Shown: positions 1-64,000 of the stretch, in pieces | How the letters are laid out: each line of letters begins with the position of its first letter | How positions within the stretch are numbered: position 1 is the first letter of the stretch | Virus record (IMG/VR): IMGVR_UViG_3300008448_000070 | Coordinates: 1 to 64,000 of that record | DNA: 64,000 nucleotides | Reading direction: 5' to 3' (one strand) | Source of the DNA: a virus | The notes under the pieces: model-generated | Databases searched by the model: none | What the model saw: the letters and a program-made list of their open reading frames with translations, nothing else | Told to the model about the DNA's origin: nothing | Translations under genes and position numbers: made by a program

Positions 1-2292
1 TGACGCAGAAACTCCTGTTGATCCTGAATCAATAACTTCAAAACCAGTGTATCTTTCAAATGGGGAGTAAGCATTTAATCTTATAATGTTATCATCAAGT
101 TCTACTGTTGTAGACTGAATTGTTACACTTGTTGCTCCACCCAATACTTCAAGATTACCCGAAACATATAAGTTTGCCTGTAATTGTGTGTTTCCTGTTA
201 CTGTTAAGACACCATTTACAGTTACATCACCATTGATTGTTTGACCACCCTCAACTGTTAATGAACCTGAAGTTCTGATATCTCCATCACTATTATCAAT
301 TTCTAATTGACCATTTCCAATTTTTAATGTTGTTCCGTTGAATGTTAAACCACTATAATCTTCTAAGGAACCACCAGCACCAGCAACAACTAATCTATAT
401 TGTGTTAAATCTTCAACAGTTGCAGATGCTAATGTTGATTCACCATCTACCTCTAAACTATTTTTAAAATATGCCGAACCAGTTACATCTAATGTTGAAT
501 TGATTCCAACAGCACCTTTTAATTCTGATGTTGATAATACTTCTAATGTATCTTGTAGTTCGGTTGTACCTGTCACAGTTAAATCACCATCAATTGTTGT
601 TGAACCTGTAAGACCTATTGTACTTGTACCAATTAATAATTTTCTTAACCATGTAGAACCATTGTATTCTGAAATATTAAATCCACCGGTTCCACTGTTT
701 CTTGAATCAAATACAAATTCCGCACCACCTCTTTGAGTTGCGGTACTATAGTTATTACCAAACATTTGGTAATAAGAACCTAAAATAGAAGAACCATCGT
801 AGAAACCGTAAATAGTATTTGCAGTATCATCAGAAACTCTAATTTGTCTTGTACCTGTTAAATTAATGTGACCATCAACACTTAATGATTGACTAACTGT
901 TGTATCAATATTAATTGTTACACCACTTAATGAATCAATTGTTATTGTATTAGTATTATCATCTATCTTTAAGAAATTGGTATCATCACCAAAGAAACTA
1001 TATGCGGCATTACCCTTGATATGGATATCGGAAGGTGCTGTGTTATATATTCTGAAATCTCTTGAGTCGTTTAAATCTGGTCTTAAATATAATGAACCAG
1101 TACCTTGAATATTTGTTACTTCGAGTGCACCCGATAAATTTAAATTACCATTATCGAAAGTTAAACCACTATAATCAACCAATTGACCATCTGCACCAAC
1201 AACAACTAATCTTTTTTCTGTTAAATCTTCAACCAAAACAGAACCACTCAATGTTGTTGTACCACTTACTGTTAAATCACCAGGTAAATAAAGATTTGTT
1301 GTTGATATGCCACCAATATTAATATTCTCAATAAATGCGGTACCACTAACATATAAATCTTTCCAAGCATTTGTAGGTGAACCTAAATCAAATAAATTTG
1401 AACCCGATGGAATAATAGACGAACTGACTTCACCATTAAAATCAATTATATCACCACCTTGGTTATCACCAATTGTAATGTTACCCTTCATTGTAATAGA
1501 ACCTGAAGTTCTGATGTTACCGGTACTATTATCAACTTCGAATTGACCTTGACCGATATTAAACGTAGTTCCGTCAAATGTTAAATTAGCACTATCTTCG
1601 AGTAATCCACCTGTGCCAACAATAACTAATCTATTATCCGTCAAACCTGTTATGGTAACTGAATCATTAAAAATCGTATCACCTGTAACATTTAAATCAC
1701 CTTGTAGATAAGAATTACTTGTTACAGTTAAAGATCCCGTGATTTCAGTTTTTATATTAATTCTTAAACCGTCTGTTTCATCGATAGAAGCGGTTGCAGC
1801 ACCATCAGCAATTTTATCTAATTGTAATCCAGTAACACCACTTGCAGGTATATTATATAAATTTGTACCATCTCCCTTAAATGAACCTGTAAACATGGAA
1901 GAAGAAACCGCGGTAATATTTGCAGTTGTACCTGTTAGATTATTGATAGTGACACCAGAAATTAGATTACCTTCGATGTTACCCGTAAGATCTAATCTTG
2001 TGTTACCCGCTTGACTTAAAATATATAAGGATTCATTTCCACTCGCATAGAAAGGAGTACCATCAAGAACGGAACCATGTGAACCCGCAGTAAGAGTAGG
2101 TGCATTTGATCCTTGATATATTTTTGAAGCGGCTTTGTAGGCTCCAGCAACACCATCGGTATCACCAACGAACATCCAAGGTCCGTTCATATCACCAATA
2201 GATCCGGTTGCAATTATTAATTCACCTTTTCTCGCCGTTACATCTTTGAGGGTTGTTATACCACCCCTCCTGTGTTTGATTATTTGTGCCAT
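1..2292 (-). CDS. Tail-fibre-like virion protein (3' end outside window)
   Basis: About 764 codons are open from ATG at 2292 to the left edge, so the C-terminus is missing. The N-terminus (MAQIIKHRRGG) is of a type common at the start of phage fibre or structural proteins. The body has at least three copies of an ~80-residue beta-rich module with the signature RLVVVG..G.L.D.S.LTF.GTT, followed by IDNS.G.IRTSGS. Short GSLTVTG/GDLTVTG strands separate them. Near the left edge lies a TTVELDDNIIRLN strand that matches TTIDLGDNIITLN in the next protein, so the two are related. Inferred role: trimeric tail fibre or baseplate-attached fibre. A TATTTAT motif precedes the start. Confidence 0.75.
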   Translation of the reverse strand, partial: MAQIIKHRRGGITTLKDVTARKGELIIATGSIGDMNGPWMFVGDTDGVAGAYKAASKIYQGSNAPTLTAGSHGSVLDGTPFYASGNESLYILSQAGNTRLDLTGNIEGNLISGVTINNLTGTTANITAVSSSMFTGSFKGDGTNLYNIPASGVTGLQLDKIADGAATASIDETDGLRINIKTEITGSLTVTSNSYLQGDLNVTGDTIFNDSVTITGLTDNRLVIVGTGGLLEDSANLTFDGTTFNIGQGQFEVDNSTGNIRTSGSITMKGNITIGDNQGGDIIDFNGEVSSSIIPSGSNLFDLGSPTNAWKDLYVSGTAFIENINIGGISTTNLYLPGDLTVSGTTTLSGSVLVEDLTEKRLVVVGADGQLVDYSGLTFDNGNLNLSGALEVTNIQGTGSLYLRPDLNDSRDFRIYNTAPSDIHIKGNAAYSFFGDDTNFLKIDDNTNTITIDSLSGVTINIDTTVSQSLSVDGHINLTGTRQIRVSDDTANTIYGFYDGSSILGSYYQMFGNNYSTATQRGGAEFVFDSRNSGTGGFNISEYNGSTWLRKLLIGTSTIGLTGSTTIDGDLTVTGTTELQDTLEVLSTSELKGAVGINSTLDVTGSAYFKNSLEVDGESTLASATVEDLTQYRLVVAGAGGSLEDYSGLTFNGTTLKIGNGQLEIDNSDGDIRTSGSLTVEGGQTINGDVTVNGVLTVTGNTQLQANLYVSGNLEVLGGATSVTIQSTTVELDDNIIRLNAYSPFERYTGFEVIDSGSTGVSAS

Positions 2293-2318
2293 GTTTACGT
2301 TATGTTATATTTTATTAT

Positions 2319-2325
2319 ATAAATA
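2319..2325 (-). promoter_or_regulatory. Recurrent TATTTAT gene-start motif
   Basis: On the gene strand this reads AAAGTATTTATATAA and lies 27 nt before the ATG at 2292. It is almost identical to the motif before the neighbouring fibre gene (AAAGTATTTATGTTAA). Proposed phage promoter element; see findings. Confidence 0.45.
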
Positions 2326-2337
2326 CTTTATTTTAAA

Positions 2338-3066
2338 TTAAAAAAAACCATCTCCACAGTCAATAACCGTCTTGTCAGTCACATATTCAGCCAAAATTAC
2401 ATCTTGTAATTTTATTGATGCAGATATAATTTGCCCGCTAATTTCATTTTTCATAATTTTCATTGCTCCTGATACCACAAGAGATTCAACTGACGGATCT
2501 AAAGTCTGAACTAAAGTTGTTTGACCTTCTACCCTCAAATCCCCTTTTATGGTAACTGAACCCGTGACTTGTAAATCGGATGTTGCACCCCAAAATGAAC
2601 CTGTCTGTTGCCAAACGTTACTATTTGCGGAAGCAACTACATCTGAAATTAATGCAACCTTCTCCTCACTTCCACTCGGACCTGCTATCCAATAATCATT
2701 GATTGAATCCCATAACAATGAACCCGAAATCTTACTTGGATTAGTTGGATCGTTAACATATAGTCCACCAAAAGACCCATTTACACCATTTAGTGTGATT
2801 ATATTATCACCTAAATCTATTGTAGTTGAGTTTACAGTAGTAGTGGTACCCGCAACCGTTAAATTACCTCCAACGATAACATCGCCAGCTGTTTGTAAAC
2901 TACCACTCAAAACAACTGAACCGGATGTATTTAAATTTCTAACATAAATTGATTCAAGATAATTAGATCCTGATCCCCCTAATGAAATGAAGGAGGCAGA
3001 TCCACTTGCATCGAGTGGTATCGTTTGTGTGTCAATCTGTAACCAGTTAATCTGTTGTAATGGCAT
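2338..3066 (-). CDS. Short fibre-like virion protein
   Basis: 242 residues. A short N-terminal segment (MPLQQINWLQID) is followed by beta-strand repeats of the GSLQTAGDVIVGGNLTVAG type, the DNIITLN strand shared with the adjacent fibre, and a QTGSFWGATSDLQVTGS segment. The last is repeated in altered form (QTGSYWSTTNNLKVTGS) in the giant fibre at 31732-39141. This suggests one module family used in several fibres of the same virion. Inferred to be a fibre or fibre-adaptor protein; no enzymatic motif is visible. Confidence 0.7.
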   Translation of the reverse strand: MPLQQINWLQIDTQTIPLDASGSASFISLGGSGSNYLESIYVRNLNTSGSVVLSGSLQTAGDVIVGGNLTVAGTTTTVNSTTIDLGDNIITLNGVNGSFGGLYVNDPTNPSKISGSLLWDSINDYWIAGPSGSEEKVALISDVVASANSNVWQQTGSFWGATSDLQVTGSVTIKGDLRVEGQTTLVQTLDPSVESLVVSGAMKIMKNEISGQIISASIKLQDVILAEYVTDKTVIDCGDGFF

Positions 3067-3087
3067 TTAAAAAGTAAAGTCTTTAAC

Positions 3088-3094
3088 ATAAATA
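3088..3094 (-). promoter_or_regulatory. Recurrent TATTTAT gene-start motif
   Basis: AAAGTATTTATGTTAA on the gene strand, 22 nt before the ATG at 3066. It shares its upstream AAAG with the motif at 2319-2325. Confidence 0.45.
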
Positions 3095-3117
3095 CTTTTT
3101 ATTTGATTACAGATATG

Positions 3118-3147
3118 AAAAAGGGGAACTTTTTTTTAATTCCCCTT
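3118..3147 (-). terminator. Rho-independent-type hairpin after glutaredoxin
   Basis: AAGGGGAA (3121-3128) pairs with TTCCCCTT (3140-3147) across an 11-nt loop. On the minus strand the second arm is followed by TTTC. The first arm overlaps the last codons (Lys-Gly-Asn-stop) of the glutaredoxin gene, so it likely ends the takeover/redox operon before the fibre gene. Confidence 0.65.
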
Positions 3148-3420
3148 ATTTTTTCTTTCATTTATGATTCTAAGAATGTCTTCATCGTTTTCATAATCTA
3201 TACTTGGTACAAAAATATCAGATTCTTCACTTCCTTCATTATATATTAAAACCGTGGGAACATAATCATATCCGACTTGATCAACAACTTGTGACCACAA
3301 TTCTTCATTTGCATCTACATCAATATTAACAAATTCTATAGACGCCCTTTTTAATGTCTTTTTAATTGATGTACAATGTGGACATCCTTTTAATGTGAAT
3401 ATATATATTTTCTCAGACAT
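3136..3420 (-). CDS. Glutaredoxin
   Basis: 94 residues with a beta-strand-CPHC start (Cys13-Pro-His-Cys16) and the cis-proline region (YVPTVLIYN) of the thioredoxin fold. This is the length and active-site pattern of a dithiol glutaredoxin-like protein. Known role of the family: reducing disulfides, for example recycling ribonucleotide reductase. It overlaps the upstream thioredoxin gene by 8 nt, so the two are probably translationally coupled. The phage also carries a class II ribonucleotide reductase at 55095-57356 with a C-terminal redox Cys pair, a possible client. Exact donor and client are inference. Confidence 0.85.
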   Translation of the reverse strand: MSEKIYIFTLKGCPHCTSIKKTLKRASIEFVNIDVDANEELWSQVVDQVGYDYVPTVLIYNEGSEESDIFVPSIDYENDEDILRIINERKNKGN

Positions 3421-3724
3421 TTAAAGAATTTAATAAATCACTATAAACGTTTTTAGGATTTAACCCAACTTTTTTATTAACGAGATTTTTTCCTTCAAAA
3501 ATCATTACAGTTGGGACAGATGTTACACCCATTTGAAGTGCAAATTCCATATTTTCATCTATGTTTATTTTAACAAATTTTACATTTGTACGATTATCTT
3601 CAATTGATTCTAAAACAGGCATCAATGATCTACAGGGACCACACCAAGGTGCCCAAAAATCTACCAATAATTTACTATCCTGATCTTGTAATTGTCTTAA
3701 CTTAACTCCGTCTATGTTTTCCAT
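3413..3724 (-). CDS. Thioredoxin
   Basis: 103 residues, the usual thioredoxin length. It has the classical WCGPC active site (residues 27-31) in the FWAPWCGPC context and the cis-Pro loop TSVPTVMIF. This is a full single-domain thioredoxin, so a cytoplasmic disulfide reductase is expected. It follows the AAA+ gene after 1 nt and overlaps glutaredoxin by 8 nt. T4 encodes a thioredoxin-like protein, while T7 uses host thioredoxin as a polymerase processivity factor; which role applies here cannot be read from sequence. Confidence 0.92.
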   Translation of the reverse strand: MENIDGVKLRQLQDQDSKLLVDFWAPWCGPCRSLMPVLESIEDNRTNVKFVKINIDENMEFALQMGVTSVPTVMIFEGKNLVNKKVGLNPKNVYSDLLNSLNV

Positions 3725-3725
3725 T

Positions 3726-4793
3726 TTAAAAACCTATTTTATTTATCTTATTACTTTTAAATACTTCCACATCTATATTGTAAATGTCGGCCAAACACAT
3801 CCCTTCAAATACGCTTATATTTTTATTTAATTTTTTTAATAATTTTTCAGTATCGGGTAATGAAAGTTTTTCAAATTTGTATTCGGCGATTAACCTACCT
3901 TTTCTTAATAAAGCCTGATCGATTTTTTCTCTCTTCATGTTAAACGTTGCAACAATTTGAATTGAGAGACAGTCCCCTAAAATTCCATCAGTTAAATTTA
4001 AGATATTTGAAACACCAGCAGGTGAACCATTATTTTCTCTATCACCTATTACTCTTTCAGCATCTTCAATAATTAAAATAGAATTTTTATACTCCATCAA
4101 AAAAGGAATTATTGATGGTTCAGACAACATTTCCGCCATAGATGGTGGAATAAATAAAATATCTTTTTCTTTAATTAATGATGTTAGATATTTTATATAA
4201 GATGTTTTACCTGTACCGGGATCACCATGTAATAAAATTATACCCTTACCATTATTTTCATTCAATCTTGAGACTACTGTATTGTGTACTTTGACAAAAT
4301 CTTTACCATAATTTAATTCAAGATCCATTGGTGGGGAATATAAATCATAATCTTCTGTGTCTAAGTGACCCATATCACTTTTAACAAGTTTAATACTTGC
4401 CTTTTTCTTTTGTTTCTCAAATTTCTTAAATGTATCTAATAATTCTTTTAGATATTCTTTACCTATTTGTAAATTATAATAAATTTCAACTTGAACTAAA
4501 TTATCTTTAACATTATCTAAATTATTGTTTACTATAATTAAAAACTCTTTTTTAAAATTCTCATATAGTATTTGAGATGAATCATCTCTTCTATTTTTAC
4601 TAAAAATTTTTGCAACCTCAATAAAACCTAACTCTTCGATTTTTTTCACAACCTTAGGATCATAGTTAACCCTGATGTCAGTGTATTTTGATGGAATAAA
4701 ATCAAATTTTATTACAAAATATTGTTCAGCAGGAATTTGATGTCCATACGTTGTATCATACAACATATAATGATCTGGTATTTTTCTACTCAT
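3726..4793 (-). CDS. AAA+ ATPase with C-terminal Ile-Gly-Phe
   Basis: 355 residues. Residues 1 to about 170 form a non-ATPase domain without a recognised family. The AAA+ core follows with Walker A GDPGTGKT (190-197), Walker B ILIIEDAE (239-246), a sensor-1-like VATFN, and an arginine-rich segment (LLRKGRLI) of BCS1/proteasomal-ATPase type. The last residues are NKINKIGF. An Ile-Gly-Phe sequence is the ClpP-docking signature of ClpX-type unfoldases, and this genome encodes a ClpP. However, no aromatic pore loop is seen (the loop reads IPPSMAEML), so a remodelling ATPase unrelated to ClpP is equally possible. It lies 1 nt upstream of thioredoxin. Confidence 0.85.
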   Translation of the reverse strand: MSRKIPDHYMLYDTTYGHQIPAEQYFVIKFDFIPSKYTDIRVNYDPKVVKKIEELGFIEVAKIFSKNRRDDSSQILYENFKKEFLIIVNNNLDNVKDNLVQVEIYYNLQIGKEYLKELLDTFKKFEKQKKKASIKLVKSDMGHLDTEDYDLYSPPMDLELNYGKDFVKVHNTVVSRLNENNGKGIILLHGDPGTGKTSYIKYLTSLIKEKDILFIPPSMAEMLSEPSIIPFLMEYKNSILIIEDAERVIGDRENNGSPAGVSNILNLTDGILGDCLSIQIVATFNMKREKIDQALLRKGRLIAEYKFEKLSLPDTEKLLKKLNKNISVFEGMCLADIYNIDVEVFKSNKINKIGF

Positions 4794-4818
4794 AAATCAA
4801 AAATAACTAAATTTTATT

Positions 4819-5115
4819 TTAATTTAAAGAAAAATAACCAAAATCTTTTACTTTAAAAAATAAATTTTCTTGAAATAATTCTTCTTCAGGTTTTTTTATT
4901 ACTGATAAAGCAGCCACTGTTTTTTTCAATAACTCAAATTGTGTAATGTTTAATGTGACTTCACCCTTGTCATTAAAATTTTTTTGAGATATTTCCGCAA
5001 GATATTTGTAAAATATTTCCTCATCAACTCCCTTCAAAAAATAATCTCTTGCTTCTTGATTTTTTTGTAGATAATTTTTTACAGATTGTATGTATATTAA
5101 TACCTCTGGAGACAT
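4819..5115 (-). CDS. Hypothetical protein, 98 aa
   Basis: Not recognised. Predominantly helical and charged, with no Cys pair, signal or membrane segment. The start ATG follows the nusG stop by 1 nt, which argues for co-translation with NusG. The next gene downstream, the AAA+ ATPase, follows after 25 nt. Codon use and AT content match the neighbours. Confidence 0.7.
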   Translation of the reverse strand: MSPEVLIYIQSVKNYLQKNQEARDYFLKGVDEEIFYKYLAEISQKNFNDKGEVTLNITQFELLKKTVAALSVIKKPEEELFQENLFFKVKDFGYFSLN

Positions 5116-5116
5116 T

Positions 5117-5638
5117 TTACATTTTTTCGATTTGACTAAGATTCAATTCTATATTGTTGCTCCTTCCAAATATTTTAACCTCAACGTTCACTTTTTCACC
5201 TTTAATTTCTGAAACAATTCCATTGAAGGATTTAAAAGGTCCATCGTTTATTATGACACTTTCACCGCTAATAAATTTTATTTTTTTAGATTCTAAATGT
5301 TCTAAAAGATCATCATCTTTCAATATTCTTTTAATGTCAGATTGACTCATTAACATTGGTCTTCTATCTCCCATCAATCCCATCACATTAGGAAACATTG
5401 AGACATTTTTAATTTCATCTTCTGTTAATCTATTTTTAGTTTCAAAATATAAATAACCACTATAAATAACTTTTTCTCTTATAGTTTTTTTCTGTTTCAC
5501 CAAAATGTATTCTTTTTCTGTTGGACATACAAATCTTTCGATATAGTTTATTTTACCAAGTGAAATCTGTTTATTAAAATCTTCATTCAAAGATCTCTCT
5601 TTACCTGGCATTACTTTGATAACGTACCATAAATTCAT
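5117..5638 (-). CDS. nusG: NusG-type transcription elongation/antitermination factor
   Basis: 173 residues, close to bacterial NusG length. The NGN domain starts with LWYVIKVMPGKE, the canonical WY.....G.E pattern that binds the RNA polymerase clamp. The C-terminal KOW domain reads GESVIINDGPFKSFNGIVSEI, matching the family signature G..V....GPF..F.G.V. Family role: suppresses pausing and links RNA polymerase to Rho, NusE or other partners. A phage copy could act as an operon-specific antiterminator or displace host NusG. T4 itself has none. The window also encodes a sigma factor, so the phage seems to supply at least two transcription factors. Confidence 0.92.
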   Translation of the reverse strand: MNLWYVIKVMPGKERSLNEDFNKQISLGKINYIERFVCPTEKEYILVKQKKTIREKVIYSGYLYFETKNRLTEDEIKNVSMFPNVMGLMGDRRPMLMSQSDIKRILKDDDLLEHLESKKIKFISGESVIINDGPFKSFNGIVSEIKGEKVNVEVKIFGRSNNIELNLSQIEKM

Positions 5639-5663
5639 ATCATTATTTTTTATAAATATTTTA

Positions 5664-6500
5664 TTAATAATTCATAATTAGTAACTCAGTACCTATGTTT
5701 TTTTCTTTTTTAGTTGAGGCAGCTTTACTAAAATCTTTTTGTTCCCATCGATATTGATCTTTCGGAAACCATTGTGAGAGTAGTGGGAAATCATAATAAG
5801 ATAAACTAAATTTACCTTTGACACTCTTTATACAATTCGCTAATCTTTCATGGTCTTTAGAGTCAAAGTCGTGATTTGAATAATAATTTTCTGTTTTCCA
5901 ATATGGTGGGTCCATATAGAAGTATGTAGTTGGTGAATCATATTCTTCAACCACCTGTTGAAAATCTTTATTTTCTATAAATGTTATTTTATCAAAATGT
6001 TCACGATACTTTGGGTTTTTTAATTTGTCCATAAACACTAAAACTTTACATCTATATTTTCCTTTATAGTCCATATATGATGCTGTTTCCGGTTTAGATC
6101 CTGAAAAGACTTGACCCAAAACATAAACATATTTACAAGCGATCTCCAAACTATTTTCTTCGGTGATTACAAGATCATTACTAAAAATTTCCTTTTGGTA
6201 TGTGTTAAACATCTGTTCATACTCAGGAGGAGTATCTACTACTTTAAGTTGTTGACAAGGGTATTTTGATAATTCGTTCCAAAGAATATCGTACTGTTTT
6301 GCCCACTTAAATAAATTAGTATTTAATCTATTAAAATCATTATATACAACAGTTTTAAGATTTGGGTAATCTTTTAGATCCATGTTAAAAAACACCCAGA
6401 ACATACCTGAAAATCCCTCTACGTATGTTTCAATATCGTTAGGGATATATGTCTTAATCCATTTTCCTATTCTTGCTTTACCTCCAATATATGATATCAT
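5664..6500 (-). CDS. dam: DNA N6-adenine methyltransferase, D12 class (Dam-like)
   Basis: 278 residues. The AdoMet-binding motif at the N-terminus is YIGGKARIGKWI (family: F.GGK...), and the catalytic motif IV YMDPPYW lies near residue 198, followed by a KGKFSLSYYD segment as in D12 enzymes. T4 Dam belongs to the same class and methylates adenine in GATC-type sites; the specificity here cannot be read. No cognate restriction endonuclease is adjacent, so protection against host restriction or marking of phage DNA is more likely than a restriction-modification pair. Confidence 0.9.
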   Translation of the reverse strand: MISYIGGKARIGKWIKTYIPNDIETYVEGFSGMFWVFFNMDLKDYPNLKTVVYNDFNRLNTNLFKWAKQYDILWNELSKYPCQQLKVVDTPPEYEQMFNTYQKEIFSNDLVITEENSLEIACKYVYVLGQVFSGSKPETASYMDYKGKYRCKVLVFMDKLKNPKYREHFDKITFIENKDFQQVVEEYDSPTTYFYMDPPYWKTENYYSNHDFDSKDHERLANCIKSVKGKFSLSYYDFPLLSQWFPKDQYRWEQKDFSKAASTKKEKNIGTELLIMNY

Positions 6501-6551
6501 TATTAACTATATTATTGAAATAATATAATTAAAAAAAATCAAAAAAAGAAA

Positions 6552-6965
6552 TCAATCGTATCTCTTTGTTTTTCTATTAAATTTTTCTTTATACACCTTA
6601 TTTTCAATTTCCCATGGACCCTTATTACCATGTTCATTTACCATTTCTCTGAACTGTTTTTCATCATAATACTTACATTGTTCGGGGTATATATTTCCAA
6701 TCCCATAGTACAACATTTTTGGGAATTTTGAGGTTCTGCCGTTAGAATAGTCATATATATTTTCTTCATCTTCACACCATGCATGAGTAAATCTGTACCC
6801 GCTTAATTTTCCATGACCAGATACTATCCCATGGACTAATTTTATATTTTCAATTTTATTTGTAAACGCATTATTGAACATTAAATCAAATGCAGCATCA
6901 AAACAATCACCACCATCCGGTAGATCTTTTTTTGACATCTCATTTATAATCTGCATAATTTTCAT
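6552..6965 (-). CDS. Small Cys-His-Asp protein, possible papain-like hydrolase
   Basis: 137 residues. The sequence contains GGDCFDAAFDLM (Cys21 at the start of a helix), then LVHGIVSGHG, FTHAWCEDE (His61 on a strand) and IYDYSNG (Asp72). Cys at a helix N-terminus followed by His and Asp on strands is the triad order of papain-like/NlpC-type folds. The pattern D-C..A...LM / LVHG / HAW.E / D.SNG and the C-terminal GPWE resemble an uncharacterised family I recall in other phages and bacteria. No signal peptide, so it should act in the cytoplasm. The enzymatic role is inference. A TATTTAT motif lies 4 nt before the ATG. Confidence 0.72.
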   Translation of the reverse strand: MKIMQIINEMSKKDLPDGGDCFDAAFDLMFNNAFTNKIENIKLVHGIVSGHGKLSGYRFTHAWCEDEENIYDYSNGRTSKFPKMLYYGIGNIYPEQCKYYDEKQFREMVNEHGNKGPWEIENKVYKEKFNRKTKRYD

Positions 6966-6969
6966 ATTG

Positions 6970-6976
6970 ATAAATA
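6970..6976 (-). promoter_or_regulatory. Recurrent TATTTAT gene-start motif
   Basis: Gene strand TTCATATTTATCAAT immediately before the ATG at 6965. It lies in the 35-bp divergent region shared with the plus-strand gene starting at 7001. Confidence 0.4.
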
Positions 6977-7000
6977 TGAAAAAATGGTATATATTCTATT

Positions 7001-7153
7001 ATGGCATGTTCAAGTTGTAAAAAAAAGGAGACTTTTAAAAACGAAATTAAAGAAACGGGTGATTTAGTATCCAAAAAAATTGTTTGGTTTGCAATTATTT
7101 GGTCGATTTTGGGGTTGTATGGTTTGTATTCTTTGGTAACCAAATTTATATGA
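7001..7153 (+). CDS. 50-aa membrane protein with N-terminal CxxC
   Basis: A short ORF on the plus strand: ATG at 7001, TGA at 7151-7153. The product starts MACSSCKKKE, continues with a charged stretch, and ends with one hydrophobic helix (about residues 27-45, IVWFAIIWSILGLYGLYSLV). A Cys-x-x-Cys on the side opposite the membrane could bind metal or form a disulfide. Its stop overlaps the next start as ATGA, which supports both genes being real. Role unknown. Confidence 0.7.
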   Translation: MACSSCKKKETFKNEIKETGDLVSKKIVWFAIIWSILGLYGLYSLVTKFI

Positions 7154-7788
7154 AAAATGGCAAATACTTTATAGTACTTTTTTGTAACAAAAAAAGAAAA
7201 AAAATATTACATCGTTGTATGAAACGTACAACGATAACTGAGTATTGGCATCAATTCAAAACAAAAGTAAAACCACCATTTACTAAAATTCAAGGTGGTA
7301 AAAGAAAACAAGAGAACATATTTGAATTAGCTCTTATATACCCATATAATAGATGGGTCACATCGGTATACGTAAAAGATAGTTTAGGTAGAAATATCGA
7401 AGCAAAAATGGAAAACGATAAATTTAGAATCAAAGAAATTATTCCATATTGGGAAGAGGAACTGATATATGATTTTCAATCAAAAAAAAGAATTAGATAC
7501 TATCAATTGTTAAGTCAAATTTTACCTGTCTCTGAGATCGGTCAGATCTTCACCTTAAATAATAAACTATTGATACAGGTAGAGGATAATATAAAATTAT
7601 TTAGTAATAAAAATCCTACAGATGCGGAAAGATTATTTGAAATAATAAAAAACGATTTGTTAAATAAAAAAAGACAAAACTTTATTTTTGTCAAAGACGT
7701 TACAACACATCAGAGAAAGTTATTGTACGATATGTTAGAAAAGAAAGGTTACAAAAGAGAAGAACTTAGTCGGCATTATTCGTATTAA
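7150..7788 (+). CDS. Hypothetical protein on plus-strand island
   Basis: 212 residues if started at the ATG at 7150, which overlaps the stop of the upstream small gene by 4 nt (ATGA). Another ATG lies at 7219 (MKRTTITEYW). The open frame extends back to 7084, but that part is the out-of-frame shadow of the 50-aa gene. The protein is basic and rich in Lys, Tyr and Ile, with segments such as FTKIQGGKRKQEN and FIFVKDVTTHQRKLLYDML. No family recognised. It converges on and overlaps the minus-strand gene at 7766-8005 by 23 nt. Confidence 0.7.
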   Translation: MKNGKYFIVLFCNKKRKKILHRCMKRTTITEYWHQFKTKVKPPFTKIQGGKRKQENIFELALIYPYNRWVTSVYVKDSLGRNIEAKMENDKFRIKEIIPYWEEELIYDFQSKKRIRYYQLLSQILPVSEIGQIFTLNNKLLIQVEDNIKLFSNKNPTDAERLFEIIKNDLLNKKRQNFIFVKDVTTHQRKLLYDMLEKKGYKREELSRHYSY

Positions 7789-8005
7789 AAACTATTTCAG
7801 TCGTTCCGATTTTTATTGTGAAAGTATTTTCAGGTTTTATCTGATTGTATCTTCCAAATTTACTTTCTATTAAATCATATATTTTTTCAAACTCAACTTT
7901 GGATACTTCAAATATCAGTGTCGGTGATTTTAAATTATATTGTAATTTTTCAATTATATCAGATATCTCTGCCAACTTTGTTAAAAATTCAACTTTTTTT
8001 TCCAT
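7766..8005 (-). CDS. Hypothetical protein, 79 aa
   Basis: Not recognised. The N-terminal half is a helix with coiled-coil character (LTKLAEISDIIEKLQ). The C-terminal half is alpha/beta-like (LIFEVSKVEFEKIYDLI, then TFTIKIGTTEIVF). It overlaps the upstream small gene by 17 nt and the convergent plus-strand gene by 23 nt at its 3' end. Confidence 0.65.
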   Translation of the reverse strand: MEKKVEFLTKLAEISDIIEKLQYNLKSPTLIFEVSKVEFEKIYDLIESKFGRYNQIKPENTFTIKIGTTEIVFNTNNAD

Positions 8006-8192
8006 ATCCTAATATAATAAGTATTTTATCTAATATAGATATTTTCTTTTTTGGTTTAGGTGAGAACATTTTAGATTTATCTAAAGACTTAATCTCCTCA
8101 ATCAACTGATTCTTGTGGTTCGTCAGATCGATCTTGTCCTTCTCCATCTCCCGTTTCAACCAATCTGATGCCTGTTGTATCCTTTTGTCCAT
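7989..8192 (-). CDS. Small basic protein with hydrophobic C-terminus
   Basis: 67 residues: a charged helical N-terminal part, a basic linker (SPKPKKK) and a C-terminal hydrophobic helix (ISILDKILIILGYG) that could be amphipathic or tail-anchoring. The first 95 nt lie in another frame inside the 3' end of the gene at 8098-8553, unusually large for this genome. An internal ATG at 8147 would shorten but not remove the overlap. The gene is plausible rather than certain. Confidence 0.55.
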   Translation of the reverse strand: MDKRIQQASDWLKREMEKDKIDLTNHKNQLIEEIKSLDKSKMFSPKPKKKISILDKILIILGYGKKS

Positions 8193-8553
8193 TTATTGGT
8201 AGTAAATTTATTTCTTTTAAATTTTCTAAAGATTGTTTTTTGAACAACTCTTGTAATTCTTTTACTTTTTGTTGAAATAAAAATTCTTTTTCTTCTTCCT
8301 CTTTATTAACTCTCAATATTTCATTCGCACAAGCAAAAACAACATCATACCCATTTTGTGTTGCATGTGATATTAATGAAATTAAATTAAATTTTTCATT
8401 CTTATCTTGAATTTTAATTGCGATAGAACTGTAAGGTTTTGCAATATTTTCATACTTCCAAGATAATGGTAATTTAATATCTAAACTCACGTTGTCTTGT
8501 ACTTCTCTTAAAGAGTGGAAATAAGGTCTTAATGTTTTTATATTTTCAAACAC
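8098..8553 (-). CDS. Hypothetical protein, GTG start
   Basis: 151 residues, starting with GTG at 8553; an in-frame stop lies three codons upstream, so no longer form is possible. Residues 1-75 look like a compact alpha/beta domain (LPLSWKYENIAKPYSSIAIKI). Next comes a Lys/Glu-rich coiled coil (about 90-125) and an acidic tail (GDGEGQDRSDEPQESVD). Not recognised. The tail region is also read in a second frame by the gene at 7989-8192. Confidence 0.75.
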   Translation of the reverse strand: MFENIKTLRPYFHSLREVQDNVSLDIKLPLSWKYENIAKPYSSIAIKIQDKNEKFNLISLISHATQNGYDVVFACANEILRVNKEEEEKEFLFQQKVKELQELFKKQSLENLKEINLLPINGQKDTTGIRLVETGDGEGQDRSDEPQESVD

Positions 8554-8557
8554 GAAT

Positions 8558-8740
8558 TTAAATTATTAGGTTAGTTATTATATATGATATCGTTAAGTAT
8601 GTGAAAATCTTTTCTACATTTGTATATTTTATTGGTTCAGGATTATTTACAACCAATCTCATGATTAGATCAAATAATCTAACCCCTAAAAACAATAACG
8701 ATAATACAAGAATGAATATATTAATTTGTTGTGGTATCAT
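8558..8740 (-). CDS. Small membrane protein, 60 aa
   Basis: Two hydrophobic segments (about residues 6-29, IFILVLSLLFLGVRLFDLIM, and 43-60, IFTYLTISYIITNLII) separated by a short polar loop. The start overlaps the end of the Hc1-like gene by 20 nt. A holin is one of several possibilities for a two-helix phage protein of this size, but the gene is not next to the endolysin. Role unassigned. Confidence 0.7.
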   Translation of the reverse strand: MIPQQINIFILVLSLLFLGVRLFDLIMRLVVNNPEPIKYTNVEKIFTYLTISYIITNLII

Positions 8741-8912
8741 GTTTTTTCATTTCTTCTAAAATTTCTTTTCTATATACACCTATCAAGAACTTAATTTCTT
8801 GTGCATATTTTCTTGCTCTAATTGATGCACTTCGGTTCCCTTTCTCAAAAACTTTTTGTGTATCAACAGACATTTTTTCAACCAATTCTTTGATTTTTTT
8901 TAAAGTATCCAT
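8721..8912 (-). CDS. Hc1-like (histone H1-like) DNA-binding protein
   Basis: 63 residues with the pattern LKKIKELVEKM....KVFEKGNRSASIRARKYAQEI, ending in a helix rich in Lys and Glu. The EKGN.(S/A)A..RARK..QEI signature and the length match the small histone-H1-like Hc1 family widespread in Bacteroidota. Family role: nucleoid-associated, non-specific DNA binding. A phage copy may compact phage DNA or disturb the host nucleoid. It is also one of the best host-range clues in the window. Confidence 0.8.
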   Translation of the reverse strand: MDTLKKIKELVEKMSVDTQKVFEKGNRSASIRARKYAQEIKFLIGVYRKEILEEMKKHDTTTN

Positions 8913-8955
8913 ATTAATTTTTTTCAGTTATTAATACTAATATATGAAAAAAATT

Positions 8956-9411
8956 TTACTTTTTCAAGTTTTGATCAAGTAATTTATATACTTCGGTTAG
9001 AATGTCCAGTTCTGATCTTGTTTTTTTGTGTTTAAAATCAAACAGTTTAGAAAAGTATTCATTTATTTTAATTATACGTTTATCTATTTGAGGGTAATAG
9101 TACGCCTCTAAAAAGAAATTCCAAAAATAATCAAAATGATTACCTCTACTTTTAAAGAATATTTTTTCTTTATCGAAACTTTCTAAGGTTTTATCCCAAC
9201 ACCAAATGAAATGTCCTCTTTGTGATGGTTCTTCGAATAGTACGTCAGGTCCGAGATATGTTTTATCAATTAAATCATATAATGATTTTAAAAAATCGTA
9301 AAACAATTCAGTTTTTTCTCGACTTATATTATATGTCTTATACCAAATGTCTATTTGATGTTTGTAGCTTTCAGATGCAATAAACTCTAAATAACCTTCT
9401 TTATTTTCCAT
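8956..9411 (-). CDS. Hypothetical protein, 151 aa
   Basis: Not recognised. Rich in aromatic residues (Trp, Tyr, Phe) with a largely helical pattern, e.g. FYDFLKSLYDLIDKTY and FDYFWNFFLEAYYYP. A GHFIWCWDK segment may be a core strand. No signal peptide or clear transmembrane helix. It sits alone between two gaps of about 45 nt. Confidence 0.72.
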   Translation of the reverse strand: MENKEGYLEFIASESYKHQIDIWYKTYNISREKTELFYDFLKSLYDLIDKTYLGPDVLFEEPSQRGHFIWCWDKTLESFDKEKIFFKSRGNHFDYFWNFFLEAYYYPQIDKRIIKINEYFSKLFDFKHKKTRSELDILTEVYKLLDQNLKK

Positions 9412-9459
9412 ATTCCTTCTATTTTATAATATAAGGATAAAAGAAAATATTAAGAAGAA

Positions 9460-10785
9460 TTACTGAGTTTTTTTATTGTAAACTGCCATATTTTTCATTT
9501 TCTTGATTTCTTCTTCAAGAATTGTTGACAATTTTGTTTTTTCCGATTCGTTTACAACATTAACTTTTTCGGGATCTTTCCAACTATGTCCCCAGCTAAT
9601 TTCAGGTTCAGATTTAATCTTCTTATCTTTTCTTTCCGCCTTATCTGCTAATTTTTTTCCTACGTCACTTTTAACTGCATTTGCATATTCATGTGAATTA
9701 CCCATAAGTGCATCACCCTCTAATGACATTTTTAATCTTTTCTTAAAATTCTCTGATGGATTTTCAATATTTAAATCTTCTAATCCGCCGCCTCTAATGT
9801 CTGAAACAATTTCATCTTCTTTAGATGAATTCTTTCTTGCCATTTTCTCTTTTGCTTTACCAATTTGATGTGGGAACTCAGGATTGTCATTATTTGAAAA
9901 TGAAAGAGCATCTTTAATTTTTGCGGAAACATCACTAATGTTTTTCTTATTTGATGTTTCACTATCTTTTTTTACACGATTGGTTATGTCTAATCCAGGT
10001 ATGGATTCCTTTACCATTTTTTTGATCATTTTGATCATCTCAGTTTCATTCATTCTAACAACTTTTTTCTTAGATTCCATTTTAGAACCATATCCACATT
10101 CATTACACATTCCCTCTTCGTTCATTGACCCACCACATTCGTTACAAACATGTTTAGATTCTTCAACTTCTTTTTCACCTGATTCATCACTTTGTGTATC
10201 GGCATCAGATAACCATTGATCAAACTCACTTTCTTTTGTCTCAACTTCTTTTTTATTACCTTTATTTTTTAACATCATTAAAAAATCTGATTTAGTTAAC
10301 TTACCATCTTTATTTTTATCTAATTCAGTTTGTCCGCCATGTAATTTTTCCATCATGTCTTTATCACCACATTCATTACAATCTTCTTCATTTTCATCTA
10401 CGTCAGATGTGTCGATATATTCTTTGTTACCTAAATTAAATTTCTCACCTTTAGGTGTATCTTTTAATGCTTTAGTAAATGTATTACCTTCCATTGAATC
10501 TTCTTCTTCAGAAAGTTCATCATTCATTTCATCTAATTTATCTATCATATCATCATGAGATTCATATATACCTTTTTCAATAATTAACTCACCATCATTC
10601 TTATCTTTGTAACGTGGTAAAGCTTCCTCAGCTTCTTCTTGTGTATTGAAACTTGCGAGAGGTATTCCTTCACATTTAATGTGATATACTTCTTTTTTTG
10701 AACCTTCAGATTCTTGAATTATTTTCTTTTTTACTTCCTTAAAAATTAAGTCAGTTACGTTTTTATTTAAATCTTTCGTTTTCAT
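9460..10785 (-). CDS. Acidic protein with EF-hand and zinc-ribbon motifs
   Basis: 441 residues from the ATG at 10785 (a TTG two codons upstream is less likely, because the TATTTAT motif lies at 10791-10797). The protein is very acidic. It contains CNECG near residue 140, then an EF-hand loop DKNKDGKLTKSD with ligands at positions 1, 3, 5, 9 and 12, followed by FLMML. Further on is a zinc ribbon CNECGGSMNEEGMCNECGY. The remainder is low-complexity Lys/Glu with a short helix MNETEMIKMIKKMVKE. Calcium and zinc binding are inferred from motifs. Its position before other acidic proteins suggests a virion or assembly protein. Confidence 0.72.
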   Translation of the reverse strand: MKTKDLNKNVTDLIFKEVKKKIIQESEGSKKEVYHIKCEGIPLASFNTQEEAEEALPRYKDKNDGELIIEKGIYESHDDMIDKLDEMNDELSEEEDSMEGNTFTKALKDTPKGEKFNLGNKEYIDTSDVDENEEDCNECGDKDMMEKLHGGQTELDKNKDGKLTKSDFLMMLKNKGNKKEVETKESEFDQWLSDADTQSDESGEKEVEESKHVCNECGGSMNEEGMCNECGYGSKMESKKKVVRMNETEMIKMIKKMVKESIPGLDITNRVKKDSETSNKKNISDVSAKIKDALSFSNNDNPEFPHQIGKAKEKMARKNSSKEDEIVSDIRGGGLEDLNIENPSENFKKRLKMSLEGDALMGNSHEYANAVKSDVGKKLADKAERKDKKIKSEPEISWGHSWKDPEKVNVVNESEKTKLSTILEEEIKKMKNMAVYNKKTQ

Positions 10786-11629
10786 ATTCAATAAATATCT
10801 TGTTTATTTCATTTAATACGAGTTTTTCTATTTCCCTATAAGGTAATTTTAACTCATCAGATGTCTCTTTTATATATATTTGTATTTCTTTATTTTCAGA
10901 AATGAATTCCAATGCTCCGGTGTTACCTTGATTACAATAAGGAAATTTTTTACATTTTTCTTTAATCTTAACATAGATACCCTGAGGTCCACCATACTTG
11001 GGAAAATTCTTATCTTTTACGGCTCTACCTTTATAAATGGATTTTGGACCTTCGATACTCAAAGGATTTTTTCGACCTTTAGTCGTTTTTCCGAAAAGAG
11101 GTACATCAAATTGACCTGAAGAGGATGCGTCCATTGCCTCATCAATTTCTTTTTCCTCATTTAATTTTGAATTATGGATTTTATATATATCTCTTTTTTT
11201 AATCACATCACCTGAAAATGCACCCTCAAAGGAACCTGAGGAACTCGCATCAGTCGCCTCTTTTGTTTCTATTTTTTTTAACTTATCATAATATTTTGGG
11301 TCTTCCCACAAATGGTCCATAGCAATTTCTTTTGCCTTTTCTTTATCATCTGTATGTTCCATCTCAACCTTCATACCCATATGTAATTGTTTCCTTAAAG
11401 AGTCCATCATATTTTTAATATGATAATAACCTTTGGCGTCATGTTTTTTGGATATTTGAACTAATGATTTGTTATCCGCCAAACCACCTTCAATTTCTTC
11501 TGTTTCGTTAACTTTCTTTTTTCCTTGACAATGCGCCCTTTGACTAAACCCCTTTGGATTATTACAATCAATTGATTTCTTATATTTTTCTAACCATTTT
11601 TCGTTAGTTTCTGTTTCGATTTTTTTCAT
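10763..11629 (-). CDS. Virion-type protein with DUF5661-like segment
   Basis: 288 residues. An N-terminal DCNNPKGFSQRAHCQGKKK motif is a two-Cys element I recall in structural proteins of marine T4-like phages. A segment MGMKVEMEHTDDKEKAKEIAMDHLWEDPKYY resembles the DUF5661 family (GxxVExEHTxDxxxAxxIAxDHLxEDPxYY). Two copies of a DASSSG(S/Q)F motif follow (EATDASSSGSF and EAMDASSSGQF), and then a basic GPQGIYVKIKEKCKKFPYC. The C-terminal helix overlaps the EF-hand gene by 23 nt. Inferred: capsid-associated or packaged protein. Confidence 0.7.
   Translation of the reverse strand: MKKIETETNEKWLEKYKKSIDCNNPKGFSQRAHCQGKKKVNETEEIEGGLADNKSLVQISKKHDAKGYYHIKNMMDSLRKQLHMGMKVEMEHTDDKEKAKEIAMDHLWEDPKYYDKLKKIETKEATDASSSGSFEGAFSGDVIKKRDIYKIHNSKLNEEKEIDEAMDASSSGQFDVPLFGKTTKGRKNPLSIEGPKSIYKGRAVKDKNFPKYGGPQGIYVKIKEKCKKFPYCNQGNTGALEFISENKEIQIYIKETSDELKLPYREIEKLVLNEINKIFIEYENERFK
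10791..10797 (-). promoter_or_regulatory. Recurrent TATTTAT gene-start motif
   Basis: AGATATTTATTGAAT directly before the ATG at 10785. It favours that ATG over the upstream TTG at 10791. Confidence 0.4.
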
Positions 11630-11868
11630 TATCTAACCGATTTTAATGCACTTTCCCAGAAAGATTTTCTTTGCCAAAGTGTTTTGAATAATTCTACCAC
11701 AACTTTGGTTGATAAATCAATTATTTTGTCATCAATTTTTTTTGTTCCGAGTTCATCTTGTATAATTTTGATAACAATTTTATGAGCCTGAGTTGTCTCC
11801 ATAAAATTGTTTATTTCTTTTTTTACAATTTTTTCGATTTCTCTTTTATCTTGTTCTGTAAATGACAT
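11629..11868 (-). CDS. Small helical protein, 79 aa
   Basis: Not recognised. Highly helical with alternating charges (EQDKREIEKIVKKEINNFM) and a C-terminal segment LWQRKSFWESALKSV of a type seen in small conserved proteins of T4-like phages from marine samples. The start ATG shares one base with the upstream stop (TAATG), and the gene overlaps the next one by 1 nt, so it is in a tightly coupled cluster 13002-9460. Confidence 0.72.
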   Translation of the reverse strand: MSFTEQDKREIEKIVKKEINNFMETTQAHKIVIKIIQDELGTKKIDDKIIDLSTKVVVELFKTLWQRKSFWESALKSVR

Positions 11869-12410
11869 TATATATTATTCTTTCTACTGTCGATTATTGA
11901 TTCAAAAGTTGTTTTGAATGTCTCTTCAAATTTTACTAATTTATCTAAAACTTGTCCAACTTCATTTTCTAATTTCATCATTTCCGCATTAACATATACA
12001 CCAGAATCTTTACCTGCGATGAATACAAAACTTATATCCTCATCGGATAATTTACCATCTAATCTAACTTGATCTTGATTTATTGTTAAACCTGGTTCAA
12101 AATCTACAATTTGTGAAACTTGTTGTTTGAAGTTATCCAATAGGTCTGATATTGATTTCTTTTGTTCATCTGTCAAATCCATATCCGCCTCGTCATTTGA
12201 TATCATTTTAACATCCACATCATTGATCGCAGTAATGTTGTCTTTTTGTCCACTGTCTCCTGTTTCCTTATTAGAATCCATATCAACACCAAATTCAGTG
12301 TCTTCTAATAGTTTATTTGCTTTTTTTGATTGATGTGATTCATTTAACTTTCTCAATGTGTTCAACATTGTTTTTGTCTGATCGTATGCTATGACTTTTC
12401 TCTTATCCAT
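11868..12410 (-). CDS. Hypothetical protein, 180 aa
   Basis: Not recognised. The N-terminal helix (MLNTLRKLNESHQSKKANKLL) is followed by an acidic linker and then a domain with beta-strand pattern (ISFVFIAGKDSGVYVNAEMMKL) and a C-terminal helix. It overlaps the amidase stop by 8 nt and ends at TAATG shared with the next gene. A structural or assembly role is inferred from context only. Confidence 0.72.
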   Translation of the reverse strand: MDKRKVIAYDQTKTMLNTLRKLNESHQSKKANKLLEDTEFGVDMDSNKETGDSGQKDNITAINDVDVKMISNDEADMDLTDEQKKSISDLLDNFKQQVSQIVDFEPGLTINQDQVRLDGKLSDEDISFVFIAGKDSGVYVNAEMMKLENEVGQVLDKLVKFEETFKTTFESIIDSRKNNI

Positions 12411-13002
12411 TTTTAAAAAATATTGTAAAATCGAACGAAGGGTTTATATCTGTATAAATATCCGAATAATTTGATTTATATACAATCCCATTAAACTTAG
12501 ACACACCATTGTTTAATGCGTGTGATGGCATTGATTTTTTTTCTATTTTATGTTTTTCACATAAAGATTCACATAACTTACTTATGGAGTCGTACTGAGA
12601 TTCATTATATTTGTCCCAAAAAAAATAATTTCTCCAATTTCGTATATGTGGTTCACTTCTATACGTGTCTCCGATCCAATTATTCATGAAACCCGTTATT
12701 GTATTTTTATGTAACCAACCGAGATTTTCGATTGCAATTTTAATAATCTTTCTATCTACGTTAGGTATGTCAAAGGTTTTTGAACTATAATCAGTATCAA
12801 ATAATTGATAAATTGCCCCAAGTTTGGAAATAACAAAATGAGGAATATCTTCATATTCCCCATTTTTTCTATACTTTATTTTATTTATGAAATCGTCAAC
12901 TCTTCTTTGAGTGTCGTATAATAGAATCTGAGTTTTCTTAGATTTTTTTCTATATATATTTAATTTTTTATCATCTAAACCGTCTACGTTGTGTACTAAC
13001 AT
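12403..13002 (-). CDS. N-acetylmuramoyl-L-alanine amidase-like endolysin (divergent)
   Basis: 199 residues. The layout follows amidase_2/AmpD-type enzymes: His4 in LVHNVDG as possible first zinc ligand, IPHFVISKLGAIYQLFD (the PHF.I...G.IYQL strand pair), a helix with SQYDSISKLCESLCEKH, SHALNNG (His161), and DINPSFDF in place of the usual DPGPAFDW. The fold-defining strands are convincing; the metal ligands are less certain because the loop between His161 and Asp185 is long. Expected role: cleaving the amide bond between muramic acid and stem peptide at lysis. No signal peptide, so a holin or other export is needed. Confidence 0.65.
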   Translation of the reverse strand: MLVHNVDGLDDKKLNIYRKKSKKTQILLYDTQRRVDDFINKIKYRKNGEYEDIPHFVISKLGAIYQLFDTDYSSKTFDIPNVDRKIIKIAIENLGWLHKNTITGFMNNWIGDTYRSEPHIRNWRNYFFWDKYNESQYDSISKLCESLCEKHKIEKKSMPSHALNNGVSKFNGIVYKSNYSDIYTDINPSFDFTIFFKNG

Positions 13003-13219
13003 TACGAGAAATTACTTTTCTTATTTGTGTCTGAGGAAGAATTTCTTCTTCTGACTGTGGGATTATGGTTTCATTATTTTCCAAATCATATATTACAAGA
13101 TTTGGGTTTCCGTCGTCCTTTTCCCAATATAAAGATTCTTCATCAACTAATTCTGTCGAATCTAATATTTGTGTTGTATCCGAAACCGGGTCTTCTGATT
13201 GGGTTTTTTCTTCTATTAT
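12971..13219 (-). CDS. 82-codon continuation of the membrane protein gene in the -1 frame
   Basis: The gene at 13216-14517 ends at an A11 tract (13229-13219 on the minus strand) followed directly by TAA. Reading one base back (-1) opens 82 sense codons to a TGA at 12973-12971. The sequence begins IIEEKTQSEDPVSDTTQ, continues with the same Glu/Pro/Thr/Gln-rich composition as the upstream tail, and ends basic (RKVISRNVSTQRRRFR). No other gene explains 13003-13215. Either polymerase or ribosome slippage makes a longer form, or one base is missing in the homopolymer of this assembly. It overlaps the amidase start by 32 nt. Confidence 0.6.
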   Translation of the reverse strand: MIEEKTQSEDPVSDTTQILDSTELVDEESLYWEKDDGNPNLVIYDLENNETIIPQSEEEILPQTQIRKVISRNVSTQRRRFR

Positions 13220-14517
13220 TTTTTTTTTTCATCTTCCTCATTATTGGGAGATGGTTCATTTATCTCATCGATTTGAGTTGTCTCTTCATTTGTTGCAAAT
13301 GGTTCAGGAACCGTTTCTTGTTCCCATTCTTGAAACTGATTTGGGTAATCCTCAATATTATCTTGGAAAATATTCTCAGAATTTGGTTCTATAGTGGAAA
13401 AATTTTGTTCTATTTCTTCTTCAGTAGGTTCTATTGTGGAAAAATCTTCCTCTTTAACTAACTCAAATTTTCTTTCCCATTCATCCATAAACATCTCCCT
13501 AACTTCCTCGTCTGATAGTGCTGGTGTGATAGTTTCTTGTTTTAGTTGTTCATGAATTTCTTCTGTCATTTCAAATGCCCCCTCCGGTCCTATTGTAAAG
13601 TCATCACTAACAACCGGCTCCTTAACTATAGGAATAGTGTAAGGTGGTGGATCATATAAACCAAGTTCTTCATCTTTTTGCATCATTTCAACAAGTATTT
13701 CTTTTCTTTCTTCTTGTGTAGGAGTGGTTGGAAATGTGTAAACGGGTTTACTGTACTCGTCATCGTATTCCATATTTTCGGGAAATATACTATGTTTTTC
13801 TTCTTCAATTACAGGAGGTTGGTCATCCCAAGTACTAAACGGCATTTCAATATTTTTTTCTGTGATATTATCTTGATATTTTTTTGCCGACTCTTTTAAG
13901 TTTTCATTTGGTTTTGGTGGGTTCAATAAAACCTCTTCTAATTTTTTAAAATCCTCATCGGATAATCTAATTTTAGAAACTTCACTCATTAAATGATTTG
14001 CAGGAATTACATCCTTTTCTTCTTTTATTTCATTTGTAATTTCTTTTTTCCTATCCTCTTCAGTAAATTTCACTAACATATGAAGAAATGACAAAGAAAT
14101 TATTGGTAACATTCCACCAGCAAATAGTGCTAAAAATCTTTTATGACCAACAAGATCACCTTCTTCTACACCCATAAAAGAAACTAAAGGTGATACTAAA
14201 TCTACCCAATCTTTGAAGGGGATTGAGTTTATATCAATATAAGAATATGCAAAAAATATGTTACCGATGAACTGAACTAATGTAACGATTAAAAAGGGAA
14301 AATAAACTTTCTTACCCATATCGGCAGATATCGCAGCCAGAGCGGATAACGCAGCAATCTCAATACCTATAGACAAATAAATTGCCCAACTTAATGGGTT
14401 GGATATTCCATACCATTTAGTAACGTGTGAAATAGAAACTATTGCAACAGTTATAATCGGTATTAAAAAAGCCCCAATAATTAAACTTTTATAGTGAGTA
14501 TTAATCCAATGTTTCAT
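13216..14517 (-). CDS. Four-helix membrane protein with long acidic tail
   Basis: 433 residues up to the stop after A11. The first ~160 residues contain about four transmembrane helices (IGAFLIPIITVAIVSI, WAIYLSIGIEIAALSALAAIS, FPFLIVTLVQFIGNIFFAY, FLALFAGGMLPIISLSFLHML). The rest is an acidic, Pro-rich cytoplasmic or periplasmic tail with repeated FSTIEP(T/N) motifs. No family recognised. It is next to the endolysin and upstream of it in the operon, so a role in the lysis stage or in membrane reorganisation is possible but unproven. See the separate entry for the probable C-terminal continuation. Confidence 0.75.
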   Translation of the reverse strand: MKHWINTHYKSLIIGAFLIPIITVAIVSISHVTKWYGISNPLSWAIYLSIGIEIAALSALAAISADMGKKVYFPFLIVTLVQFIGNIFFAYSYIDINSIPFKDWVDLVSPLVSFMGVEEGDLVGHKRFLALFAGGMLPIISLSFLHMLVKFTEEDRKKEITNEIKEEKDVIPANHLMSEVSKIRLSDEDFKKLEEVLLNPPKPNENLKESAKKYQDNITEKNIEMPFSTWDDQPPVIEEEKHSIFPENMEYDDEYSKPVYTFPTTPTQEERKEILVEMMQKDEELGLYDPPPYTIPIVKEPVVSDDFTIGPEGAFEMTEEIHEQLKQETITPALSDEEVREMFMDEWERKFELVKEEDFSTIEPTEEEIEQNFSTIEPNSENIFQDNIEDYPNQFQEWEQETVPEPFATNEETTQIDEINEPSPNNEEDEKKK

Positions 14518-14519
14518 TA

Positions 14520-14810
14520 TTACTTTAATAATTCTTTTTGTAAATTAGTAATGTCTTCATCGATTTGTGTTTGTCTTTGTACATCTAAAATTTTTCGATC
14601 AGTTGCCTGAATCATCCTTTTTTCAGATTTAAGACCTTCGATTTGAAGAATTAAACCTAATTCTTTTTTTGTATAAGTGGAATCCTTAATTTCTTTTATT
14701 TCATTTTTAATTTTTGTAATTTCTCTACTATCTGAACAACCTTTGAAAAAGGTTAATAATATGATTACAAAAACAATAATTGTAAAATTTTTTTCAATGA
14801 ATTGTTTCAT
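14520..14810 (-). CDS. Small membrane-anchored coiled-coil protein
   Basis: 96 residues: an N-terminal hydrophobic helix (FTIIVFVIILLTFF) followed by KGCSDSR and a long Lys/Glu coiled coil. The Cys after the hydrophobic stretch recalls a lipoprotein, but the residues before it (FFKGC) do not fit a good lipobox. The topology (single anchor plus coiled coil) is also that of an inner-membrane spanin. Role unassigned. Confidence 0.7.
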   Translation of the reverse strand: MKQFIEKNFTIIVFVIILLTFFKGCSDSREITKIKNEIKEIKDSTYTKKELGLILQIEGLKSEKRMIQATDRKILDVQRQTQIDEDITNLQKELLK

Positions 14811-14825
14811 ATTTTAAATTTTATA

Positions 14826-15638
14826 TTAATATAAATAGTTAGTTAGACCAAAACTCTCGTTTCTCAACTTCTTAATCGCCTTGTCCCTTAATTGTCTTAT
14901 ACGTTCTTTTGTACATCCAAATTCTTCACCTAAATCCTCAAGGTTCGATTCAATACCCGTAAGACCATAATATTTTTCAATGATTATTTTTTCTCTTTCA
15001 TCCAACACACTCAGCATGTAATGAACTTTTCTTTTAATTTCTTCAGGGGTATTCAGTATTGCATCGGGACTCTCAACGTTGTTATTTGGGATCACATCAA
15101 TTAATTGGTCACCGTCCTCATTAATTTCTTTACTTAAACCTATACAATAAGGTAAATTAGTATCAAAATGTGCGTCGTCTTGATCAAAGAAAAATCTATC
15201 TTCATCGACCTTTTCATTCTTCTTGTTTTTTTGTGACTCTTGAACCAAATTTGATGGTATTCTTATGGTTCTTGAGTTCTCGTTCAATGATGCCATTATG
15301 GATTGTTTAATCCACCATACGGCATACGAAATGAATTTTAACCCACTTGTTGGGTCAAACCTTTCAGCTGCTTTCATTAGGCCTATGTTACCTTCCGATA
15401 TCATGTCTAATAGATCCAACCCTTGATTTTGATACATTTTTGCAACTGCAATGACGAACCTTAAATTACCCCTCACAAGTTCATCGTATAAATCTTTCTT
15501 TTCCTTCTTTGTGATTTCAGGATTTCTTAAAAGATTAAAAATTTCTTCTTGTCTGTCGTGAGTGATTACAGGGATTTTACGGAGATCTTTAATGTAGCTC
15601 TGGATTTCCTCTACATTTGTGATAATAGATTTTTTCAT
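14826..15638 (-). CDS. RNA polymerase sigma-70 family factor
   Basis: 270 residues from the ATG at 15638 (MKKSIITNVEEIQ). The open frame continues to 15689, but its extra residues are atypical and overlap the upstream gene. Regions seen: 1.2 (IQSYIKDLRKIPVITHDRQEEIF), 2.1-2.4 (LVRGNLRFVIAVAKMYQNQGL, SEGNIGLMKAAERFDPTSG, FISYAVWWIKQSIMASL, TIRIPSNL), a region 3 spacer, and region 4 (LDEREKIIIEKYYGL and an HTH GEEFGCTKERIRQLRDKAIKKLR). Region 1.1 is absent. It resembles a primary/group-2 sigma more than T4 gp55. Likely directs RNA polymerase to phage promoters, perhaps the TATTTAT element. Confidence 0.92.
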   Translation of the reverse strand: MKKSIITNVEEIQSYIKDLRKIPVITHDRQEEIFNLLRNPEITKKEKKDLYDELVRGNLRFVIAVAKMYQNQGLDLLDMISEGNIGLMKAAERFDPTSGLKFISYAVWWIKQSIMASLNENSRTIRIPSNLVQESQKNKKNEKVDEDRFFFDQDDAHFDTNLPYCIGLSKEINEDGDQLIDVIPNNNVESPDAILNTPEEIKRKVHYMLSVLDEREKIIIEKYYGLTGIESNLEDLGEEFGCTKERIRQLRDKAIKKLRNESFGLTNYLY

Positions 15639-15681
15639 ATGAATGGTGTAAGTGTAAAATAAAAGTAAATAAAATTTCGGA

Positions 15682-16125
15682 TTATTCAAAATTATCCAAA
15701 AAATTTTTTTCCTCAGGTGTTAAACTTTCGACACCCATTTTCTCTATCTTTTCTAATAATTGATCCAAGTCCATTGAGGGTTTGTGTTTGTTTTTAACAT
15801 ACTCTATCCTCATAACTTCTGTCATTTTGAAGGGTTTGAATATAAAATCCCTTATGGTATCAGGAATATGTGAACTTACAAGTGCGTCTCTCTCAACCAA
15901 AAAATAAAATTTTACACTATCATTCAAAAGTAAATCATAGACCTCTTTAGTCAGTTTCTCTTTTTCATGTTCACTGTTAAATATAACAATTATATTTTGT
16001 GAATTTTCTATAACATATCTAACCGAATCAATCACTTCTGATGCACCTAAAATTTCTGAACAAAAGAACTGCACATCTTCATGATCTTCGAACATTCCGA
16101 AAATAAAAAGAATATATGTTTTCAT
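15682..16125 (-). CDS. Hypothetical protein, 147 aa
   Basis: Not recognised. The N-terminal ~95 residues alternate hydrophobic strands and helices (TYILFIFGMFED, NIIVIFNSEHEKE, VKFYFLVERDAL), suggesting a Rossmann-like alpha/beta fold. The C-terminal helix pair LDQLLEKIEKMGVESLTPEEKNFL resembles the short tail domain found at the C-terminus of some Bacteroidota rhomboid-like membrane proteins, probably a protein-binding hairpin. It lies just upstream of the sigma gene and 1 nt downstream of the next membrane protein. Confidence 0.7.
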   Translation of the reverse strand: MKTYILFIFGMFEDHEDVQFFCSEILGASEVIDSVRYVIENSQNIIVIFNSEHEKEKLTKEVYDLLLNDSVKFYFLVERDALVSSHIPDTIRDFIFKPFKMTEVMRIEYVKNKHKPSMDLDQLLEKIEKMGVESLTPEEKNFLDNFE

Positions 16126-16126
16126 A

Positions 16127-16780
16127 TTATTTCTTTTTTAATTCGATCTTCCAATAAACACCTCCGCCGAAATATGGGCTTAAGGTACCATTTACACCGT
16201 CAACTGTTCTATTTGTGACACCACCCATAACTTTATAAATTTTCTCAGATTTTGTTTTATACATAAGTCCTATTCCGACATTATTAACTAAATCAGGTGG
16301 GTTAAAAGATGATTCAAATCCAAAATATAGTAAATTTTTTGGTGGTAAAATAATCTTAACTGTGTCCCTAACAATTTTTTGTTTTAACTTACTTGTAAAT
16401 GATCTACCGAGAATCCTATTGTTAGAAATCGTATCGTATAATGTTATTGTTCCCACATTATTGGGTAATTCTAAAATATCTTTCTTAAATTGTCTATTCT
16501 CTGAAAATAATTTCACAATTGCCTGTGTGTCAACAACTTGATTTACAGGGACTTCAATTGTTTTTTCAACCCTTACTTCTACAGGTACTTCTACCGGTAC
16601 CTCGACTTCCACTTCTACCTCAACCGTATCGTGAACGGGAAAAGGAACAGTATCTATTTGTGATATTTCAATAGTTTTAGTTCTAATTGGTATGCACCCT
16701 TTTGGATTTAATAATATCAAAATTATTAATACTATTAATGATAATATTGTTATATTTTTATAATCAAAATATTTTTTCAT
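16127..16780 (-). CDS. Membrane-anchored protein with EV-repeat stalk
   Basis: 217 residues: a single N-terminal transmembrane helix (ITILSLIVLIILILL), then an alternating Val-Glu/Val-Pro stalk (VEVEVEVEVPVEVPVEV) and a C-terminal domain of alternating beta-strands with Gly and aromatic residues (LLYFGFESSF, VGIGLMYKT, YFGGGVYWKIEL) resembling outer-membrane hairpins. A periplasm-spanning topology is inferred. It is followed at once by the spanin-like pair upstream, so it may belong to the envelope-disruption set. The EV stalk recalls the repeat in the protein at 21785-22321. Confidence 0.7.
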   Translation of the reverse strand: MKKYFDYKNITILSLIVLIILILLNPKGCIPIRTKTIEISQIDTVPFPVHDTVEVEVEVEVPVEVPVEVRVEKTIEVPVNQVVDTQAIVKLFSENRQFKKDILELPNNVGTITLYDTISNNRILGRSFTSKLKQKIVRDTVKIILPPKNLLYFGFESSFNPPDLVNNVGIGLMYKTKSEKIYKVMGGVTNRTVDGVNGTLSPYFGGGVYWKIELKKK

Positions 16781-16781
16781 G

Positions 16782-17198
16782 TTATTTTAATAGTAATACC
16801 GATGTTGCAACAATACCAACAAACGTACCCACTTTATACATAAAAGTTTTTCTTCTTTGTCCTTTCAGTTCTTTCAAAAGACTATTTGATTTTTCTCTTT
16901 CTAATGCAAATTGATCGTTTTGTTTAAGGATTATTAATTCTAAATTTGAAATTTGTTTAGTTTTCAAACTGTCTTTTTCCTTAAAAAGAACTATTTGTTG
17001 GTCTTTTAATGTGATTACTTTATTTAAATCACTAATTTCTACTTTCGCACCGTCGCCAGCAATAAGATCTTTAATGACCAATTTTGCAACAGGAACTTTT
17101 AATGGTACAATTGTATCAATGTTTGTCACTGTAACGGTCTGAGAAAAACTTTTCAAGGTCAGAAAAGTTATAATTGTTAACAGAATCAATTTTCGCAT
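16782..17198 (-). CDS. Secreted coiled-coil protein with C-terminal membrane helix (spanin candidate)
   Basis: 138 residues. A clear type I signal peptide (MRKLILLTIITFLTLKSFSQ), ending in the SQ typical of Bacteroidota, is followed by a short beta segment, a coiled coil (about 60-110) and a C-terminal hydrophobic helix (VGTFVGIVATSVLLLK). The start lies 83 nt inside the upstream gene in another frame, the arrangement of Rz/Rz1-type spanin genes. There is no lipobox Cys, which argues against a classical o-spanin. Layout fits a protein bridging the periplasm; lysis role is inference. Confidence 0.7.
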   Translation of the reverse strand: MRKLILLTIITFLTLKSFSQTVTVTNIDTIVPLKVPVAKLVIKDLIAGDGAKVEISDLNKVITLKDQQIVLFKEKDSLKTKQISNLELIILKQNDQFALEREKSNSLLKELKGQRRKTFMYKVGTFVGIVATSVLLLK

Positions 17199-17460
17199 TT
17201 GTTTGATTTTTAATTATAGTTATGTTTTTAGTAACGTTATTTATATCTCCATCTAAATTATCTATTTCAGAGTCGATTAATTTAATCTCTTCTATTAATT
17301 TTTTATTCTCAACTTGAACGGAGTCTATTTCTTTTTGTATTGCCTCAATTTTGGCGTTATAACCTTTAATATCGGTTTTTATCTTACTACCTTGAAAAAT
17401 GTTCCAAGCCGCTAAAAATATAATAATACCGAGTAAAATGTTTTGTTTATTAATCTTCAT
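17116..17460 (-). CDS. Single-anchor coiled-coil protein (i-spanin candidate)
   Basis: 114 residues: N-terminal anchor (ILLGIIIFLAAWNIF), then a continuous heptad-rich coiled coil (IEAIQKEIDSVQVENKKLIEEI to about residue 85), ending NFSDLEKFFSDRYSDKH. Size and topology are those of inner-membrane spanins, and its 3' end overlaps the next secreted protein gene by 83 nt. A TATTTAT motif lies 13 nt before the ATG, so this is the likely first gene of the 17460-12403 lysis/sigma operon. Confidence 0.72.
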   Translation of the reverse strand: MKINKQNILLGIIIFLAAWNIFQGSKIKTDIKGYNAKIEAIQKEIDSVQVENKKLIEEIKLIDSEIDNLDGDINNVTKNITIIKNQTNAKIDSVNNYNFSDLEKFFSDRYSDKH

Positions 17461-17473
17461 AATTACTTTTATA

Positions 17474-17480
17474 ATAAATA
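17474..17480 (-). promoter_or_regulatory. Recurrent TATTTAT gene-start motif
   Basis: TTCATATTTATTATAAAAG before the ATG at 17460, immediately after the clpP terminator hairpin. This fits a new transcription unit. Confidence 0.45.
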
Positions 17481-17485
17481 TGAAG

Positions 17486-17507
17486 AAGGGAGACTTTTGT
17501 CTCCCTT
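17486..17507 (-). terminator. Hairpin after clpP
   Basis: AAGGGAGAC (17486-17494) pairs with GTCTCCCTT (17499-17507) across a TTTT loop. It lies 7 nt after the clpP stop. The following minus-strand sequence is CTTCATATTT, a weak U-tract, so termination may be partial. Confidence 0.6.
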
Positions 17508-17514
17508 TTACATT

Positions 17515-18189
17515 TTATGATTTTCTTACTACAATTTCATCTATAATTCCATAATCTAACGCCTCATGACACCCCATCCAAAAATCTCTTGTGGCGTCTG
17601 TCATAACCTGTTCTTTGGTTTTTCCACAATATTTTCCCAATAGTTCGAATAGTCTGTCATTTTTTCTTCTCCACCACTTCATAGTAATTTCGGCGTCCTG
17701 AATATTACCCATCGCACCCCCCGAAGACTGGTGTAACATGATTTCAGAATCCTCCATCGCACCTCTTTTACCTTTTGTACCTGCACCTAAAAGGATTGAT
17801 CCCATGGATGCTGCCATTCCTGTACAAATTGTTCTAATATCGGAGTGTACGTAATCCATAACATTTACCATAGATAAACCTGATTTTACGGATCCACCAG
17901 GACTGTCTATGTGCATTGTGATGTCATTATGATCTATACTATCAAGATACAATAACTGTGCCTGTACTACTGATGACATATAATCATTAACTTCCCCAAC
18001 CAAAACTAAAATTCTTTCCATCATCAAACGTGAAAATACGTCCATAACCGTCACATTCATTTGTCTTTCTTCTAAGATATAAGGAGTTAAACTGTTTTCA
18101 ATCCTTTTATTGTAGTAGTCCAATGTTAATGAACTAACACCTTTGTCTTTTGCGTATAACCCAAAATCTTTAAACTGATTAGCGTTCAT
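17515..18189 (-). CDS. clpP: ClpP-type serine protease
   Basis: 224 residues, close to cellular ClpP. Catalytic Ser128 in GMAASMGS, His153 in MLHQSSGGAMG and Asp202 in TRDFWM; the spacings 25 and 49 equal those of E. coli ClpP (97, 122, 171). The handle helix and HIDSPGGS strand are present. The enzyme looks intact and cellular in type rather than like the diverged ClpP-fold head-maturation proteases. Without an unfoldase it cleaves only short peptides, so it must work with a host ClpX/ClpC or a phage ATPase. A Bacteroidota-type promoter precedes it and a hairpin follows it, making a single-gene unit. Confidence 0.92.
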   Translation of the reverse strand: MNANQFKDFGLYAKDKGVSSLTLDYYNKRIENSLTPYILEERQMNVTVMDVFSRLMMERILVLVGEVNDYMSSVVQAQLLYLDSIDHNDITMHIDSPGGSVKSGLSMVNVMDYVHSDIRTICTGMAASMGSILLGAGTKGKRGAMEDSEIMLHQSSGGAMGNIQDAEITMKWWRRKNDRLFELLGKYCGKTKEQVMTDATRDFWMGCHEALDYGIIDEIVVRKS

Positions 18190-18211
18190 GTAAAATATGT
18201 TTTTGTATTAA

Positions 18212-18243
18212 CAAATATATAAAAAAAAACGAGAATTCAAAAA
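18212..18243 (-). promoter_or_regulatory. Bacteroidota-type promoter of clpP
   Basis: On the minus strand TTTTTG (18243-18238) is followed by an 18-nt spacer and TATATTTG (18219-18212), matching the Bacteroidota consensus TTTG / TAnnTTTG (usual spacing about 19). Transcription would start about 16 nt before the clpP ATG. It is the only clear host-type promoter I found here, so clpP may be an early gene. Confidence 0.6.
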
Positions 18244-18257
18244 TAATATTTGTGAAA

Positions 18258-18264
18258 TATTTAT
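18258..18264 (+). promoter_or_regulatory. Recurrent TATTTAT gene-start motif (plus strand)
   Basis: GAAATATTTATAAAT in front of the GTG at 18269. This is the only plus-strand gene with the motif in the same gene-strand orientation. Confidence 0.4.
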
Positions 18265-18268
18265 AAAT

Positions 18269-19081
18269 GTGATTAAATTTGAAAAAATATTGATGGAAAT
18301 GGAGGTTACTAAACTCCCAAGTGAAAAACTTTTAAAATGGTTTTTAGATAGGATAAACCATACATTTGTTTTTTTCGATACCGAAACTACAGGATTAGAT
18401 AGAAATCCCGAAGAGGGTGGTTCAAACCAATTAACTCAAATTGGTGCAATCGCTTGTCAAATAAATGGTGAAACATTAAGATTTTTTGAAATAGATAGAT
18501 TTAATTTAAAAATTAAATTAAATGATGATTTAAAGAATCAAATATCCACTGAACCCGATGAACCTGAAAAAGACACCGATGAGTATAAAAAATGGTTATT
18601 TGGTACTAAGAAGGGTATTTTAAAATTCAATCACTATGATTTAGTTAATAGTGATTCTTATGAAGATGAGAGATTAGCATTAGAAAAGTTTGATTCCTTT
18701 TTAAAGAAATTTAATGACGTTACTCTTATTGCACACAATGCACCCTTTGATTTGAAATGGATACAGTTTCATAATTTATTCAAAGAAAGTACTGACGAAA
18801 TAATTGATAGTATAGATTTTTTCAAAAACTTTTTCTTTCCAATATTAGATAAATTATCTAAAACTAATTCAGAATATAAATCTACTTTTGATAAGTTTCC
18901 TTCTAATAATAAGGGTAGTAAATCTGTTGGTTTGGGTAACATTGCAACAGGTTTTGACAATGAGATCAATCAATTAAAAAAGAAATTATCAGGTGCACAT
19001 GATGCGTTAGTTGATTGTGAAATCGTTATCGATGTTTTTGAAAAAGGTCTCTTTATTGTTTATCGTTATTTGAACGATTAA
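18269..19081 (+). CDS. DEDDh 3'-5' exonuclease (DnaQ-like)
   Basis: 270 residues from GTG at 18269; an in-frame ATG at 18293 is the alternative start. Motif ExoI FFDTETTGLD gives Asp37 and Glu39, ExoII is LIAHNAPFDLKW, and ExoIII is GAHDALVDCEIV with the His-Asp pair of the DEDDh class. An insertion of about 60 residues separates ExoI and ExoII. Family role: proofreading or RNA/DNA trimming; as a stand-alone enzyme it could assist repair. It is divergent from clpP and convergent with gp46, overlapping that gene by 4 nt. Confidence 0.9.
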   Translation: MIKFEKILMEMEVTKLPSEKLLKWFLDRINHTFVFFDTETTGLDRNPEEGGSNQLTQIGAIACQINGETLRFFEIDRFNLKIKLNDDLKNQISTEPDEPEKDTDEYKKWLFGTKKGILKFNHYDLVNSDSYEDERLALEKFDSFLKKFNDVTLIAHNAPFDLKWIQFHNLFKESTDEIIDSIDFFKNFFFPILDKLSKTNSEYKSTFDKFPSNNKGSKSVGLGNIATGFDNEINQLKKKLSGAHDALVDCEIVIDVFEKGLFIVYRYLND

Positions 19082-21420
19082 GAAATTTTAGTAGTAACAA
19101 AATCTATTGAGGATATATTATCTTCTTTTTTAATCATTATAATATTATCTGACCAATTTCTTATCAATGGATTGTGAGAAATCACCAAGATATGTTCAAA
19201 GTATTCTTTTATCTTCTTAAAAAATTCACCAACCATATCAAGATTTTCATCTGCAATTTTACCAAAAACTTCATCCATAACTACAATATTTGGCTTAGGT
19301 AATGAAGATATTTTTGTTAGTACACTACGAAGTGCTAATGATGATATTGTTCTTTCATATCCAGATCCTGCATTTAATGGTTTGATAACTCTTGTTTCAG
19401 TATCTATCATTAAAAATTCTACTTCATTTTTTTCATTAACATTTAATTCTAAAATAAAATGACAACTATCTACCAATAATCTATAAAGTTCATAGTTTAA
19501 AAGTGGTATCATGTTTTTCATGATTACTTTTGAAATACCATTTTTACCATAAACTGTTAAATATACTTTGAAAATAGAATTCAACTCCTCTTCCGCCTTA
19601 ATCTTCTTAATTAAATCGTCATTTATTTCTATCTTTTGTGTCATTAAAACAATATTAGTATTATGATTTTCAATAGACTTAGTTGATTGTTTTATATCAG
19701 CATTAGTTGTTTCTATTTTTGTTCTAACTGAAATTAATTCACCATCTATTTTTTGATTGTCTTCTGCTCTCTTTTTATTATTTTCGTAATTGTCAAGTTT
19801 AATTTGTTTTGAATTAATCTCAAGTTGTTTTTGATCGGTTTCTAATTCATATCTTGCCTTCTTAAGTTTATTTCTTTCGTAGGTTTCAAATTCAGTTTTT
19901 AAATTTTCAAGAGTATTAGATTTTTCTTTAATTTTATCAAATTCTTTCTTGTTTGATTTTATGTTTTCTTCTATCTCTTCAATCTCTTTTTTTATCTTTT
20001 CAATTTCATCTGTATGATCCACCTCATCAAGTGGTCGGTTACAGGTTAGACATATAGTTCCTTCTGTTAATTGTTTTATTAATTTTTCTTTTTCTCCCTT
20101 TTCATATTTGTATGCAACTTCATACGAATATAAATCACCTAATGTTTCTTTCAAATCTCTATGCTCTTCTTCATCATAATACTTGGACGGCTCAACTACC
20201 GATACTTCTTGTGCATTTTTTTCACTTACACCTTTTTGTTTGTTTAATTCTTCAATCTCTCTCTTTAATAGTGTTGGATTAGTTTTAATTAAGTCCTGAT
20301 CAACATCATTATTTTTAGAAGACAATAAATTGTCTCTTTTATCCTCTAACTTAATTAAATCTTTTTCTAATTTTTTTAACTCTCTTTCTAATCTTTCTAT
20401 TTCATTTTTTGAATTGATAATACTATCGTTGTATTTTGTGTTATCAATTTCTAATTGAGTTATATTATTTGTATTTGAAACTAATTTTTTACTCCAATCG
20501 TTATATATCTCTTTTGCTATTTCTTCTTTTGTTTTCAGGTTTTCTAAACCGAGAAATTTAACAAGTATTTGACCTCTCGCAGTTGGTTTTGATTCGATCA
20601 ATTGTTCCAAATTATTTCCTGTGGTCATGATGGTCGTTAAAAAATCTTCTTCAGTTCCTATTGCAGAAGATATAAACGCTTCGGTTTCTCTTCTTTGTTC
20701 TCCTGTTAGATTTTCAATTGTACCGTCTTCCTTTTTCTTATAAAATTCTAATTTATTAGAAACACTATATTCTCCTGTCTTTGACTTTTTTCTTATTAGT
20801 TTCCTCTCTATTACATAGTCCTCATTATCAATTGTTATGTTACCTTTAACAGTTACATCATCTTTATCAGTAAATTTATTAAAAATCTCACCTATTGTTT
20901 TTGTTTTTGTTGTTGTGTTGAAAAATAGAAATAATAACAAATCTACTGATGATGTAGATTTACCTCCAAAATTTTTCGGTGTCGATTCAATAACCGTGAT
21001 GCCGGGTAACTCTGAAAAATTAATAAAATTATTTTCACCAAAAGAAAGGAAATTTGAAAATTCAACACTTGTTATAAACCACTTATTATACCTTACTTTA
21101 TTGGCATTTATCTTATCAATCTGAACATTAACTTTATTATCAAGTCTATCTAACATTTCCCATTTTGTGGTTATGTTATTCTCTTTAATAAAGTCTTTCA
21201 TCAGTTTTTTCTGGTACTGGTGATCTAATATGTTATCAGTCGCTTCAAGTGATTCTAATTGTATATTAGAATTATTAGTAATACTTTTAGTAACAACTTG
21301 AATATTTTTACTTTTGTATTTGTCTTGAAAATAAGATTTAACTCTTCTTATTTTTTCTGATGTAAAATTTTCAGGGCTGTCTTCCCAAGTAACTTTAATG
21401 AAAGGATTCTTATAATTCAT
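19078..21420 (-). CDS. 46: Recombination nuclease subunit gp46 (Rad50/SbcC-like)
   Basis: 780 residues, longer than T4 gp46 (about 560). After an N-terminal extension of ~120 residues (starting MNYKNPFIKVTWEDSPEN) come FSNFLSFGEN and the Walker A TPKNFGGKST, two long coiled-coil arms around a zinc hook CLTC (about 456-459), the signature region GSGYERTISSLALRS, Walker B NIVVMDEVFG and the His-loop VISHNP. It pairs with gp47 to resect DNA ends and feed UvsX-driven recombination-dependent replication. It ends the operon that starts with primase. The extension is not part of the normal family core. Confidence 0.93.
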   Translation of the reverse strand: MNYKNPFIKVTWEDSPENFTSEKIRRVKSYFQDKYKSKNIQVVTKSITNNSNIQLESLEATDNILDHQYQKKLMKDFIKENNITTKWEMLDRLDNKVNVQIDKINANKVRYNKWFITSVEFSNFLSFGENNFINFSELPGITVIESTPKNFGGKSTSSVDLLLFLFFNTTTKTKTIGEIFNKFTDKDDVTVKGNITIDNEDYVIERKLIRKKSKTGEYSVSNKLEFYKKKEDGTIENLTGEQRRETEAFISSAIGTEEDFLTTIMTTGNNLEQLIESKPTARGQILVKFLGLENLKTKEEIAKEIYNDWSKKLVSNTNNITQLEIDNTKYNDSIINSKNEIERLERELKKLEKDLIKLEDKRDNLLSSKNNDVDQDLIKTNPTLLKREIEELNKQKGVSEKNAQEVSVVEPSKYYDEEEHRDLKETLGDLYSYEVAYKYEKGEKEKLIKQLTEGTICLTCNRPLDEVDHTDEIEKIKKEIEEIEENIKSNKKEFDKIKEKSNTLENLKTEFETYERNKLKKARYELETDQKQLEINSKQIKLDNYENNKKRAEDNQKIDGELISVRTKIETTNADIKQSTKSIENHNTNIVLMTQKIEINDDLIKKIKAEEELNSIFKVYLTVYGKNGISKVIMKNMIPLLNYELYRLLVDSCHFILELNVNEKNEVEFLMIDTETRVIKPLNAGSGYERTISSLALRSVLTKISSLPKPNIVVMDEVFGKIADENLDMVGEFFKKIKEYFEHILVISHNPLIRNWSDNIIMIKKEDNISSIDFVTTKIS

Positions 21421-21428
21421 GTGGATTA

Positions 21429-21737
21429 TTATCCATTTTTATTTTCGAAATATTCAATTATTGCATTTAGTGCCCATACTGATCCTGCGGTAAACATTCC
21501 ATCAAAGAATATTCCAAATATCCAATGAATATCGAAATAGTTTCTTGATAAACCACCCAAACATAAAGATAGAAAGAATCCTACCCATGTTGAAGTGCAA
21601 AGTGTACAACTAACTAAATCACCAAAAAATTTTGAGTGTGATTTTATCCATTCCCTTGTTGTTTCAAAGATACTTCCCCAAACAATAATCGATGTCATAC
21701 CATATGACATAAAAATCCAAAATAATAATATATCCAT
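21429..21737 (-). CDS. Membrane protein, DUF1360-like
   Basis: 102 residues with three hydrophobic segments. LVSCTLCTSTWVGFFLSL carries the Cys-x-x-Cys...W-x-G-F pattern of DUF1360-type small membrane proteins, which occur in bacteria and phages without known function. It lies between gp46 and the RHH-like protein in the recombination operon, the odd membrane protein in a cytoplasmic pathway. Confidence 0.72.
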   Translation of the reverse strand: MDILLFWIFMSYGMTSIIVWGSIFETTREWIKSHSKFFGDLVSCTLCTSTWVGFFLSLCLGGLSRNYFDIHWIFGIFFDGMFTAGSVWALNAIIEYFENKNG

Positions 21738-21784
21738 ATAACAATATTTTTTATAAAATAAGAAAAAAAAATGACAATTTGAAA

Positions 21785-22321
21785 TTACTCATCGTATAAT
21801 GTATTCAAATCACTATTTTTTAAAAACCGACCTTTATTTAGTTTTTGTAAAGAAGATGTAATTTTTTCTAATTCAGTTTTTAAATCCTGATTTTCTTTCA
21901 TTAATTTTTCTAATTCTTTTGTGTTTGTGACTTCTTTTTGTACCTCAACAATTTTTTCAACAGGTACTTCTTTTATTACTTCTTTAATCACAATTTTTGT
22001 ATCGCCTTTAATTTCAATTGGAACTTCTTTAACAACCTCAACAATTTTTTCAACAGGTACTTCTTTTATTACTTCTACGATTTTTTCTACCGGTACCTCT
22101 TTAATCACCTCAATAATCTTTTCAACTTCAATTTCTTTGATTACTTCTTTTTCAACTACTTTTTCTTTGCCTCTGGCAATTTTTGGTGTTTCACCATATT
22201 TTATAATAGAAAATCCTTTAGAAAAGATTTCTTTGGCAAGTTTATCAATATCTGAAATTTTATTTAATTCACAATATTGTAAAAATTCATCATCCAATAT
22301 TAAGGAGGTTTTCTTTTTCAT
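21785..22321 (-). CDS. Putative DNA-binding protein with VEKIVEV-KEVP repeats
   Basis: 178 residues from the ATG at 22321. Residues 1-45 (LILDDEFLQYCELNKI, DKLAKEIFSKGFSIIKYG) look like a small helical, ribbon-helix-helix-type domain. Residues 55-130 are an alternating Val-Glu/Lys stalk with a roughly 12-residue repeat (VEKIVEVIKEVP). A coiled coil and short polar tail follow. DNA copies of the repeat (21946-21984 and 22037-22075) are nearly identical, so the stalk can change length by recombination. The gene overlaps gp47 by 32 nt. Function unknown; gp46/gp47 association is inference. Confidence 0.7.
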   Translation of the reverse strand: MKKKTSLILDDEFLQYCELNKISDIDKLAKEIFSKGFSIIKYGETPKIARGKEKVVEKEVIKEIEVEKIIEVIKEVPVEKIVEVIKEVPVEKIVEVVKEVPIEIKGDTKIVIKEVIKEVPVEKIVEVQKEVTNTKELEKLMKENQDLKTELEKITSSLQKLNKGRFLKNSDLNTLYDE

Positions 22322-23096
22322 TTTCAATGTCTCTTATATCATTTATCGAAAAATGAAGAAATGGTTGTTCATTTTTCAAATCGTGAAACGTATATTCATC
22401 AGTTTCAACATTATATGTACCATAACCATGATGTTTAATTGTTTCACCAAAATTTTGTTGGATTAATGAACCAATCATAACCGCCTTTCCACCATTAGGT
22501 AATTTAAACATTTGTCTTTTGTGTATATCACCACACAGTAATAAATCTAAGTTGATAAAATTAAGTCTATCATAACCATCTTCGAATTGAAAACCTATAT
22601 CTGTTGACATTCCTTGAATCACCCCATGAAATAAACCAACATATAACATATCTTCTTCTTTTTCAAACTGTGGTCTTTCATTATGTTGATATAATGAATA
22701 AACAACCCAATTAATATTTTCATCTTCATATACACCACTATCTTTATAATATTTAATCTCATCACGATTCAACAACTCTACTATTGGTGTGATACTGTCC
22801 ATTCTTTGAGTATTGTTTTCAAGAAAATCATGATTACCAGGTATGATAATAACTCTTCCGATATGATCAACAAGTTGAGTAATAAACCAAGATGTTAGCA
22901 TCATTTGCTCATTAGAGATGTTGATTTTCTGATGTGCTAAATCACCAACAATTACAACTCTCACCTCTTCATAGTCATAACCTTTAATTTCTTTTTTTAA
23001 ATTCTCAATAAGAATTTCAAATTGTTTTTTATATAGATCGTGTAACTGAAATGTTCTGATATGTATATCAGCGATATGTATAAGTTTTTTTACCAT
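22290..23096 (-). CDS. 47: Recombination nuclease subunit gp47 (Mre11/SbcD-like)
   Basis: 268 residues. Metallophosphoesterase motifs in order: HIADIHIR (Asp9, His11), VGDLAH, PGNHDFLE, GLFHG and CGDIHKRQ. The enzyme is the Mn-dependent nuclease partner of gp46, processing double-strand ends for recombination-dependent replication. The start overlaps the PD-(D/E)XK nuclease gene by 29 nt. gp46 follows two genes downstream. Somewhat shorter than T4 gp47 (about 340), lacking much of the C-terminal capping region. Confidence 0.93.
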   Translation of the reverse strand: MVKKLIHIADIHIRTFQLHDLYKKQFEILIENLKKEIKGYDYEEVRVVIVGDLAHQKINISNEQMMLTSWFITQLVDHIGRVIIIPGNHDFLENNTQRMDSITPIVELLNRDEIKYYKDSGVYEDENINWVVYSLYQHNERPQFEKEEDMLYVGLFHGVIQGMSTDIGFQFEDGYDRLNFINLDLLLCGDIHKRQMFKLPNGGKAVMIGSLIQQNFGETIKHHGYGTYNVETDEYTFHDLKNEQPFLHFSINDIRDIENEKENLLNIG

Positions 23097-23949
23097 AATT
23101 TATATATTTTGTCATATCCAAGTTCATAACTTTATTAATTACATCTGGTGGTACTTTATATTCTTGATGTGTTCCATCATCTTTTAATAACACAATTACA
23201 CAACCTAATAATTTTAAATTTTCATATTTTGTGCCTTTCAACATTTTAATCAATAATCTTGCATACAATGGTAATTGTAAATAATAATGACCTAACGCAG
23301 TATCATGATAGTTTTGAAATGGATCGTACATTTTACCGGTGTAATGTTGGATTTCAAAGTTTTTTGGTTGATTTGTTTTCCAATCGGTAACAACTAAACC
23401 AAAATCTGTATTATCCTTATTCATCATTAACCAACACTTGTCAGGTTGTCCTGTATAACCAAGTTCATTATCGCCAAGTATTGCCTCTGTATCGAGAAGT
23501 ATTGCACCTCTTTGTTCCATAATATTTAAAAATTCGGTTCCCGCTTTTATCATCTCATTACTTCTATTTGTTTGTGTTTCATCACATTCAAATATTGGTT
23601 GCCTAACATCTTTATAATTACCATTTCTTGCTATCGCCTCCATTTCAAGTTCAAAGTGTACTCTACTTCCCATATTAGTTGCATAGGAACCAGCTTGTCT
23701 CCATTGTTCTTGTAATTGTGCTGCAGCTTCAGGATCACCATTAGACATTCTGAGAGCAGTACCTTCAGCATCAAATGGTTTGAAAAACTTTTTTATAACC
23801 TTAGAAACTGATGGAAATGTTTTTCTTAATACACCTTCCGTGTCTCTCATGTAATAGATATGTTCTTCTTCAACAAATGAGATATCTAATTCTTTTCTTC
23901 TGTTTTCTAATAATTCATTAATTTCTTTAGAAATTTCTTTTAAATTCAT
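23068..23949 (-). CDS. PD-(D/E)XK nuclease (RecB/Cas4-like)
   Basis: 293 residues. An N-terminal helical part is followed by GSRVHFELE, then GYTGQPDKCW (the G.PD motif), VVTDWKTN (D.K catalytic pair) and YYLQLPLYARLL (the Q...Y motif of RecB-type nucleases). This is an apparently intact PD-(D/E)XK domain without the Cys cluster of Cas4. It sits between primase and gp47, so it probably takes part in DNA-end processing or degradation of host DNA. Confidence 0.87.
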   Translation of the reverse strand: MNLKEISKEINELLENRRKELDISFVEEEHIYYMRDTEGVLRKTFPSVSKVIKKFFKPFDAEGTALRMSNGDPEAAAQLQEQWRQAGSYATNMGSRVHFELEMEAIARNGNYKDVRQPIFECDETQTNRSNEMIKAGTEFLNIMEQRGAILLDTEAILGDNELGYTGQPDKCWLMMNKDNTDFGLVVTDWKTNQPKNFEIQHYTGKMYDPFQNYHDTALGHYYLQLPLYARLLIKMLKGTKYENLKLLGCVIVLLKDDGTHQEYKVPPDVINKVMNLDMTKYINYGKKTYTYR

Positions 23950-24887
23950 TAATCTAACTGTTTAATTTTATAATTACTCAGATCTCCTTTGAGGTCTGCT
24001 ATATCTTTATTTCCCTCCAATTTTATAGTATACACTTTACCCATAAGTTTACCACAATTTAATTTATGATATAATTTTTCTGCATCAAACCAAGCATCGG
24101 GATCCAAAACAATTACCACATCTTTTTTAACATTATCATAAATTTTATCAAATAAGTGTTGTGACATAAATTTACCTAACATAGGGATAGAATTAGGTAA
24201 GAAAATACTATCGAAAGCACCCTCAACAATATATATTCTTTCATTCCAATCAATTAAATGTTCATTCCAAATTATTATTTCTTTTTGTACCTCAGGATTT
24301 TTATACTTTAATTTTGTTTTAGATAAAAATGACCTTGCAACAAAATAGTTTAAATTTTTTTCAGTATCATATGAAGGAATTATAATCCTATTTTCATATA
24401 GACCACTTAAACAAAAACCAATATTATATTTTTTTATAATTTCATCTGTTATGTTTCTATTTTTAATATAATTTAACGCTTGTTTATATTGTGGTAACAA
24501 TTTAACTCCTTGTGACACTTCATTGAATGATACAAATTCTTTTGGTAGATAAATCCTTTTGTATATTCTTTTGTTTTCTTCGACCTCATCCGGTAATAAT
24601 AGTTCGAATTTTTTTATTTGTTTTTTATTACCGTATTTTTTAACAAATTTATATAATGATCCATGTGTATCATGTGATTCTGCACAAGACCAACATTTGT
24701 AAACTCTTAATTTATAGTTTATTTCTAAGTTACCTTTACCGTCTCCACTATCTAATCCTTTAATTTCATATGAACACACGGGACAATCAAAAGAAATTTG
24801 GCACTTATAATCATTGTGTAATTTATAATCACCAAGAATTTCTTCTAAGATATCTATTATGGGTTCATAATTTAAATCATTAGACAT
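23949..24887 (-). CDS. 61: DNA primase (T4 gp61/DnaG-like)
   Basis: 312 residues from the ATG at 24887 (MSNDLNYEPII); an upstream in-frame start at 24953 would lie across the terminator and is rejected. Zinc-binding domain with CPVC (35-38) and CWSC (65-68), then a helical linker with KKYNIGFC, and a TOPRIM domain with YIVEGAFDS (catalytic Glu) and VIVLDPDAW (Asp-x-Asp). It would synthesise RNA primers together with the gp41-type helicase at 57374-58741. The gene begins 28 nt after a strong terminator, so its expression may be controlled by read-through. Confidence 0.88.
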   Translation of the reverse strand: MSNDLNYEPIIDILEEILGDYKLHNDYKCQISFDCPVCSYEIKGLDSGDGKGNLEINYKLRVYKCWSCAESHDTHGSLYKFVKKYGNKKQIKKFELLLPDEVEENKRIYKRIYLPKEFVSFNEVSQGVKLLPQYKQALNYIKNRNITDEIIKKYNIGFCLSGLYENRIIIPSYDTEKNLNYFVARSFLSKTKLKYKNPEVQKEIIIWNEHLIDWNERIYIVEGAFDSIFLPNSIPMLGKFMSQHLFDKIYDNVKKDVVIVLDPDAWFDAEKLYHKLNCGKLMGKVYTIKLEGNKDIADLKGDLSNYKIKQLD

Positions 24888-24914
24888 GAATAAAATATAA
24901 GAAAAAAAAGTTGT

Positions 24915-24947
24915 AAAAAAAATGGGGGAGAACACCACCTCTCCCCC
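24915..24947 (-). terminator. Strong rho-independent terminator before primase
   Basis: Minus-strand GGGGGAGA (24947-24940) pairs with TCTCCCCC (24931-24924) across an 8-nt loop, followed by A and eight T (24922-24915). It ends 28 nt before the primase ATG, so it either ends the RuvC transcript or acts as an attenuator for primase. Confidence 0.85.
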
Positions 24948-24990
24948 TACCAACTAAACGCAGATTTTAACATCTACGTCCCGTCTCCAT
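24915..24990 (-). ncRNA. Possible leader RNA/attenuator: micro-ORF, hairpin and terminator
   Basis: A TATTTATTA motif (24993-24999) lies 2 nt before an ATG at 24990. The ATG opens a seven-codon frame, Met-Glu-Thr-Gly-Arg-Arg-Cys-stop. The following RNA can form a hairpin (24979-24972 with 24965-24958) that needs one G-U pair and is complete only on the minus strand. The terminator at 24947-24915 comes next. Order motif, peptide, hairpin, terminator, then primase resembles a leader-attenuator or a short independent RNA of about 75 nt. Not matched to a known RNA family. Confidence 0.4.
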
Positions 24991-24992
24991 TA

Positions 24993-24999
24993 ATAAATA
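24993..24999 (-). promoter_or_regulatory. Recurrent TATTTAT motif before leader
   Basis: ATTATATTTATTA followed at once by ATG (24990). Same motif and spacing as before protein genes, although no long gene follows. Confidence 0.4.
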
Positions 25000-25027
25000 T
25001 AATATAATAATTTTCAGATAAGAAATC

Positions 25028-25639
25028 TTAGTTGCCGGATTTATCTGATTTCAACATATTAACGAATCCAATAACCGCAGTTGCGGCGTCCGCCATGTCG
25101 TAATTTTCTTTTTTTAAATTTCCTGTCTTACCGTATAACCAATTTACCTCAGGACAAACTGAGTTTACATGTTCCCAAATGACGTGTTTTTTATCAATAT
25201 CTTTGGGATAACCACCAAATAATACATTACGACCTTTATCGTTTTGTCCAACTAAATCAGGAAAAGCAAATTTTCTTGCATTATATGTTGATATAAATGT
25301 CGGTATAATACCTAAAATATCATAACAATTTTTCAATATTAATGTATTATATCTTAAAAGTGTTCCGACTGTATAAATGTTATTTGATTGTAATAACGGT
25401 TCTTCAATTATAATTCTCGTAATACCGATATCTTTATAATTTTCTAAATGTTTTTTAAATGCATCCGCCTTTTTTAATAGTTCCTCAATTTTATCTTCTG
25501 GTTGCGGTTTTATCTTTGGTGAAAAGTGAGTTAATTCTAATAATTTAGAACCTGACATATCGAAGAGAGCCCATCCAATAGTTTTGGTGGAAATATCCAA
25601 ACCCAAAATTTTTGGCTTATTCTTAAATTTGTTTTCCAT
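25028..25639 (-). CDS. RuvC-like Holliday-junction resolvase (RNase H fold)
   Basis: 203 residues. Motifs: ILGLDISTKTIGWAL (first catalytic Asp15 on strand 1), RIIIEEP (Glu79/80) and a C-terminal YDMADAATAVIG with the last Asp pair on a helix. This order matches the RuvC/YqgF-type RNase H fold. T4 resolves junctions with the unrelated endonuclease VII, so a RuvC-type enzyme here would be a functional replacement. Substrate is inferred. A TATTTAT motif precedes it and the leader/terminator element follows. Confidence 0.8.
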   Translation of the reverse strand: MENKFKNKPKILGLDISTKTIGWALFDMSGSKLLELTHFSPKIKPQPEDKIEELLKKADAFKKHLENYKDIGITRIIIEEPLLQSNNIYTVGTLLRYNTLILKNCYDILGIIPTFISTYNARKFAFPDLVGQNDKGRNVLFGGYPKDIDKKHVIWEHVNSVCPEVNWLYGKTGNLKKENYDMADAATAVIGFVNMLKSDKSGN

Positions 25640-25649
25640 ATAACAATAT

Positions 25650-25656
25650 ATAAATA
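25650..25656 (-). promoter_or_regulatory. Recurrent TATTTAT gene-start motif
   Basis: TTATTATTTATATATTG, 10 nt before the ATG at 25639. Confidence 0.4.
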
Positions 25657-25679
25657 ATAATATTAAGAATGTAAAGATT

Positions 25680-27857
25680 TTAGAAATCTAATTTTACTGC
25701 AAATACTTGTGTACCAATTCTTTTTATTGGAATCGCCGATTTTGCAACAATAAGAGGTTCTTTATTTGAATCTAAAAGTGCTATTTCTGTTAACATCTTT
25801 TCTTTTCCTAAAGAGTACGTCGGATTTTGTGTTTCTAAAAATTGGTCACTTGGTAGATTTACCAAAAACTTCATTTGTTCAACGTCGGTTGCTCTTACTA
25901 ATCTAATACTACCGGGGAATGGTTGTTCGTCACCAAATTGAGGAACGGTAGATCCTGTTAAGGTGGTATCGCTCATATAATTAATTGATAACCCTGACAT
26001 ATGGTTTTCTAAATCAAAATAATTTGTTGATCCTGTGTATCCCGAATAATATATTGTAAACGTTTTATCTAATAAATTTGTAGGATTTATTAAACCTGAC
26101 ACATGATTAGGAATTTGTGATGTCAAGTCAACTTTTTTCCATGCATTACTTGAAGGTATTTCACCAATACTATTTTGTATTTGAACTAATGCATAAAATT
26201 TATCCGCAACAAAACCGTCGATCACATTTGAAAAAGATGTTTTCATTGTCGAAAATGTCGTTGCACCACTTGTGGATCCACTAAATTTCAAAGTTACTTG
26301 TGATGGTACTGTTGTCCCTGTTACTTTATTATAGTAATTACAAGGTAATGAATGTATTGTGTTGTTTGTTGTATTTTCAAACATATATGTCACCCAAACA
26401 GTTTGATTCGTACTTCCTGTTAACATAGAGTTTTCGGCAATAGTATCACTCGGTACTGTTGATATCTTTGGTGATGGTAATGTATATTTTCTATTTGATC
26501 TATAATCTAATACTGCAACCAATTCTTGGTCATCAAAAACTACAATCTTTTTTGTTGGGTAAATTTTACCAACTTTATTTCCTTGTTCATCTAAAAGATA
26601 TCTAAATAATAACTCGAATCTTGAATCAGTTAAACCGGTGGTTGGTTTTACGTAATAATCAACACTATCCATAGTGAATAAAGCACCAATAGTGGTACCC
26701 GTATTTCTATGGTATTGAATGAATGGGATATATATTTCAAAATATTCAGTATCACTTATTGGATCACCATTCTCATCTTCTACAATTGATATATCTAATC
26801 CTGTTATTCCTGTTTTGTTACTTATATAATCGTCATACTTAAAAAATCTTTCAGGATCATTTCTTAAATCACCTAATTCAGAATAATGTATAATCGCTAA
26901 ACATCTTTGTTCTGATGGTAAAACATCAATAACTTCACCATATGAATTTGAAAATGATGTTGGATTAGAAATACTTCCGCCAGTGAAATTTGTAAATTTT
27001 TGTAGATTTGAATTATAACCTAAAAATTCTTTTGTTGATACAAATCTATTACTTGTGTACCCCGTCAAACTTTCATCGTTTCCGTCATAATCAGATCCAA
27101 TTGGTTTGTCATCCCAAACAATATTGAGTGTCCATGAATTTAATTGACCTGAAAAATCAACCGGTTCAGGTAAACATACATCGGCAAGGTCAGTACTATT
27201 CGGATATTCTTGTTCACAATCATTACAAATTACTTGTGCATATCCAGAGATACTTGATAGATTAGGTGTTTTCCTATCTAAAGTTAGAATATTTTGTGTT
27301 GTCCCCGTTGTAACATCAATAACTCTATATACAAAACTATTTGATTGTCCAGTCAATGTAGGTACTGAACCACAGAATCTATCCAAAACAACTGTAATAT
27401 ATTCACAATCAACAAATGTGTTTCCACTTGGAACTACTAAAGACGTTGATCCACTTAATGAAGATATTGTAATTTCCTCAACACCACATTCTATTGTTGA
27501 TCCAATACAAGTAACATTATCATATTCAATGTAATTAGATACAAATCCCGCAGGACCCATAACATTTCTTATTGTATTTGTAACTGAGTTTTGTATTGGA
27601 TTACCGTATGTCGTGGTATTAGTGTTACTATCTACCTTATAAGGGTATTTTACACCTGTTTCTTTTTCATTAGGTGCCGATACTTTTTGATGTGTAGTTT
27701 GACTTGTTAAACCTGTAAAAGGAGTAGTATAGTCAAATTCAGAATCACCAACTTGAAAGTACTGAATGTTAAAACTTCCTTTCGCAATAGCATTCCTTCC
27801 TCTTTGGGTTATTCTTGCTGATAAAAATTCCGAATTATTACTATTTAAAAAACTCAT
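25680..27857 (-). CDS. Large virion structural protein
   Basis: 725 residues. The N-terminus FLSARITQRGRNAIAKGSFNIQYFQVGDSEFDY is a segment I associate with tail/baseplate proteins of T4-like marine phages. The rest is beta-rich with many short Gly/Thr/Ser turns (TGST, GTT) as in other proteins of this block, and no enzymatic motif is seen. It is first in the 27857 unit with a TATTTAT motif 5 nt before the ATG. Inferred: tail or baseplate-associated protein. Confidence 0.72.
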   Translation of the reverse strand: MSFLNSNNSEFLSARITQRGRNAIAKGSFNIQYFQVGDSEFDYTTPFTGLTSQTTHQKVSAPNEKETGVKYPYKVDSNTNTTTYGNPIQNSVTNTIRNVMGPAGFVSNYIEYDNVTCIGSTIECGVEEITISSLSGSTSLVVPSGNTFVDCEYITVVLDRFCGSVPTLTGQSNSFVYRVIDVTTGTTQNILTLDRKTPNLSSISGYAQVICNDCEQEYPNSTDLADVCLPEPVDFSGQLNSWTLNIVWDDKPIGSDYDGNDESLTGYTSNRFVSTKEFLGYNSNLQKFTNFTGGSISNPTSFSNSYGEVIDVLPSEQRCLAIIHYSELGDLRNDPERFFKYDDYISNKTGITGLDISIVEDENGDPISDTEYFEIYIPFIQYHRNTGTTIGALFTMDSVDYYVKPTTGLTDSRFELLFRYLLDEQGNKVGKIYPTKKIVVFDDQELVAVLDYRSNRKYTLPSPKISTVPSDTIAENSMLTGSTNQTVWVTYMFENTTNNTIHSLPCNYYNKVTGTTVPSQVTLKFSGSTSGATTFSTMKTSFSNVIDGFVADKFYALVQIQNSIGEIPSSNAWKKVDLTSQIPNHVSGLINPTNLLDKTFTIYYSGYTGSTNYFDLENHMSGLSINYMSDTTLTGSTVPQFGDEQPFPGSIRLVRATDVEQMKFLVNLPSDQFLETQNPTYSLGKEKMLTEIALLDSNKEPLIVAKSAIPIKRIGTQVFAVKLDF

Positions 27858-27862
27858 ATCTT

Positions 27863-27869
27863 ATAAATA
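27863..27869 (-). promoter_or_regulatory. Recurrent TATTTAT gene-start motif
   Basis: TAAAATATTTATAAGAT directly before the ATG at 27857. Confidence 0.42.
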
Positions 27870-27883
27870 TTTTAAATTATTTT

Positions 27884-29320
27884 TTAACTTCCACCACAAT
27901 CATTATTGTCGACACAAGGTGTACTCGACAATATCGCAGATGAATATCCAAGATATTGTGAATCATTTTTATAGTACGTCCCCGATGATGTTATCGATTG
28001 TAAACAATTAGTTACTATGTTTCCTGCTGTGTATCCTGTTATTGTTATTGAATTCCCATTATAATCAACCGCACTAAAGAAAACTGCCCCATTTTGTAAT
28101 GGATTAGTATTTCCTGTCGCATCGTCTAAATCAGTTTGTAAAACCGTTATGTCACAACAAAAAGATGGCGGATTTGTAGGAGTCGGTGTTGGTGTAGGTG
28201 TAGGTGTAGGTGTAGGTGTTACACATTGAATATATCCACTTGGGGTAGTTGAACTAATAAAATCGTAAGTTATTGTATATGGGTCACATGTAGAATCACA
28301 TTCAGCAATATAATATCCACTCGTTACACCCGTTACCGATCCTGTTGATGATCCATTTAAAATTAAAATGTTTGTGTAATTTGTAAAGGGATACCCTATA
28401 CAATCACCTGTTCTAACTCCTTGTATTGTTACAGTAATATTCTCGGTTGCATTTATAGGTGTTCCACCAGGACTATCATATAAAGTTACCGTAATAGTAC
28501 TTATACTATCATAATTTTCGCCAGGATCTCCACATTCAGACGGTACCTGAGTAAGGTAATCAACAGTAAAATCTAAACACATAGAAACCGGAGGTGTTGG
28601 TGTTGGAGTATCGGTAGGTGTGGGTGTTGGTGTTGGTGTTGGTGTTGGTGTTGTACATGGTGTACACGATGAAGGGTTAAATAAGACTGATGGTGTTGTG
28701 TCTTTGGTCCATGATCTTACATTAACACCGTCAGAAACATAGTACGTACCATTTGATAGTGGTGGAATTTCAGTTGAATTTAATGTTGTATAATTACAAT
28801 AATCAGGACCTCCTGTAAATGAAACATTTGTTAATATTTGTCCACTAACTTGTCCACACGCACCGTTAATTGTTGACGATAAATATAACTGTATAGTCGG
28901 TGTTGGGGTTGGCGTTGGTGTTGCAGTGGGAGTAGGTGTTGGAGTTGTGGTAGGTGTAGGTGTTGGAGTTGTGGTAGGTGTTGGTGTGGGTGTGGCGGTT
29001 GAAGTTGGCGTTGGAGTATCGGTTGGTGTTGCAGTGGGAGTAGGTGTTGGAGTTGTGGTAGGTGTAGGTGTTGGTGGAATTATTTCTCCTCCACCACAGG
29101 TAACTGTCGATGAAGATGTCCAATCACTTTTAATTCCTCCGCAATCGGTCCTCATACCATAGTCATAAGTTTCACCATCGGTTAGGGATGTGATTACTAA
29201 AGGTGAACTTGAAGTTGTACCTGTTGTATATGTAACATCTGATGATAGTTTATATCTATATTCAAAAGTACAACCTATACAACTCACAGGTGGTGTCCAA
29301 TTTATAGTTAAAGTTGCCAT
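27884..29320 (-). CDS. Fibronectin-III and Thr-Pro-linker virion protein
   Basis: 478 residues. Residues 1-75 look like an FN3 domain (TINWTPPVSCIGCTFEYRYKL, ITSLTDGETYDYGMRT). Three long linkers of alternating Thr-Pro with interruptions ([15 protein letters not shown]) separate beta-rich, Cys-containing domains. The last domain (DLDDATGNTNPLQNGAVFF...) is homologous to one in the protein at 30161-31474. The linkers are encoded by GGTGTA/GGTGTT-type microsatellite DNA. Probably a surface adhesin or decoration fibre of the tail; O-glycosylation of the linkers is possible but not shown. Confidence 0.75.
   Translation of the reverse strand: MATLTINWTPPVSCIGCTFEYRYKLSSDVTYTTGTTSSSPLVITSLTDGETYDYGMRTDCGGIKSDWTSSSTVTCGGGEIIPPTPTPTTTPTPTPTATPTDTPTPTSTATPTPTPTTTPTPTPTTTPTPTPTATPTPTPTPTIQLYLSSTINGACGQVSGQILTNVSFTGGPDYCNYTTLNSTEIPPLSNGTYYVSDGVNVRSWTKDTTPSVLFNPSSCTPCTTPTPTPTPTPTPTDTPTPTPPVSMCLDFTVDYLTQVPSECGDPGENYDSISTITVTLYDSPGGTPINATENITVTIQGVRTGDCIGYPFTNYTNILILNGSSTGSVTGVTSGYYIAECDSTCDPYTITYDFISSTTPSGYIQCVTPTPTPTPTPTPTPTNPPSFCCDITVLQTDLDDATGNTNPLQNGAVFFSAVDYNGNSITITGYTAGNIVTNCLQSITSSGTYYKNDSQYLGYSSAILSSTPCVDNNDCGGS
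28880..29075 (-). repeat. Thr-Pro-coding microsatellite
   Basis: Imperfect hexamer-type repeat of GGTGTT, GGAGTT and GGTGTA on the plus strand, encoding alternating Thr-Pro on the minus strand. Longer copies (GGAGTTGTGGTAGGTGTA) recur within it. Similar tracts are at 28170-28220, 28585-28655, 29700-29893, 30577-30612, 30930-31072 and 39255-39413. Confidence 0.85.
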
Positions 29321-29347
29321 TTATATTTTGTTCATATTTTAATTAAT

Positions 29348-30145
29348 TTATATTGGACAAATTGCCGATGGTTGACCGTCTTTCCACATTGTAACAGAAA
29401 CATTTAATGGTGTTGGATCGACAATATATTCATCATATCCAACAAAGTTATCGATTGGTACACTTGTGTACAATTGAATTGGAGTTGATAAATCACAAAC
29501 TATAAAATTCACTATATTACCTGATCCGTTTTGCCAAAATCCTTTTATTTTATATGGTAATACCAATTCACTTACGGTTAATGTTCCATTTTTTCCCGAT
29601 TCTGATAATGTTACATTTTCATTTAACAATATGTTATTATCTTTATCATATATTGTTATTCCTCCTCCAGCATTTTCTGTTATTGACCAAAATAATTGTG
29701 TTGGTGTAACTGTGGGAGTTGGTGTTGGTGTAGGAGTTACGGTTGGAGTTGGCGTTGGCGTATCTGTTGGTGTAGGAGTAGGGGTTGCAGTTGGTGTAGG
29801 AGTTACGGTTGGTGTAGGAGTTACGGTTGGTGTAGGAGTTACGGTTGGTGTAGGAGTAGGAGTTGCAGTTGGTGTAGGAGTAGGTGTGGGTGTTGGTTTG
29901 TTTTGTACCGGTAAACACAATGTATTTCCACTACATACTCCATTAGGTGCTATTTTAATATATGATGTGTTATCATTAATGTTTGTAATCGTGATGCCAG
30001 GAGTGTTTAATGTTGACAATAAAACACTTCCATATGATGGAATTAGTGTACAAGAATTACAATCACCATCAGTACATTCTAAAATTTGTACTGTTGATAT
30101 TTGTGTCCCTCCTGTAATTCCTGATATCGTTATATTAAATGACAT
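29348..30145 (-). CDS. Thr-Pro-linker virion protein, 265 aa
   Basis: Residues 1-85 are a beta-rich domain ([20 protein letters not shown]) with two Cys-rich turns (CTDGDCNSC). A Thr-Pro linker of about 65 residues follows (85-150), with interspersed Val/Ala/Asp, then a C-terminal beta domain ([21 protein letters not shown]...). Second of three tandem Thr-Pro proteins; likely arose by duplication of modules joined through the same linker. Inferred to be exposed on the virion. Confidence 0.72.
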
Positions 30146-30160
30146 ATTTTATATTAATTA

Positions 30161-31474
30161 TTAACAAGTAACAAAAACTCCTACTCCACTGGAATTAACA
30201 AGTATATTGAAATAAATTATATTACTTGAGGTTGCAACAAAACTGTATGGTGTTGTTTTACCACAATATCCAATATAATTATTTATATCAATTGCTTCTG
30301 TATTATCTTGATTTTGTCCTTCACCAAATTGAATATCTTGATCACCGGTGTTTGTTAATCCAATATAAATCATATCACCAATATTCGCATATATTGCACT
30401 ACTAACATTTGGGTAATTTGACATAAATCCATTAGTTGTGGTAGTTGCCCATGGAGCGTCTGGTAAATATTCTTCCCATGTACCACTATTTACTTTAACC
30501 CATACTCTTAAATCTGTTTCACTATGTGACGCAAATGATGTGCATCTAATAGTTAAAGGTATCATTGAAGCTTCTGTGGGTGTCGGAGTGGGTGTTGGTG
30601 TAGGTGTAGGAGATGTACAGCAAACTCCTGTATCTTCATATGTTGACAACACTTGGAACGGTGTTATCGGATAACTTGAACCAAATTCTTGTTGGTCATC
30701 GTGATAATAATAAACTATTGGTTGATAATCACCATTTATTGTTGAACAAAATGCGTTTGTATATGTACCGTCAGTGTCATATATTAATTCTTCTTGTGTT
30801 AATAATTCAGGGCAATTCCAATACAATACATATACCTTACCATCTTCAGACGGATTTGTGTTTCCTGTTGCTGACAACAAATCATTTGAAGAAATTGTTA
30901 CATCAAAATATACACATTCACACGGTTCTGTTGGGGTTGGTGTTGGTGTTGGTGTTGCAGTGGGAGTAGGTGTATCGGTAGGTGTTGGAGTTGGTGTAGG
31001 AGTTACGGTTGGAGTTGGAGTTGGCGTATCTGTTGGTGTAGGTGTAGGAGTTACGGTTGGAGTTGGCGTTGGGTCGTTATTACATATCAAACTATCTATT
31101 ATTGGTGGAGCACAATTAGCAACATAAAAAACACCTCCACCAACTACTAATCCAATATCACAACATCCAACACAGTCACCATAGTAAATTGAATCATGTG
31201 TGTATATGTTTTGTATTAGATACCCTGTGTCAGTTGTTTCACCTGTATAGACAAATTTGAACCAATATTGTGTATTAAATGTTGCACCCGTAAAAACAAT
31301 AGGATTAACATCATAATCTCTATAAGTTGATCCTGTATAGATCACACCACTATTTGCACCTATAGAATATGCAGAAAAACCAGAGACATGACTTCCTAAA
31401 GTTGTTCCGGTTTTGTAAAATAATGTAAAATTATTTTCTAAGTCTATATTGTGTAATCTAATGTTCAACCCCAT
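30161..31474 (-). CDS. Thr-Pro-linker virion protein, 437 aa
   Basis: The ATG at 31474 (MGLNIRLHNIDLENN) is preferred over an upstream TTG because the TATTTAT motif lies 6 nt before it. Order: N-terminal beta domain with TG-rich turns and a CVGCCD cluster, Thr-Pro linker 1 (about 140-185), a domain DLLSATGNTNPSEDGKVYV shared with the protein at 27884-29320, a short second linker, and a C-terminal beta domain (WVKVNSGTWEEYLPDAPW). No enzymatic motif. Likely a third tail adhesin or fibre tip. Confidence 0.74.
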   Translation of the reverse strand: MGLNIRLHNIDLENNFTLFYKTGTTLGSHVSGFSAYSIGANSGVIYTGSTYRDYDVNPIVFTGATFNTQYWFKFVYTGETTDTGYLIQNIYTHDSIYYGDCVGCCDIGLVVGGGVFYVANCAPPIIDSLICNNDPTPTPTVTPTPTPTDTPTPTPTVTPTPTPTPTDTPTPTATPTPTPTPTEPCECVYFDVTISSNDLLSATGNTNPSEDGKVYVLYWNCPELLTQEELIYDTDGTYTNAFCSTINGDYQPIVYYYHDDQQEFGSSYPITPFQVLSTYEDTGVCCTSPTPTPTPTPTPTEASMIPLTIRCTSFASHSETDLRVWVKVNSGTWEEYLPDAPWATTTTNGFMSNYPNVSSAIYANIGDMIYIGLTNTGDQDIQFGEGQNQDNTEAIDINNYIGYCGKTTPYSFVATSSNIIYFNILVNSSGVGVFVTC

Positions 31475-31480
31475 GATATA

Positions 31481-31487
31481 ATAAATA
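31481..31487 (-). promoter_or_regulatory. Recurrent TATTTAT gene-start motif
   Basis: TTGTATTTATTATATC directly before the ATG at 31474. Confidence 0.42.
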
Positions 31488-31510
31488 CAACTCAAAGAAA
31501 ATTAAATAAA

Positions 31511-31533
31511 AAACCCTTCAAATTGAAGGGTTT
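31511..31533 (-). terminator. Terminator after giant-fibre operon
   Basis: AAACCCTTC (31511-31519) pairs with GAAGGGTTT (31525-31533) across a 5-nt loop; on the minus strand the stem is followed by TTTATTTAAT. It ends the fibre/small-membrane-protein transcript before the promoter motif of the next gene. Confidence 0.75.
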
Positions 31534-31556
31534 ATTGTTTTAAAATATTTTTAACT

Positions 31557-31748
31557 TTAATGTAATGGATAAATTGTATCAGTTGAATTAATCATCATAT
31601 TTTGATAATACGATTGATTAATTGTTTGTGTTTTTTTTGTTTGATTGTTATCTAACATAAATAATCCGTACATTAGTGTTGAAATTAATAATAACATTAA
31701 TAAAAATTTATTAGTTTTTTCTGACTCGTTTTTAAGAATTAGTTCCAT
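31557..31748 (-). CDS. Small membrane protein after giant fibre
   Basis: 63 residues from the ATG at 31748 (MELILKNESEKTNK). One hydrophobic helix (FLLMLLLISTLMYGLFML, about 15-32) is followed by an Asn/Gln/Thr-rich segment. The gene overlaps the 3' end of the fibre gene by 17 nt and is followed by a terminator, so it is co-expressed with the fibre. Function unknown; holin-like size but no supporting evidence. Confidence 0.65.
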   Translation of the reverse strand: MELILKNESEKTNKFLLMLLLISTLMYGLFMLDNNQTKKTQTINQSYYQNMMINSTDTIYPLH

Positions 31749-34700
31749 TTTCAATAATTTTTTTTAATTCGTTTATTTGATTTTGTTGTTCTTTAATTGC
31801 CTCGATTAATAATGGTACAATTTTTTCATACTGAACAGTTAAGTAATTTTCACCACTCTTCGAATTATCGTTACCATCATTATCAAATGGTGCAAGTTTT
31901 ACTGCCTCAGGAAGTACATCTTTAATTTCTTGTGCAAACACACCGACTAAACTTTCTTCTGTATTAAAGTTTGCAACTTCTTTTGCCAATTCATTCCAAT
32001 TATAAGTGAAACCTTTTAATGATAATACTTTATCTAATGAATTTTCAATTGGTTTAATATTAGTTTTTAATCTTTTATCAGATGAATATGCCACAACATC
32101 ATTCGAAGCATCTATTCTACCGGCGGTAGCATTTGGATTTACATTAACACCAAGTGCACCTGATATAATTTTTTGGCTACCGTTAACTTCTAAATGATAT
32201 GTTGGTGCAGTACTACTATTGAATCCAACTTTACCACTATCATCGAATCTGTGAAATCTATTGGTTGCTGCAACATCATCATAAATTTTCATGTAGAATC
32301 CACCTTGTGAGTAGATATGCATCATATCAGTTGGTGTAATTTCACCTTCTCTATATGATATGTTGAAATTTGCAGATCTGGCAGCAACACTTGCGTTTAT
32401 TAAATTTACTTCCTGTAAACTTGATAGAGTGGCCCCTGTATATACTGAAGCAAGTACAGTTGTATTTCCTGCAGAATCATTCTTAATAAGTGCACTTTGT
32501 CCATTAAATGTGAAATAAGCTTCACCATTAATTAGTCCACTTGTACCTGTTGCAGTCAATACATAATTGTCGTTATTGTTGTTAATCGTTGCCGCTCCTG
32601 ATGTTCCAGAAGAACCATTAGATCCCGATGTGCCAGAAGAACCATTAGATCCCGATGTGCCAGATGAACCATTAGATCCTGATGTTCCAGAAGAACCATT
32701 AGATCCCGATGTGCCTGATGAACCAGATGATCCGCTTGTTCCCGATGATCCATTACTTCCACTTGAACCACTACTTCCTGAAGATCCATTACTTCCACTT
32801 GAACCCGAAGATCCACTTGATCCTGATGTACCTGATGAACCATTAGATCCTGATGTTCCAGAAGAACCATTAGATCCTGATGTTCCAGAACTACCTGATG
32901 AACCGCTTGACCCTGAAGAACCACTTGAACCACTACTTCCTGAAGAACCACTTGAACCACTACTTCCTGAAGAACCAGATGATCCGCTTGAACCACTACT
33001 TCCTGAAGAACCAGATGATCCTGATGTACCCGATGATCCATTAGAACCTGAAGTACCAGAAGTTCCATTCACACCAGACGTACCTGAAGAACCAGATGAT
33101 CCTGATGTTCCAGAAGAAGATGCATTTGTTTTTGTTTCTAATTTTCCTGTTAATGTATTATAAACAACAACTTCAGTTGATGTTGATCCTGTTGTAAATC
33201 CATTAACATAAATCGATCCTGTAAATTGATGATTATCATCCAATGTGTCACCAAATTTTGTTGATCCTGATGAGTACATTACCGATGACGATACATATGT
33301 AACAAAAAATTCGTTAGCACTTATTGTACCTTTAACATCTAATGAACCTGTAACTTTTAAATTATTTGTTGTTGACCAATATGATCCCGTTTGAGCAAAA
33401 ATTGAATCACCTGATGTTCCTGACGATCCGTTTGAACCTGAAGTACCTGAAGTACCTGATGATCCACTTGAACCTGAAGTACCTGAAGTACCTGATGATC
33501 CACTTGAACCGGAAGATCCGCTTGATCCTGATGTACCTGAAGTACCCGAGCTACCAGAGCTTCCACTTGAACCGGAAGATCCGCTTGAACCGGAAGATCC
33601 GCTTGAACCTGAAGTACCTGATGTACCCGATGATCCACTTGAACCTGAGGTACCTGAAGTACCTGATGAACCATCTGATCCACTCGTACCTGAAGTACCA
33701 GATGTTCCATTTATACCTGATGTTCCTGAAGTACCTGAAGTACCAGATGTTCCATTTATACCTGATGTTCCTGAAGTACCTGAAGTACCAGAAGTACCAG
33801 AAGATCCAACTTGTCCGGCGGTACAGAAGATTGTACTTACACAATTACCACTACACTCTGAATAAACAAAACCAGATGGACATGTGTATCCTGATGATAA
33901 ATAATCTCCATTTATATCTTGTACTATTGTTGCGGTTGTTTCTCCACTTGTTGTATAAACTACATTTAATTCAGAGTAAGATGTTGCACCTGTTAATTCT
34001 GATAACGTATTGTCATAAATTTCACAACCAAAACCTGCATCACTTCCTAAGTTTAAACCATATATTTCAAGAATATGTGTACCTCCACCTATTTGAATAG
34101 GATAAACATGCCACCATTTAAATTGTTCGTCATTCCAAACATTTCCATACGTGTTTAAAATTTCAACGCCGTCAAGTACAAATCTATACTCATTGTCCCC
34201 ACCTATACCAACATAATATGTTTTTTCTGAAGTAAATCCACTTAAACAAACTGAGAATCCAACCCAAGTATCAATAGGTGCACTTCCATATGGATTGGTC
34301 CATAATGCACATCTATTCAACGGACCGACAGTTGATAAGTTGGGGTTACCCCAAGTTGTTCCTGTATAACTTCCACCTGATTGAGGTGTACTATATTGAA
34401 AATCGTAAGTGCCTGTACCATTTGAATTAAAATCACTCGACATGAATTGTGTACCGAAACTACTGTACACATTTAATGTACGTCCAGTCAAATTGATTGC
34501 TGAGGTTGGTGCAGTTGCACCTGTAACTTCTGTTCTATAATATGATGTTGAATTATATTGTTCCCAAACGTAATCGGGATCACATCCTGAACTATCAAAT
34601 ACAAAACTTGTACCAGATGTACCCGATGATCCACTCGAACCCGAAGAACCACTTGTGCCAGATGTTCCTGATGTACCCGATGATCCACTTGAACCTGATG

Positions 34701-37700
34701 TACCAGATGTACCTGTAGATCCACTACTACCACTTGTTCCTGATGTACCAGATGTACCTGTAGATCCACTTGAACCAGAAGTACCACTTGTTCCTGATGA
34801 TCCACTTGATCCAGAAATACCAGATGTTCCAGATGTGCCTGAGGATCCTGAAGATCCACTTGTCCCTGTAGATCCTGATGATCCACTTGAACCACTTGTT
34901 CCTGAAGTACCAGATGTACCAGATGTACCAGATGTACCTGATGTTCCTGATACCCCATCAACTCCAGATGTACCTGAGGATCCCGATGAACCAGATGTTC
35001 CACTTGAACCTGAAGAACCTGACGTACCTGACGTACCGGATGTCCCTGTAGATCCTGATGATCCACTTGAACCACTTGTTCCTGAAGTACCTGAAGTACC
35101 TGAGGTTCCACTTGATCCATTTATACCTGAAGTACCTGATGTTCCTGAAGTACCGGATGACCCTGATGTACCACTTGAACCGGAAGATCCACTTGTTCCT
35201 GATGTACCACTACTTCCTGAAGAACCAGATGATCCTGAAGTTCCTGATGTTCCTGATGAACCAGAGGTACCAGAAGATCCTGATGTACCTGAGGTTCCTG
35301 ATGAACCGTCTGATCCTGATGTGCCCGCAGACCCGCTTGTTCCACTTGTTCCAGAAGAACCTGAAGTGCCTGATGATCCGTTTGACCCACTTGTTCCTGA
35401 TGTACCAGAAGAACCTGATGTTCCCGATGGTGTTGATCCAATTATTAATAAAAGTTGTTGATTATTTGAAAATATAGACGATCCACCTTGACTTTGTAAA
35501 GTTGAAGGAAACGTATAATAAGTTGTATTATCAACTGATGTACCAATCATCCATCTTTGGTAATTCAAATGGCTTGATTGATCTTGTAAAACTATAACAG
35601 ATCCCGATGCAAGTGTTCCTAAGAAAATATCAAGATTATTATTTAAACCATCGGTATCACTTATATTTAAACTTGTTGCACCTGTCTGAGACACATTATC
35701 CCATAGTATGAAACTTGTTCCAGGATCACCACTTGTTGAGTTTGTTTTTGCTTGATAATTAAAAAAGGAGTTTGAGAGACCTGAAGTACCTGATGTACCA
35801 GCAGATCCGGAACTACCTGATGAACCAGATGTTCCTGAAGTACCAGATGTACCACTACTTCCAGAAGATCCTGATGTACCTGATGTTCCTGAAGTACCCG
35901 CAGTTCCGGATGAACCTGAAGTACCACTTGTTCCTGAAGTGCCAGATGAACCTGATGTACCTGAAGTACCGCTACTACCACTACTACCAGATGATCCTGA
36001 AGTTCCTGAACTACCAGATGATCCTGAAGTTCCACTTGTTCCCGATGATCCCGATGTTCCTGAAGATCCTGATGTACCTGATGTTCCTGAAGTACCTGAA
36101 CTACCACTTGAACCGGAAGATCCACTTGTTCCTGATGTACCAGTACTTCCTGAAGAACCTGATGTACCACTTGTTCCTGATGTACCAGATGATCCTGATG
36201 TTGAGGTGTATGCAACTGCAGCTACACCAATATTTTTAATATTAACTATAATAGATGGTGCGGCTGGTGCAATAAAAGGAGTTGTTGTTCCACTTAATGC
36301 AGTAAGTCGAGCATATTGAGATTCACTTGCCATGACAAGTTGTACTTCATCACCTTGAGTTAAATCTAATATTATACTAACAAAAGGTAATTGTAGCGTA
36401 GAATTCGCAACCAAATCAATATATGAATCTGATCTCGGAACATCTGTTCCATTTACTCGAAGCCAAAAACTCATTAAAGATTCTGTTCCTTGAGTTTTTT
36501 CCACTTGTGGTGAATATGAAAACTCATATATACCATTATAATTTACTTGAACGGTATTTCCACTCAATAATGTAATACCATTTTCAATTTCAGTATCTGT
36601 ATATGATACAATTGTTGGTGTATTCGATGCGGTAACATTTTGTGTTTGATTACTACTATAAGAAGCATAATAGTTCATAACACCCGCACCAGAACTTCCC
36701 GAAGATCCCGATGAACCAGATGTTCCACTTGTACCAGAACTTCCCGAAGATCCCGATGAACCAGATGTTCCACTTGTACCAGAACTTCCCGAAGATCCCG
36801 ATGAACCAGATGTTCCACTTGTACCAGTCGAACCAGATGATCCACTTGTACCAGATGTTCCTGAACTACCAGATGAACCAGATGATCCACTTGTACCAGA
36901 TGTTCCTGAACTACCTGACGTTCCTGAAGATCCAGCAATACCAATTGGTATTACTAAGAATTCATCGTCATTATTTGGTAATGATCCTCCAGAAGATACT
37001 TGTGAAACCACATAATCCTCATAGGAAGATTGTAATGGATTTATCGCATCAATTCTTAATGTCTTGAATGTCATCGGATCATTTTTCTTGACAAATTTCA
37101 AGTATGATCCAATTTGTAAATTATTTAAAAATGTTGTAAAACTTGATAACGAAGGGATATACGCAATATCACTAACCGCCAATGCAGATGGTGATGTTCC
37201 CCAATCTGTTATATTAAATCTAAAATAGCCCGATGTTGGGTCTGAAGATGTATCGTTACTTGAACTATACTTCCATATTGCTAAGTGACCTTCTAAACCT
37301 TGATTACCGCTTGTACCAGATGTACCTGATGAACCATCTAAACCTGAACTACCTGAAGTACCGTCAGCACCTGAGGTTCCACTTGTTCCTGAAGACCCGT
37401 GTGTACCATCTAATCCCGATGTACCAGATGAACCTGATGTGCCTGATGAACCACTTGTACCTGATGTACCTGAGGTTCCACTTGTACCTGAAGTACCGTC
37501 ACCACCAGAAGCACCATCAAGATTAATTTCCCAAGAATTATATGTTCCACTACCGAAAGATCTTGTAACATATACAGAAAATGCACCTGTATTTAAATCA
37601 TATGAAACTATCTCTCCCTCCATATAATTTGAGGGACTATTAACAACAATAACAGATTGTACCGTTGTATATGCTAAATTCGTTCCACCTGTGAAATTTA

Positions 37701-39141
37701 TTGTTGTTCCGCTTGGTGAAACTGAAAAATTTGTATTTGAAGTTGTAAAATATTTGTCCCCACTTATACCCGAACTACCTGAAGTTCCTGAAGATCCTGA
37801 TGTACCTGATGTTCCTGATGTACCAGCACTACCTGACGTTCCTGATGAACCGGACGTACCCGAACTACCACTTGTTCCACTTGTACCACTGGAACCATCC
37901 GTACCAGATGTACCTGATGTACCCGATGAACCAGATGAACCACTTGTTCCTGATGTGCCATCAATTCCCGATGTACCAGAAGACCCCGAAGATCCTGATG
38001 ATCCACTTGTACCAGATGAACCCGTGGTTCCTGATGAACCAGAAGTTCCTGATGTACCTGAGGTTCCACTTGTACCTGAAGATCCGTCCGAACCAGAAGT
38101 TCCTGAAGTACCAGAAGATCCACTTGTACCTGAAGAACCTGAAGTACCTGAAGTACCTGATGTACCAGCACTACCCGATGTTCCTGAACTACCAGATGTT
38201 CCAGATGTTCCACTTGAACCAGAGGTTCCCGAAGATCCGTCTGAACCAGATGTTCCTGATGTACCAGACGTACCTGAAGTACCATTTTGTCCTGTTGCAC
38301 CATCGAGATTAATTTCCCAAGCGGTATATGTACCTCCTCCTGTTGAAGAAGTTGGTGCACTAAATTGTAATTGACCTGTTGATGGATTATATGATGTTAC
38401 GATACATTCTTGATATGTTGTTGGATCACCGCTTACCGCAATTACAATAGATTGTGCGGTTGAATATGATAAATCCGTTCCAACTGTTAATGTACCACTA
38501 TTTGGTAATGTAAAAGTACTTGTTGATGTTGTTTTATATCTATCACCATTTAAACCACTTGTTCCTGACGATCCGCTTGATCCTGAGGTACCTGATGTTC
38601 CTGTTGATCCCGAAGATCCGCTTGTCCCTGATGATCCACTCGTACCGGACGTACCCGAACTACCTGAAGTACCGCTTGATCCTGAGGTACCAGATGTTCC
38701 AGACGTACCTGAACTACCTGACGTTCCGCTTGATCCTGATGTACCCGCAGAACCTGATGTACCTGATGAACCCACTGATGTCATCAGATCCCAATCATCG
38801 GGTGTTATATCAGGAGACGTTGCTCCTGGATTTGTATTTTCAACACATATATATGAACTACCGTTGTAATAAACAACGTCTCTTATAAAATACCCAAATG
38901 CCGATGACCATGTACCTTGCCAAGAAAATCCTCGACCTGATGTACCTGCAGATCCAGATGTACCAGATGACCCTGAAGTGCCGGATGTTCCTGATGAACT
39001 TTCAGTTATACCTAAATAACTTAAAGGTATTTGTTCAGTTTGTGCAGTTGCACCTGTATAGTTAACTATCGCAATTTTCGAATCATTAGTAACTGCTGTA
39101 AGCGAGCCGGAGGGTAGTTCTGTTATCTTCTTATCGTACAT
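31732..39141 (-). CDS. Giant Gly-(Ser/Thr)-Ser repeat tail fibre with S74 chaperone
   Basis: 2469 residues. Order: N-terminal attachment segment (1-47), a CBM5/12-like module WQGTW....DVVYYNGSSYICV (about 71-123), and long runs of Gly at every third position (G-T-S/G-S-S) separating globular modules. These include twin modules at about 197-280 and 457-542 (both ending EINLDGA), related modules at 614-737 and 1120-1237, a C1q/TNF-like jelly roll at 817-977, a PA14-like lectin region at 1514-1780, and a QTGSYW module at 1912-2009. The C-terminal peptidase S74 domain (SSDKRLKTNI, YNWNE, GVFAQEI, VQYEKIVPLLIEAIKEQ; 2350-2469) normally guides trimerisation and cuts itself off. Probably the main host-recognition fibre. 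Confidence 0.88.
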   Translation of the reverse strand: MYDKKITELPSGSLTAVTNDSKIAIVNYTGATAQTEQIPLSYLGITESSSGTSGTSGSSGTSGSAGTSGRGFSWQGTWSSAFGYFIRDVVYYNGSSYICVENTNPGATSPDITPDDWDLMTSVGSSGTSGSAGTSGSSGTSGSSGTSGTSGTSGSSGTSGSSGTSGTSGSSGTSGSSGSTGTSGTSGSSGSSGTSGLNGDRYKTTSTSTFTLPNSGTLTVGTDLSYSTAQSIVIAVSGDPTTYQECIVTSYNPSTGQLQFSAPTSSTGGGTYTAWEINLDGATGQNGTSGTSGTSGTSGSDGSSGTSGSSGTSGTSGSSGTSGSAGTSGTSGTSGSSGTSGSSGTSGTSGSDGSSGTSGTSGTSGTSGSSGTTGSSGTSGSSGSSGSSGTSGIDGTSGTSGSSGSSGTSGTSGTDGSSGTSGTSGSSGTSGSSGTSGSAGTSGTSGTSGSSGTSGSSGISGDKYFTTSNTNFSVSPSGTTINFTGGTNLAYTTVQSVIVVNSPSNYMEGEIVSYDLNTGAFSVYVTRSFGSGTYNSWEINLDGASGGDGTSGTSGTSGTSGTSGSSGTSGSSGTSGLDGTHGSSGTSGTSGADGTSGSSGLDGSSGTSGTSGNQGLEGHLAIWKYSSSNDTSSDPTSGYFRFNITDWGTSPSALAVSDIAYIPSLSSFTTFLNNLQIGSYLKFVKKNDPMTFKTLRIDAINPLQSSYEDYVVSQVSSGGSLPNNDDEFLVIPIGIAGSSGTSGSSGTSGTSGSSGSSGSSGTSGTSGSSGSTGTSGTSGSSGSSGSSGTSGTSGSSGSSGSSGTSGTSGSSGSSGSSGAGVMNYYASYSSNQTQNVTASNTPTIVSYTDTEIENGITLLSGNTVQVNYNGIYEFSYSPQVEKTQGTESLMSFWLRVNGTDVPRSDSYIDLVANSTLQLPFVSIILDLTQGDEVQLVMASESQYARLTALSGTTTPFIAPAAPSIIVNIKNIGVAAVAYTSTSGSSGTSGTSGTSGSSGSTGTSGTSGSSGSSGSSGTSGTSGTSGSSGTSGSSGTSGTSGSSGSSGTSGSSGSSGSSGTSGTSGSSGTSGTSGTSGSSGTAGTSGTSGTSGSSGSSGTSGTSGTSGSSGSSGSAGTSGTSGLSNSFFNYQAKTNSTSGDPGTSFILWDNVSQTGATSLNISDTDGLNNNLDIFLGTLASGSVIVLQDQSSHLNYQRWMIGTSVDNTTYYTFPSTLQSQGGSSIFSNNQQLLLIIGSTPSGTSGSSGTSGTSGSNGSSGTSGSSGTSGTSGSAGTSGSDGSSGTSGTSGSSGTSGSSGTSGTSGSSGSSGSSGTSGTSGSSGSSGTSGSSGTSGTSGTSGINGSSGTSGTSGTSGTSGSSGSSGSTGTSGTSGTSGSSGSSGTSGSSGSSGTSGVDGVSGTSGTSGTSGTSGTSGTSGSSGSSGSTGTSGSSGSSGTSGTSGISGSSGSSGTSGTSGSSGSTGTSGTSGTSGSSGSTGTSGTSGSSGSSGTSGTSGTSGSSGSSGSSGTSGTSFVFDSSGCDPDYVWEQYNSTSYYRTEVTGATAPTSAINLTGRTLNVYSSFGTQFMSSDFNSNGTGTYDFQYSTPQSGGSYTGTTWGNPNLSTVGPLNRCALWTNPYGSAPIDTWVGFSVCLSGFTSEKTYYVGIGGDNEYRFVLDGVEILNTYGNVWNDEQFKWWHVYPIQIGGGTHILEIYGLNLGSDAGFGCEIYDNTLSELTGATSYSELNVVYTTSGETTATIVQDINGDYLSSGYTCPSGFVYSECSGNCVSTIFCTAGQVGSSGTSGTSGTSGTSGINGTSGTSGTSGTSGINGTSGTSGTSGSDGSSGTSGTSGSSGSSGTSGTSGSSGSSGSSGSSGSSGSSGSSGTSGTSGSSGSSGSSGSSGTSGTSGSSGSSGTSGTSGSNGSSGTSGDSIFAQTGSYWSTTNNLKVTGSLDVKGTISANEFFVTYVSSSVMYSSGSTKFGDTLDDNHQFTGSIYVNGFTTGSTSTEVVVYNTLTGKLETKTNASSSGTSGSSGSSGTSGVNGTSGTSGSNGSSGTSGSSGSSGSSGSSGSSGSSGSSGSSGSSGSSGSSGSSGSSGSSGSSGTSGSNGSSGTSGSNGSSGTSGSSGSSGSSGSNGSSGSSGSSGSNGSSGTSGSSGSSGTSGSNGSSGTSGSNGSSGTSGSNGSSGTSGSNGSSGTSGAATINNNNDNYVLTATGTSGLINGEAYFTFNGQSALIKNDSAGNTTVLASVYTGATLSSLQEVNLINASVAARSANFNISYREGEITPTDMMHIYSQGGFYMKIYDDVAATNRFHRFDDSGKVGFNSSTAPTYHLEVNGSQKIISGALGVNVNPNATAGRIDASNDVVAYSSDKRLKTNIKPIENSLDKVLSLKGFTYNWNELAKEVANFNTEESLVGVFAQEIKDVLPEAVKLAPFDNDGNDNSKSGENYLTVQYEKIVPLLIEAIKEQQNQINELKKIIENGTNS
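32590..38995 (-). repeat. Gly-X-Ser triplet-coding repeat arrays
   Basis: Short codon-level repeats encode GTS and GSS triplets in about nine separate arrays within the giant fibre. Some arrays include longer perfect units, for example a 27-bp unit (GSNGSSGTS) around 32600-32720 and the 45-bp unit at 36691-36825. They are recombination-prone and explain the long open frames on the opposite strand. Confidence 0.9.
36691..36825 (-). repeat. Perfect 45-bp tandem repeat, three copies
   Basis: Units 36691-36735, 36736-36780 and 36781-36825 are identical, each encoding 15 residues of the Gly-Ser/Thr-Ser array. Identity including third codon positions points to recent expansion. Confidence 0.9.
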
Positions 39142-39160
39142 TTTGTTTTATGAATTAATT

Positions 39161-39167
39161 ATAAATA
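39161..39167 (-). promoter_or_regulatory. Recurrent TATTTAT gene-start motif
   Basis: AAAATATTTATAATTAATTC, 19 nt before the ATG of the giant fibre at 39141. Confidence 0.45.
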
Positions 39168-39173
39168 TTTTAT

Positions 39174-42100
39174 TTATGGTTCATAGTTTAAATAATCTCC
39201 ATTTTCACCTAAAATTTTATTTCCATCTTCTTGTAATATTCTTTTTGTTGCAGAAGTTGGTGTCGGAGTTGGTGTAGGTGTCGGAGTTGGTGTTGAGGTT
39301 GGTGTAGGTGTTAAGGTTTGTGTAGGTGTTGGGGTTGGTGTAGGTGTTGGGGTTGCCGTTGGTGTAGGTGTTGGGGTTGCCGTTGGAGTTGGTGTAGGTG
39401 TTGGTGTAGGTTCAATTGGTAATATAGGTAATGTTGGACATGGTGTTGCCAAATTAGATGTTGAACAAACAGTTTCATAATTTCTTGTTAATGCTGTGAT
39501 ACTCATGGTATCATCATCATATGGACAACAATCATCGTTAATATAGTACTGTTGTAACCCTATATTATCCAGTTCAAATTCCTCGTATTCGTGTTGTAAT
39601 AATATTTTGTAATTAATATTACCATTAAGTGTTATTAAATTTGTTGGTTGTGGTGATTCAAAATTTATATTGTGATATACATTCGATTCACAATAATTTA
39701 AATCTACTGAGATTACCTCTAATAATTCGCCCTCTTCAGTGATTAAATAATCTCCCGTTTTATAATAATCATCAGGATAGTCACAACAAGGTTCAATTTG
39801 TTGAGGTGGTTTTACCTGTAAAAATTCAGGTAATCTGTTATCAAAAAATGGAACTTTAACTTTTGATACTACAAATGTATCTTCATCAACTTCATATTTT
39901 GTGAAAACCCTAACTCTTGTTGTTGGTAAAATTTCAAATGTTTGATCTTGTGATCCTGTTGTTCCTTTTGGTCTCGCAACAATTACACTTTTTTTAACAG
40001 AACCTAAACAATCTATTCTTGATATTGTATGTGATGTTAATGAGTATGTAAAACTATAATCATTATTTTGATCTGCATTTTGAAATTGTTGATTTGTAAA
40101 TCCTGAACACGGTAAATAAATTGCAGATAAAAGTTCATCACCAGGTGTCAAATCTTTCACATATACTTGTCTACTATTTGCAATAGTTGGTGTTGCACCT
40201 GTTACTCTATATACGATTGTATCATGCTTTAATCCATGATTATATGTGTTACGATACTGAACTTTAGGTTGTATTGTATACCCTGTTGAAGAATTATAAG
40301 TTACATATTTTAATTGTAATCCTAATATTTTTGCCTTCACTTCACAGTTTGCAGCATCAGTGAATATAAAATCAATTTCGTCATTTTCAGTGAAACCAGT
40401 AAGTAAAAATCTACAAGTATTTCCATCAACTCTATACATTGTGATACCTGTAGTAACATAAGGGTCACTATAATCATTATCACAATTTTTACGTATATAA
40501 AACGGCCACGAACTCCAAGACCCATTTTGAATTGTATTACCTGTTATATCAATAATAATATTTGATTGTAACTTACAATCAGTATTACCCGTGAAAATAT
40601 CACATGGTGTTGAGAATTCAACATACATATCACAAGATGGTGATATTGATGGGTCTGTCATAAAACTATATGTAAAATAGTTTTCTACAGAACAATCATT
40701 AGGACCATACTTTATAGATGTAAATTTAACTTTTTCAACTCCATCAACGTCGGTAAAAAATTTATATTTTATTTTTGGTTTATATTCTATAAGACCATTG
40801 TCCATAGTTCTTGTTATCCCACTTGTGTATGCGGTATATGGTGCATAATCTTCATACCCCGCAGTTGATGAATATCCTGTAACAGTTTTATTGATTCCTT
40901 CATCAATTAATGTTGATATTGCAGATTTCCACAAATTTTTTATTGCATCAACATCAGGACTTAAATGTGTTTTATAATCACAAATTAAAGGTAATGTTTG
41001 TGCTGATGATGTTCCCTCACATGTATTTAATGTGTATCCTGTATGTAATGCGGCACTCAACCCCGAAACAGATGTTGTGCCACTTATTACGATTGTCATT
41101 CCTGTTGTCAAATCATCATAATCAGGTCCACCATATTTTATTCCATCTATTTCTATGACAGGATAATAGGTGACTCCCGTTAAGTTAATTAATCCTCTAA
41201 AATTATCTTCATAACCTAATAAAGTTTCAATATCTTCCTCTATTGCATTTTCAAAATCAGGATATAACTCCTCAATAAATTCTTTTGGTTGACAACCAAA
41301 TTTATATTGATATTTTGGTCTACCAAATAAATTATTTTCAATTAAATTACCTCCCGTCCATAAAGTGGTTGATGGAATAATTTGATCTAACACTTTAGTC
41401 CAATACGGACTCATTCTTGTAATAAACTCATGTACATCAGGAAAATTATATGGTACAAAATTGTTATTTGTAATATAATCTTGATAAATGTCTTCTAATT
41501 TTATATAGTTTTTTCTATATCTAATTGTATGTGAATTTGTTATTTGTTGATGAATTGTTTTATCTAAAAATTCAGCAAATGTTAATCCTGTTTGTGGTAA
41601 CAATGTTGCACTACCAAAACTTAATTCAAGATCTCTTGATTTTCTATATATGTCATAATCAACAGTCTGTGATACCGAAAGATAAATTCCTATATTTTTT
41701 CTATTAAGAATAAAAGGAGAAGTTTCATTAAGTAATGTTTTTTCTGAATCAATTATAGGTTCCAAATCATAACCAGTATCTAAACCTGGTAATGTTCTGA
41801 AATTATCAAAATATTCTTCACCATATGAATATGGTTTATTTTTTGTTACAACTGTTTTAGTTCTTCCTGTCAATATAGAATTTTCTTCATCTAAAATTGT
41901 TGTTGGTCTGTGGTTGGATGTTAAATCATACCAACCTGATCCCGCCTGAAAAAATTGATTTTCAGACGATCCTGATAAGAATTTAGGTAATGTACTATTT
42001 CTTTCTACGGGATAACCATCTCTATCTAAATTTGTTGTACCTGTTACCGATGAAGTTTCGTATGAATACGTATTTGAATTAAACGATGCGGTATTAAGTG

Positions 42101-43604
42101 TTTTAACACCATTAATCACATCAAATATATCACTCTCCAAATCGTTTGATTTTGGAAAAGATTTTACTTTATATGCATACTGTTCCAATTTCATCATTGG
42201 ATCCGCGGCACCAATAAACTTTAAAAAGAAACTTAAAGATTTTTGAGTTCCTTTTGATTTATAGATGTATGCAAGATTTATAAGCATTCTTCTATAAAAC
42301 TCATATTCCGCATCAATAATCGAGCTACCAAAAGTTAATCCTGAATATTGTGTTGATGTTTTTGTGTATAAAAGTTCATCTAAATTTTTTTCATCAAATA
42401 ATGAAATTGTGTCTAAACCTAAAGTTGTTGATAAATTTTTTAATAAAATATCGGGTAAGTTATTTATACCATCATAACTAACATTTCTCATGTATGCTAT
42501 GTTGTCTATAAACTTTTTTATATTATCAAAACTTTGTCCGTATAATTGAAATATCGCCTCTGTTTTTTGATCTTGAGTATCAAATTCAAAAAGTTGTGGT
42601 GCAACTAAAAAACGAGTGACGATATTTGATTTATAATCATCTATTTCATCGGCAATATCCGAGACATTGGTAATGTATTCGTTAAAATCTAAACCAACGA
42701 TTTGTATATTCCAATTATCTTTTGATAACGGCCAAGAGTATTCAACGGTAACAAGACTTGTTTTAGTTTGGTCGAAACTATCTCTCGGTACTTTAAATCT
42801 ACTTGTATATTTTGGTGATCCATCTCTATTTAATAAACATTCTTCAACATCATCTAAAGATAAAAAAAATTCTTCTGTAACCGCGTTATTTGGTCTAATT
42901 AAAAAACTATTACTATAAGTTGATGCATTATTAAAAATGTTACCACTAACTTTAAGTGTAATGATATTACTACTGTTTGGTTGTGTGTAATTTAAAATAT
43001 CATATGTATTTCCATTTATATCAACTACATATTTTTTAAATGAAGAAAATAAATCACGTAATGGATTTTCACTTGATTTAGCACCAACAGCTTTTGGTTT
43101 TGTTAGTTTGATATCAAAAACATTATAAATCATTGCAGCCTCAATTTTAAATTGAGTTGTTTTTGATGATATGTCATAAGACGCCTGAAATGCTGTTAAT
43201 CCACTAATTGTTACAGGACTATCCTTATCAACATATAAAGCAGCAGGAAATTTTTTAATTATTTGTTCAATCGAAACTCTTAATCTACTTTTTAAAGAAC
43301 CATATAATGATTTTCCTGCATCATTTTTTGATGTTCTAAATCTTATAGATTTCTTTTTTTGAACAACACTTTCTTCAGTTGTCGGTGTAACAGTAGGATC
43401 GACTTTTAACTTATCTAATGTAAAATATTCAGAAAAAGGATTAATTTTAAATTGTTTAGATTCTTTTTCTGGTGTTGAGGTATCTAAATCAAAGTTCGTG
43501 TTCGTTAATTGAGCACTTCCATTAGTAATCTGATTACCAACGAGGTTATCATTAAACGTATCCGCACCACTTGCAGCCTGACTCGGGACTTTTCTTTTTG
43601 CCAT
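39174..43604 (-). CDS. Large baseplate/tail protein with Thr-Pro C-terminus
   Basis: 1476 residues. After an N-terminal polar region and a beta-rich part, residues 320-480 (NIVTRFLVAPQLFEFDTQDQ, YGQSFDNIKKFIDNIAYM, LLKNLSTTLGL, LAYIYKSKGTQKSLSFFLKF) are helical and resemble the tail protein I (P2 gpI-like) region that connects baseplate and fibres. A long beta-rich middle follows, then a Thr-Pro linker (about 1400-1455) and a short C-terminal peptide. The same linker type occurs in the three proteins at 27884-31474. Inferred: baseplate wedge or fibre-attachment protein. Confidence 0.75.
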   Translation of the reverse strand: MAKRKVPSQAASGADTFNDNLVGNQITNGSAQLTNTNFDLDTSTPEKESKQFKINPFSEYFTLDKLKVDPTVTPTTEESVVQKKKSIRFRTSKNDAGKSLYGSLKSRLRVSIEQIIKKFPAALYVDKDSPVTISGLTAFQASYDISSKTTQFKIEAAMIYNVFDIKLTKPKAVGAKSSENPLRDLFSSFKKYVVDINGNTYDILNYTQPNSSNIITLKVSGNIFNNASTYSNSFLIRPNNAVTEEFFLSLDDVEECLLNRDGSPKYTSRFKVPRDSFDQTKTSLVTVEYSWPLSKDNWNIQIVGLDFNEYITNVSDIADEIDDYKSNIVTRFLVAPQLFEFDTQDQKTEAIFQLYGQSFDNIKKFIDNIAYMRNVSYDGINNLPDILLKNLSTTLGLDTISLFDEKNLDELLYTKTSTQYSGLTFGSSIIDAEYEFYRRMLINLAYIYKSKGTQKSLSFFLKFIGAADPMMKLEQYAYKVKSFPKSNDLESDIFDVINGVKTLNTASFNSNTYSYETSSVTGTTNLDRDGYPVERNSTLPKFLSGSSENQFFQAGSGWYDLTSNHRPTTILDEENSILTGRTKTVVTKNKPYSYGEEYFDNFRTLPGLDTGYDLEPIIDSEKTLLNETSPFILNRKNIGIYLSVSQTVDYDIYRKSRDLELSFGSATLLPQTGLTFAEFLDKTIHQQITNSHTIRYRKNYIKLEDIYQDYITNNNFVPYNFPDVHEFITRMSPYWTKVLDQIIPSTTLWTGGNLIENNLFGRPKYQYKFGCQPKEFIEELYPDFENAIEEDIETLLGYEDNFRGLINLTGVTYYPVIEIDGIKYGGPDYDDLTTGMTIVISGTTSVSGLSAALHTGYTLNTCEGTSSAQTLPLICDYKTHLSPDVDAIKNLWKSAISTLIDEGINKTVTGYSSTAGYEDYAPYTAYTSGITRTMDNGLIEYKPKIKYKFFTDVDGVEKVKFTSIKYGPNDCSVENYFTYSFMTDPSISPSCDMYVEFSTPCDIFTGNTDCKLQSNIIIDITGNTIQNGSWSSWPFYIRKNCDNDYSDPYVTTGITMYRVDGNTCRFLLTGFTENDEIDFIFTDAANCEVKAKILGLQLKYVTYNSSTGYTIQPKVQYRNTYNHGLKHDTIVYRVTGATPTIANSRQVYVKDLTPGDELLSAIYLPCSGFTNQQFQNADQNNDYSFTYSLTSHTISRIDCLGSVKKSVIVARPKGTTGSQDQTFEILPTTRVRVFTKYEVDEDTFVVSKVKVPFFDNRLPEFLQVKPPQQIEPCCDYPDDYYKTGDYLITEEGELLEVISVDLNYCESNVYHNINFESPQPTNLITLNGNINYKILLQHEYEEFELDNIGLQQYYINDDCCPYDDDTMSITALTRNYETVCSTSNLATPCPTLPILPIEPTPTPTPTPTATPTPTPTATPTPTPTPTPTQTLTPTPTSTPTPTPTPTPTPTSATKRILQEDGNKILGENGDYLNYEP

Positions 43605-44515
43605 TATACCTCTGTAATTGTATCAAAACCTAATGTTTCATCTATATCAGTTCTTTCTTCTCTGATTTCATATAGTGTTTCATCAAGCTCATCTTTTATT
43701 TCATACAAGTTATATTGCTTGTATATGTTATTATTATTATCGTAAATTGTGTAAATACCAGGTGTAATCGCCTTACTTTGATTACCGTAAAGTGCATGTG
43801 CGAGAGTTGTTGCATCATGTTCAACCATTTCTATCTCAATTGTGGTTGGATTCAAAAAAGTATTTGTTATAATAATTTTTTGATTTGGTGTACCAATATA
43901 TGGTACAGTATTCGGTTTACTTGATGGTGCAGATGATGGTGTTAAAGTTAAAAATATCTGATTGGTCGCACTTTCACTATATTGATATCTTATTGCTTTA
44001 TTAGTGGTATTATTCATGTTAGTCGTAACGGGAGTACAATAAAATGAAGATGTTACGACCCTATAAAAGTTTGGTATTTTTTTATTATCAGTTGTGTTTA
44101 TGTATTCAACTCTATATCCAACCAATCCACTTGGAACGAACTTATTTCTGTCTTCAGTTGGAACATCAGCGATATTAACAATTAACCCCCTAACAGAAGG
44201 TAAAGACGCCAAAACACCACAATCTGTAATTTTTGTTCTAATTTGTTTGGGTCGTATATATAACGTATACACCCCAAGTTCTGAAAAATCTGATGCAGAT
44301 AATTTCAGGTTGTATAAACCACCAAGTATTTCAACATTAGCCTGTCCACCTGTAGTACCATTATGGTAAACCGGTGTTAACACATCCTGAGGTGTTAACT
44401 TTTTATATGTAACTGTTGAGTTTGCAGTCCTACCAGATGCGTAGTGATATATGATCTCTACATCTGCTGGTGATACGTCTGCCGGTCTTATTATACCATA
44501 ACTTCCTACTGCCAT
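43604..44515 (-). CDS. Baseplate/tail-associated protein, 303 aa
   Basis: Not recognised by family. Beta-rich N-terminal domain (SYGIIRPADVSPADVEIIYHYAS, LGVYTLYIRPKQIRTKI) with FN3-like strand spacing, a middle region with TNT/NNT turns, and a short acidic C-terminal helix (IKDELDETLYEIREERTDIDE). The stop shares a base with the next start (TAATG), so it is made together with the 1476-residue protein. A TATTTAT motif lies 12 nt before the ATG. Confidence 0.7.
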   Translation of the reverse strand: MAVGSYGIIRPADVSPADVEIIYHYASGRTANSTVTYKKLTPQDVLTPVYHNGTTGGQANVEILGGLYNLKLSASDFSELGVYTLYIRPKQIRTKITDCGVLASLPSVRGLIVNIADVPTEDRNKFVPSGLVGYRVEYINTTDNKKIPNFYRVVTSSFYCTPVTTNMNNTTNKAIRYQYSESATNQIFLTLTPSSAPSSKPNTVPYIGTPNQKIIITNTFLNPTTIEIEMVEHDATTLAHALYGNQSKAITPGIYTIYDNNNNIYKQYNLYEIKDELDETLYEIREERTDIDETLGFDTITEV

Positions 44516-44527
44516 AAACTTTTATTA

Positions 44528-44534
44528 ATAAATA
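44528..44534 (-). promoter_or_regulatory. Recurrent TATTTAT gene-start motif
   Basis: TTATATTTATTAATAAAAG before the ATG at 44515. Confidence 0.45.
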
Positions 44535-44540
44535 TAATTT

Positions 44541-45680
44541 TTATTGTTTTTTAATTTTAAAATATCCATTTCCGTATATATCAAGTTCACCTATGTTGTC
44601 AATTTCACCTAATCTAAAATTTTTCTCCATGACACCCTGTTTTCCTCTCTCAACAAAAATGTCAGAATAAATTGTTGGGTCATCAACAAATCCTATAAAG
44701 TGTTCATTTCTTGTTATGACATAGTTTACTACCTCCTCTTTAGTGAAACCAGATGTATGACCTGTAATCATGGTATATCCGTCAGAATAGTCTCTATAAC
44801 TTAGTGTATCTATTGTATACCCTGTATACTTTACCACACCTGTAGAACCCGTCACACTACCAGATGTTAGAACTTGGGTATATCCTGTACTTCCATATTT
44901 TTTTAATTCATTTAATCTACTTTTTCCAAAAGAAACATATGTGAACTCAGTATTTCCTGTGTTATTGGTATAATCTAAATTATTAATATAATTTTGTGAA
45001 CCTGTTGTTCCTGTTGTATATGGAATTGTAAATCCTGAAAATGTTCCTAATGGATTTTGGATAGTACCATCAAATTTTGGAAACACAATGTGTTTACTAA
45101 CTTTTTGTTTGATCCATGGTGCATCTAAAGATATTGTAACAGTATATCCTGTTGTTCCAACATAGGTATACGTATGTGAAGTTGACGGTAACCCTGTTCC
45201 TAAAACACCACTATTAATTGGAAAATTTGAAGATGTTGTGTTGTCACCCCAATCAATTGTGAATGTTTGTTCAACTATTGTTCTAAGTTTCTCAGGATTG
45301 GTTGTTCCGTAAATTGTTAATACATTATTATTTTGTGTGTATGAAAAATTAACTATTTGATCAACTTGTTCAATATCACCATCAAAACCAACCATAACAC
45401 CCATCTCATCTACAGTACTTTCTAATGGTAATAATATTTCATAATCATTTTGAATTGGCCCTGTATATGTGTTCCATTGTGTTCCATTCCATTTATAATA
45501 ACCCGTTGGTAAACTACCTGTAACATTTTTAACAATGGTCCCAACACTTGGCTCTAAATTTGTTGTACCCGTCCAACTGACAAGGTTTTTTAATGCATCA
45601 ATCCAGTATTTTTCTGTTAGTGAATACAGATTTACATCATGTATAACTTTTTTGACTATATGGTATCTATTTCTTTTCAT
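44541..45680 (-). CDS. Virion protein with PKD-like domain
   Basis: 379 residues. A central segment FTIDWGDNTTSSNFP followed by SHTYTYVGTTGYTVTISLDAPW is the PKD/Ig-like signature (WGDG....HTY...G.YTVTL). N-terminal part starts with a basic helix and contains YYKWNGTQWNTYTG, a carbohydrate-module-like strand. Start and upstream stop abut at 45680. Inferred: baseplate- or tail-decorating protein; PKD domains usually mediate protein or sugar contacts. Confidence 0.74.
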   Translation of the reverse strand: MKRNRYHIVKKVIHDVNLYSLTEKYWIDALKNLVSWTGTTNLEPSVGTIVKNVTGSLPTGYYKWNGTQWNTYTGPIQNDYEILLPLESTVDEMGVMVGFDGDIEQVDQIVNFSYTQNNNVLTIYGTTNPEKLRTIVEQTFTIDWGDNTTSSNFPINSGVLGTGLPSTSHTYTYVGTTGYTVTISLDAPWIKQKVSKHIVFPKFDGTIQNPLGTFSGFTIPYTTGTTGSQNYINNLDYTNNTGNTEFTYVSFGKSRLNELKKYGSTGYTQVLTSGSVTGSTGVVKYTGYTIDTLSYRDYSDGYTMITGHTSGFTKEEVVNYVITRNEHFIGFVDDPTIYSDIFVERGKQGVMEKNFRLGEIDNIGELDIYGNGYFKIKKQ

Positions 45681-46519
45681 TAACCTCTTCTTTCATAAAA
45701 TTTTATTGGGTCTCCTCTTTTTCCTATTCTTGTTGATTTTGTTCCATCATATCTAAACACTTCATATGTTCTATTAATTTTATCAATATCGATTTGATAA
45801 TACATGTCTCTATATTCAACAACTTGGTGTCCTATACTTGTTCCCGTATTTGTAAAATCTAAAATAGACCCATCTTTTGAATTAAAAAATTTAGCACTCA
45901 TAAAGAATGTATTTCCCGTAGTACTTCCACTTAAATTTGTTTCCTCTAAAACAGTTTCATCATCAAACCAGAAAAAATACATATTTTCTTTGTTTCTATA
46001 GTTTGAACCCATAAAAACAGGAACAAATATGTTATCGTATAAATTTTGTCCCGTGTAAAAATATTTCTCACCTAATGGTAATGATAAATTTTTTGCAAAA
46101 ACTAATCTACGATTTGTTCTATTTGGTTTTTCACATGTTAGTACATTATTAACAACGGTACCAGGAGTTTTATAAAATTCTAATCTGAAAAAACTTTCAG
46201 TAGACTGTTTCAACATTTTCACATTTTCATTTGTAGTTATACCAACTAAATTATAATCTAACCCATTTGTATATCCACTCGCCTCATCAATAAAATAAAA
46301 ATTAAACCAAATATCTGTTTGTTCAATATTTGTAGTACTTGAAGTATATGTTTTATGGATATAACGAATAGTTTCTAAATTATCGGCCGGATTAATAATA
46401 TCTCTAAGAACTTCTCCCTCGAATTCTGCCATATTATCCTGCCAACCAAGATCTAATTTAAAATCTTGTTCACCATTTATTAATATTTTTTGATCAGTAT
46501 TTTTTCTTAATATTTTCAT
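45680..46519 (-). CDS. Virion protein, 279 aa
   Basis: Not recognised. Beta-strand-rich with aromatic residues (TDIWFNFYFIDEASGYTNGL, NMYFFWFDDETVL) and no Cys motif. It sits between two structural proteins with stop/start overlap on one side and a 1-nt gap on the other, so it is part of the same late operon 52476-44541. Structural role inferred from context only. Confidence 0.68.
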   Translation of the reverse strand: MKILRKNTDQKILINGEQDFKLDLGWQDNMAEFEGEVLRDIINPADNLETIRYIHKTYTSSTTNIEQTDIWFNFYFIDEASGYTNGLDYNLVGITTNENVKMLKQSTESFFRLEFYKTPGTVVNNVLTCEKPNRTNRRLVFAKNLSLPLGEKYFYTGQNLYDNIFVPVFMGSNYRNKENMYFFWFDDETVLEETNLSGSTTGNTFFMSAKFFNSKDGSILDFTNTGTSIGHQVVEYRDMYYQIDIDKINRTYEVFRYDGTKSTRIGKRGDPIKFYERRG

Positions 46520-48307
46520 TTAACATTTAAATCTTCCTTTTTTATACTTATTAAACTTGAATACGCCATTTTGTTTATTATTAAATAACAATTCATTTTG
46601 TAAATGAAAGTTGATATTAGTCATAACATAATGTTGGTCATTTAGGTATGGGTAATCTGTTCCATTTCCTTCTTGATCTATAAAACCATGATCGTATACA
46701 TCTCTCCATTTCCATAATTTATCTTTTTCATCGTAAACCGTATTCTCAGGTAAATTTAATATGTCGCGAGTATTTGCCGTTTCAACAAATGGTGATAATT
46801 GTCTTAATTTAATTCTGTAATGTGGTTGATAAAACAATCCTACTAAATTATTAGGAGTTGCACCCGAATAAAATGATGAAGAATCTTGTCCATGATCAAA
46901 TAACGTTGTGGAGTTTACCGATTTTCTATGTGTTATTTTATGATACGCTTCACTTATTATTCGTTCTTTAAATTCTTTTTTATTGTATTCAACATATGCA
47001 CCTGTTAATGTTGTTCCTGTTGGTAACTCTGTTCCTCCTGTAAAAACTAAGTTATTTGTGTTACCTGTAAATGTGGATCCTGAGATTGAAGTTTCTAATG
47101 TGGTATTTCCACTAAAATGATTATCTATCCAAGAATCATGAAAATTAAATCTATATCCAATTTTTGGTGGATAATTAAAATAACCATTTGCATTTCTATA
47201 AATTACAGTTACATATGCATCCGTTGGGGTATATTTTAAATTATTTGTGATTCCTGTAAGAACAAATGGTTTTTTAAAATCAAATATTAACGACTCCATT
47301 CTATTTCTCTCAACTATAACATCATTTTCTTGGAGTGCATTTTCAAAAATAATTTTCTTTTCATTTTCCCAAATATTACTTTCAAATCCAGCTTTATCTA
47401 AAATATAATCATTAACAGTTGTTAATGTTTTATGTTTGTGTACATAATATTGCGATGTTGTTCCTGTTATATCTTTATTATCTAAACATCTTTTACCTAA
47501 AACAAATGTTAATCCAGTTAAGGTATATCCTACTTTAAATTGACTTTTTAATAATTTAATAACATAATTTTCAGAATCATAAATTTCACTTCCAATAGCA
47601 TCAATAGAAAATGTTCTTCCTGTTACATTAACACCACTATTAAGTGTTCCGCCTGAAATCACAACATATTCACCCTGACTCATTCCATGTTTTACGGGTG
47701 ATGTTAAAACAAAAAAGTTACCTTCTTGTGAAACTCTAAATGGTATTCCATCTGCAGAAGTAAAACTATATGTTGTACCACCAGAGAAAGTATACTTCAT
47801 TGGATATGTTGAATCTTGACCATGAATATAACTTAAGTATAAATTCCAATTCTTGTATGGTGCATTAATTGGGGTTATCGCAGTATGTCCTGTATATCCA
47901 TAAATTGAAAATGTAGGATTATATGTTCCAATAGTTGATCCACTGACACTTGATGGTGTTATAACTTCTCTTATTGTGTCGTCTCTTAAAAAGGCAAATT
48001 CATTATAAGGAAAAAAACCATCATTTTTATCTTGTTCTGTTACTGTATATAGATTTTTTAATAAAGGATCGTATGTTGTGGTACCTGAATAAATGTTTCT
48101 AAAAATCATTTTTATTTTACCGTGTATCTTATACTTCTTACACTCATTTCTTTCTACGTTAAACAATTGATTTATATCTAAAACAATATCTCTTTCACCT
48201 TCTCTTAATAAAGTTTCATTGTTATCTAAACCAACTCTAACCGTAATATCTTCTTCGGGTGCCTTGTTGTATTTTTTTGATGGTAATATAATTTGTTTCT
48301 TTTCCAT
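46520..48307 (-). CDS. Virion protein, 595 aa
   Basis: Not recognised. N-terminal polar segment, then a long beta-rich body with many TG, SGT and TGT turns as in neighbouring proteins (e.g. FSIYGYTGHTAITPI, YVVISGGTLNSGVNVTG). The C-terminal 100 residues contain DHGFIDQEGNGTDYPYLNDQHYVMTNINFHLQNEL and end with a basic Lys/Phe/Arg tail. The stop of the upstream gene overlaps its start by one base. Inferred: baseplate periphery. Confidence 0.7.
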   Translation of the reverse strand: MEKKQIILPSKKYNKAPEEDITVRVGLDNNETLLREGERDIVLDINQLFNVERNECKKYKIHGKIKMIFRNIYSGTTTYDPLLKNLYTVTEQDKNDGFFPYNEFAFLRDDTIREVITPSSVSGSTIGTYNPTFSIYGYTGHTAITPINAPYKNWNLYLSYIHGQDSTYPMKYTFSGGTTYSFTSADGIPFRVSQEGNFFVLTSPVKHGMSQGEYVVISGGTLNSGVNVTGRTFSIDAIGSEIYDSENYVIKLLKSQFKVGYTLTGLTFVLGKRCLDNKDITGTTSQYYVHKHKTLTTVNDYILDKAGFESNIWENEKKIIFENALQENDVIVERNRMESLIFDFKKPFVLTGITNNLKYTPTDAYVTVIYRNANGYFNYPPKIGYRFNFHDSWIDNHFSGNTTLETSISGSTFTGNTNNLVFTGGTELPTGTTLTGAYVEYNKKEFKERIISEAYHKITHRKSVNSTTLFDHGQDSSSFYSGATPNNLVGLFYQPHYRIKLRQLSPFVETANTRDILNLPENTVYDEKDKLWKWRDVYDHGFIDQEGNGTDYPYLNDQHYVMTNINFHLQNELLFNNKQNGVFKFNKYKKGRFKC

Positions 48308-51300
48308 TATTCTGCAGATGTAAATGCTCCTTTATCACCAAATAGTTGTATAAATTTATCTACACCTGTCTTACCGTTTCTTAAACCAAAATAAAACATG
48401 AATGGTGTTGATAATATTTGTTTATTCGATCCACTATAATAATCTAATGTTGGTCTTATTATAAAATCTTTACTATTGTCCCAAGGTAAACTTGCCCAAC
48501 CGTCTACAACGTTAAATGGTGTGGATGTATTGTGTCCTACGGGTCCAACTCTTGTGTACATAGTACCCGAAAGAGGATTATCAACTGTACCTGAACTAAC
48601 ATGTAAAATAGTGAAACCGGGATATTCTTTTCTGAATGTACTTCTTGTATCACTTAATGATACGTCATTAAATTCAAAATCAAATCCTGTATCGGGTAAA
48701 CCAGAATTAATTGACATACCACTGAAATTATATGTTATCGGTAGTAAAAGATATTTGTCTGAAGAATCATTATCTCCTCCAGTATATCCCCAATTGTAAG
48801 TCATACCTTGTAATGGTTGTACTTGAACAGTGGTATAATCCCATGATTGATCGTCGTGTGTATTATCATTATATGGACCAAATCCTGTACCCTTTTTATC
48901 CCATAAAAAGAATGGAACTTTTTGTGACGCCTCAGTCAATCTACCATCAACTTTATTACCGTAGTAATCTATATGCATACCCTCATTTAAACATGATCTA
49001 ACTCTTTCACCATCATCATCAAGATAAAGTGTGATTGGTAACGGACCATAAACTCCTGAAGATTTAAAAACATTAGAAAATGCCGGATCATCAGGATCTA
49101 AAACTTGATATGAATAACCGAGGTACTTTGGATTTTGTAAATCAAATTCTTCAATACCCGCTTCATTATTTATTGATATCAATTGCATGATGTCACCATC
49201 CAATATTTTTTGATTGGATAATGAAAATCCATTATTATTAAAGAATTGTTTGTAATCAAAATCACCATTACTAACGTCTAATCTGTAATTAATTGCCATA
49301 CCCATTATTTCACCAAAACTTTGAAATGACGTGGGACCAATTGATCTTACAACTGAACAATTTGGATCTAAAGATTTATCAACACAAATTTCCTTAATAA
49401 ACTCATCTCTTGGTCCTAAATCTACAATTGTTGTAGGATTATTCAATTGTCTACGTGAGGCAATAATTTTACCCCAATTACTTTCATTTAAATATCTTGT
49501 TGACCTATAGTAATGTTCATAAAATATATCACCTTCTTCTGTTGTCAGTGTTTTTGTATAAATGATTCTATCACATACTTTATTTTTCTTACCTTTAAAT
49601 TGGAAAAAATATAAAGATCCGCTTAACCAATTATCTACGAAAGAATAATTTACAATTCCTCCACAAAATAATTTTGCAACTCTTTTTCTTCTTATGTATT
49701 CTTTAATAATTTGTATTACTCTTGTATTAGTTTGTGCGCCGGGTACAAAATAAAAAATTCCGTCTCTAAATTCTGATTGACCACTTGGTGTTTTTCTAAC
49801 AAAATAATCATCAAAGTCATCTCCTACAAATCTACTTGCTAATGGATATATGTCACTACGATTATCCTTGTCTTTATAATAAAATAAGTCACAGTCACAT
49901 TTATTACTACCATCAGTAACTCTAATAACCCCGTCATCATTTGATAAGTTTGTGGCGGTTACATTTGTACCCCCAACGTAAGAGGATGGTACTATTTTAC
50001 CAGCGGGCATACTATTACCTGTTGATGTGTTTTCAGTTGGTCTTGTTACACCTGTGTAGTAGTATGATATTAAAGTTTCATCATATGGTGTGTCGTATAT
50101 ATCACAACCATCCTCCACTGTGGCATCACTATTAATGTATTTTGTATTCTTATCAAGAATTGTAAAAGTTTCTGTTGTTTGTATTGTTGAGTTTTCATCA
50201 AATAAAACTAAAAAACCACCGACTGTTGAAAAATATCTTGTTCCTGTTGAATTTAATTCATATATCAAACCACTTGATGATTGTAAAATATAATTGTTTT
50301 GTTTTGATAAGAAATCCACATAATCCGTTGGATTTGACATAGTGAATCCTGTTGGTGTATCATATGGAGACGGATTAGTACAAGTTGGTATTGTATTATC
50401 GAGACCTGAAGTTGCTAAAGTCACTGAAGGTGTTCCCTCTACTCTCACATACCCATTAATTGGGGTTGTGTAATTCATGTAAAGATTAAAATTGGTTGTA
50501 TTTGTTCTACCTGATATCCAAAATGTATTATTTGTTCCAGGATCATTAGGATAAAAATAATCAACAAGTTGTACATATGCACTACCATCCCACACATAAA
50601 CTTTTATAGTTGGGTTTGCACCAAGATTATGAATAACATTTATTGGTGTGCCTGAAATTGCCCCATTAAAAAATTCTTCGTGTTGTCCACCTGGTGTTAT
50701 ACCTAACACTGTTACCGACCCAACTTCACAATATGTGGTCGTATTTTGTGGAACCGTATTATTCACATTGTCTTCATCACAAGATTCACACTCAGGATAT
50801 GTTATTAATGCTAATGTTCTTTGGTTTTCTTCCTGAAACACATATGCAAATCTTTTTATTGCAATACCAACTTCTCTAACCGGCCACGTATCCACCGCCC
50901 TACCCAAATTAAAAAATAATCTCGATAATGAATTTTGAATTATTAAAGTTATAAAAAGTAAAATATTTTCTAAGATTAATAAAAATTGTGCCAATATTAA
51001 TGTGAAGGTAACATTCATGTTACCAAAATTTGTTGGTGGGGTAACATATTCAGTACAATCTTCTTCTTCCGCAGGTACAATTTCTTTTATACCCAAATAT
51101 CTATCATTTCTAAAAGTTGATTTTTCATAAAACATACTGTGAAATGACGAAACGGTATAAACTTTGTTATATGAAAATCTGTAAAAATAATCTCTTGGAT
51201 AATACCGACCATCTACATTATATAATATTCCTTTATCTGAATCGGCACTAACCGCTTGTAGGGGATATTCTTTCCAATTTGTTGAAAAAGAATATGAAAT

Positions 51301-52476
51301 AGCCGTTTGAGAACCGATATATTCTCTAATGTTTGGAACCAAAAACTTCGCAGTTTTTCTAACTCTTTCGTTACCTTGATCATCCATACTAAACCTAAAC
51401 CTATAACACGCTGCAGTTGGAATTCCTTTGTTTGTGTCATTTGTAACTTCAAGTTCACCGAATTCATTTGTGTACACATATTCCATGTTCATGGGTAGTG
51501 GAAATACAAACCCACCATCCTCGGGTATATCTTCATCTATTTGATAAACCTCCAATATTGGTCGATTATTTTGATCTCTTTCTGTTGTAAATCTTATTGC
51601 TTCGATCTTACCCGTTTTTGTGGTTAAGTCGCATTTTCTACCCATTTTTCTTCTTACATCACAATTCTTGTTTACACTATTTTTTCCAGTATCAGTGTAG
51701 ATACCGCCGATCAAATATGCCTTTGGTTCAATTTTTACACCTACTTCCGATAAATCGAAATCTGTTCTTGTGATACCTATTTCACATAAATCTTCATTAC
51801 CCCAAAAAGGATATACTATAATATTTTTATCAAATCTTTTTATTTGTGGTAAAGAATCGAGATCGGGTGACGCTTTAAAAGTGTAAGAATTTTTAAATTT
51901 ATCCACACCTTCTCCTTGTTTTATAAAATCATACGGTCTTAATGAAAAACATCCAACATCTGATAAGTCCACATCTACGTGTAAAACCTGTTCTCCAACA
52001 GGAACACCCCATATCATAAAATCACCCGCTTCGTTAGTTTTGACGGTGTATTTGTAGTATTTTTCATATACCTCTAATACCTCTTCCCTTGTCATTATGT
52101 CCAATTGATCAGGGAAAGTACCGGTTGGTTCATGACCACCGTGTTGTTTTCTACTTGGTAATAGATTGTATCTATAACCTTCCTCATTCTTATCGTTAAC
52201 TTTTTTAAATGGATATAGTTCTGAAATAACAGGATCATCACTATCTTCATCTGATAATGGTATGAAAATTGAAACTTTTGCGTTTGGAACACCAAATCCG
52301 TCATTTACACTAATTCTACCACACACTACTCCATAATCAGAGCAAACTGAGGCGTATATATCTTTTTGACTGAATTTTAATGATAAAATTTCAAGTAAGT
52401 CGAAATTTTGATTTAGTTCGACTAAAATTTTTTTATCTCGACCGATATCTGTTGATATTCTATGTTTTTGTATCAT
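48307..52476 (-). CDS. Large baseplate protein with carboxypeptidase-regulatory-like domain and a membrane-like helix
   Basis: 1389 residues. Residues ~40-190 hold an Ig-like regulatory domain (VCGRISVNDGFGVPNAKVSIFIPL, YTVKTNEAGDFMIWGVPVGEQVLHV) of the carboxypeptidase-D type. Around 485-520 there is a long hydrophobic stretch (FTLILAQFLLILENILLFITL) that looks like a transmembrane helix, then a CESCDEDN cluster. The middle and C-terminal parts are beta-rich with Cys and Asp clusters. One of the largest baseplate-block proteins and first in its operon, with a TATTTAT motif 7 nt before the ATG. Function inferred from context. Confidence 0.74.
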   Translation of the reverse strand: MIQKHRISTDIGRDKKILVELNQNFDLLEILSLKFSQKDIYASVCSDYGVVCGRISVNDGFGVPNAKVSIFIPLSDEDSDDPVISELYPFKKVNDKNEEGYRYNLLPSRKQHGGHEPTGTFPDQLDIMTREEVLEVYEKYYKYTVKTNEAGDFMIWGVPVGEQVLHVDVDLSDVGCFSLRPYDFIKQGEGVDKFKNSYTFKASPDLDSLPQIKRFDKNIIVYPFWGNEDLCEIGITRTDFDLSEVGVKIEPKAYLIGGIYTDTGKNSVNKNCDVRRKMGRKCDLTTKTGKIEAIRFTTERDQNNRPILEVYQIDEDIPEDGGFVFPLPMNMEYVYTNEFGELEVTNDTNKGIPTAACYRFRFSMDDQGNERVRKTAKFLVPNIREYIGSQTAISYSFSTNWKEYPLQAVSADSDKGILYNVDGRYYPRDYFYRFSYNKVYTVSSFHSMFYEKSTFRNDRYLGIKEIVPAEEEDCTEYVTPPTNFGNMNVTFTLILAQFLLILENILLFITLIIQNSLSRLFFNLGRAVDTWPVREVGIAIKRFAYVFQEENQRTLALITYPECESCDEDNVNNTVPQNTTTYCEVGSVTVLGITPGGQHEEFFNGAISGTPINVIHNLGANPTIKVYVWDGSAYVQLVDYFYPNDPGTNNTFWISGRTNTTNFNLYMNYTTPINGYVRVEGTPSVTLATSGLDNTIPTCTNPSPYDTPTGFTMSNPTDYVDFLSKQNNYILQSSSGLIYELNSTGTRYFSTVGGFLVLFDENSTIQTTETFTILDKNTKYINSDATVEDGCDIYDTPYDETLISYYYTGVTRPTENTSTGNSMPAGKIVPSSYVGGTNVTATNLSNDDGVIRVTDGSNKCDCDLFYYKDKDNRSDIYPLASRFVGDDFDDYFVRKTPSGQSEFRDGIFYFVPGAQTNTRVIQIIKEYIRRKRVAKLFCGGIVNYSFVDNWLSGSLYFFQFKGKKNKVCDRIIYTKTLTTEEGDIFYEHYYRSTRYLNESNWGKIIASRRQLNNPTTIVDLGPRDEFIKEICVDKSLDPNCSVVRSIGPTSFQSFGEIMGMAINYRLDVSNGDFDYKQFFNNNGFSLSNQKILDGDIMQLISINNEAGIEEFDLQNPKYLGYSYQVLDPDDPAFSNVFKSSGVYGPLPITLYLDDDGERVRSCLNEGMHIDYYGNKVDGRLTEASQKVPFFLWDKKGTGFGPYNDNTHDDQSWDYTTVQVQPLQGMTYNWGYTGGDNDSSDKYLLLPITYNFSGMSINSGLPDTGFDFEFNDVSLSDTRSTFRKEYPGFTILHVSSGTVDNPLSGTMYTRVGPVGHNTSTPFNVVDGWASLPWDNSKDFIIRPTLDYYSGSNKQILSTPFMFYFGLRNGKTGVDKFIQLFGDKGAFTSAE

Positions 52477-52483
52477 TCTTATA

Positions 52484-52490
52484 ATAAATA
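52484..52490 (-). promoter_or_regulatory. Recurrent TATTTAT gene-start motif
   Basis: TTTCTATTTATTATAAGA directly before the ATG at 52476. It overlaps an imperfect AGAAAA/TTTTCT hairpin (52490-52510) that may end the upstream gp6 transcript. Confidence 0.42.
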
Positions 52491-52530
52491 GAAAAGATGG
52501 AATTTTCTATTATTATAATCAAAAAAGAAT

Positions 52531-54366
52531 TTAAAATGTATTGTTTTCTACGGTTCTTACCCTTACTGAGATATCTTTTTCAGGAAAACGAATTTGGAAG
52601 ATTTGATTAGACGCCATTCTTATTGTCATATCAGTTTGTTTAATCTCTTTAGTTGCAGGATCGAGGTATGGTTGTATGACTTGTGCAGTTGAATATTGAC
52701 CTCCTATTTTATTGAATACTTTAATTTCAATAACGTTTTCAACACCTGTAACATTTCCAATATCTCTCATTAGTTTACCTACAAAAAGAGGGTCTCCCAT
52801 TTTTCTTTTATCTATTGAAAAATAATCAATTACAGTATCTATTGTTTCTCGTATAATTTCTGTTTGATTAAAATTTCTATCAATATTAATATCAATATTC
52901 AAACTTAAATCAATAACTTGACCACTAACAATTTCAATAAAATCGTTTATCATTTTATATTCCGTTAGATAATTTAAAATATTTGATTTCAATGTGTTAG
53001 AAACAATATTTGTTAAATTACCTTTATCGTCATAAGATAATAGATTAACTTTTATCTTATTATTTTCTTCCATTACATTAACTTTTGCTGGTGCTCCGAA
53101 TGTTGCCGGCATAGTTTCAATAATTGATTTATAATCATTTAATGTAACTGCCCTATTTTGTGCTGCAAAGTTATATGCCACCATATTTCTTATTTCTTCT
53201 ATGGTAGGTTGGTCTGAACCACCCACTGCCGGTGTGATATTTGTTACGGTCAATGAATTAATAACCTGTGTATTAATACTTGAATTGGGTCCATTTACAT
53301 TGAATTCAACATCATCAACATTTGTAATAACATTAACACCTAAGTTAGTTTCTTTACCGCCACCAACTCTATATTTTATAAACAATGTTGTATTATTTTT
53401 TGGAACCGAACCTAATGAAAAGTTATTTAGATAAGTTGCAATATTAACTTTCATTTGGTTATTGATGTAATTGTCTAAATTATCTAAAGGATTTACCGTA
53501 CCCGATCCAAAAGTTAATAGAAAATAATTTTCCGGTGTGTATTCAGTAATAAACTTATTTGAAACATTTATAAACTTTCCAGCCTTTAAATTTTGTGAGT
53601 CTGATGCCGATGTTGGGTCTTGTATAAAGACTCTATCTTCAATTAAAGATTTCACTTCATACCATTTATTAACCGAACTATCAAATTCTGTTGATGTTGG
53701 GTTTCCAGCAAATGTTGTTCCTTCTTTATGTATAACCGATGTAACACCTAAAACATTTTGTTCAGGTAAATAAATTTTTAAAAATGGTTTCTGATCCAAT
53801 TGTGTAATTACTTTTCTAAAAATTCTTGTAACCCCATTAACAACAGCCTCTCTTTTAGTGATTCTATATGATTGTAATCTATTATTTGCATCGAATATTG
53901 GAATTTTCAACCTATTTGGTTCTCCTTTACTATTAAATGGATTAGAGAAATCACAATCTTCTATCGTTTCAAATATTTGTCCTCCCCCCGATACTTGTGC
54001 ACCTGCTTTTAAAACACCTAAATAACTTTCATCTTCTTTATCTCCTTTAACTGGAACGCTTATTGAAAAATCACATAATGCAACAGATGGTCTAACACCA
54101 GGTAATCTTATTCCATATGTTTTAGCAATATGAAATAAAGATTGTCTCTGTTGTGCGAAATCTAACATTGTTTCTTGCCAAACTCTATCAATATGATGAT
54201 GTAAGTTATCCGCAACCGCAGCATTCAAATCAAGCATCACAGAAAAAATTGACGCATCATTTGTATTTTTAACCAAGTCAGGATAATAATTTTTAAAGAG
54301 TGTTGTTAACTCTTGTCTTAATCCTGCAAAATCCCTTACCGAATATGATATTTTTTTACTTGCCAT
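52531..54366 (-). CDS. 6: Baseplate wedge protein gp6-like (baseplate J family)
   Basis: 611 residues, close to T4 gp6 (660). The N-terminus (YSVRDFAGLRQELTTLFKNYYPD, NDASIFSVMLDLNAAVADNLHHHID) is the typical gp6 helical start. The C-terminal half has the baseplate-J features RAVTLNDYKSIIETMPATFG and VNVMEENNKIKVNLLSYD. Family role: gp6 forms the wedge ring that joins wedges around the hub and lets the baseplate change shape. It follows gp25 after 1 nt, as in T4-type order. Confidence 0.88.
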   Translation of the reverse strand: MASKKISYSVRDFAGLRQELTTLFKNYYPDLVKNTNDASIFSVMLDLNAAVADNLHHHIDRVWQETMLDFAQQRQSLFHIAKTYGIRLPGVRPSVALCDFSISVPVKGDKEDESYLGVLKAGAQVSGGGQIFETIEDCDFSNPFNSKGEPNRLKIPIFDANNRLQSYRITKREAVVNGVTRIFRKVITQLDQKPFLKIYLPEQNVLGVTSVIHKEGTTFAGNPTSTEFDSSVNKWYEVKSLIEDRVFIQDPTSASDSQNLKAGKFINVSNKFITEYTPENYFLLTFGSGTVNPLDNLDNYINNQMKVNIATYLNNFSLGSVPKNNTTLFIKYRVGGGKETNLGVNVITNVDDVEFNVNGPNSSINTQVINSLTVTNITPAVGGSDQPTIEEIRNMVAYNFAAQNRAVTLNDYKSIIETMPATFGAPAKVNVMEENNKIKVNLLSYDDKGNLTNIVSNTLKSNILNYLTEYKMINDFIEIVSGQVIDLSLNIDINIDRNFNQTEIIRETIDTVIDYFSIDKRKMGDPLFVGKLMRDIGNVTGVENVIEIKVFNKIGGQYSTAQVIQPYLDPATKEIKQTDMTIRMASNQIFQIRFPEKDISVRVRTVENNTF

Positions 54367-54367
54367 T

Positions 54368-54820
54368 TTATATATTAATAATTATGAAATCAGAAGATGA
54401 AAATGCACCATTATTTACGGTATAATCTATTTTCACTTTAGCTGTATATGGTTTATTTGAAGCATCCGAAACTCTGAATAATCTTTGGTCTTCATCCTCC
54501 GAATATAATCTATCTTCATCAGGATCTTGATCTGCTGATACTATGTTTATAGAATTTATATCAAGGTTTGGTATAAATTTTTTAACACCCTCTCTAATTT
54601 CTTCTTCTATTAAAGTATGTGTTACCATATCATTTTGATCAAAAATATACTCATATAATCTTGTTCCAAATTCAGGTAAAAAATATCTACTTCCTTTCCT
54701 CGTTAATAATAAATGTATTAGATTGGCTCTGATTTCTCTTTCAGGTGTTTCTGTCATAGAGAAAAAATCACCCCTGACGCTGTCTCTAAATGGGAAATCA
54801 ATACCAAATTTTTTAATCAT
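54368..54820 (-). CDS. 25: Baseplate wedge protein gp25-like
   Basis: 150 residues. The core EIRANLIHLLLTRKGSRYFLPEFGTRLYEYIFD is the gp25/gpW family signature (..NI..LL.T..GER.F.PEFG..L...), followed by EEEIREGVKKFIPNL. gp25 seeds the sheath-like fold of the baseplate and contacts gp6 and the sheath. Start ATG has a TATTTAT motif 4 nt upstream; first gene of the 54820-52531 unit. Confidence 0.9.
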   Translation of the reverse strand: MIKKFGIDFPFRDSVRGDFFSMTETPEREIRANLIHLLLTRKGSRYFLPEFGTRLYEYIFDQNDMVTHTLIEEEIREGVKKFIPNLDINSINIVSADQDPDEDRLYSEDEDQRLFRVSDASNKPYTAKVKIDYTVNNGAFSSSDFIIINI

Positions 54821-54824
54821 ATTA

Positions 54825-54831
54825 ATAAATA
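54825..54831 (-). promoter_or_regulatory. Recurrent TATTTAT gene-start motif
   Basis: CTTTATATTTATTAAT directly before the gp25 ATG at 54820, downstream of the hairpin at 54866-54897. Confidence 0.45.
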
Positions 54832-54865
54832 TAAAGATTAGAAAAATGGTAATAAATAAAATAGT

Positions 54866-54897
54866 GACTCGATATTCACCCCAAATATTATCGAGTC
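54866..54897 (-). terminator. Hairpin closing the DNA-metabolism operon
   Basis: GACTCGATA (54866-54874) pairs with TATCGAGTC (54889-54897), 9 bp with a 14-nt loop, right after the stop of the Cys-rich gene. The following minus-strand sequence ACTATTTTATTT is only partly U-rich. Confidence 0.6.
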
Positions 54898-55098
54898 TTA
54901 GGTGGATTTATTCTGATCCTTAAGTGAGTCGGGGTTACCTAATATTTTGTTACCTCTTAGTCCTTTAGGTTCATATGGACAATTTTTACATTTATTACCA
55001 CAACAATAACCTCTTTTACTTAAAAAAGAAGAAGTCAGGATCATTAGTCCCGACTTCTTTTCAATTTCATAATCTATTCCTTCTATTAGTTTACTCAT
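54898..55098 (-). CDS. Small Cys-cluster protein (DUF5522-like)
   Basis: 66 residues. After an IDYEIEKKSGLMILTSSFL segment comes the cluster KRGYCCGNKCKNCPYEP, matching the bacterial DUF5522-type pattern RGYCC...C..CPY. Four Cys in this spacing probably bind zinc or an iron-sulfur cluster. The start overlaps the ribonucleotide reductase stop by 4 nt (ATGA), suggesting a linked function, possibly with cofactor or redox state. Inference only. Confidence 0.75.
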   Translation of the reverse strand: MSKLIEGIDYEIEKKSGLMILTSSFLSKRGYCCGNKCKNCPYEPKGLRGNKILGNPDSLKDQNKST

Positions 55099-57356
55099 AT
55101 TTTAGTAATCTCACATGATCCACCACTACAAGCCATAGAAGCGAAATCACTGATGTCTTTGTATTGTGGTTTATCTAAAATTTCACCAAAATTCACTTCT
55201 TTGAATTGACGAGTAACAGTTTCCCACTTGTGGAATAAATGGATGTCTTTTAAACAATATACCATTTTCTTTAAGTCACCTTTGAAATAATTCTTAGCAA
55301 ACTTTTTAGCTCTTTCTATCCAATATTTTTTCAATAGAACTTGTTCTCTATTACCTGTAATAGGATTGGAACTATCTAATAGATGATCACATGCGGACCA
55401 TAAATTATTATTAAAATAGTGTAATCCATCAACAACCAACCCTGAAGCAAGTATTGATCCTTTACCATATACCGAAACAATTTCATCAAGATTTAAAACT
55501 GATGTAAAAGGTGCTTGGTTGAAATCTTTGTCACCGTAATCAGAAATGAAACTAACTGCGGTAAAGAAGTCTCTTTCTCTCCATATGTACTCAATTATCG
55601 AATCCTTATCATCAATAATAACAGTACAAGACGTATTATGATTTACAGGTGAGTATGTACATAATTCAGGGTTAGTGCCTGCATTTACCCAATGTTGTTG
55701 TACCAGTTTAATAATTTCAAGATGTTTTACCCCTTTCATATCTTTTTTAAACAATCCATTTTTTGGATTTTCTACAGGTACGAAAACAACATAGTCCGAT
55801 TTGGTAGATGACCAAACACTGTCTTCTAATAAAAATGACATATTCTCTTCTAACCACTTAGCCGTGTTACTCTCCTTGTTCAATTGCATGATACGGAAAT
55901 ATTTTTCAGAGTGTTCAGGATGAATACCTGAAGCGGTACCTAAAACAACTGAAGCGTTACCTGATGGTTTTACACAAGTGGTTCTTGCTGCTTGATTGAT
56001 ATCAATTAAAAATGCAAGTTCTTTATTTGTGTCTTTTACAACTTGAGCACCTTCTTCTAATAATTCTGCGTTAAATAACTTAGGGTTATTCATCCAACCT
56101 GTGATACTAACGCCAAGTAATGCCTCTCTTTCAAAAATCTTTTTTGAGGTTTCACCTAAATAAGGAAAATCTGTATATCCCGCTTGTAATGTACCTAAAA
56201 TCGATGCATCTTTACATGCCTTCAAAAATTTGTCTTTTGTTGTACACTTTTCGGCATTAATTTCACTAAGATTACATCCTTGAATACCGAACTTATTTTT
56301 ATTTGTCTTTACATATTCTTCAATATCATCATAGTGAATTTTTGAGAAGTCGATATTATCTAATACAGGAATCTTCAAAATTTCAAAACAAGGATTAAAC
56401 ATATCAAACCAACTGTTTGCAAAAACAAATCCAATATCATTTGCACCATCGTTTAATTTAACCAAGTATTCAAACTGATCTTTAGTTACTTCACTTCTCA
56501 ATAATAATACAGAGTTGTTACTTCTACCTCTTTGTGGATTCTCAATAAACCAGTTACCTGTTTTTGCATGAATCATTTCATCGTCATTAGGGTCGACAAT
56601 CATATTAAGTGCCGAACGTCTAACACCACCTGATAATACCGCATCAGCTGAATGACAAATAATATCAAACGCTAAAATCGGTCTAATTTTATCACCTTCA
56701 TTTACTATCCACTTTTCAATTAAAGTTTCAATTTTTTCTAATGATTGTTTCAATCCCTCATGTCCTGGTGCTTTAAAACCCCCACTAATGAATGATCCTT
56801 TTTCTCTAATTTGAGAATAATCAAATCTTACTTCATATCCAGCATATTCAGGAAATGGTTGATCATCAACAAAATAAGATGACATTAAAACTCCAAGTGA
56901 ATCTGCCCATCCTTCGATACTATCTTGAATTACGAATGTTTTTGTTCCTTTTGTTCTTTTATGTAATCTACTGAGATTATTAACAAATGGAATTAAAAGA
57001 CCTCCACCAAAACCACATCCACTAAGTGCCAAATAAAAAATTTCTTGGAATACTCTATTACGTGCAATGTGTCCTGATGTACAGTTAAACATTCTTGTAT
57101 TATGTTTCATAATCTGTTCATGTCTATACTGTAGATTTCTTTGTGATGCCAAAACTACTTGGTCTTTCATACTTTCTACCGCAGATTGTAAATATGATTC
57201 AATTTCTTTTGAATATTTCACATATTTCTTTCTGTGTCCATCAATTATGTTTTCACATGCTTCTTCCCATGTTTCGTATCTACTTTTATCCTCCATCCAT
57301 TTGAAATAGTCGGAATGTAATTTTAAGTCGCTCAAAAATTTTTTACCTTTCTGCAT
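55095..57356 (-). CDS. nrdJ: Class II (adenosylcobalamin-dependent) ribonucleotide reductase
   Basis: 753 residues, in the range of monomeric class II enzymes. Motifs: FNCTSGHIARNRVFQEIFYLALSG, GCGFGGGLL, GGVRRSA, NPCFEI with the thiyl-radical Cys near residue 322, TCVKPSGNASVVLGTASGIHPEHS, and a C-terminal ACSGGSC redox pair. No class I small-subunit gene or class III activase is seen in the window. It reduces ribonucleotides to deoxyribonucleotides using a B12-generated radical and needs thioredoxin-type reductants, two of which the phage encodes. It depends on host cobalamin supply. Operon with helicase upstream and the Cys-cluster gene downstream. Confidence 0.9.
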   Translation of the reverse strand: MQKGKKFLSDLKLHSDYFKWMEDKSRYETWEEACENIIDGHRKKYVKYSKEIESYLQSAVESMKDQVVLASQRNLQYRHEQIMKHNTRMFNCTSGHIARNRVFQEIFYLALSGCGFGGGLLIPFVNNLSRLHKRTKGTKTFVIQDSIEGWADSLGVLMSSYFVDDQPFPEYAGYEVRFDYSQIREKGSFISGGFKAPGHEGLKQSLEKIETLIEKWIVNEGDKIRPILAFDIICHSADAVLSGGVRRSALNMIVDPNDDEMIHAKTGNWFIENPQRGRSNNSVLLLRSEVTKDQFEYLVKLNDGANDIGFVFANSWFDMFNPCFEILKIPVLDNIDFSKIHYDDIEEYVKTNKNKFGIQGCNLSEINAEKCTTKDKFLKACKDASILGTLQAGYTDFPYLGETSKKIFEREALLGVSITGWMNNPKLFNAELLEEGAQVVKDTNKELAFLIDINQAARTTCVKPSGNASVVLGTASGIHPEHSEKYFRIMQLNKESNTAKWLEENMSFLLEDSVWSSTKSDYVVFVPVENPKNGLFKKDMKGVKHLEIIKLVQQHWVNAGTNPELCTYSPVNHNTSCTVIIDDKDSIIEYIWRERDFFTAVSFISDYGDKDFNQAPFTSVLNLDEIVSVYGKGSILASGLVVDGLHYFNNNLWSACDHLLDSSNPITGNREQVLLKKYWIERAKKFAKNYFKGDLKKMVYCLKDIHLFHKWETVTRQFKEVNFGEILDKPQYKDISDFASMACSGGSCEITKI

Positions 57357-57373
57357 TTTGTTTATTTTATTTT

Positions 57374-58741
57374 TTAATTATTATTAACTCTTTGTTGTCT
57401 GTTTCTATAGACTTCTGCCGCTCTATTTGATCTTTTCTGAACTTGCTCTTGCTCAAATCCGAGAAGAGTATTTTGTGAATCGGTATCAATTACCAATAGT
57501 TCATTGTTGAATTTACAATTTTGGAATATTACACCATCTCTACCTATACGAGATTTAAGAAGTGTTAAAGTTGCCAAATTATTTTCTTTTTGTTCTAATG
57601 TTTTAGCTATAGAAAGTATTACGTGTGCAATTTGTGCCTTTTTAATTGATCCTCCCATCTGGTCACTATTTACAACTTCAGATGATATTGATTCTCTATT
57701 ACCTTGTGTTGCTGTCCAAATAGCAATATCGAACTCACCAGTCATAGACTCTAAACTTCTCATGATAGACCCTTCTCCCTTCCATTCTTCACCTAATGCG
57801 GTTCTTTCAGGTGATATACAATCCACATAGTCTATGATCAATAAATCAACTTTAAAACCATCACTGATCAATTTTCTCAATCTACTTTTTATTTCTGAAA
57901 TAGTAATATTATCAGATGGTAATTTTAATAATTTGATTGACCCTTTAGATCTTGTTTGTGCATCGTCTACTTTTGATTTTACATCCTCTTTGAATTCAGG
58001 TTGTAAATCTGGAGCAACACCTGACCATATGGTGTAGTGTTTTCTTTTTATATTACCTGGGTTGTCTTCAAAAAATATTTGTACAACATTGAAATCGTGA
58101 TTAAAAGCAGTATTGGCAAATTTTGTTAACAAGGTTGTTTTACCTGTGCCTGTTGGAGCCAAAACAACACCCAATTCACCTCTTCCTAATCCACCATTCA
58201 ATAAATTGTCAACACCTACAATTCCTGTAGGAATGGGATGTCTATTGTCTTTTTCAAGAGCCTCATCAATATTATGGAAAACATCAACTGCCTCTTCGTT
58301 TGTAATTCCAACTTGTAACGCCTTTTTTATGATTTCTTCTATCTTACTATAAGATTCAAACTCACCATTCTGAATGATATTTTCAACAATCTTAAGTTCC
58401 CTTTTCAGATTTTGTTGTTTACAAAAATTTAAAGCAGTGTCTTTTACGTATGGAACCTCTTTTTCATCTTTTCTAATTACATCTAATGTATCAGTATGAA
58501 TTCTATTATTACCACCTTCTGCGATAATTTTTTGTGTAATGGTACTGTAATCAGGAATAAAATTATATGTTCTATACAATTCCTTAATATTTTCCATTAT
58601 GAATCTTAAGGATACATTATCAAAATACTTACTATCTAATACGTCTATAATAGTTTCGCCGTATTTCTTATCTTCTACGATAGATTTAATTAACGATTGT
58701 TGAAATGATAATCCTAAGTAACCAAAATTCTTTTCTTCCAT
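57374..58741 (-). CDS. 41: Replicative DNA helicase gp41-like (DnaB family)
   Basis: 455 residues, the T4 gp41 length. An N-terminal helical domain (LSFQQSLIKSIVEDKKYGETII) and linker helix are followed by the RecA-like core: GRGELGVVLAPTGTGKTTLL with Walker A at 195-203, VQIFFEDNPGNIKRK, Walker B-like DLLIIDYVDCISP, and the DnaB-type IAIWTATQGNRES and GGSIKKAQIAHVI motifs. Forms a hexamer that unwinds the fork 5' to 3' with the primase at 23949-24887. The gene lies between the nrdJ and exonuclease genes. Confidence 0.92.
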   Translation of the reverse strand: MEEKNFGYLGLSFQQSLIKSIVEDKKYGETIIDVLDSKYFDNVSLRFIMENIKELYRTYNFIPDYSTITQKIIAEGGNNRIHTDTLDVIRKDEKEVPYVKDTALNFCKQQNLKRELKIVENIIQNGEFESYSKIEEIIKKALQVGITNEEAVDVFHNIDEALEKDNRHPIPTGIVGVDNLLNGGLGRGELGVVLAPTGTGKTTLLTKFANTAFNHDFNVVQIFFEDNPGNIKRKHYTIWSGVAPDLQPEFKEDVKSKVDDAQTRSKGSIKLLKLPSDNITISEIKSRLRKLISDGFKVDLLIIDYVDCISPERTALGEEWKGEGSIMRSLESMTGEFDIAIWTATQGNRESISSEVVNSDQMGGSIKKAQIAHVILSIAKTLEQKENNLATLTLLKSRIGRDGVIFQNCKFNNELLVIDTDSQNTLLGFEQEQVQKRSNRAAEVYRNRQQRVNNN

Positions 58742-58759
58742 AATAAATTTATATATATT

Positions 58760-59206
58760 TTACAGTTCGTATTGCAAATAACTTGTCTCCAATTCCTCAG
58801 ATGATAAAATGTCAGTCAAATCTGACAGTACTCTCTTCAGTTTTGGACGAATATCTACCGTGTACCTAACCTTTGGGTGGTAATAATACGCGGGGAATAT
58901 TCTTTGAATAAATACGTCGTCACCAAGCTTAATTTCCAATAAAAAATGTTCTTTTTCAGTTGCTTTTGATTCTTCCACAACTTCAGAATTTAGGAAAAAA
59001 TTTTGATTTTCACATAGGTAATTGGAACTTTTTATTTTCAAATCTTCCGAAATTTCTTCACAAATATTTTTTACATAATAGTGAAGATCCATAGATCGTC
59101 TTGAACGAGGTTCGTGGTCTTTAACATTAAAGAATCTTTGACACACAATGTTGTTTTCGAGTGTCAGTAAAAATTCGAATTTTGTTACGTTTTCTTGATT
59201 AGTCAT
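58760..59206 (-). CDS. Hypothetical protein in replication operon
   Basis: 148 residues, not recognised. It has two similar halves: FEFLLTLENNIVCQRFFNVKDHEPRSRRS and LLEIKLGDDVFIQRIFPAYYYHPKVRYT, each a beta hairpin ending in (I/V)...RFF/RIF followed by a helix (VKNICEEI / LKRVLSDLTDIL). An internal duplication is therefore likely. Position between gp41 and the FEN-type nuclease, with an 8-nt overlap with the latter, points to a replisome-linked role. Confidence 0.7.
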   Translation of the reverse strand: MTNQENVTKFEFLLTLENNIVCQRFFNVKDHEPRSRRSMDLHYYVKNICEEISEDLKIKSSNYLCENQNFFLNSEVVEESKATEKEHFLLEIKLGDDVFIQRIFPAYYYHPKVRYTVDIRPKLKRVLSDLTDILSSEELETSYLQYEL

Positions 59207-60218
59207 TGTTTTTGATTTTAATTGGTTTTTTATTTTTTTCTTTTCTTGTTAATCTTAAAAATGGATTAAAAAAATTTATAAATGCGTCATCTGATTTGGG
59301 TAGTATTTGAAATAACCCGTCTTCACTCATCATTTTCATTGCGTTTTTATATGACCTCCCTTCTTGATCTAAGTTGTCATTAATCAATGCATGTATATTT
59401 TCTTTAGCATCATCAGTTAAAAATGGTTCATCTAAACTTACAATCTTATTGTTTACATAAAAGAATTCATCTCCAAATACTCCGTGTTTAGTTACACCCG
59501 TAAGTAAATTTTTAATCAACCAATTATTTTTATCCTGTTCAAATAATATATTAGTTTTTTCTTTTATATCATTTAAACTAATTGGTTTATCTTTTATTTC
59601 AGGAAACAATGATATTAATCTCTTGATACCCATGTTTTTTATTCCTGAAATATTATCAGATGGGTCACCACACAACATCTTAACAATCTTCACATTCTCA
59701 ATACATATTTCTTCATGATCATACATAATTTTATCATGATGTTTATATAATTTTTGATGACTTGGATTGAATATTTGTGTTGATTCAGAAACCAATTGAG
59801 TAAGGTCTCCGTCCGCAGAATATATTATTTTGTATTCTGATAATGAATTTTGTACATAATAAGCAATACAATCGTCCGTTTCACAATATTGAAACTCACC
59901 TTGTCTAACAAATAGTTCTTCTAAGTACTGTTTTACTCTTTGTCTTTGATACTGATATGAATTAACTTCTTCTTCAGTTCTTAAACGAGATCTTCTATTT
60001 TCTTTATATAGATGATAGATTTGTTTCCTTGTTTGAGAACCTTCTTCTCCATCCCAAAAAACAACTATTTTATCTAAATGGTATGTCTCAAACGCTCTAC
60101 GAAGAGTATTAATAAAATGATATATTGCTCCAATATGTTTTCCCTTGTAAAAATGGTTTTTGAGACCATAGAAACCAATCGTAAGTAAATTATCTCCATC
60201 AACTAATAAAACGGACAT
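59199..60218 (-). CDS. rnh: 5'-3' exonuclease / RNase H (FEN-1 superfamily)
   Basis: 339 residues. PIN/FEN motifs: LLVDGDNLL (first Asp), VFWDGEEGSQTRK with a following basic helix, CETDDCIAYY, SADGDLTQL and the helix-hairpin-helix GDPSDNISGIKNMGIKRL. Length and order match T4 RNase H and T5-type flap nucleases. Expected to remove RNA primers and flaps during lagging-strand synthesis. It overlaps the next hypothetical gene by 8 nt and follows uvsX after 16 nt. Confidence 0.9.
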   Translation of the reverse strand: MSVLLVDGDNLLTIGFYGLKNHFYKGKHIGAIYHFINTLRRAFETYHLDKIVVFWDGEEGSQTRKQIYHLYKENRRSRLRTEEEVNSYQYQRQRVKQYLEELFVRQGEFQYCETDDCIAYYVQNSLSEYKIIYSADGDLTQLVSESTQIFNPSHQKLYKHHDKIMYDHEEICIENVKIVKMLCGDPSDNISGIKNMGIKRLISLFPEIKDKPISLNDIKEKTNILFEQDKNNWLIKNLLTGVTKHGVFGDEFFYVNNKIVSLDEPFLTDDAKENIHALINDNLDQEGRSYKNAMKMMSEDGLFQILPKSDDAFINFFNPFLRLTRKEKNKKPIKIKNND

Positions 60219-60234
60219 TAATGTTTATTATAAA

Positions 60235-61209
60235 TTATTCATCCTCAGTTACAACTTCAATATCTTCTGCGTCTGTAACATTAACGCCTAACATTTTACT
60301 AATATAATCTCCGTGTTCTGATTTGTAAAGTTCAATGCTTTTCTTTTCTTCAACATCATCTCTACCTTTCATAAAGTCATGTGCTGTAACAAGAATTCTT
60401 CCATCTTCATAACCCAAACCATTTACGTGGTTTTTCATTATTGAAATTTTTGTTCTTGTTGCAATCTTGACTTTTCTCTTATCTTTCGTGATTGAGATTT
60501 TTGTTGTTCCTGCACCCTTTTGATTACCGAATAAAAATACAAGAGTTGAGTTTAACCAAATTGCCTCTCCACCTTTTGCCTTAATCTTTGGTTGTCCAAA
60601 AGGATTATCAGGTAATTCTACCCAAGGTTGGTTAACAATGATCAATGTGTTTGTATGTTTTTTATCGACACGTCTTGAACCAGAGATTCTTTGGTTTAGA
60701 CCCATACCTATTTTATCAGCTAATACAGATGCGTTGTGTTGTTTACCACCTTTGCCGTCATATGTCATCTTACAAGGAACAGAACCAACTGAATCCCATA
60801 AGAAAAGAATGTCGTGTGGGATTTCACCTTTTTCTTGTGCATCCAATACTTCATTAATAAAATCTGTAATCTGTTCAATATATTCAAAATCACTATTGAA
60901 TAGATAGAAATCGTCTTCCTTATTGAAACCCATTAAAACTGCGTGGTCCCAATTCCATTTTTGTTCAGTAATAATGAACACGGGTAAAATACCTTTTTTT
61001 TGTGCGTCTACTGCCGCCTTTACAAGTGCAGTAGTTTTACCTGTATCACTATGCCCCAAAAACATATTTAAATGTCCAACAGCGGGACCCGGTATACCTG
61101 TTGCGTCCAAAAACGCATCACCTAAATCAAAGAAACGATCAGGTTTATACTCCGCCTCCTTTGAAAATTTTTTCTTTATTGAACTAAAATCGTTTTTCTT
61201 AATTGCCAT
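60235..61209 (-). CDS. uvsX: UvsX-like RecA/Rad51 recombinase
   Basis: 324 residues (T4 UvsX about 390). Walker A GHSDTGKTT (residues 52-60), FIITEQKWNWDH with the catalytic Glu, Walker B ILFLWDSVGS, and a L2-region GGEAIWLNSTLVFLF as in UvsX. The C-terminal acidic tail (VEVVTEDE) is typical of proteins competing with ssDNA-binding proteins. Forms filaments on ssDNA for strand exchange, recombination-dependent replication and repair. It lies between the SSB and FEN-type genes; a hairpin separates it from the SSB gene. Confidence 0.93.
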   Translation of the reverse strand: MAIKKNDFSSIKKKFSKEAEYKPDRFFDLGDAFLDATGIPGPAVGHLNMFLGHSDTGKTTALVKAAVDAQKKGILPVFIITEQKWNWDHAVLMGFNKEDDFYLFNSDFEYIEQITDFINEVLDAQEKGEIPHDILFLWDSVGSVPCKMTYDGKGGKQHNASVLADKIGMGLNQRISGSRRVDKKHTNTLIIVNQPWVELPDNPFGQPKIKAKGGEAIWLNSTLVFLFGNQKGAGTTKISITKDKRKVKIATRTKISIMKNHVNGLGYEDGRILVTAHDFMKGRDDVEEKKSIELYKSEHGDYISKMLGVNVTDAEDIEVVTEDE

Positions 61210-61223
61210 ATTTTTAAAATTTA

Positions 61224-61264
61224 AAGGACACTCTCGAAGACAATATGTCCTTGAAAGTGTCCTT
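61224..61264 (-). terminator. Hairpin between SSB and uvsX
   Basis: AAGGACACT (61224-61232) pairs with AGTGTCCTT (61256-61264) across a 23-nt loop that contains a third copy of TGTCCTT. The U-tract on the minus strand is weak (TTTAAATTTT). It may attenuate so that SSB is made in excess over UvsX, as needed for a gp32-type protein. Confidence 0.6.
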
Positions 61265-61270
61265 GATTAA

Positions 61271-62116
61271 TTAGAACGGTAAATCGTCATCAACTTCTGA
61301 ATCTTCTTGTGGATCTTCAATTGTTGTCGTCTTTACTGTTGTGTTTCCCATAGTCTCCTCTGATTGTGAATTAGAGACCCATTTTTTACTATCTGAATCC
61401 CAACGAGGAACTTCACCTTTTGCTACCATATCAAGATACTCTTCGGGTTTTTTAGAATATACATCAGACCAAACCAATTCATCATTTAACCATGAATCTG
61501 AAGTTGATTTGTCTTCATGTAATGGTGAAGAATCTTCAGGAATAATTGAATTGATTGTAGTATACTCTTTACCTGTTCCTGATTTTGTAAGAGTTAAAAA
61601 TAATGTTAAATCACGACCTTTTGTTGGATCCGTAATATCCCCTTTCTTTTGAAAGATTGGAAAAATTTTATCCAAAACACCGTCTTGTTTTGCATTATGT
61701 TTAAATCTCCAAAATTTAACTCCATCTTGTTCGTGATCACGATCAATCACTTTTACAATGTAAAATTTACGAGAACGATATTGACGAGCGAGTTCTTTAT
61801 CTGACTGAACTCCTGTCATTTCAAGACTTTCTTTAACCTCGTTCAATGGTGAACGTTTTCCTTCTTGTTTTGGGTCATATAATTTTACCCATTTACCGTC
61901 CACTTGAATTTCATGGAAATAAACCTCTTTAAATGGTGAGGAACCATCTGTAGTAGGAAGAATACGAATTCGTCTTTCTTCACCTTTAGAACCTTTAGGA
62001 AGAACAGTAGTGAAATACTTTTTCATTCTGTCTTCTTGCGAAACTTTGTTTCCGTTACCGCTTGCGGATTGTTTGTTTTTCTCGTACTGTGCAAGTACTG
62101 CATCAAATGTTGACAT
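61271..62116 (-). CDS. 32: gp32-like single-stranded DNA-binding protein with SSB-type tip
   Basis: 281 residues. The N-terminal basic region (residues 9-35) and the domain GEERRIRILPTTDGSSPFKEVYFHEIQVDGKWVKLYDP have a gp32-like OB-fold pattern. A Ser/Thr-rich linker and acidic tail end in DDDLPF. Classic T4 gp32 ends differently; bacterial SSB ends DDDIPF, the peptide that binds host repair and replication proteins. Binding of ssDNA and organisation of the replisome are expected; partner recruitment through the tip is inference. It is the first gene of the 62116-54898 operon. Confidence 0.88.
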   Translation of the reverse strand: MSTFDAVLAQYEKNKQSASGNGNKVSQEDRMKKYFTTVLPKGSKGEERRIRILPTTDGSSPFKEVYFHEIQVDGKWVKLYDPKQEGKRSPLNEVKESLEMTGVQSDKELARQYRSRKFYIVKVIDRDHEQDGVKFWRFKHNAKQDGVLDKIFPIFQKKGDITDPTKGRDLTLFLTLTKSGTGKEYTTINSIIPEDSSPLHEDKSTSDSWLNDELVWSDVYSKKPEEYLDMVAKGEVPRWDSDSKKWVSNSQSEETMGNTTVKTTTIEDPQEDSEVDDDLPF

Positions 62117-62167
62117 AAAATTGAAATTTAAATTAATAATAAGTTATAGATATAATATACATAAAAA

Positions 62168-62191
62168 AACCCGGAAAGAAAATTCCGGGTT
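62168..62191 (-). terminator. Strong terminator before the SSB operon
   Basis: AACCCGGAA (62168-62176) pairs with TTCCGGGTT (62183-62191), 9 bp with a 6-nt loop; on the minus strand the stem ends in TTTTTTT. It ends the transcript with the Dps-like gene. Confidence 0.85.
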
Positions 62192-62212
62192 ACAAATTTT
62201 TTAAAAATATTT

Positions 62213-62584
62213 TTACTCTAAGGTTAATAGATATTTTAATTTTTGAACTGCACCTAATAACTCATCTCTTAAATTTAAAAGATTGGTATCCTTAGGATCT
62301 ATTTGATCTGTTAATTGAACTAAAGCACCACATATGGTTTCGGCCATTTGAGATGGTTTAGCCTCGGATAAGTTAATTAAGTTTATAACTTTTGTTTCAT
62401 CATCCAAAACAAATCTTCCGTATTGACCCATAGCTTGTTCAATAAATTCATCCATTAAATCTTCAATAGTTGATCTAATATCTGCAAATGCTTCATGTCT
62501 CGCAAAACCTTTAGTTTGCCAATGAAATACTTTTAATTGAGCGTGTAACCCTAATAGTAAATTTACGTTAGAATTTAAATTCAT
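62213..62584 (-). CDS. Dps/ferritin-like protein (DUF5856 type)
   Basis: 123 residues, all helical. LLLGLHAQLKVFHWQTKGFARHEAFADIRSTIEDLMDEFIEQ has the Dps-like pattern H......HW.T.G...H......(D/E)..DE that builds the inter-subunit ferroxidase site (His14, His21, His30 and acidic residues 34-46). It is shorter than bacterial Dps (about 160), lacking the last helix. Could protect DNA from oxidants or simply be a small virion-linked helical bundle. It overlaps the upstream Pro-rich gene by 17 nt. Confidence 0.75.
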   Translation of the reverse strand: MNLNSNVNLLLGLHAQLKVFHWQTKGFARHEAFADIRSTIEDLMDEFIEQAMGQYGRFVLDDETKVINLINLSEAKPSQMAETICGALVQLTDQIDPKDTNLLNLRDELLGAVQKLKYLLTLE

Positions 62585-63218
62585 CTTTTTCTAATTCGGG
62601 ATTAAATGTTTGTGTTATGGTTTTTGAATAGTTTTCAACATCATCTTTTGTTAATACGTATTCATTTTTACCGGTCATTTGCATTTCGCCTTGCTTTTGT
62701 GCAAAAAATTCTTGAGGTTTTTGGTTAAATGGATAAGAATCCAATGATCTCAATTCAAGTTTTTCTTGTGGTGTATGGGGTTTCATATCTTGAACCTTAG
62801 ATCCCAATTCGTCTATTTTAGCTATAACTGAATCCATTTGACCCAATTTAGCTTCTAAATCATCTAATTTAGAAAACACCGCATCCATCTGACTTAAAAC
62901 AGTTCCGTGTTCTTGTTTATTATCTTCGATATCCTTTTTAATACTTTTAGTCATATTAACTAAATCAGTAATATCTATTTCTTCGGTATCTGAAGGTGTG
63001 GTTTCACCTAAAGATGATGGAGGGGTATCCATTCCACCAGATGGAGGTGGTGGTGGGGGTGTATCTAATCCTCCGGTATCCGCCGCTGCGTCTGTTGGTT
63101 CACCACCAACAGGGGGAGGGGGAGGAGGTGCGTCTTGTTCTACTACTAATTTCTTAGTGTAGTTGTTAATTTCCTTATAACGCTGTAATTCTTCGTGTAA
63201 TTTTTTTTCTAAGCTCAT
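62568..63218 (-). CDS. Pro-rich and coiled-coil protein, 216 aa
   Basis: Order: N-terminal helix (LEKKLHEELQRYKEINNYTKKL), a low-complexity APPPPPPVGG...PPPPPPSGG region (about 30-85), an acidic patch, a coiled coil with repeated M(D/S)(A/S)VF/VI-KLDDL segments (about 110-150), and a C-terminal part (LRSLDSYPFNQKPQEFFAQKQG). No family recognised. Looks like an assembly or virion adaptor protein; only the composition supports this. Confidence 0.7.
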   Translation of the reverse strand: MSLEKKLHEELQRYKEINNYTKKLVVEQDAPPPPPPVGGEPTDAAADTGGLDTPPPPPPSGGMDTPPSSLGETTPSDTEEIDITDLVNMTKSIKKDIEDNKQEHGTVLSQMDAVFSKLDDLEAKLGQMDSVIAKIDELGSKVQDMKPHTPQEKLELRSLDSYPFNQKPQEFFAQKQGEMQMTGKNEYVLTKDDVENYSKTITQTFNPELEKDEFKF

Positions 63219-63222
63219 AGTA

Positions 63223-63426
63223 TTAATCTTGTAAAAGTTGTCTACCGTCTTCGGTAATATATTTTTTATTTATTCTTTCCACTATACCATCTTTAGATCT
63301 AATAACATAACATTCACCTGTTTGTAAATCACAAACTTCTTGAGACATACTGTCATTAGAAATAACCTTATATTTCTTAGGATTTAAAAATTGATCCAAA
63401 GAATTATGTATATTTAAGTTACTCAT
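63223..63426 (-). CDS. Small protein, 67 aa
   Basis: Not recognised. N-terminal polar helix followed by a beta segment QEVCDLQTGECYVIRSKDGIVERINKKYI. Two Cys seven residues apart (CDLQTGEC) could form a disulfide or metal site. It is separated by 4 nt from the Pro-rich gene and has a TATTTAT motif 12 nt before its ATG, so it starts that unit. Confidence 0.7.
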   Translation of the reverse strand: MSNLNIHNSLDQFLNPKKYKVISNDSMSQEVCDLQTGECYVIRSKDGIVERINKKYITEDGRQLLQD

Positions 63427-63438
63427 AGTTTTTTTATA

Positions 63439-63445
63439 ATAAATA
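63439..63445 (-). promoter_or_regulatory. Recurrent TATTTAT gene-start motif
   Basis: TTAGATATTTATTATAAAAAAA before the ATG at 63426. Confidence 0.45.
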
Positions 63446-63464
63446 TCTAAATAAATGTATTTTT

Positions 63465-64000
63465 CTACTCAAGTCTGAAATATATAATATCACCCTCTTT
63501 ATCTATATTCAATTCTTTCATTAATTCTTTTGACATTGCAATTCCATATATTCCTGTTGGTCCGACATCGATAGGTCCTTTAAATCTTCTTGGTCCAGCA
63601 TCTTCATCAAGTTGAAAATCAGATTCGAGTGTGTATATCGGTCCTTTTGTTTGTGGATTATAAAATAGTGTTTTTAATTGTAAAATACTATTAGCCGTAA
63701 CCGCACCACCTAATTTAAATTTACTTGAATAAAATAATTGACCCGAATTTTGTATGTCTTTCCATAATAATTCTTTGGGTTTTATTATAGTAAATGGTGT
63801 GGTTTCTGATAATTTATCAATCAATGACATGTGCGTATTTGGTGAAATAGAATAATTTGAACCTCCCATCATCACAACCGCAGCTCTCAACCAATCCTTA
63901 CCATCATGGTTAACCATTTGAATGTATCTCTCGTTATTGAATCCGTTAAATGGAATACCGTAACTTGTTAAAGAAGATGCCGATACAAAATTTTCATTTG
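63465..64000 (-). CDS. Virion-type protein, N-terminus outside window
   Basis: At least 178 codons. The first Met in the window (63917) is not the start: the frame stays open upstream to the edge (NENFVSASSLTSYGIPFNGFNNERYIQ). Visible sequence is alpha/beta with motifs LESDFQLDEDAGPRRFKGPIDVGPTGIYG and a C-terminal LNIDKEGDIIYFRLE. No family recognised; the GP-rich turn resembles structural proteins. No gene overlap with the 63426 unit (38-nt gap). Confidence 0.65.
   Translation of the reverse strand, partial: NENFVSASSLTSYGIPFNGFNNERYIQMVNHDGKDWLRAAVVMMGGSNYSISPNTHMSLIDKLSETTPFTIIKPKELLWKDIQNSGQLFYSSKFKLGGAVTANSILQLKTLFYNPQTKGPIYTLESDFQLDEDAGPRRFKGPIDVGPTGIYGIAMSKELMKELNIDKEGDIIYFRLE

Follow-up and report, generated by a model that had tools for sequence, protein, structure and literature searches.

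The window analysed here comprises 64,000 nucleotides of virus record IMGVR_UViG_3300008448_000070 (positions 1 to 64,000), and nearly all of its genes lie on the minus strand. They include genes for NusG-like, RuvC-like and exonuclease-like proteins, a sigma70-type sigma factor, a ClpP-type protease, a primase and the gp25 baseplate wedge. The 7-mer TATTTAT recurs on the gene strand shortly before many gene starts. The relevant features are listed below, with the share of orthologue upstream regions that keep the motif.

2319..2325, minus: TATTTAT 26 nt before start 2292, bactofilin-like repeat region protein; fetched loci without an orthologue start
3088..3094, minus: TATTTAT 21 nt before start 3066, structural-protein-like; fetched loci without an orthologue start
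5652..5658, minus: TATTTAT 13 nt before start 5638, NusG-like; 18/24 distinct upstreams
6970..6976, minus: TATTTAT 4 nt before start 6965; 4/4; within the called small frame 6940..7143
10791..10797, minus: TATTTAT 5 nt before start 10785; 30/30; within the coding 3' end of 10763..11629
14831..14837, minus: TATTTAT 20 nt before start 14810; 17/17; within the last codons of the sigma gene
14826..15638, minus: gene for a sigma70-type sigma factor that has regions 2 and 4; unlikely reader of the motif
17474..17480, minus: TATTTAT 13 nt before start 17460; 21/24; immediately preceded by a hairpin with a T run
18212..18243, minus: TTTTTG-N18-TATATTTG, a promoter of host type upstream of the ClpP-type protease gene 17515..18189, listed for contrast
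18258..18264, plus: TATTTAT before the exonuclease-like gene (GTG 18269 or ATG 18293); 4/4
24917..24991, minus: non-coding RNA upstream of the primase, matched by a model; two hairpins with covariation, of which the second leads into a T run resembling a terminator
24993..24999, minus: TATTTAT immediately 5' of this structured RNA instead of a gene
25650..25656, minus: TATTTAT 10 nt before start 25639, RuvC-like; only 2/20
27863..27869, minus: TATTTAT 5 nt before start 27857, 725 aa; fetched loci without an orthologue start
31481..31487, minus: TATTTAT 6 nt before start 31474, 437 aa; fetched loci without an orthologue start
39161..39167, minus: TATTTAT 19 nt before start 39141, 2469 aa; fetched loci without an orthologue start
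44528..44534, minus: TATTTAT 12 nt before start 44515, 303 aa; 9/9
52484..52490, minus: TATTTAT 7 nt before start 52476, 1389 aa; 32/33 distinct, 54/56 in a second count
54825..54831, minus: TATTTAT 4 nt before start 54820, gp25; 29/29 distinct, 60/62 in a second count
54852..54858, minus: second gp25 copy of TATTTAT, 31 nt before the start; kept in many orthologues, not all
63439..63445, minus: TATTTAT 12 nt before start 63426, 67 aa; family motif in 5/5 genomes

Enrichment of TATTTAT before gene starts

The window holds 25 copies of TATTTAT on the minus strand and 9 on the plus strand. Gene-strand copies lie no more than 33 nt upstream of 16 of the 61 gene starts, whereas shifting the motif positions along the window gave a mean of 0.75 and a maximum of 5. 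The recurrence described in an earlier note on this DNA is borne out, including by this shifted-position control, in which none of 1272 shifts attained 16. The same note had asked whether the motif is equally frequent inside genes, and it is not: in 40-nt windows it was present in 15 of 60 upstream regions versus 6 of 1528 in-gene positions (9 of 1370 once the first 100 nt of genes were left out). TATTTAT is also the commonest 7-mer in the 60 upstream regions, for which 500 third-order Markov simulations yielded a mean of 4.7 and a maximum of 12 against the 15 observed; ATAAATA occurs in 2 of the 60. The enrichment before gene starts is confirmed as real and far beyond chance.

Fourteen of the 15 starts originally listed hold, while that at 24990 opens merely a 7-codon frame; two motif-bearing starts, 5638 (NusG-like) and 14810, had been overlooked. 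The plus-strand gene carries the motif in gene-strand orientation, as claimed, 4 nt from its GTG; the alternative ATG would give a 28-nt gap. The copies before 6965, 10785 and 14810 overlap reading frames called upstream, which makes conservation of the coding sequence a confounder of their orthologue counts.

The RNA at 24917..24991 shows compensatory change in 15 of 16 pairs (18 sequences), with observed values attained by none of 500 shuffles, and TATTTAT stands directly 5' of only 8 of the 18 copies. Rfam gave no match in the window at gathering thresholds; for the RNA region, its only two matches were far below threshold and lay on the other strand.

Distribution and spacing in related phages

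As in the window, TATTTAT ranks first among upstream 7-mers in four relatives (251-311 kb). In the relatives it precedes 72/362, 55/346, 54/440 and 55/259 genes, compared with 0.48-0.88% of in-gene windows; the same pipeline, applied to control phages, yields TATAAATA for T4 and ATAAATA for S-PM2. In G001, one of the relatives, the octamer TATTTATA lies upstream of 55/362 genes versus 19/362 for TATAAATA. TATTTATA is also the top 8-mer of the cultured Flavobacterium phage immuto (23/216), where it precedes the terminase, portal, sheath and tube genes. The motif is present, more weakly, in Mel-JY01, and the first 200 kb of LR756508 give no TATTTAT signal despite a gp55-like gene. The host on record for Mel-JY01 is a cyanobacterium. 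Among the literature matches listed, from a search with subscription journals and preprints outside its scope, none printed TATTTAT or TATTTATA as a late promoter.

The motif separates functional classes: it is found before 25 of 42 virion-class homologues versus 0 of 29 replication-class homologues or, counted by family, in 7/10 versus 0/8. Some virion genes are mostly without it, including those for the major capsid protein (0/4), gp6 (0/5) and the hub (1/4). The motif-bearing genes are presumably expressed late.

Gaps between motif and start codon peak at 4-7 nt and 11-20 nt; those of immuto are mostly 10-33 nt, and gaps vary between families and are conserved within a family. This spacing suggests leaderless or very short-leader mRNAs, although start site and leaderless translation are here predictions from sequence. 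Together, the enrichment, the virion/replication split and the spacing support the earlier proposal of a phage-specific promoter that would serve mostly late genes with very short leaders. No conserved -35 element was seen; in G001 the flanking columns are near background, and the strongest upstream column is the base immediately 5' of the motif. An apparent GTTT extension upstream of the motif, noted for gp25 and for the 1389-aa family, proved not to be general, GTTTNTATTTAT having 0-5 sites per record in eight records.

A candidate sigma factor and competing readings

We consider it probable that a large T4-related phage lineage, with hosts that are probably mostly Bacteroidota, has late promoters in which TATTTAT(A) forms the -10-like element and which are opened by a sigma factor homologous to T4 gp55. 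The proposed reader is a 232-aa protein encoded beyond the window on a contig of the same virus; this contig shares 14,167 bases with the window at 99.95% identity. Its region 2 appears remotely homologous to gp55. Profile-profile comparison with T4-type gp55 using hhalign gave 95.8% and E 7e-9 over 117 columns, and the A1 profile matches T4 gp55 at E 2.7e-4. A sequence search of the PDB gave E 0.013 for gp55, followed by an unrelated protein (0.017); matches to phrog_234 were weak, and 7 of 14 control genomes also scored in that search. Confidence in the predicted structure is modest (pLDDT 70.3, pTM 0.44). Foldseek against the PDB returned nothing for it at E <=0.001, with gp55 at rank 41, and a second structural comparison ranked gp55 first (Z 10.8), but with other sigma factors within 1. 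In gp55 a C-terminal motif binds the sliding clamp; on visual inspection, the C-terminal parts appeared not to align with that of T4.

The earlier note had assigned the motif to the encoded sigma factor, that is, the sigma70-type protein of the window. This assignment is unlikely: the factor occurs in the window and all four relatives with regions 2 and 4 kept, but neither a tblastn match nor a region-4 match was found in immuto or Mel-JY01, which bear the motif, and a sigma with region 4 should rely on a -35 element, of which none is conserved. The gp55-like protein, by contrast, is present in 4/4 relatives, immuto (record positions 78174-78872), Mel-JY01 and LR756508 (the search found none in Ma-LMM01). 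This second, region-2 sigma, common to the motif-bearing phages, is the likelier reader.

It is more doubtful still that the motif acts in the leader, as a translation-initiation or mRNA-stability element, rather than as a promoter. Such a role would fit its closeness to start codons, the family-conserved gaps, and Bacteroidota, described as making no use of Shine-Dalgarno sites (PMC3155529). However, the motif also precedes a non-coding RNA, its gap varies by family and reaches mostly 10-33 nt in immuto, and, of 513 genes whose start lies <10 nt behind a co-directional neighbour, only 13 bear it, although free sequence there is also less. An AT-rich by-product of host sigmaA promoters, terminators or chance is very improbable: the genomes are AT-rich and some copies immediately follow hairpin-T-run terminators, but the shift and Markov controls speak against it, ATAAATA is far weaker, and TAnnTTTG promoters, whose pattern TATTTAT does not fit, form a separate class with longer gaps, both motifs being present at only 9 genes of the four relatives.

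Under the late-promoter reading, the phage sigma would join host RNA polymerase and TATTTATA would be opened with no -35 element required. In the T4 register, TATAAATA spans -13 to -6; A-12 and A-8 would be kept and A-10/A-9 replaced by T, so the element would read in the ordinary sense direction. Transcripts would begin about 6 bases past the 7-mer. Consequently, the 4-7 nt class would have its start codon at, or within 1-2 bases of, +1 and be leaderless, and the 11-20 nt class would carry a leader of roughly 5-14 nt. The remaining genes would use host sigmaA-type promoters; TAnnTTTG was found in 32/43 orthologue upstreams of the ClpP-type protease gene.

We put at about even the chances of a fuller scenario, in which the gp55 promoter was re-tuned to TATTTATA across the whole lineage and became joined directly to the start codon, leaving many virion mRNAs leaderless, and in which some members also use it to express a new conserved non-coding RNA. 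If so, the promoter, not a ribosome-binding site, would set the translation start in a non-Shine-Dalgarno phylum, and leaderless mRNAs would offer a virus a way to make structural proteins in such hosts. Bacteroidota are reported not to use Shine-Dalgarno signals (PMC3155529), phage transcripts are described as often leaderless (PMC5312081), and a figure of only 5.5% leaderless mRNAs is given for Flavobacterium psychrophilum (PMC9723704). Furthermore, a late-gene map could be predicted from sequence alone for abundant uncultured aquatic jumbo phages, with immuto as a cultured phage for testing it. Since a two-base promoter change is paired with changes at known DNA-contacting positions of gp55, sigma-promoter co-evolution is directly testable.

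Comparison with the T4 late promoter and other systems

The T4 late promoter, TATAAATA, works with the sigma gp55, the clamp gp45 and the coactivator gp33. Both systems have a -10-like octamer before virion genes, no -35 element and a gp55-type region-2 sigma in the genome; T4 late promoters are described as having no -35 element (PMC7892883). They differ in that TATAAATA is not dominant here, its central AA being TT, in the gap to the start codon (13-52 nt in T4, 4-20 nt for most sites here) and in the C-terminal part of the sigma, which is longer and different here. For the sliding clamp, PF02916 found no match in the relatives or immuto, in a search that also misses S-PM2; PF02747, tried as a clamp profile, proved the wrong family, without a match in T4 itself.

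The earlier note regarded the motif as the reverse complement of the T4 element, which holds literally. However, TATTTATA and TATAAATA share the frame TAT-NN-ATA, and because TAT..ATA is palindromic, the reverse complement equally amounts to a change of the two central bases, AA to TT, in the same, sense orientation. T4-type promoters firing antisense from these sites are rejected on account of the conserved gap between motif and downstream gene within families and of the gene-strand orientation of the motif in genomes with many genes on both strands.

Aeh1, with the late promoter CTAAATA, offers a precedent for a T4-type late promoter drifting alongside a diverged gp55, although with another change, at other positions, in a different phage group (PMC1524935). 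The Bacteroidota sigmaA promoter is given as TAnnTTTG at -7 with an upstream TTTG (PMC9723704). It is present in these phage genomes as a second promoter class but differs from TATTTAT in its core, its upstream TTTGG element, its longer gaps and the genes it serves. Moraphages are aquatic jumbo phages of up to 307 kb with hosts mostly predicted to be Bacteroidota, and the main text of the paper describing them uses 'promoter' once, concerning a homing endonuclease (PMC12619734). By description, they can be set beside the relatives studied here, combining T4-type virion genes with a core sigma factor (PMC12619734).

TATTTAT upstream of genes in the window and in other phages

The window, which covers 64,000 of the 66,260 bases of the IMG/VR virus record, has a G+C content of 31.5%, holds nearly all of its genes on the minus strand and shows a T4-like gene content (gp25, baseplate wedge, primase, DnaB, UvsX-like, SbcCD-like and RuvC-like proteins). 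There are 25 copies of TATTTAT on the minus strand and nine on the plus strand; on the gene strand, a copy lies within 33 nt upstream of 16 of the 61 gene starts. In a positional-shift control (1272 shifts), the number of such starts averaged 0.75 and never exceeded 5, which bears out the rough chance expectation of about one in an earlier note. That note held that an equal frequency within genes would speak against a promoter; in 40-nt windows, the motif was present in 15/60 upstream versus 6/1528 in-gene positions, so the proposal withstood this check. Fourteen of its 15 listed starts hold, whereas 24990 is no coding start, and the starts at 5638 and 14810 had been overlooked.

TATTTAT was the top-ranked upstream 7-mer in all four relatives (251–311 kb), preceding 72/362, 55/346, 54/440 and 55/259 genes, compared with 0.48–0.88% of in-gene windows; genes were called with a purpose-made, simple greedy caller, and some starts are wrong. 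Strand composition is not the cause of this signal, since both strands carry many genes. Gene families represented in three or more of five genomes numbered 154; the motif was absent from every member in 103 of them and present in at least 60% of members in 37. As positive controls, the same pipeline ranked ATAAATA/TATAAATA first in T4 and ATAAATA first in S-PM2; the top 8-mer in HTVC008M was ATAAATAG, with ribosome-binding-site-like words ranking ahead of it among 7-mers. In the cultured Flavobacterium phage immuto, TATTTATA was the top 8-mer (23/216) and TATTTAT ranked second to fourth among 7-mers. The signal was weaker in Mel-JY01, a phage with a cyanobacterial recorded host (TATTTAT upstream in 21/225 versus 2.07% in-gene; top 8-mer ATATTTAT, 19/225). 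The first 200 kb of LR756508, a huge phage with a gp55-like gene (L420-L429), gave neither a TATTTAT signal (2/272) nor a TATAAATA signal, and its late genes may use a third variant of the promoter.

Other upstream words were also observed. Rhodothermus phage RM378 (L448-L454) has TATTTAA as its top word (33/149 genes, 40-nt windows). At 11 sites the word lies precisely 6 nt ahead of the start codon, and it may likewise be a late promoter, related to TATTTAT and spaced for leaderless mRNAs. Further enriched words in immuto (NC_055915, L297-L300), namely ATAATTAA/TAATTAAA, CAATAATT and TATATTTAGGTA-like sequences, suggest additional promoter classes. Other genes are preceded by a second class of element, TAnnTTTG with TTTGG farther upstream, which is clear as an early-type ATTTGG-N-GTATATTTGT at many upstream regions of the relative G001 (L237-L251). 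It corresponds to the Bacteroidota sigmaA consensus given in the available part of PMC9723704. Together with the lack of Shine-Dalgarno-like sequences before starts on inspection of the window sequence, and with the available text of the moraphage paper (PMC12619734), this class indicates that the host is probably a member of the Bacteroidota.

Genes carrying the motif and its conservation

Gene classes were assigned using the annotated phage immuto as a guide.

Homologues with upstream TATTTAT
Terminase, 4/4
Portal, 3/4
Prohead protease, 4/4
Sheath, 3/4
Tube, 3/4
PhoH, 3/4
gp25, 4/5
Hub, 1/4
Major capsid, 0/4
gp6, 0/5
SSB, 0/3
RecA, 0/5
Exonuclease, 0/5
DnaB, 0/5
NrdF, 0/2
NrdA, 0/2
ThyA, 0/2
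Primase, 0/5

The totals are 25/42 genes in the virion class versus 0/29 in the replication class, or 7/10 versus 0/8 families (Fisher p 0.004 by family). They exclude the 125626-type gene (low coverage; motif 4/4), head completion (2/2), three low-coverage structural rows, each with the motif, and one motif-bearing SbcC-like partial match (11% coverage), and retain the low-coverage G001 capsid row as a miss. G001 sheath and G003 tube have an additional copy slightly farther upstream. Read-through into the major capsid gene is possible, as the 125626-type gene directly precedes it. In immuto, TATTTAT lies within 60 nt of 7/29 hand-listed virion-class genes plus PhoH and of 0/17 replication or metabolism genes; many of its motif-less virion genes start close behind a neighbour.

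Orthologous loci were collected by scans around the window's sigma gene (best 80 of 101 relatives), gp25 (best 80 of 480) and a 1389-aa gene (69). In a hand-listed subset of loci whose matches include the query's N-terminal residues and leave upstream sequence to examine (52 of the 80 gp25 loci; 48 of the 69 1389-aa-gene loci), TATTTAT was present in 29/29 and 32/33 distinct upstreams, respectively. Across window genes the pattern is nearly all-or-none: 60/62, 54/56, 9/9, 21/24 and 18/24 for motif genes, and 0/62, 0/45, 0/44 and 0/39 for several others, six motif genes without a usable orthologue start being left out. The RuvC-like gene runs contrary, its orthologues keeping the motif in 2/20 upstreams.

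Orthologue upstreams with TATTTAT for further window genes
3726..4793, no motif in the window, 5/27
8098..8553, no motif in the window, 5/37
16127..16780, no motif in the window, 6/30
Primase, no motif in the window, 4/33
44541..45680, no motif in the window, 4/13
9460..10785, motif inside upstream coding sequence, 30/30
11868..12410, motif inside upstream coding sequence, 35/36
14520..14810, motif inside upstream coding sequence, 17/17

Because the motifs of the last three genes sit within upstream coding sequence, their retention is indistinguishable from coding conservation.

Promoter or translation signal

We regard TATTTAT as most likely a promoter rather than a translation signal because close co-directional genes, though translated too, rarely have it (13/513 genes with a gap of <10 nt to the preceding gene on the same strand in the four relatives, where there is also less free sequence), because its gaps to the start are not fixed (mostly 10–33 nt in immuto and 13–44 nt in Mel-JY01), and because the copy at 24993-24999 precedes the following RNA instead of a gene:

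24917-24991, minus strand, upstream of the primase gene: predicted conserved structured non-coding RNA of ~75 nt, with two covarying hairpins and then a T run

TGGTGT is invariant in the loop of the second hairpin, and the RNA also occurs in L014, L009, L029, L044, L041, L045, L088, L078, L080 and other fetched loci. Of 33 sequences preceding primase, 32 from relatives and one from the window, 21 contained its core pattern; it was not found in the remaining 12, and some of these, L013 among them, resemble it by eye. Eighteen were aligned after L024 (a near-duplicate), L054 and L068 (partial likeness) were dropped and L086 was re-cut. Compensatory changes occur at 15/16 pairs and 90.6% of cells pair; none of 500 shuffles attained any observed measure. 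TATTTAT directly precedes 8/18, and most of the other 10 have a TATATTTAA-like word. A model built from the 18 matched 5/8 records (one at E 0.099), with no match in G003, immuto or the partial contig G009; an Rfam search gave no match at gathering thresholds.

Distances from the end of the motif to the start codon show two peaks in the four relatives, with 4 cases at 0–3 nt, 92 at 4–7, 13 at 8–10, 50 at 11–14, 62 at 15–20 and 52 at 21–40. None of eight comparison 7-mers had an equally sharp edge at 4; AATATTT, which can overlap the motif, had a milder version. Family medians (n=37, from related genomes) numbered 15 at 4–7, 4 at 7.5–8, 13 at 11–20 and 5 above 30 nt. In T4, TATAAATA lies 13–52 nt ahead of the start codon and, according to the available part of PMC1524935, at -13 to -6 relative to the start site; if this register applies, the 4–7 nt class therefore places the start codon within 1–2 bases of +1. 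The available text of PMC3160421 describes a TA-rich signal ~10 bp ahead of the start codon as a mark of leaderless genes, and we infer from spacing that genes of the 4–7 nt class may be translated without leaders. Between motif and ATG, 58 of the 113 genes in the 11–20 nt class (including the window) carry an in-frame stop codon, so their leaders are genuine; nine have an in-frame near-cognate codon at 4–7 nt.

The sigma factor and the T4 late promoter

The earlier note assigned the motif to the encoded sigma factor. This assignment is unlikely: the window's sigma is sigma70-type, and immuto and Mel-JY01 gave neither a region-4 match nor a match to it, so the factor common to motif-bearing phages is instead gp55-like. 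All four relatives also encode a protein of ~232 aa whose match to sigma region 2 is sub-threshold. The profile built from these four sequences hits T4 gp55 (E 2.7e-4) and proteins of immuto (E 1.4e-18), Mel-JY01 (4e-14) and LR756508 (6e-14), 4/10 records in all; the window's incomplete record, RM378, S-PM2, Ma-LMM01, Lak-A2 and HTVC008M gave no hit. The profile phrog_234 detects gp55 of S-PM2 and HTVC008M, with matches in the four relatives too (E 9e-5 to 3e-3; immuto, 0.008), and also responds in 7/14 control genomes. A PDB sequence search placed gp55 first (E 0.013), followed by an unrelated protein, and profile–profile comparison with T4-type gp55 gave 86.7%, E 4e-6 (34 sequences) and 95.8%, E 7e-9 (five diverse sequences). 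The predicted structure (pLDDT 70.3, pTM 0.44) also ranked gp55 first in a second structure comparison (Z 10.8, 3.1 A, 102 residues), with other sigma factors within 1 and a Z of this size attainable by chance for mostly helical models. The window's own virus has such a gene, because the contig IMGVR_UViG_3300021599_001992, which shares 99.95% identity with the window across 14,167 bases, encodes one in a part not matching the window. At the position of the clamp-binding tail of T4 gp55, the gp55-like sigma of the lineage (e.g. L329:3001-3693) has an additional conserved helical stretch at its C terminus (FNKNLILLSLREMTSLSTKEIR...).

As TAT..ATA is palindromic, TATAAATA and TATTTATA differ only in two central bases. 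The available part of PMC7892883 describes gp55 pockets for A-12 (Y97), A-9 (N13, H95) and A-8 (T99); A-12 and A-8 are unchanged in the variant and A-9 is altered. In an alignment of 15 rows (9 of 34 lineage sequences, T4, HTVC008M, S-PM2, immuto, Mel-JY01 and LR756508), Y97 is invariant (15/15), and only the three TATAAATA-type phages retain N13 and T99, with other residues in the remaining 12 rows, the N13 column being alignment-sensitive (hhalign pairs the residue differently). H95 does not track the motif, because F also occurs in S-PM2 and HTVC008M, and LR756508 shows similar replacements without a TATTTAT signal. A link between these replacements and the central-base change is thus suggestive only.

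The relatives resemble moraphages by the description in the available part of PMC12619734. The literature matches listed, with subscription journals and preprints outside their scope, include no published description of a TATTTAT late promoter. The motif resembles the T4 late promoter in its probable mode of working but does not match the defining octamer, and we therefore call it a variant rather than a member of that family. The CTAAATA element of Aeh1, which accompanies a diverged gp55 in the available text of PMC1524935, provides a precedent for such drift.

Follow-up and report, generated by a model that had tools for sequence, protein, structure and literature searches.

The gene considered here lies in a 64,000-nucleotide stretch of viral DNA (the window), taken from a virus record of 66,260 bases, and it poses a simple question: does a reading frame that stops immediately after 11 adenines, while the −1 frame stays open for another 82 codons, give one protein or two? 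The original prediction had described a membrane protein gene stopping straight after 11 A, an 82-codon open −1 frame ending at a TGA, and a 213-nt gap crossed by that frame. All of this is borne out, with the ORF running from 14517 to 13216 on the minus strand, the A11 at 13229-13219, the TGA at 12971 and the gap measured from the zero-frame stop to the ATG of the neighboring amidase gene at 13002. The zero frame at the tract reads GAT GAA AAA AAA AAA TAA TAG, the stop codon occupying 13218-13216, and continuing the 433-aa ORF through the −1 extension gives a long form of 515 aa (Table 1). The A11 is the longest A/T run of the window, the runner-up being an A9. It had also been claimed that the two frames would become continuous at 10 or 12 A, which is correct for 12 (or 9) and incorrect for 10.

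Table 1. Positions of the features at and around the A-run in the window.
Feature	Position	Strand	Remark
Short-form ORF, 433 aa	13216..14517	−	Four predicted TM helices and acidic tail
A11 tract, predicted slip site (T11 on + strand), codons GAA AAA AAA AAA	13219..13229	−	
Tandem zero-frame stops TAA TAG, immediately 3′ of A11	13213..13218	−	
−1 frame extension, 82 codons plus TGA	12971..13219	−	Relatives have a homologous extension; most pairs show purifying selection
TacA/AtaR-like antitoxin C-terminal module (aa 173-215)	13873..14001	−	Pfam PF08681, E=2.6e-6
Module TQEERKEILVEMMQKDEELGLYD (aa 267-289)	13651..13719	−	Matches C-terminus of PIN-adjacent HTH antitoxin-like protein
Module PALSDEEVREMFMDEWERKFELVKEED (aa 332-358)	13444..13524	−	Common to relatives
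Extension-only module LYWEKDDGNPNLVIYDLENNETIIPQSEEEI (aa 463-493)	13040..13132	−	Kept in many slip lineages and behind second membrane head
Basic C-terminal tail of long form RKVISRNVSTQRRRFR	12974..13021	−	Most long forms show RNVxNxxRR here
Amidase_2 (N-acetylmuramoyl-L-alanine amidase, endolysin candidate)	12403..13002	−	PF01510, E=1e-7
Small protein, one hydrophobic N-terminal segment, directly upstream of 4TM gene	14520..14810	−	

No cellular homologue of the 433-aa short form was found, and PHROGs has no family for either the membrane protein or the adjoining amidase. Judged by the baseplate wedge protein, the nearest named phages are distant relatives at 26-29% identity (an uncultured phage, the Flavobacterium phages immuto and a Microcystis phage), so that the host of the window phage is likely a member of the Bacteroidota. 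Long PTPTPT and GTSGSSG repeats mark candidate structural proteins elsewhere in the window, at 27884-39141, and the slip extensions of three relatives (L012, L013, and L048) have PTPT linkers as well.

To see how far the arrangement extends, relatives were collected by a first protein search, which returned five close relatives and two loci sharing short tail motifs only, and by a profile search, which returned 80 loci. Sixty loci, the window included, reduce to 35 distinct IMG/VR lineages when grouped at 93% nucleotide identity across 240 bases. Every one of these lineages has the pattern NNA AAA AAA AAN with 9-11 A (A9 in 2, A10 in 29, and A11 in 4), followed in the zero frame by a stop, often tandem, 0-5 codons after the run. 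Lineages with a complete contig have an open −1 frame of 50-151 codons. Tract length had been proposed as a point of comparison among relatives, and the comparison favors the prediction: the off-frame state is kept in all 35 lineages, and the shift required to enter the extension is always −1, whether the tract has 9, 10, or 11 A. Outside the slip sites, the sense strand of all coding sequence at these loci (521 kb) contains 547 A7, 116 A8, 21 A9, and 6 A10 runs; three of these six A10 runs sit at this same gene in reversed-polarity relatives (see below), and A11 occurs at slip sites and nowhere else. The 29 A10 and 4 A11 at the slip site, against six background A10 runs and no A11, are therefore more than chance would give. 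The A-run is very probably a conserved, programmed slip site from which this family of tailed-phage membrane proteins would obtain two products.

Tract length agrees completely within three groups of near-identical contigs from different metagenomes (12/12, 6/6, and 5/5 at A10) and is therefore no accident of assembly, so that assembly error is ruled out as a general cause. One pair of records differs: L112 and L115 share 98.5% identity across two blocks of ~7.9 kb in total, yet have A10 and A11, respectively (around 3898-3909), and therefore either the tract does mutate or one of the two records is in error. Although long A-runs are error-prone and this pair differs by a single A, it is extremely improbable that a homopolymer assembly or sequencing error disguises one continuous frame throughout, given an identical off-frame state at three tract lengths in 35 lineages, the concordant contigs and the zero-frame stops close behind the run everywhere. 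The same pair could be taken as a sign of phase variation at the DNA level, in which replication slippage would turn the gene on (long form) or off (short form) within a phage population. This reading is hardly more probable, since independent contigs of a single phage agree and the slip lineages share one off-frame phase rather than showing random phases.

Unrelated sequence after the stop in relatives had been named as a finding that would speak against two forms, and relatives do not have it; the extension is homologous among them and mostly under purifying selection. Computed without the last 36 nt, which overlap the amidase gene, dN/dS is <1 in nearly all scorable pairs, with a lowest value of 0.12. 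Three of the 23 pairs lie at 0.8-0.9 and one (L053/L066) exceeds 1 on a single synonymous change, so that the extension is apparently under weak selection in some clades. The conservation of the basic tail is not independent evidence, since this tail partly overlaps the amidase start. The two forms that had been proposed, one short and one extended with a basic tail, are thus backed by comparative evidence across 35 lineages.

A second membrane head, consisting of TM segments with a long coiled coil, is also followed by the extension-only module (consensus LYWEKDDxNPNQVIYDLENNxTIIPxSEEE). Behind this head, the module is found in the slip form in six loci (L102, L105, L108, L115, L117, and L119) and in one continuous frame in L097 and L099, as is the extension in the first-head relatives L028 and L047. 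Because the tails of L034 and L105 are 81% identical over 252 aa while their heads differ, the tail, slip site and extension behave as a putative cassette that is exchangeable between membrane heads. Another second-head group (L168-L210) has A9-A11 in most members, placed in mid-tail (around aa 307-349) and inside one long zero frame, and is a candidate for a slip site of reversed polarity; quick stops in the +1A frame of the second-head family showed no excess over background (median 3 vs 3) and do not count toward the case made here.

Reversed polarity is seen among first-head relatives. In L028 and L047 (to which L051 is identical at the slip site), one continuous zero frame codes for the long form, the same basic tail included, yet A10 runs are retained. 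Adding one A to the run of L028 gives LKKKR and removing one gives LKKKMS before a stop; at the first run of L047, the corresponding products are EEKKKLNS and EEKKT. Quick stops therefore await in both slip frames, and slippage would still give a short form. Both loci nest within the slip clade in the TM-domain tree, while 14 short homologues that lack the run group apart as a single clade (100/99 support). Since L028 and L047 keep A10 even though their zero frame already encodes the long form and both slip frames are stopped, the conserved trait is, on this comparison, the predicted production of two C-terminal variants, whichever frame encodes which. A distant TM-domain homologue (35% identity) without a long A-run at its end is present in L009 (LR756500.1), a 462-kb uncultured phage.

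Slippage at such a run may occur in RNA polymerase or in the ribosome. About 9 A is the length at which slippage of bacterial RNA polymerase is described (PMC5009743; PMC3711429), and no slip lineage among the 35 has fewer. The search for a stimulatory RNA structure 3′ of the run found none above background (mean z −0.37 vs −0.42 in the reference). Because the run is never shorter than 9 A and a 3′ structure is absent, slippage is probably mainly the work of RNA polymerase during transcription. Programmed −1 ribosomal frameshifting, with RNA polymerase slippage in a minor role, could also make the long form, since every run (35/35) contains a slippery heptamer, A AAA AAA or A AAA AAN; A-rich heptamers are known −1 sites (PMC3711429), and the sequence upstream of the tract is purine-rich, with GAGG in 18/35 lineages. 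We consider this unlikely to be the main route: six or seven A would suffice for the heptamer, yet all slip lineages have at least 9, the full AGGAGG is present upstream in just 1/35, downstream structure does not exceed background, and the reversed-polarity lineages retain the run even with both alternative frames closed by stops. In reporters with other genes, the shift rose from 10% at A7 to 40% at A9 and 63% at A11, values in which both levels are lumped together (PMC3711429).

Whichever machinery slips, the product would end at a particular place. The gene order sigma factor - small hydrophobic-segment protein - 4TM protein - amidase is conserved, and in the window the −1 extension overlaps the amidase start by 32 nt. 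Among the 31 scorable first-head slip lineages, 30 have a long form that stops 32-38 nt beyond the amidase ATG, the exception (L037) stopping 21 nt short of it, while the short form of first-head slip lineages already terminates 114-417 nt ahead of the ATG. Four second-head loci have a long form that falls 9-10 nt short of the amidase ATG. The original prediction included neither this conserved overlap nor the nature of the tail. This spacing would suit a coupling of amidase synthesis to slippage, with ribosomes on slipped transcripts ending at the amidase start, a proposal to which we give about equal chances of being right or wrong. A comparable arrangement is known from Shigella, where slippage in spa13 gives a C-terminal extension (112 aa) that overlaps the start of the next gene and has a major effect on expression of spa32 (PMC5009743). 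The effect on the next gene belongs to Shigella, whereas coupling is inferred for the phage amidase, and the former case concerns a host gene of a secretion system, the latter a phage membrane protein and an amidase with predicted slippage.

In the AF2 model of the membrane protein, long helices at 2-36, 41-64, 68-93, and 122-165 are taken as predicted TM helices, followed by a low-confidence linker and helices at 187-198 and 205-219. A structure search with the TM domain gave no PDB match, and only two uncharacterized proteins of uncultured phages were matched. Residues 173-215 align to positions 37-79 of 80 of the TacA1 profile and match DUF1778 antitoxins in the PDB (6ajm, E=8e-5; 6gto; 6gtq, with a 46-residue chain; KacA, 5zgn). 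We take 6ajm and 6gtq to be AtaR with its toxin AtaT. The likeness to these antitoxins of GNAT toxins (TacA/AtaR/KacA) thus covers their C-terminal half without the DNA-binding half. The phage protein differs from them in that its tail is membrane-anchored and has neither the ribbon-helix-helix half nor an adjacent GNAT toxin gene, the neighbors being the small membrane protein and the amidase. The TacA1 module is present in 26 of 40 family members, and TacA-family genes were found in 7 of 120 sampled genomes from the family of G005, the genome of a Flavobacterium locus.

A second stretch of the tail, aa 267-289, matches the far C-terminal end of an HTH (excisionase-type) protein of ~151 aa at 31/31 confirmed chromosomal loci of Bacteroidota, and the segment LIDMMxxDEELGLYD of this protein is, by similarity, present in the window tail. 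At most of the 31 loci, a PIN gene was found, usually overlapping the end of the HTH gene; it was not located at the rest. The examined examples of the pair belong to HTH_17/TIGR01764 and PIN_3, and gene order and families suggest that the HTH protein is an antitoxin. Scored with an HMM built from the host C-termini only, the window tail came out best, with 36.5 bits, and 20 of the tails reached at least 14.9 bits, compared with a maximum of 8.5 bits among shuffled tails (100 per sequence). The HTH domain and overlapping PIN gene are absent beside the window ORF and present in L124, L127, L129, and L134. More broadly, L124-L154 show a pair that is widespread in Bacteroidota and looks like a toxin-antitoxin module: an HTH (excisionase-type) protein of 151 aa, overlapped by a PIN_3 protein of 187 aa (RSP_2648-like).

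Since C-termini of the TacA1 type and of the PIN-linked HTH protein are both matched, two unrelated antitoxin families appear to contribute toxin-facing pieces to one phage tail. These antitoxin-like modules are short, and several lineages are without them. For aa 332-358 and the extension module, no Bacteroidota host source was found at E<=0.001 in 299 genomes, and module FDGFVPEPFATPEEVEKFNID had no match in 345 genomes; lacking a positive control, both are weak negatives. Weaker matches to aa 332-358 (E<=0.1 in 395 genomes, a search likewise without positive control) were inspected in part, and none of those resembled an antitoxin end. One match to the extension module, in L155, sits in an MscS-like protein and was set aside as chance. 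No tail modules were found in named phages and plasmids. The aa 332-358 module of the membrane-protein tail (PALSDEEVREMFMDEWEKRYDLVEDDDI) is also found at the C-terminal end of a phage protein of 89 aa that is otherwise unrelated (L007:3642-3911) and may carry this interaction peptide on its own. Near the tail-array gene, at 17515-18189, the window also encodes a phage ClpP-type protease (PF00574, E=5e-56). Host antitoxins are often degraded by ClpP-type proteases.

A mechanism can be proposed in which normal decoding would terminate at the stop just past the A-run and give the short membrane protein, while slippage, whether by an added A in the mRNA or by a slip of the ribosome to −1, would give a form that ends at the amidase start and is, in complete cases, 50-151 aa longer. 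The membrane-anchored tail would tie up host toxins during infection through its antitoxin-derived peptides, and the long form would add further modules to it. That the tail is such an array of toxin-binding peptides (TacA/AtaR, PIN-antitoxin, and others), trapping host toxins in infection, is a proposal on which we are evenly divided. Slightly more tentative is its fullest version, a "poly-antitoxin" in which one tail would trap several host toxins at once, the slip site would set both module number and amidase coupling, and the cassette would swap heads.

The conserved position beside the amidase and the four modeled TM helices would suit a holin-like lysis component next to its endolysin, with tail modules that bind some other host or phage factor. 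We regard this alternative, which is compatible with the slip site, as a serious possibility but a somewhat doubtful one. Toxin binding by the tail rests on sequence similarity, which leaves room for it; against it, the tail matches C-terminal pieces of two unrelated antitoxin families without their DNA-binding halves, modular tails are swapped between two membrane heads, unlike known holins, and there is no match to a holin family.

Parts of the proposed toxin-trapping protein have counterparts in known systems. The poly-A tract of dnaX in Thermus and Chlorobi likewise has A9-A10, has been kept for long and gives two C-terminal variants per gene (PMC3711429, PMC5009743); its function is unrelated, and the phage family swaps the zero-frame form between lineages. 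In lambda gpG/gpGT and other tail-chaperone frameshifts, a phage gene likewise has a conserved shift close to its end and gives an extended form (PMC5009743), but those shifts are ribosomal and occur in tail-assembly genes, whereas the window gene encodes a membrane protein beside an amidase and has a long A-run. Phage antitoxin mimics, such as that of DarTG (PMC11481870), are also antitoxin-resembling phage proteins that serve counter-defense; those found in the open-access literature searched are single proteins directed at one toxin, whereas the window tail combines several peptide modules. The absence of such a combination from that literature is no proof of novelty.

If the slip-site reading is right, homopolymer slippage would be deeply conserved in tailed phages outside the tail chaperones, across dozens of lineages and two membrane heads. 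If the reading of the tail is right as well, it would provide a testable model of how one phage protein may disarm several toxin-antitoxin defenses, and its modules would indicate which host toxins are of importance, namely, a Bacteroidota PIN toxin and GNAT toxins.
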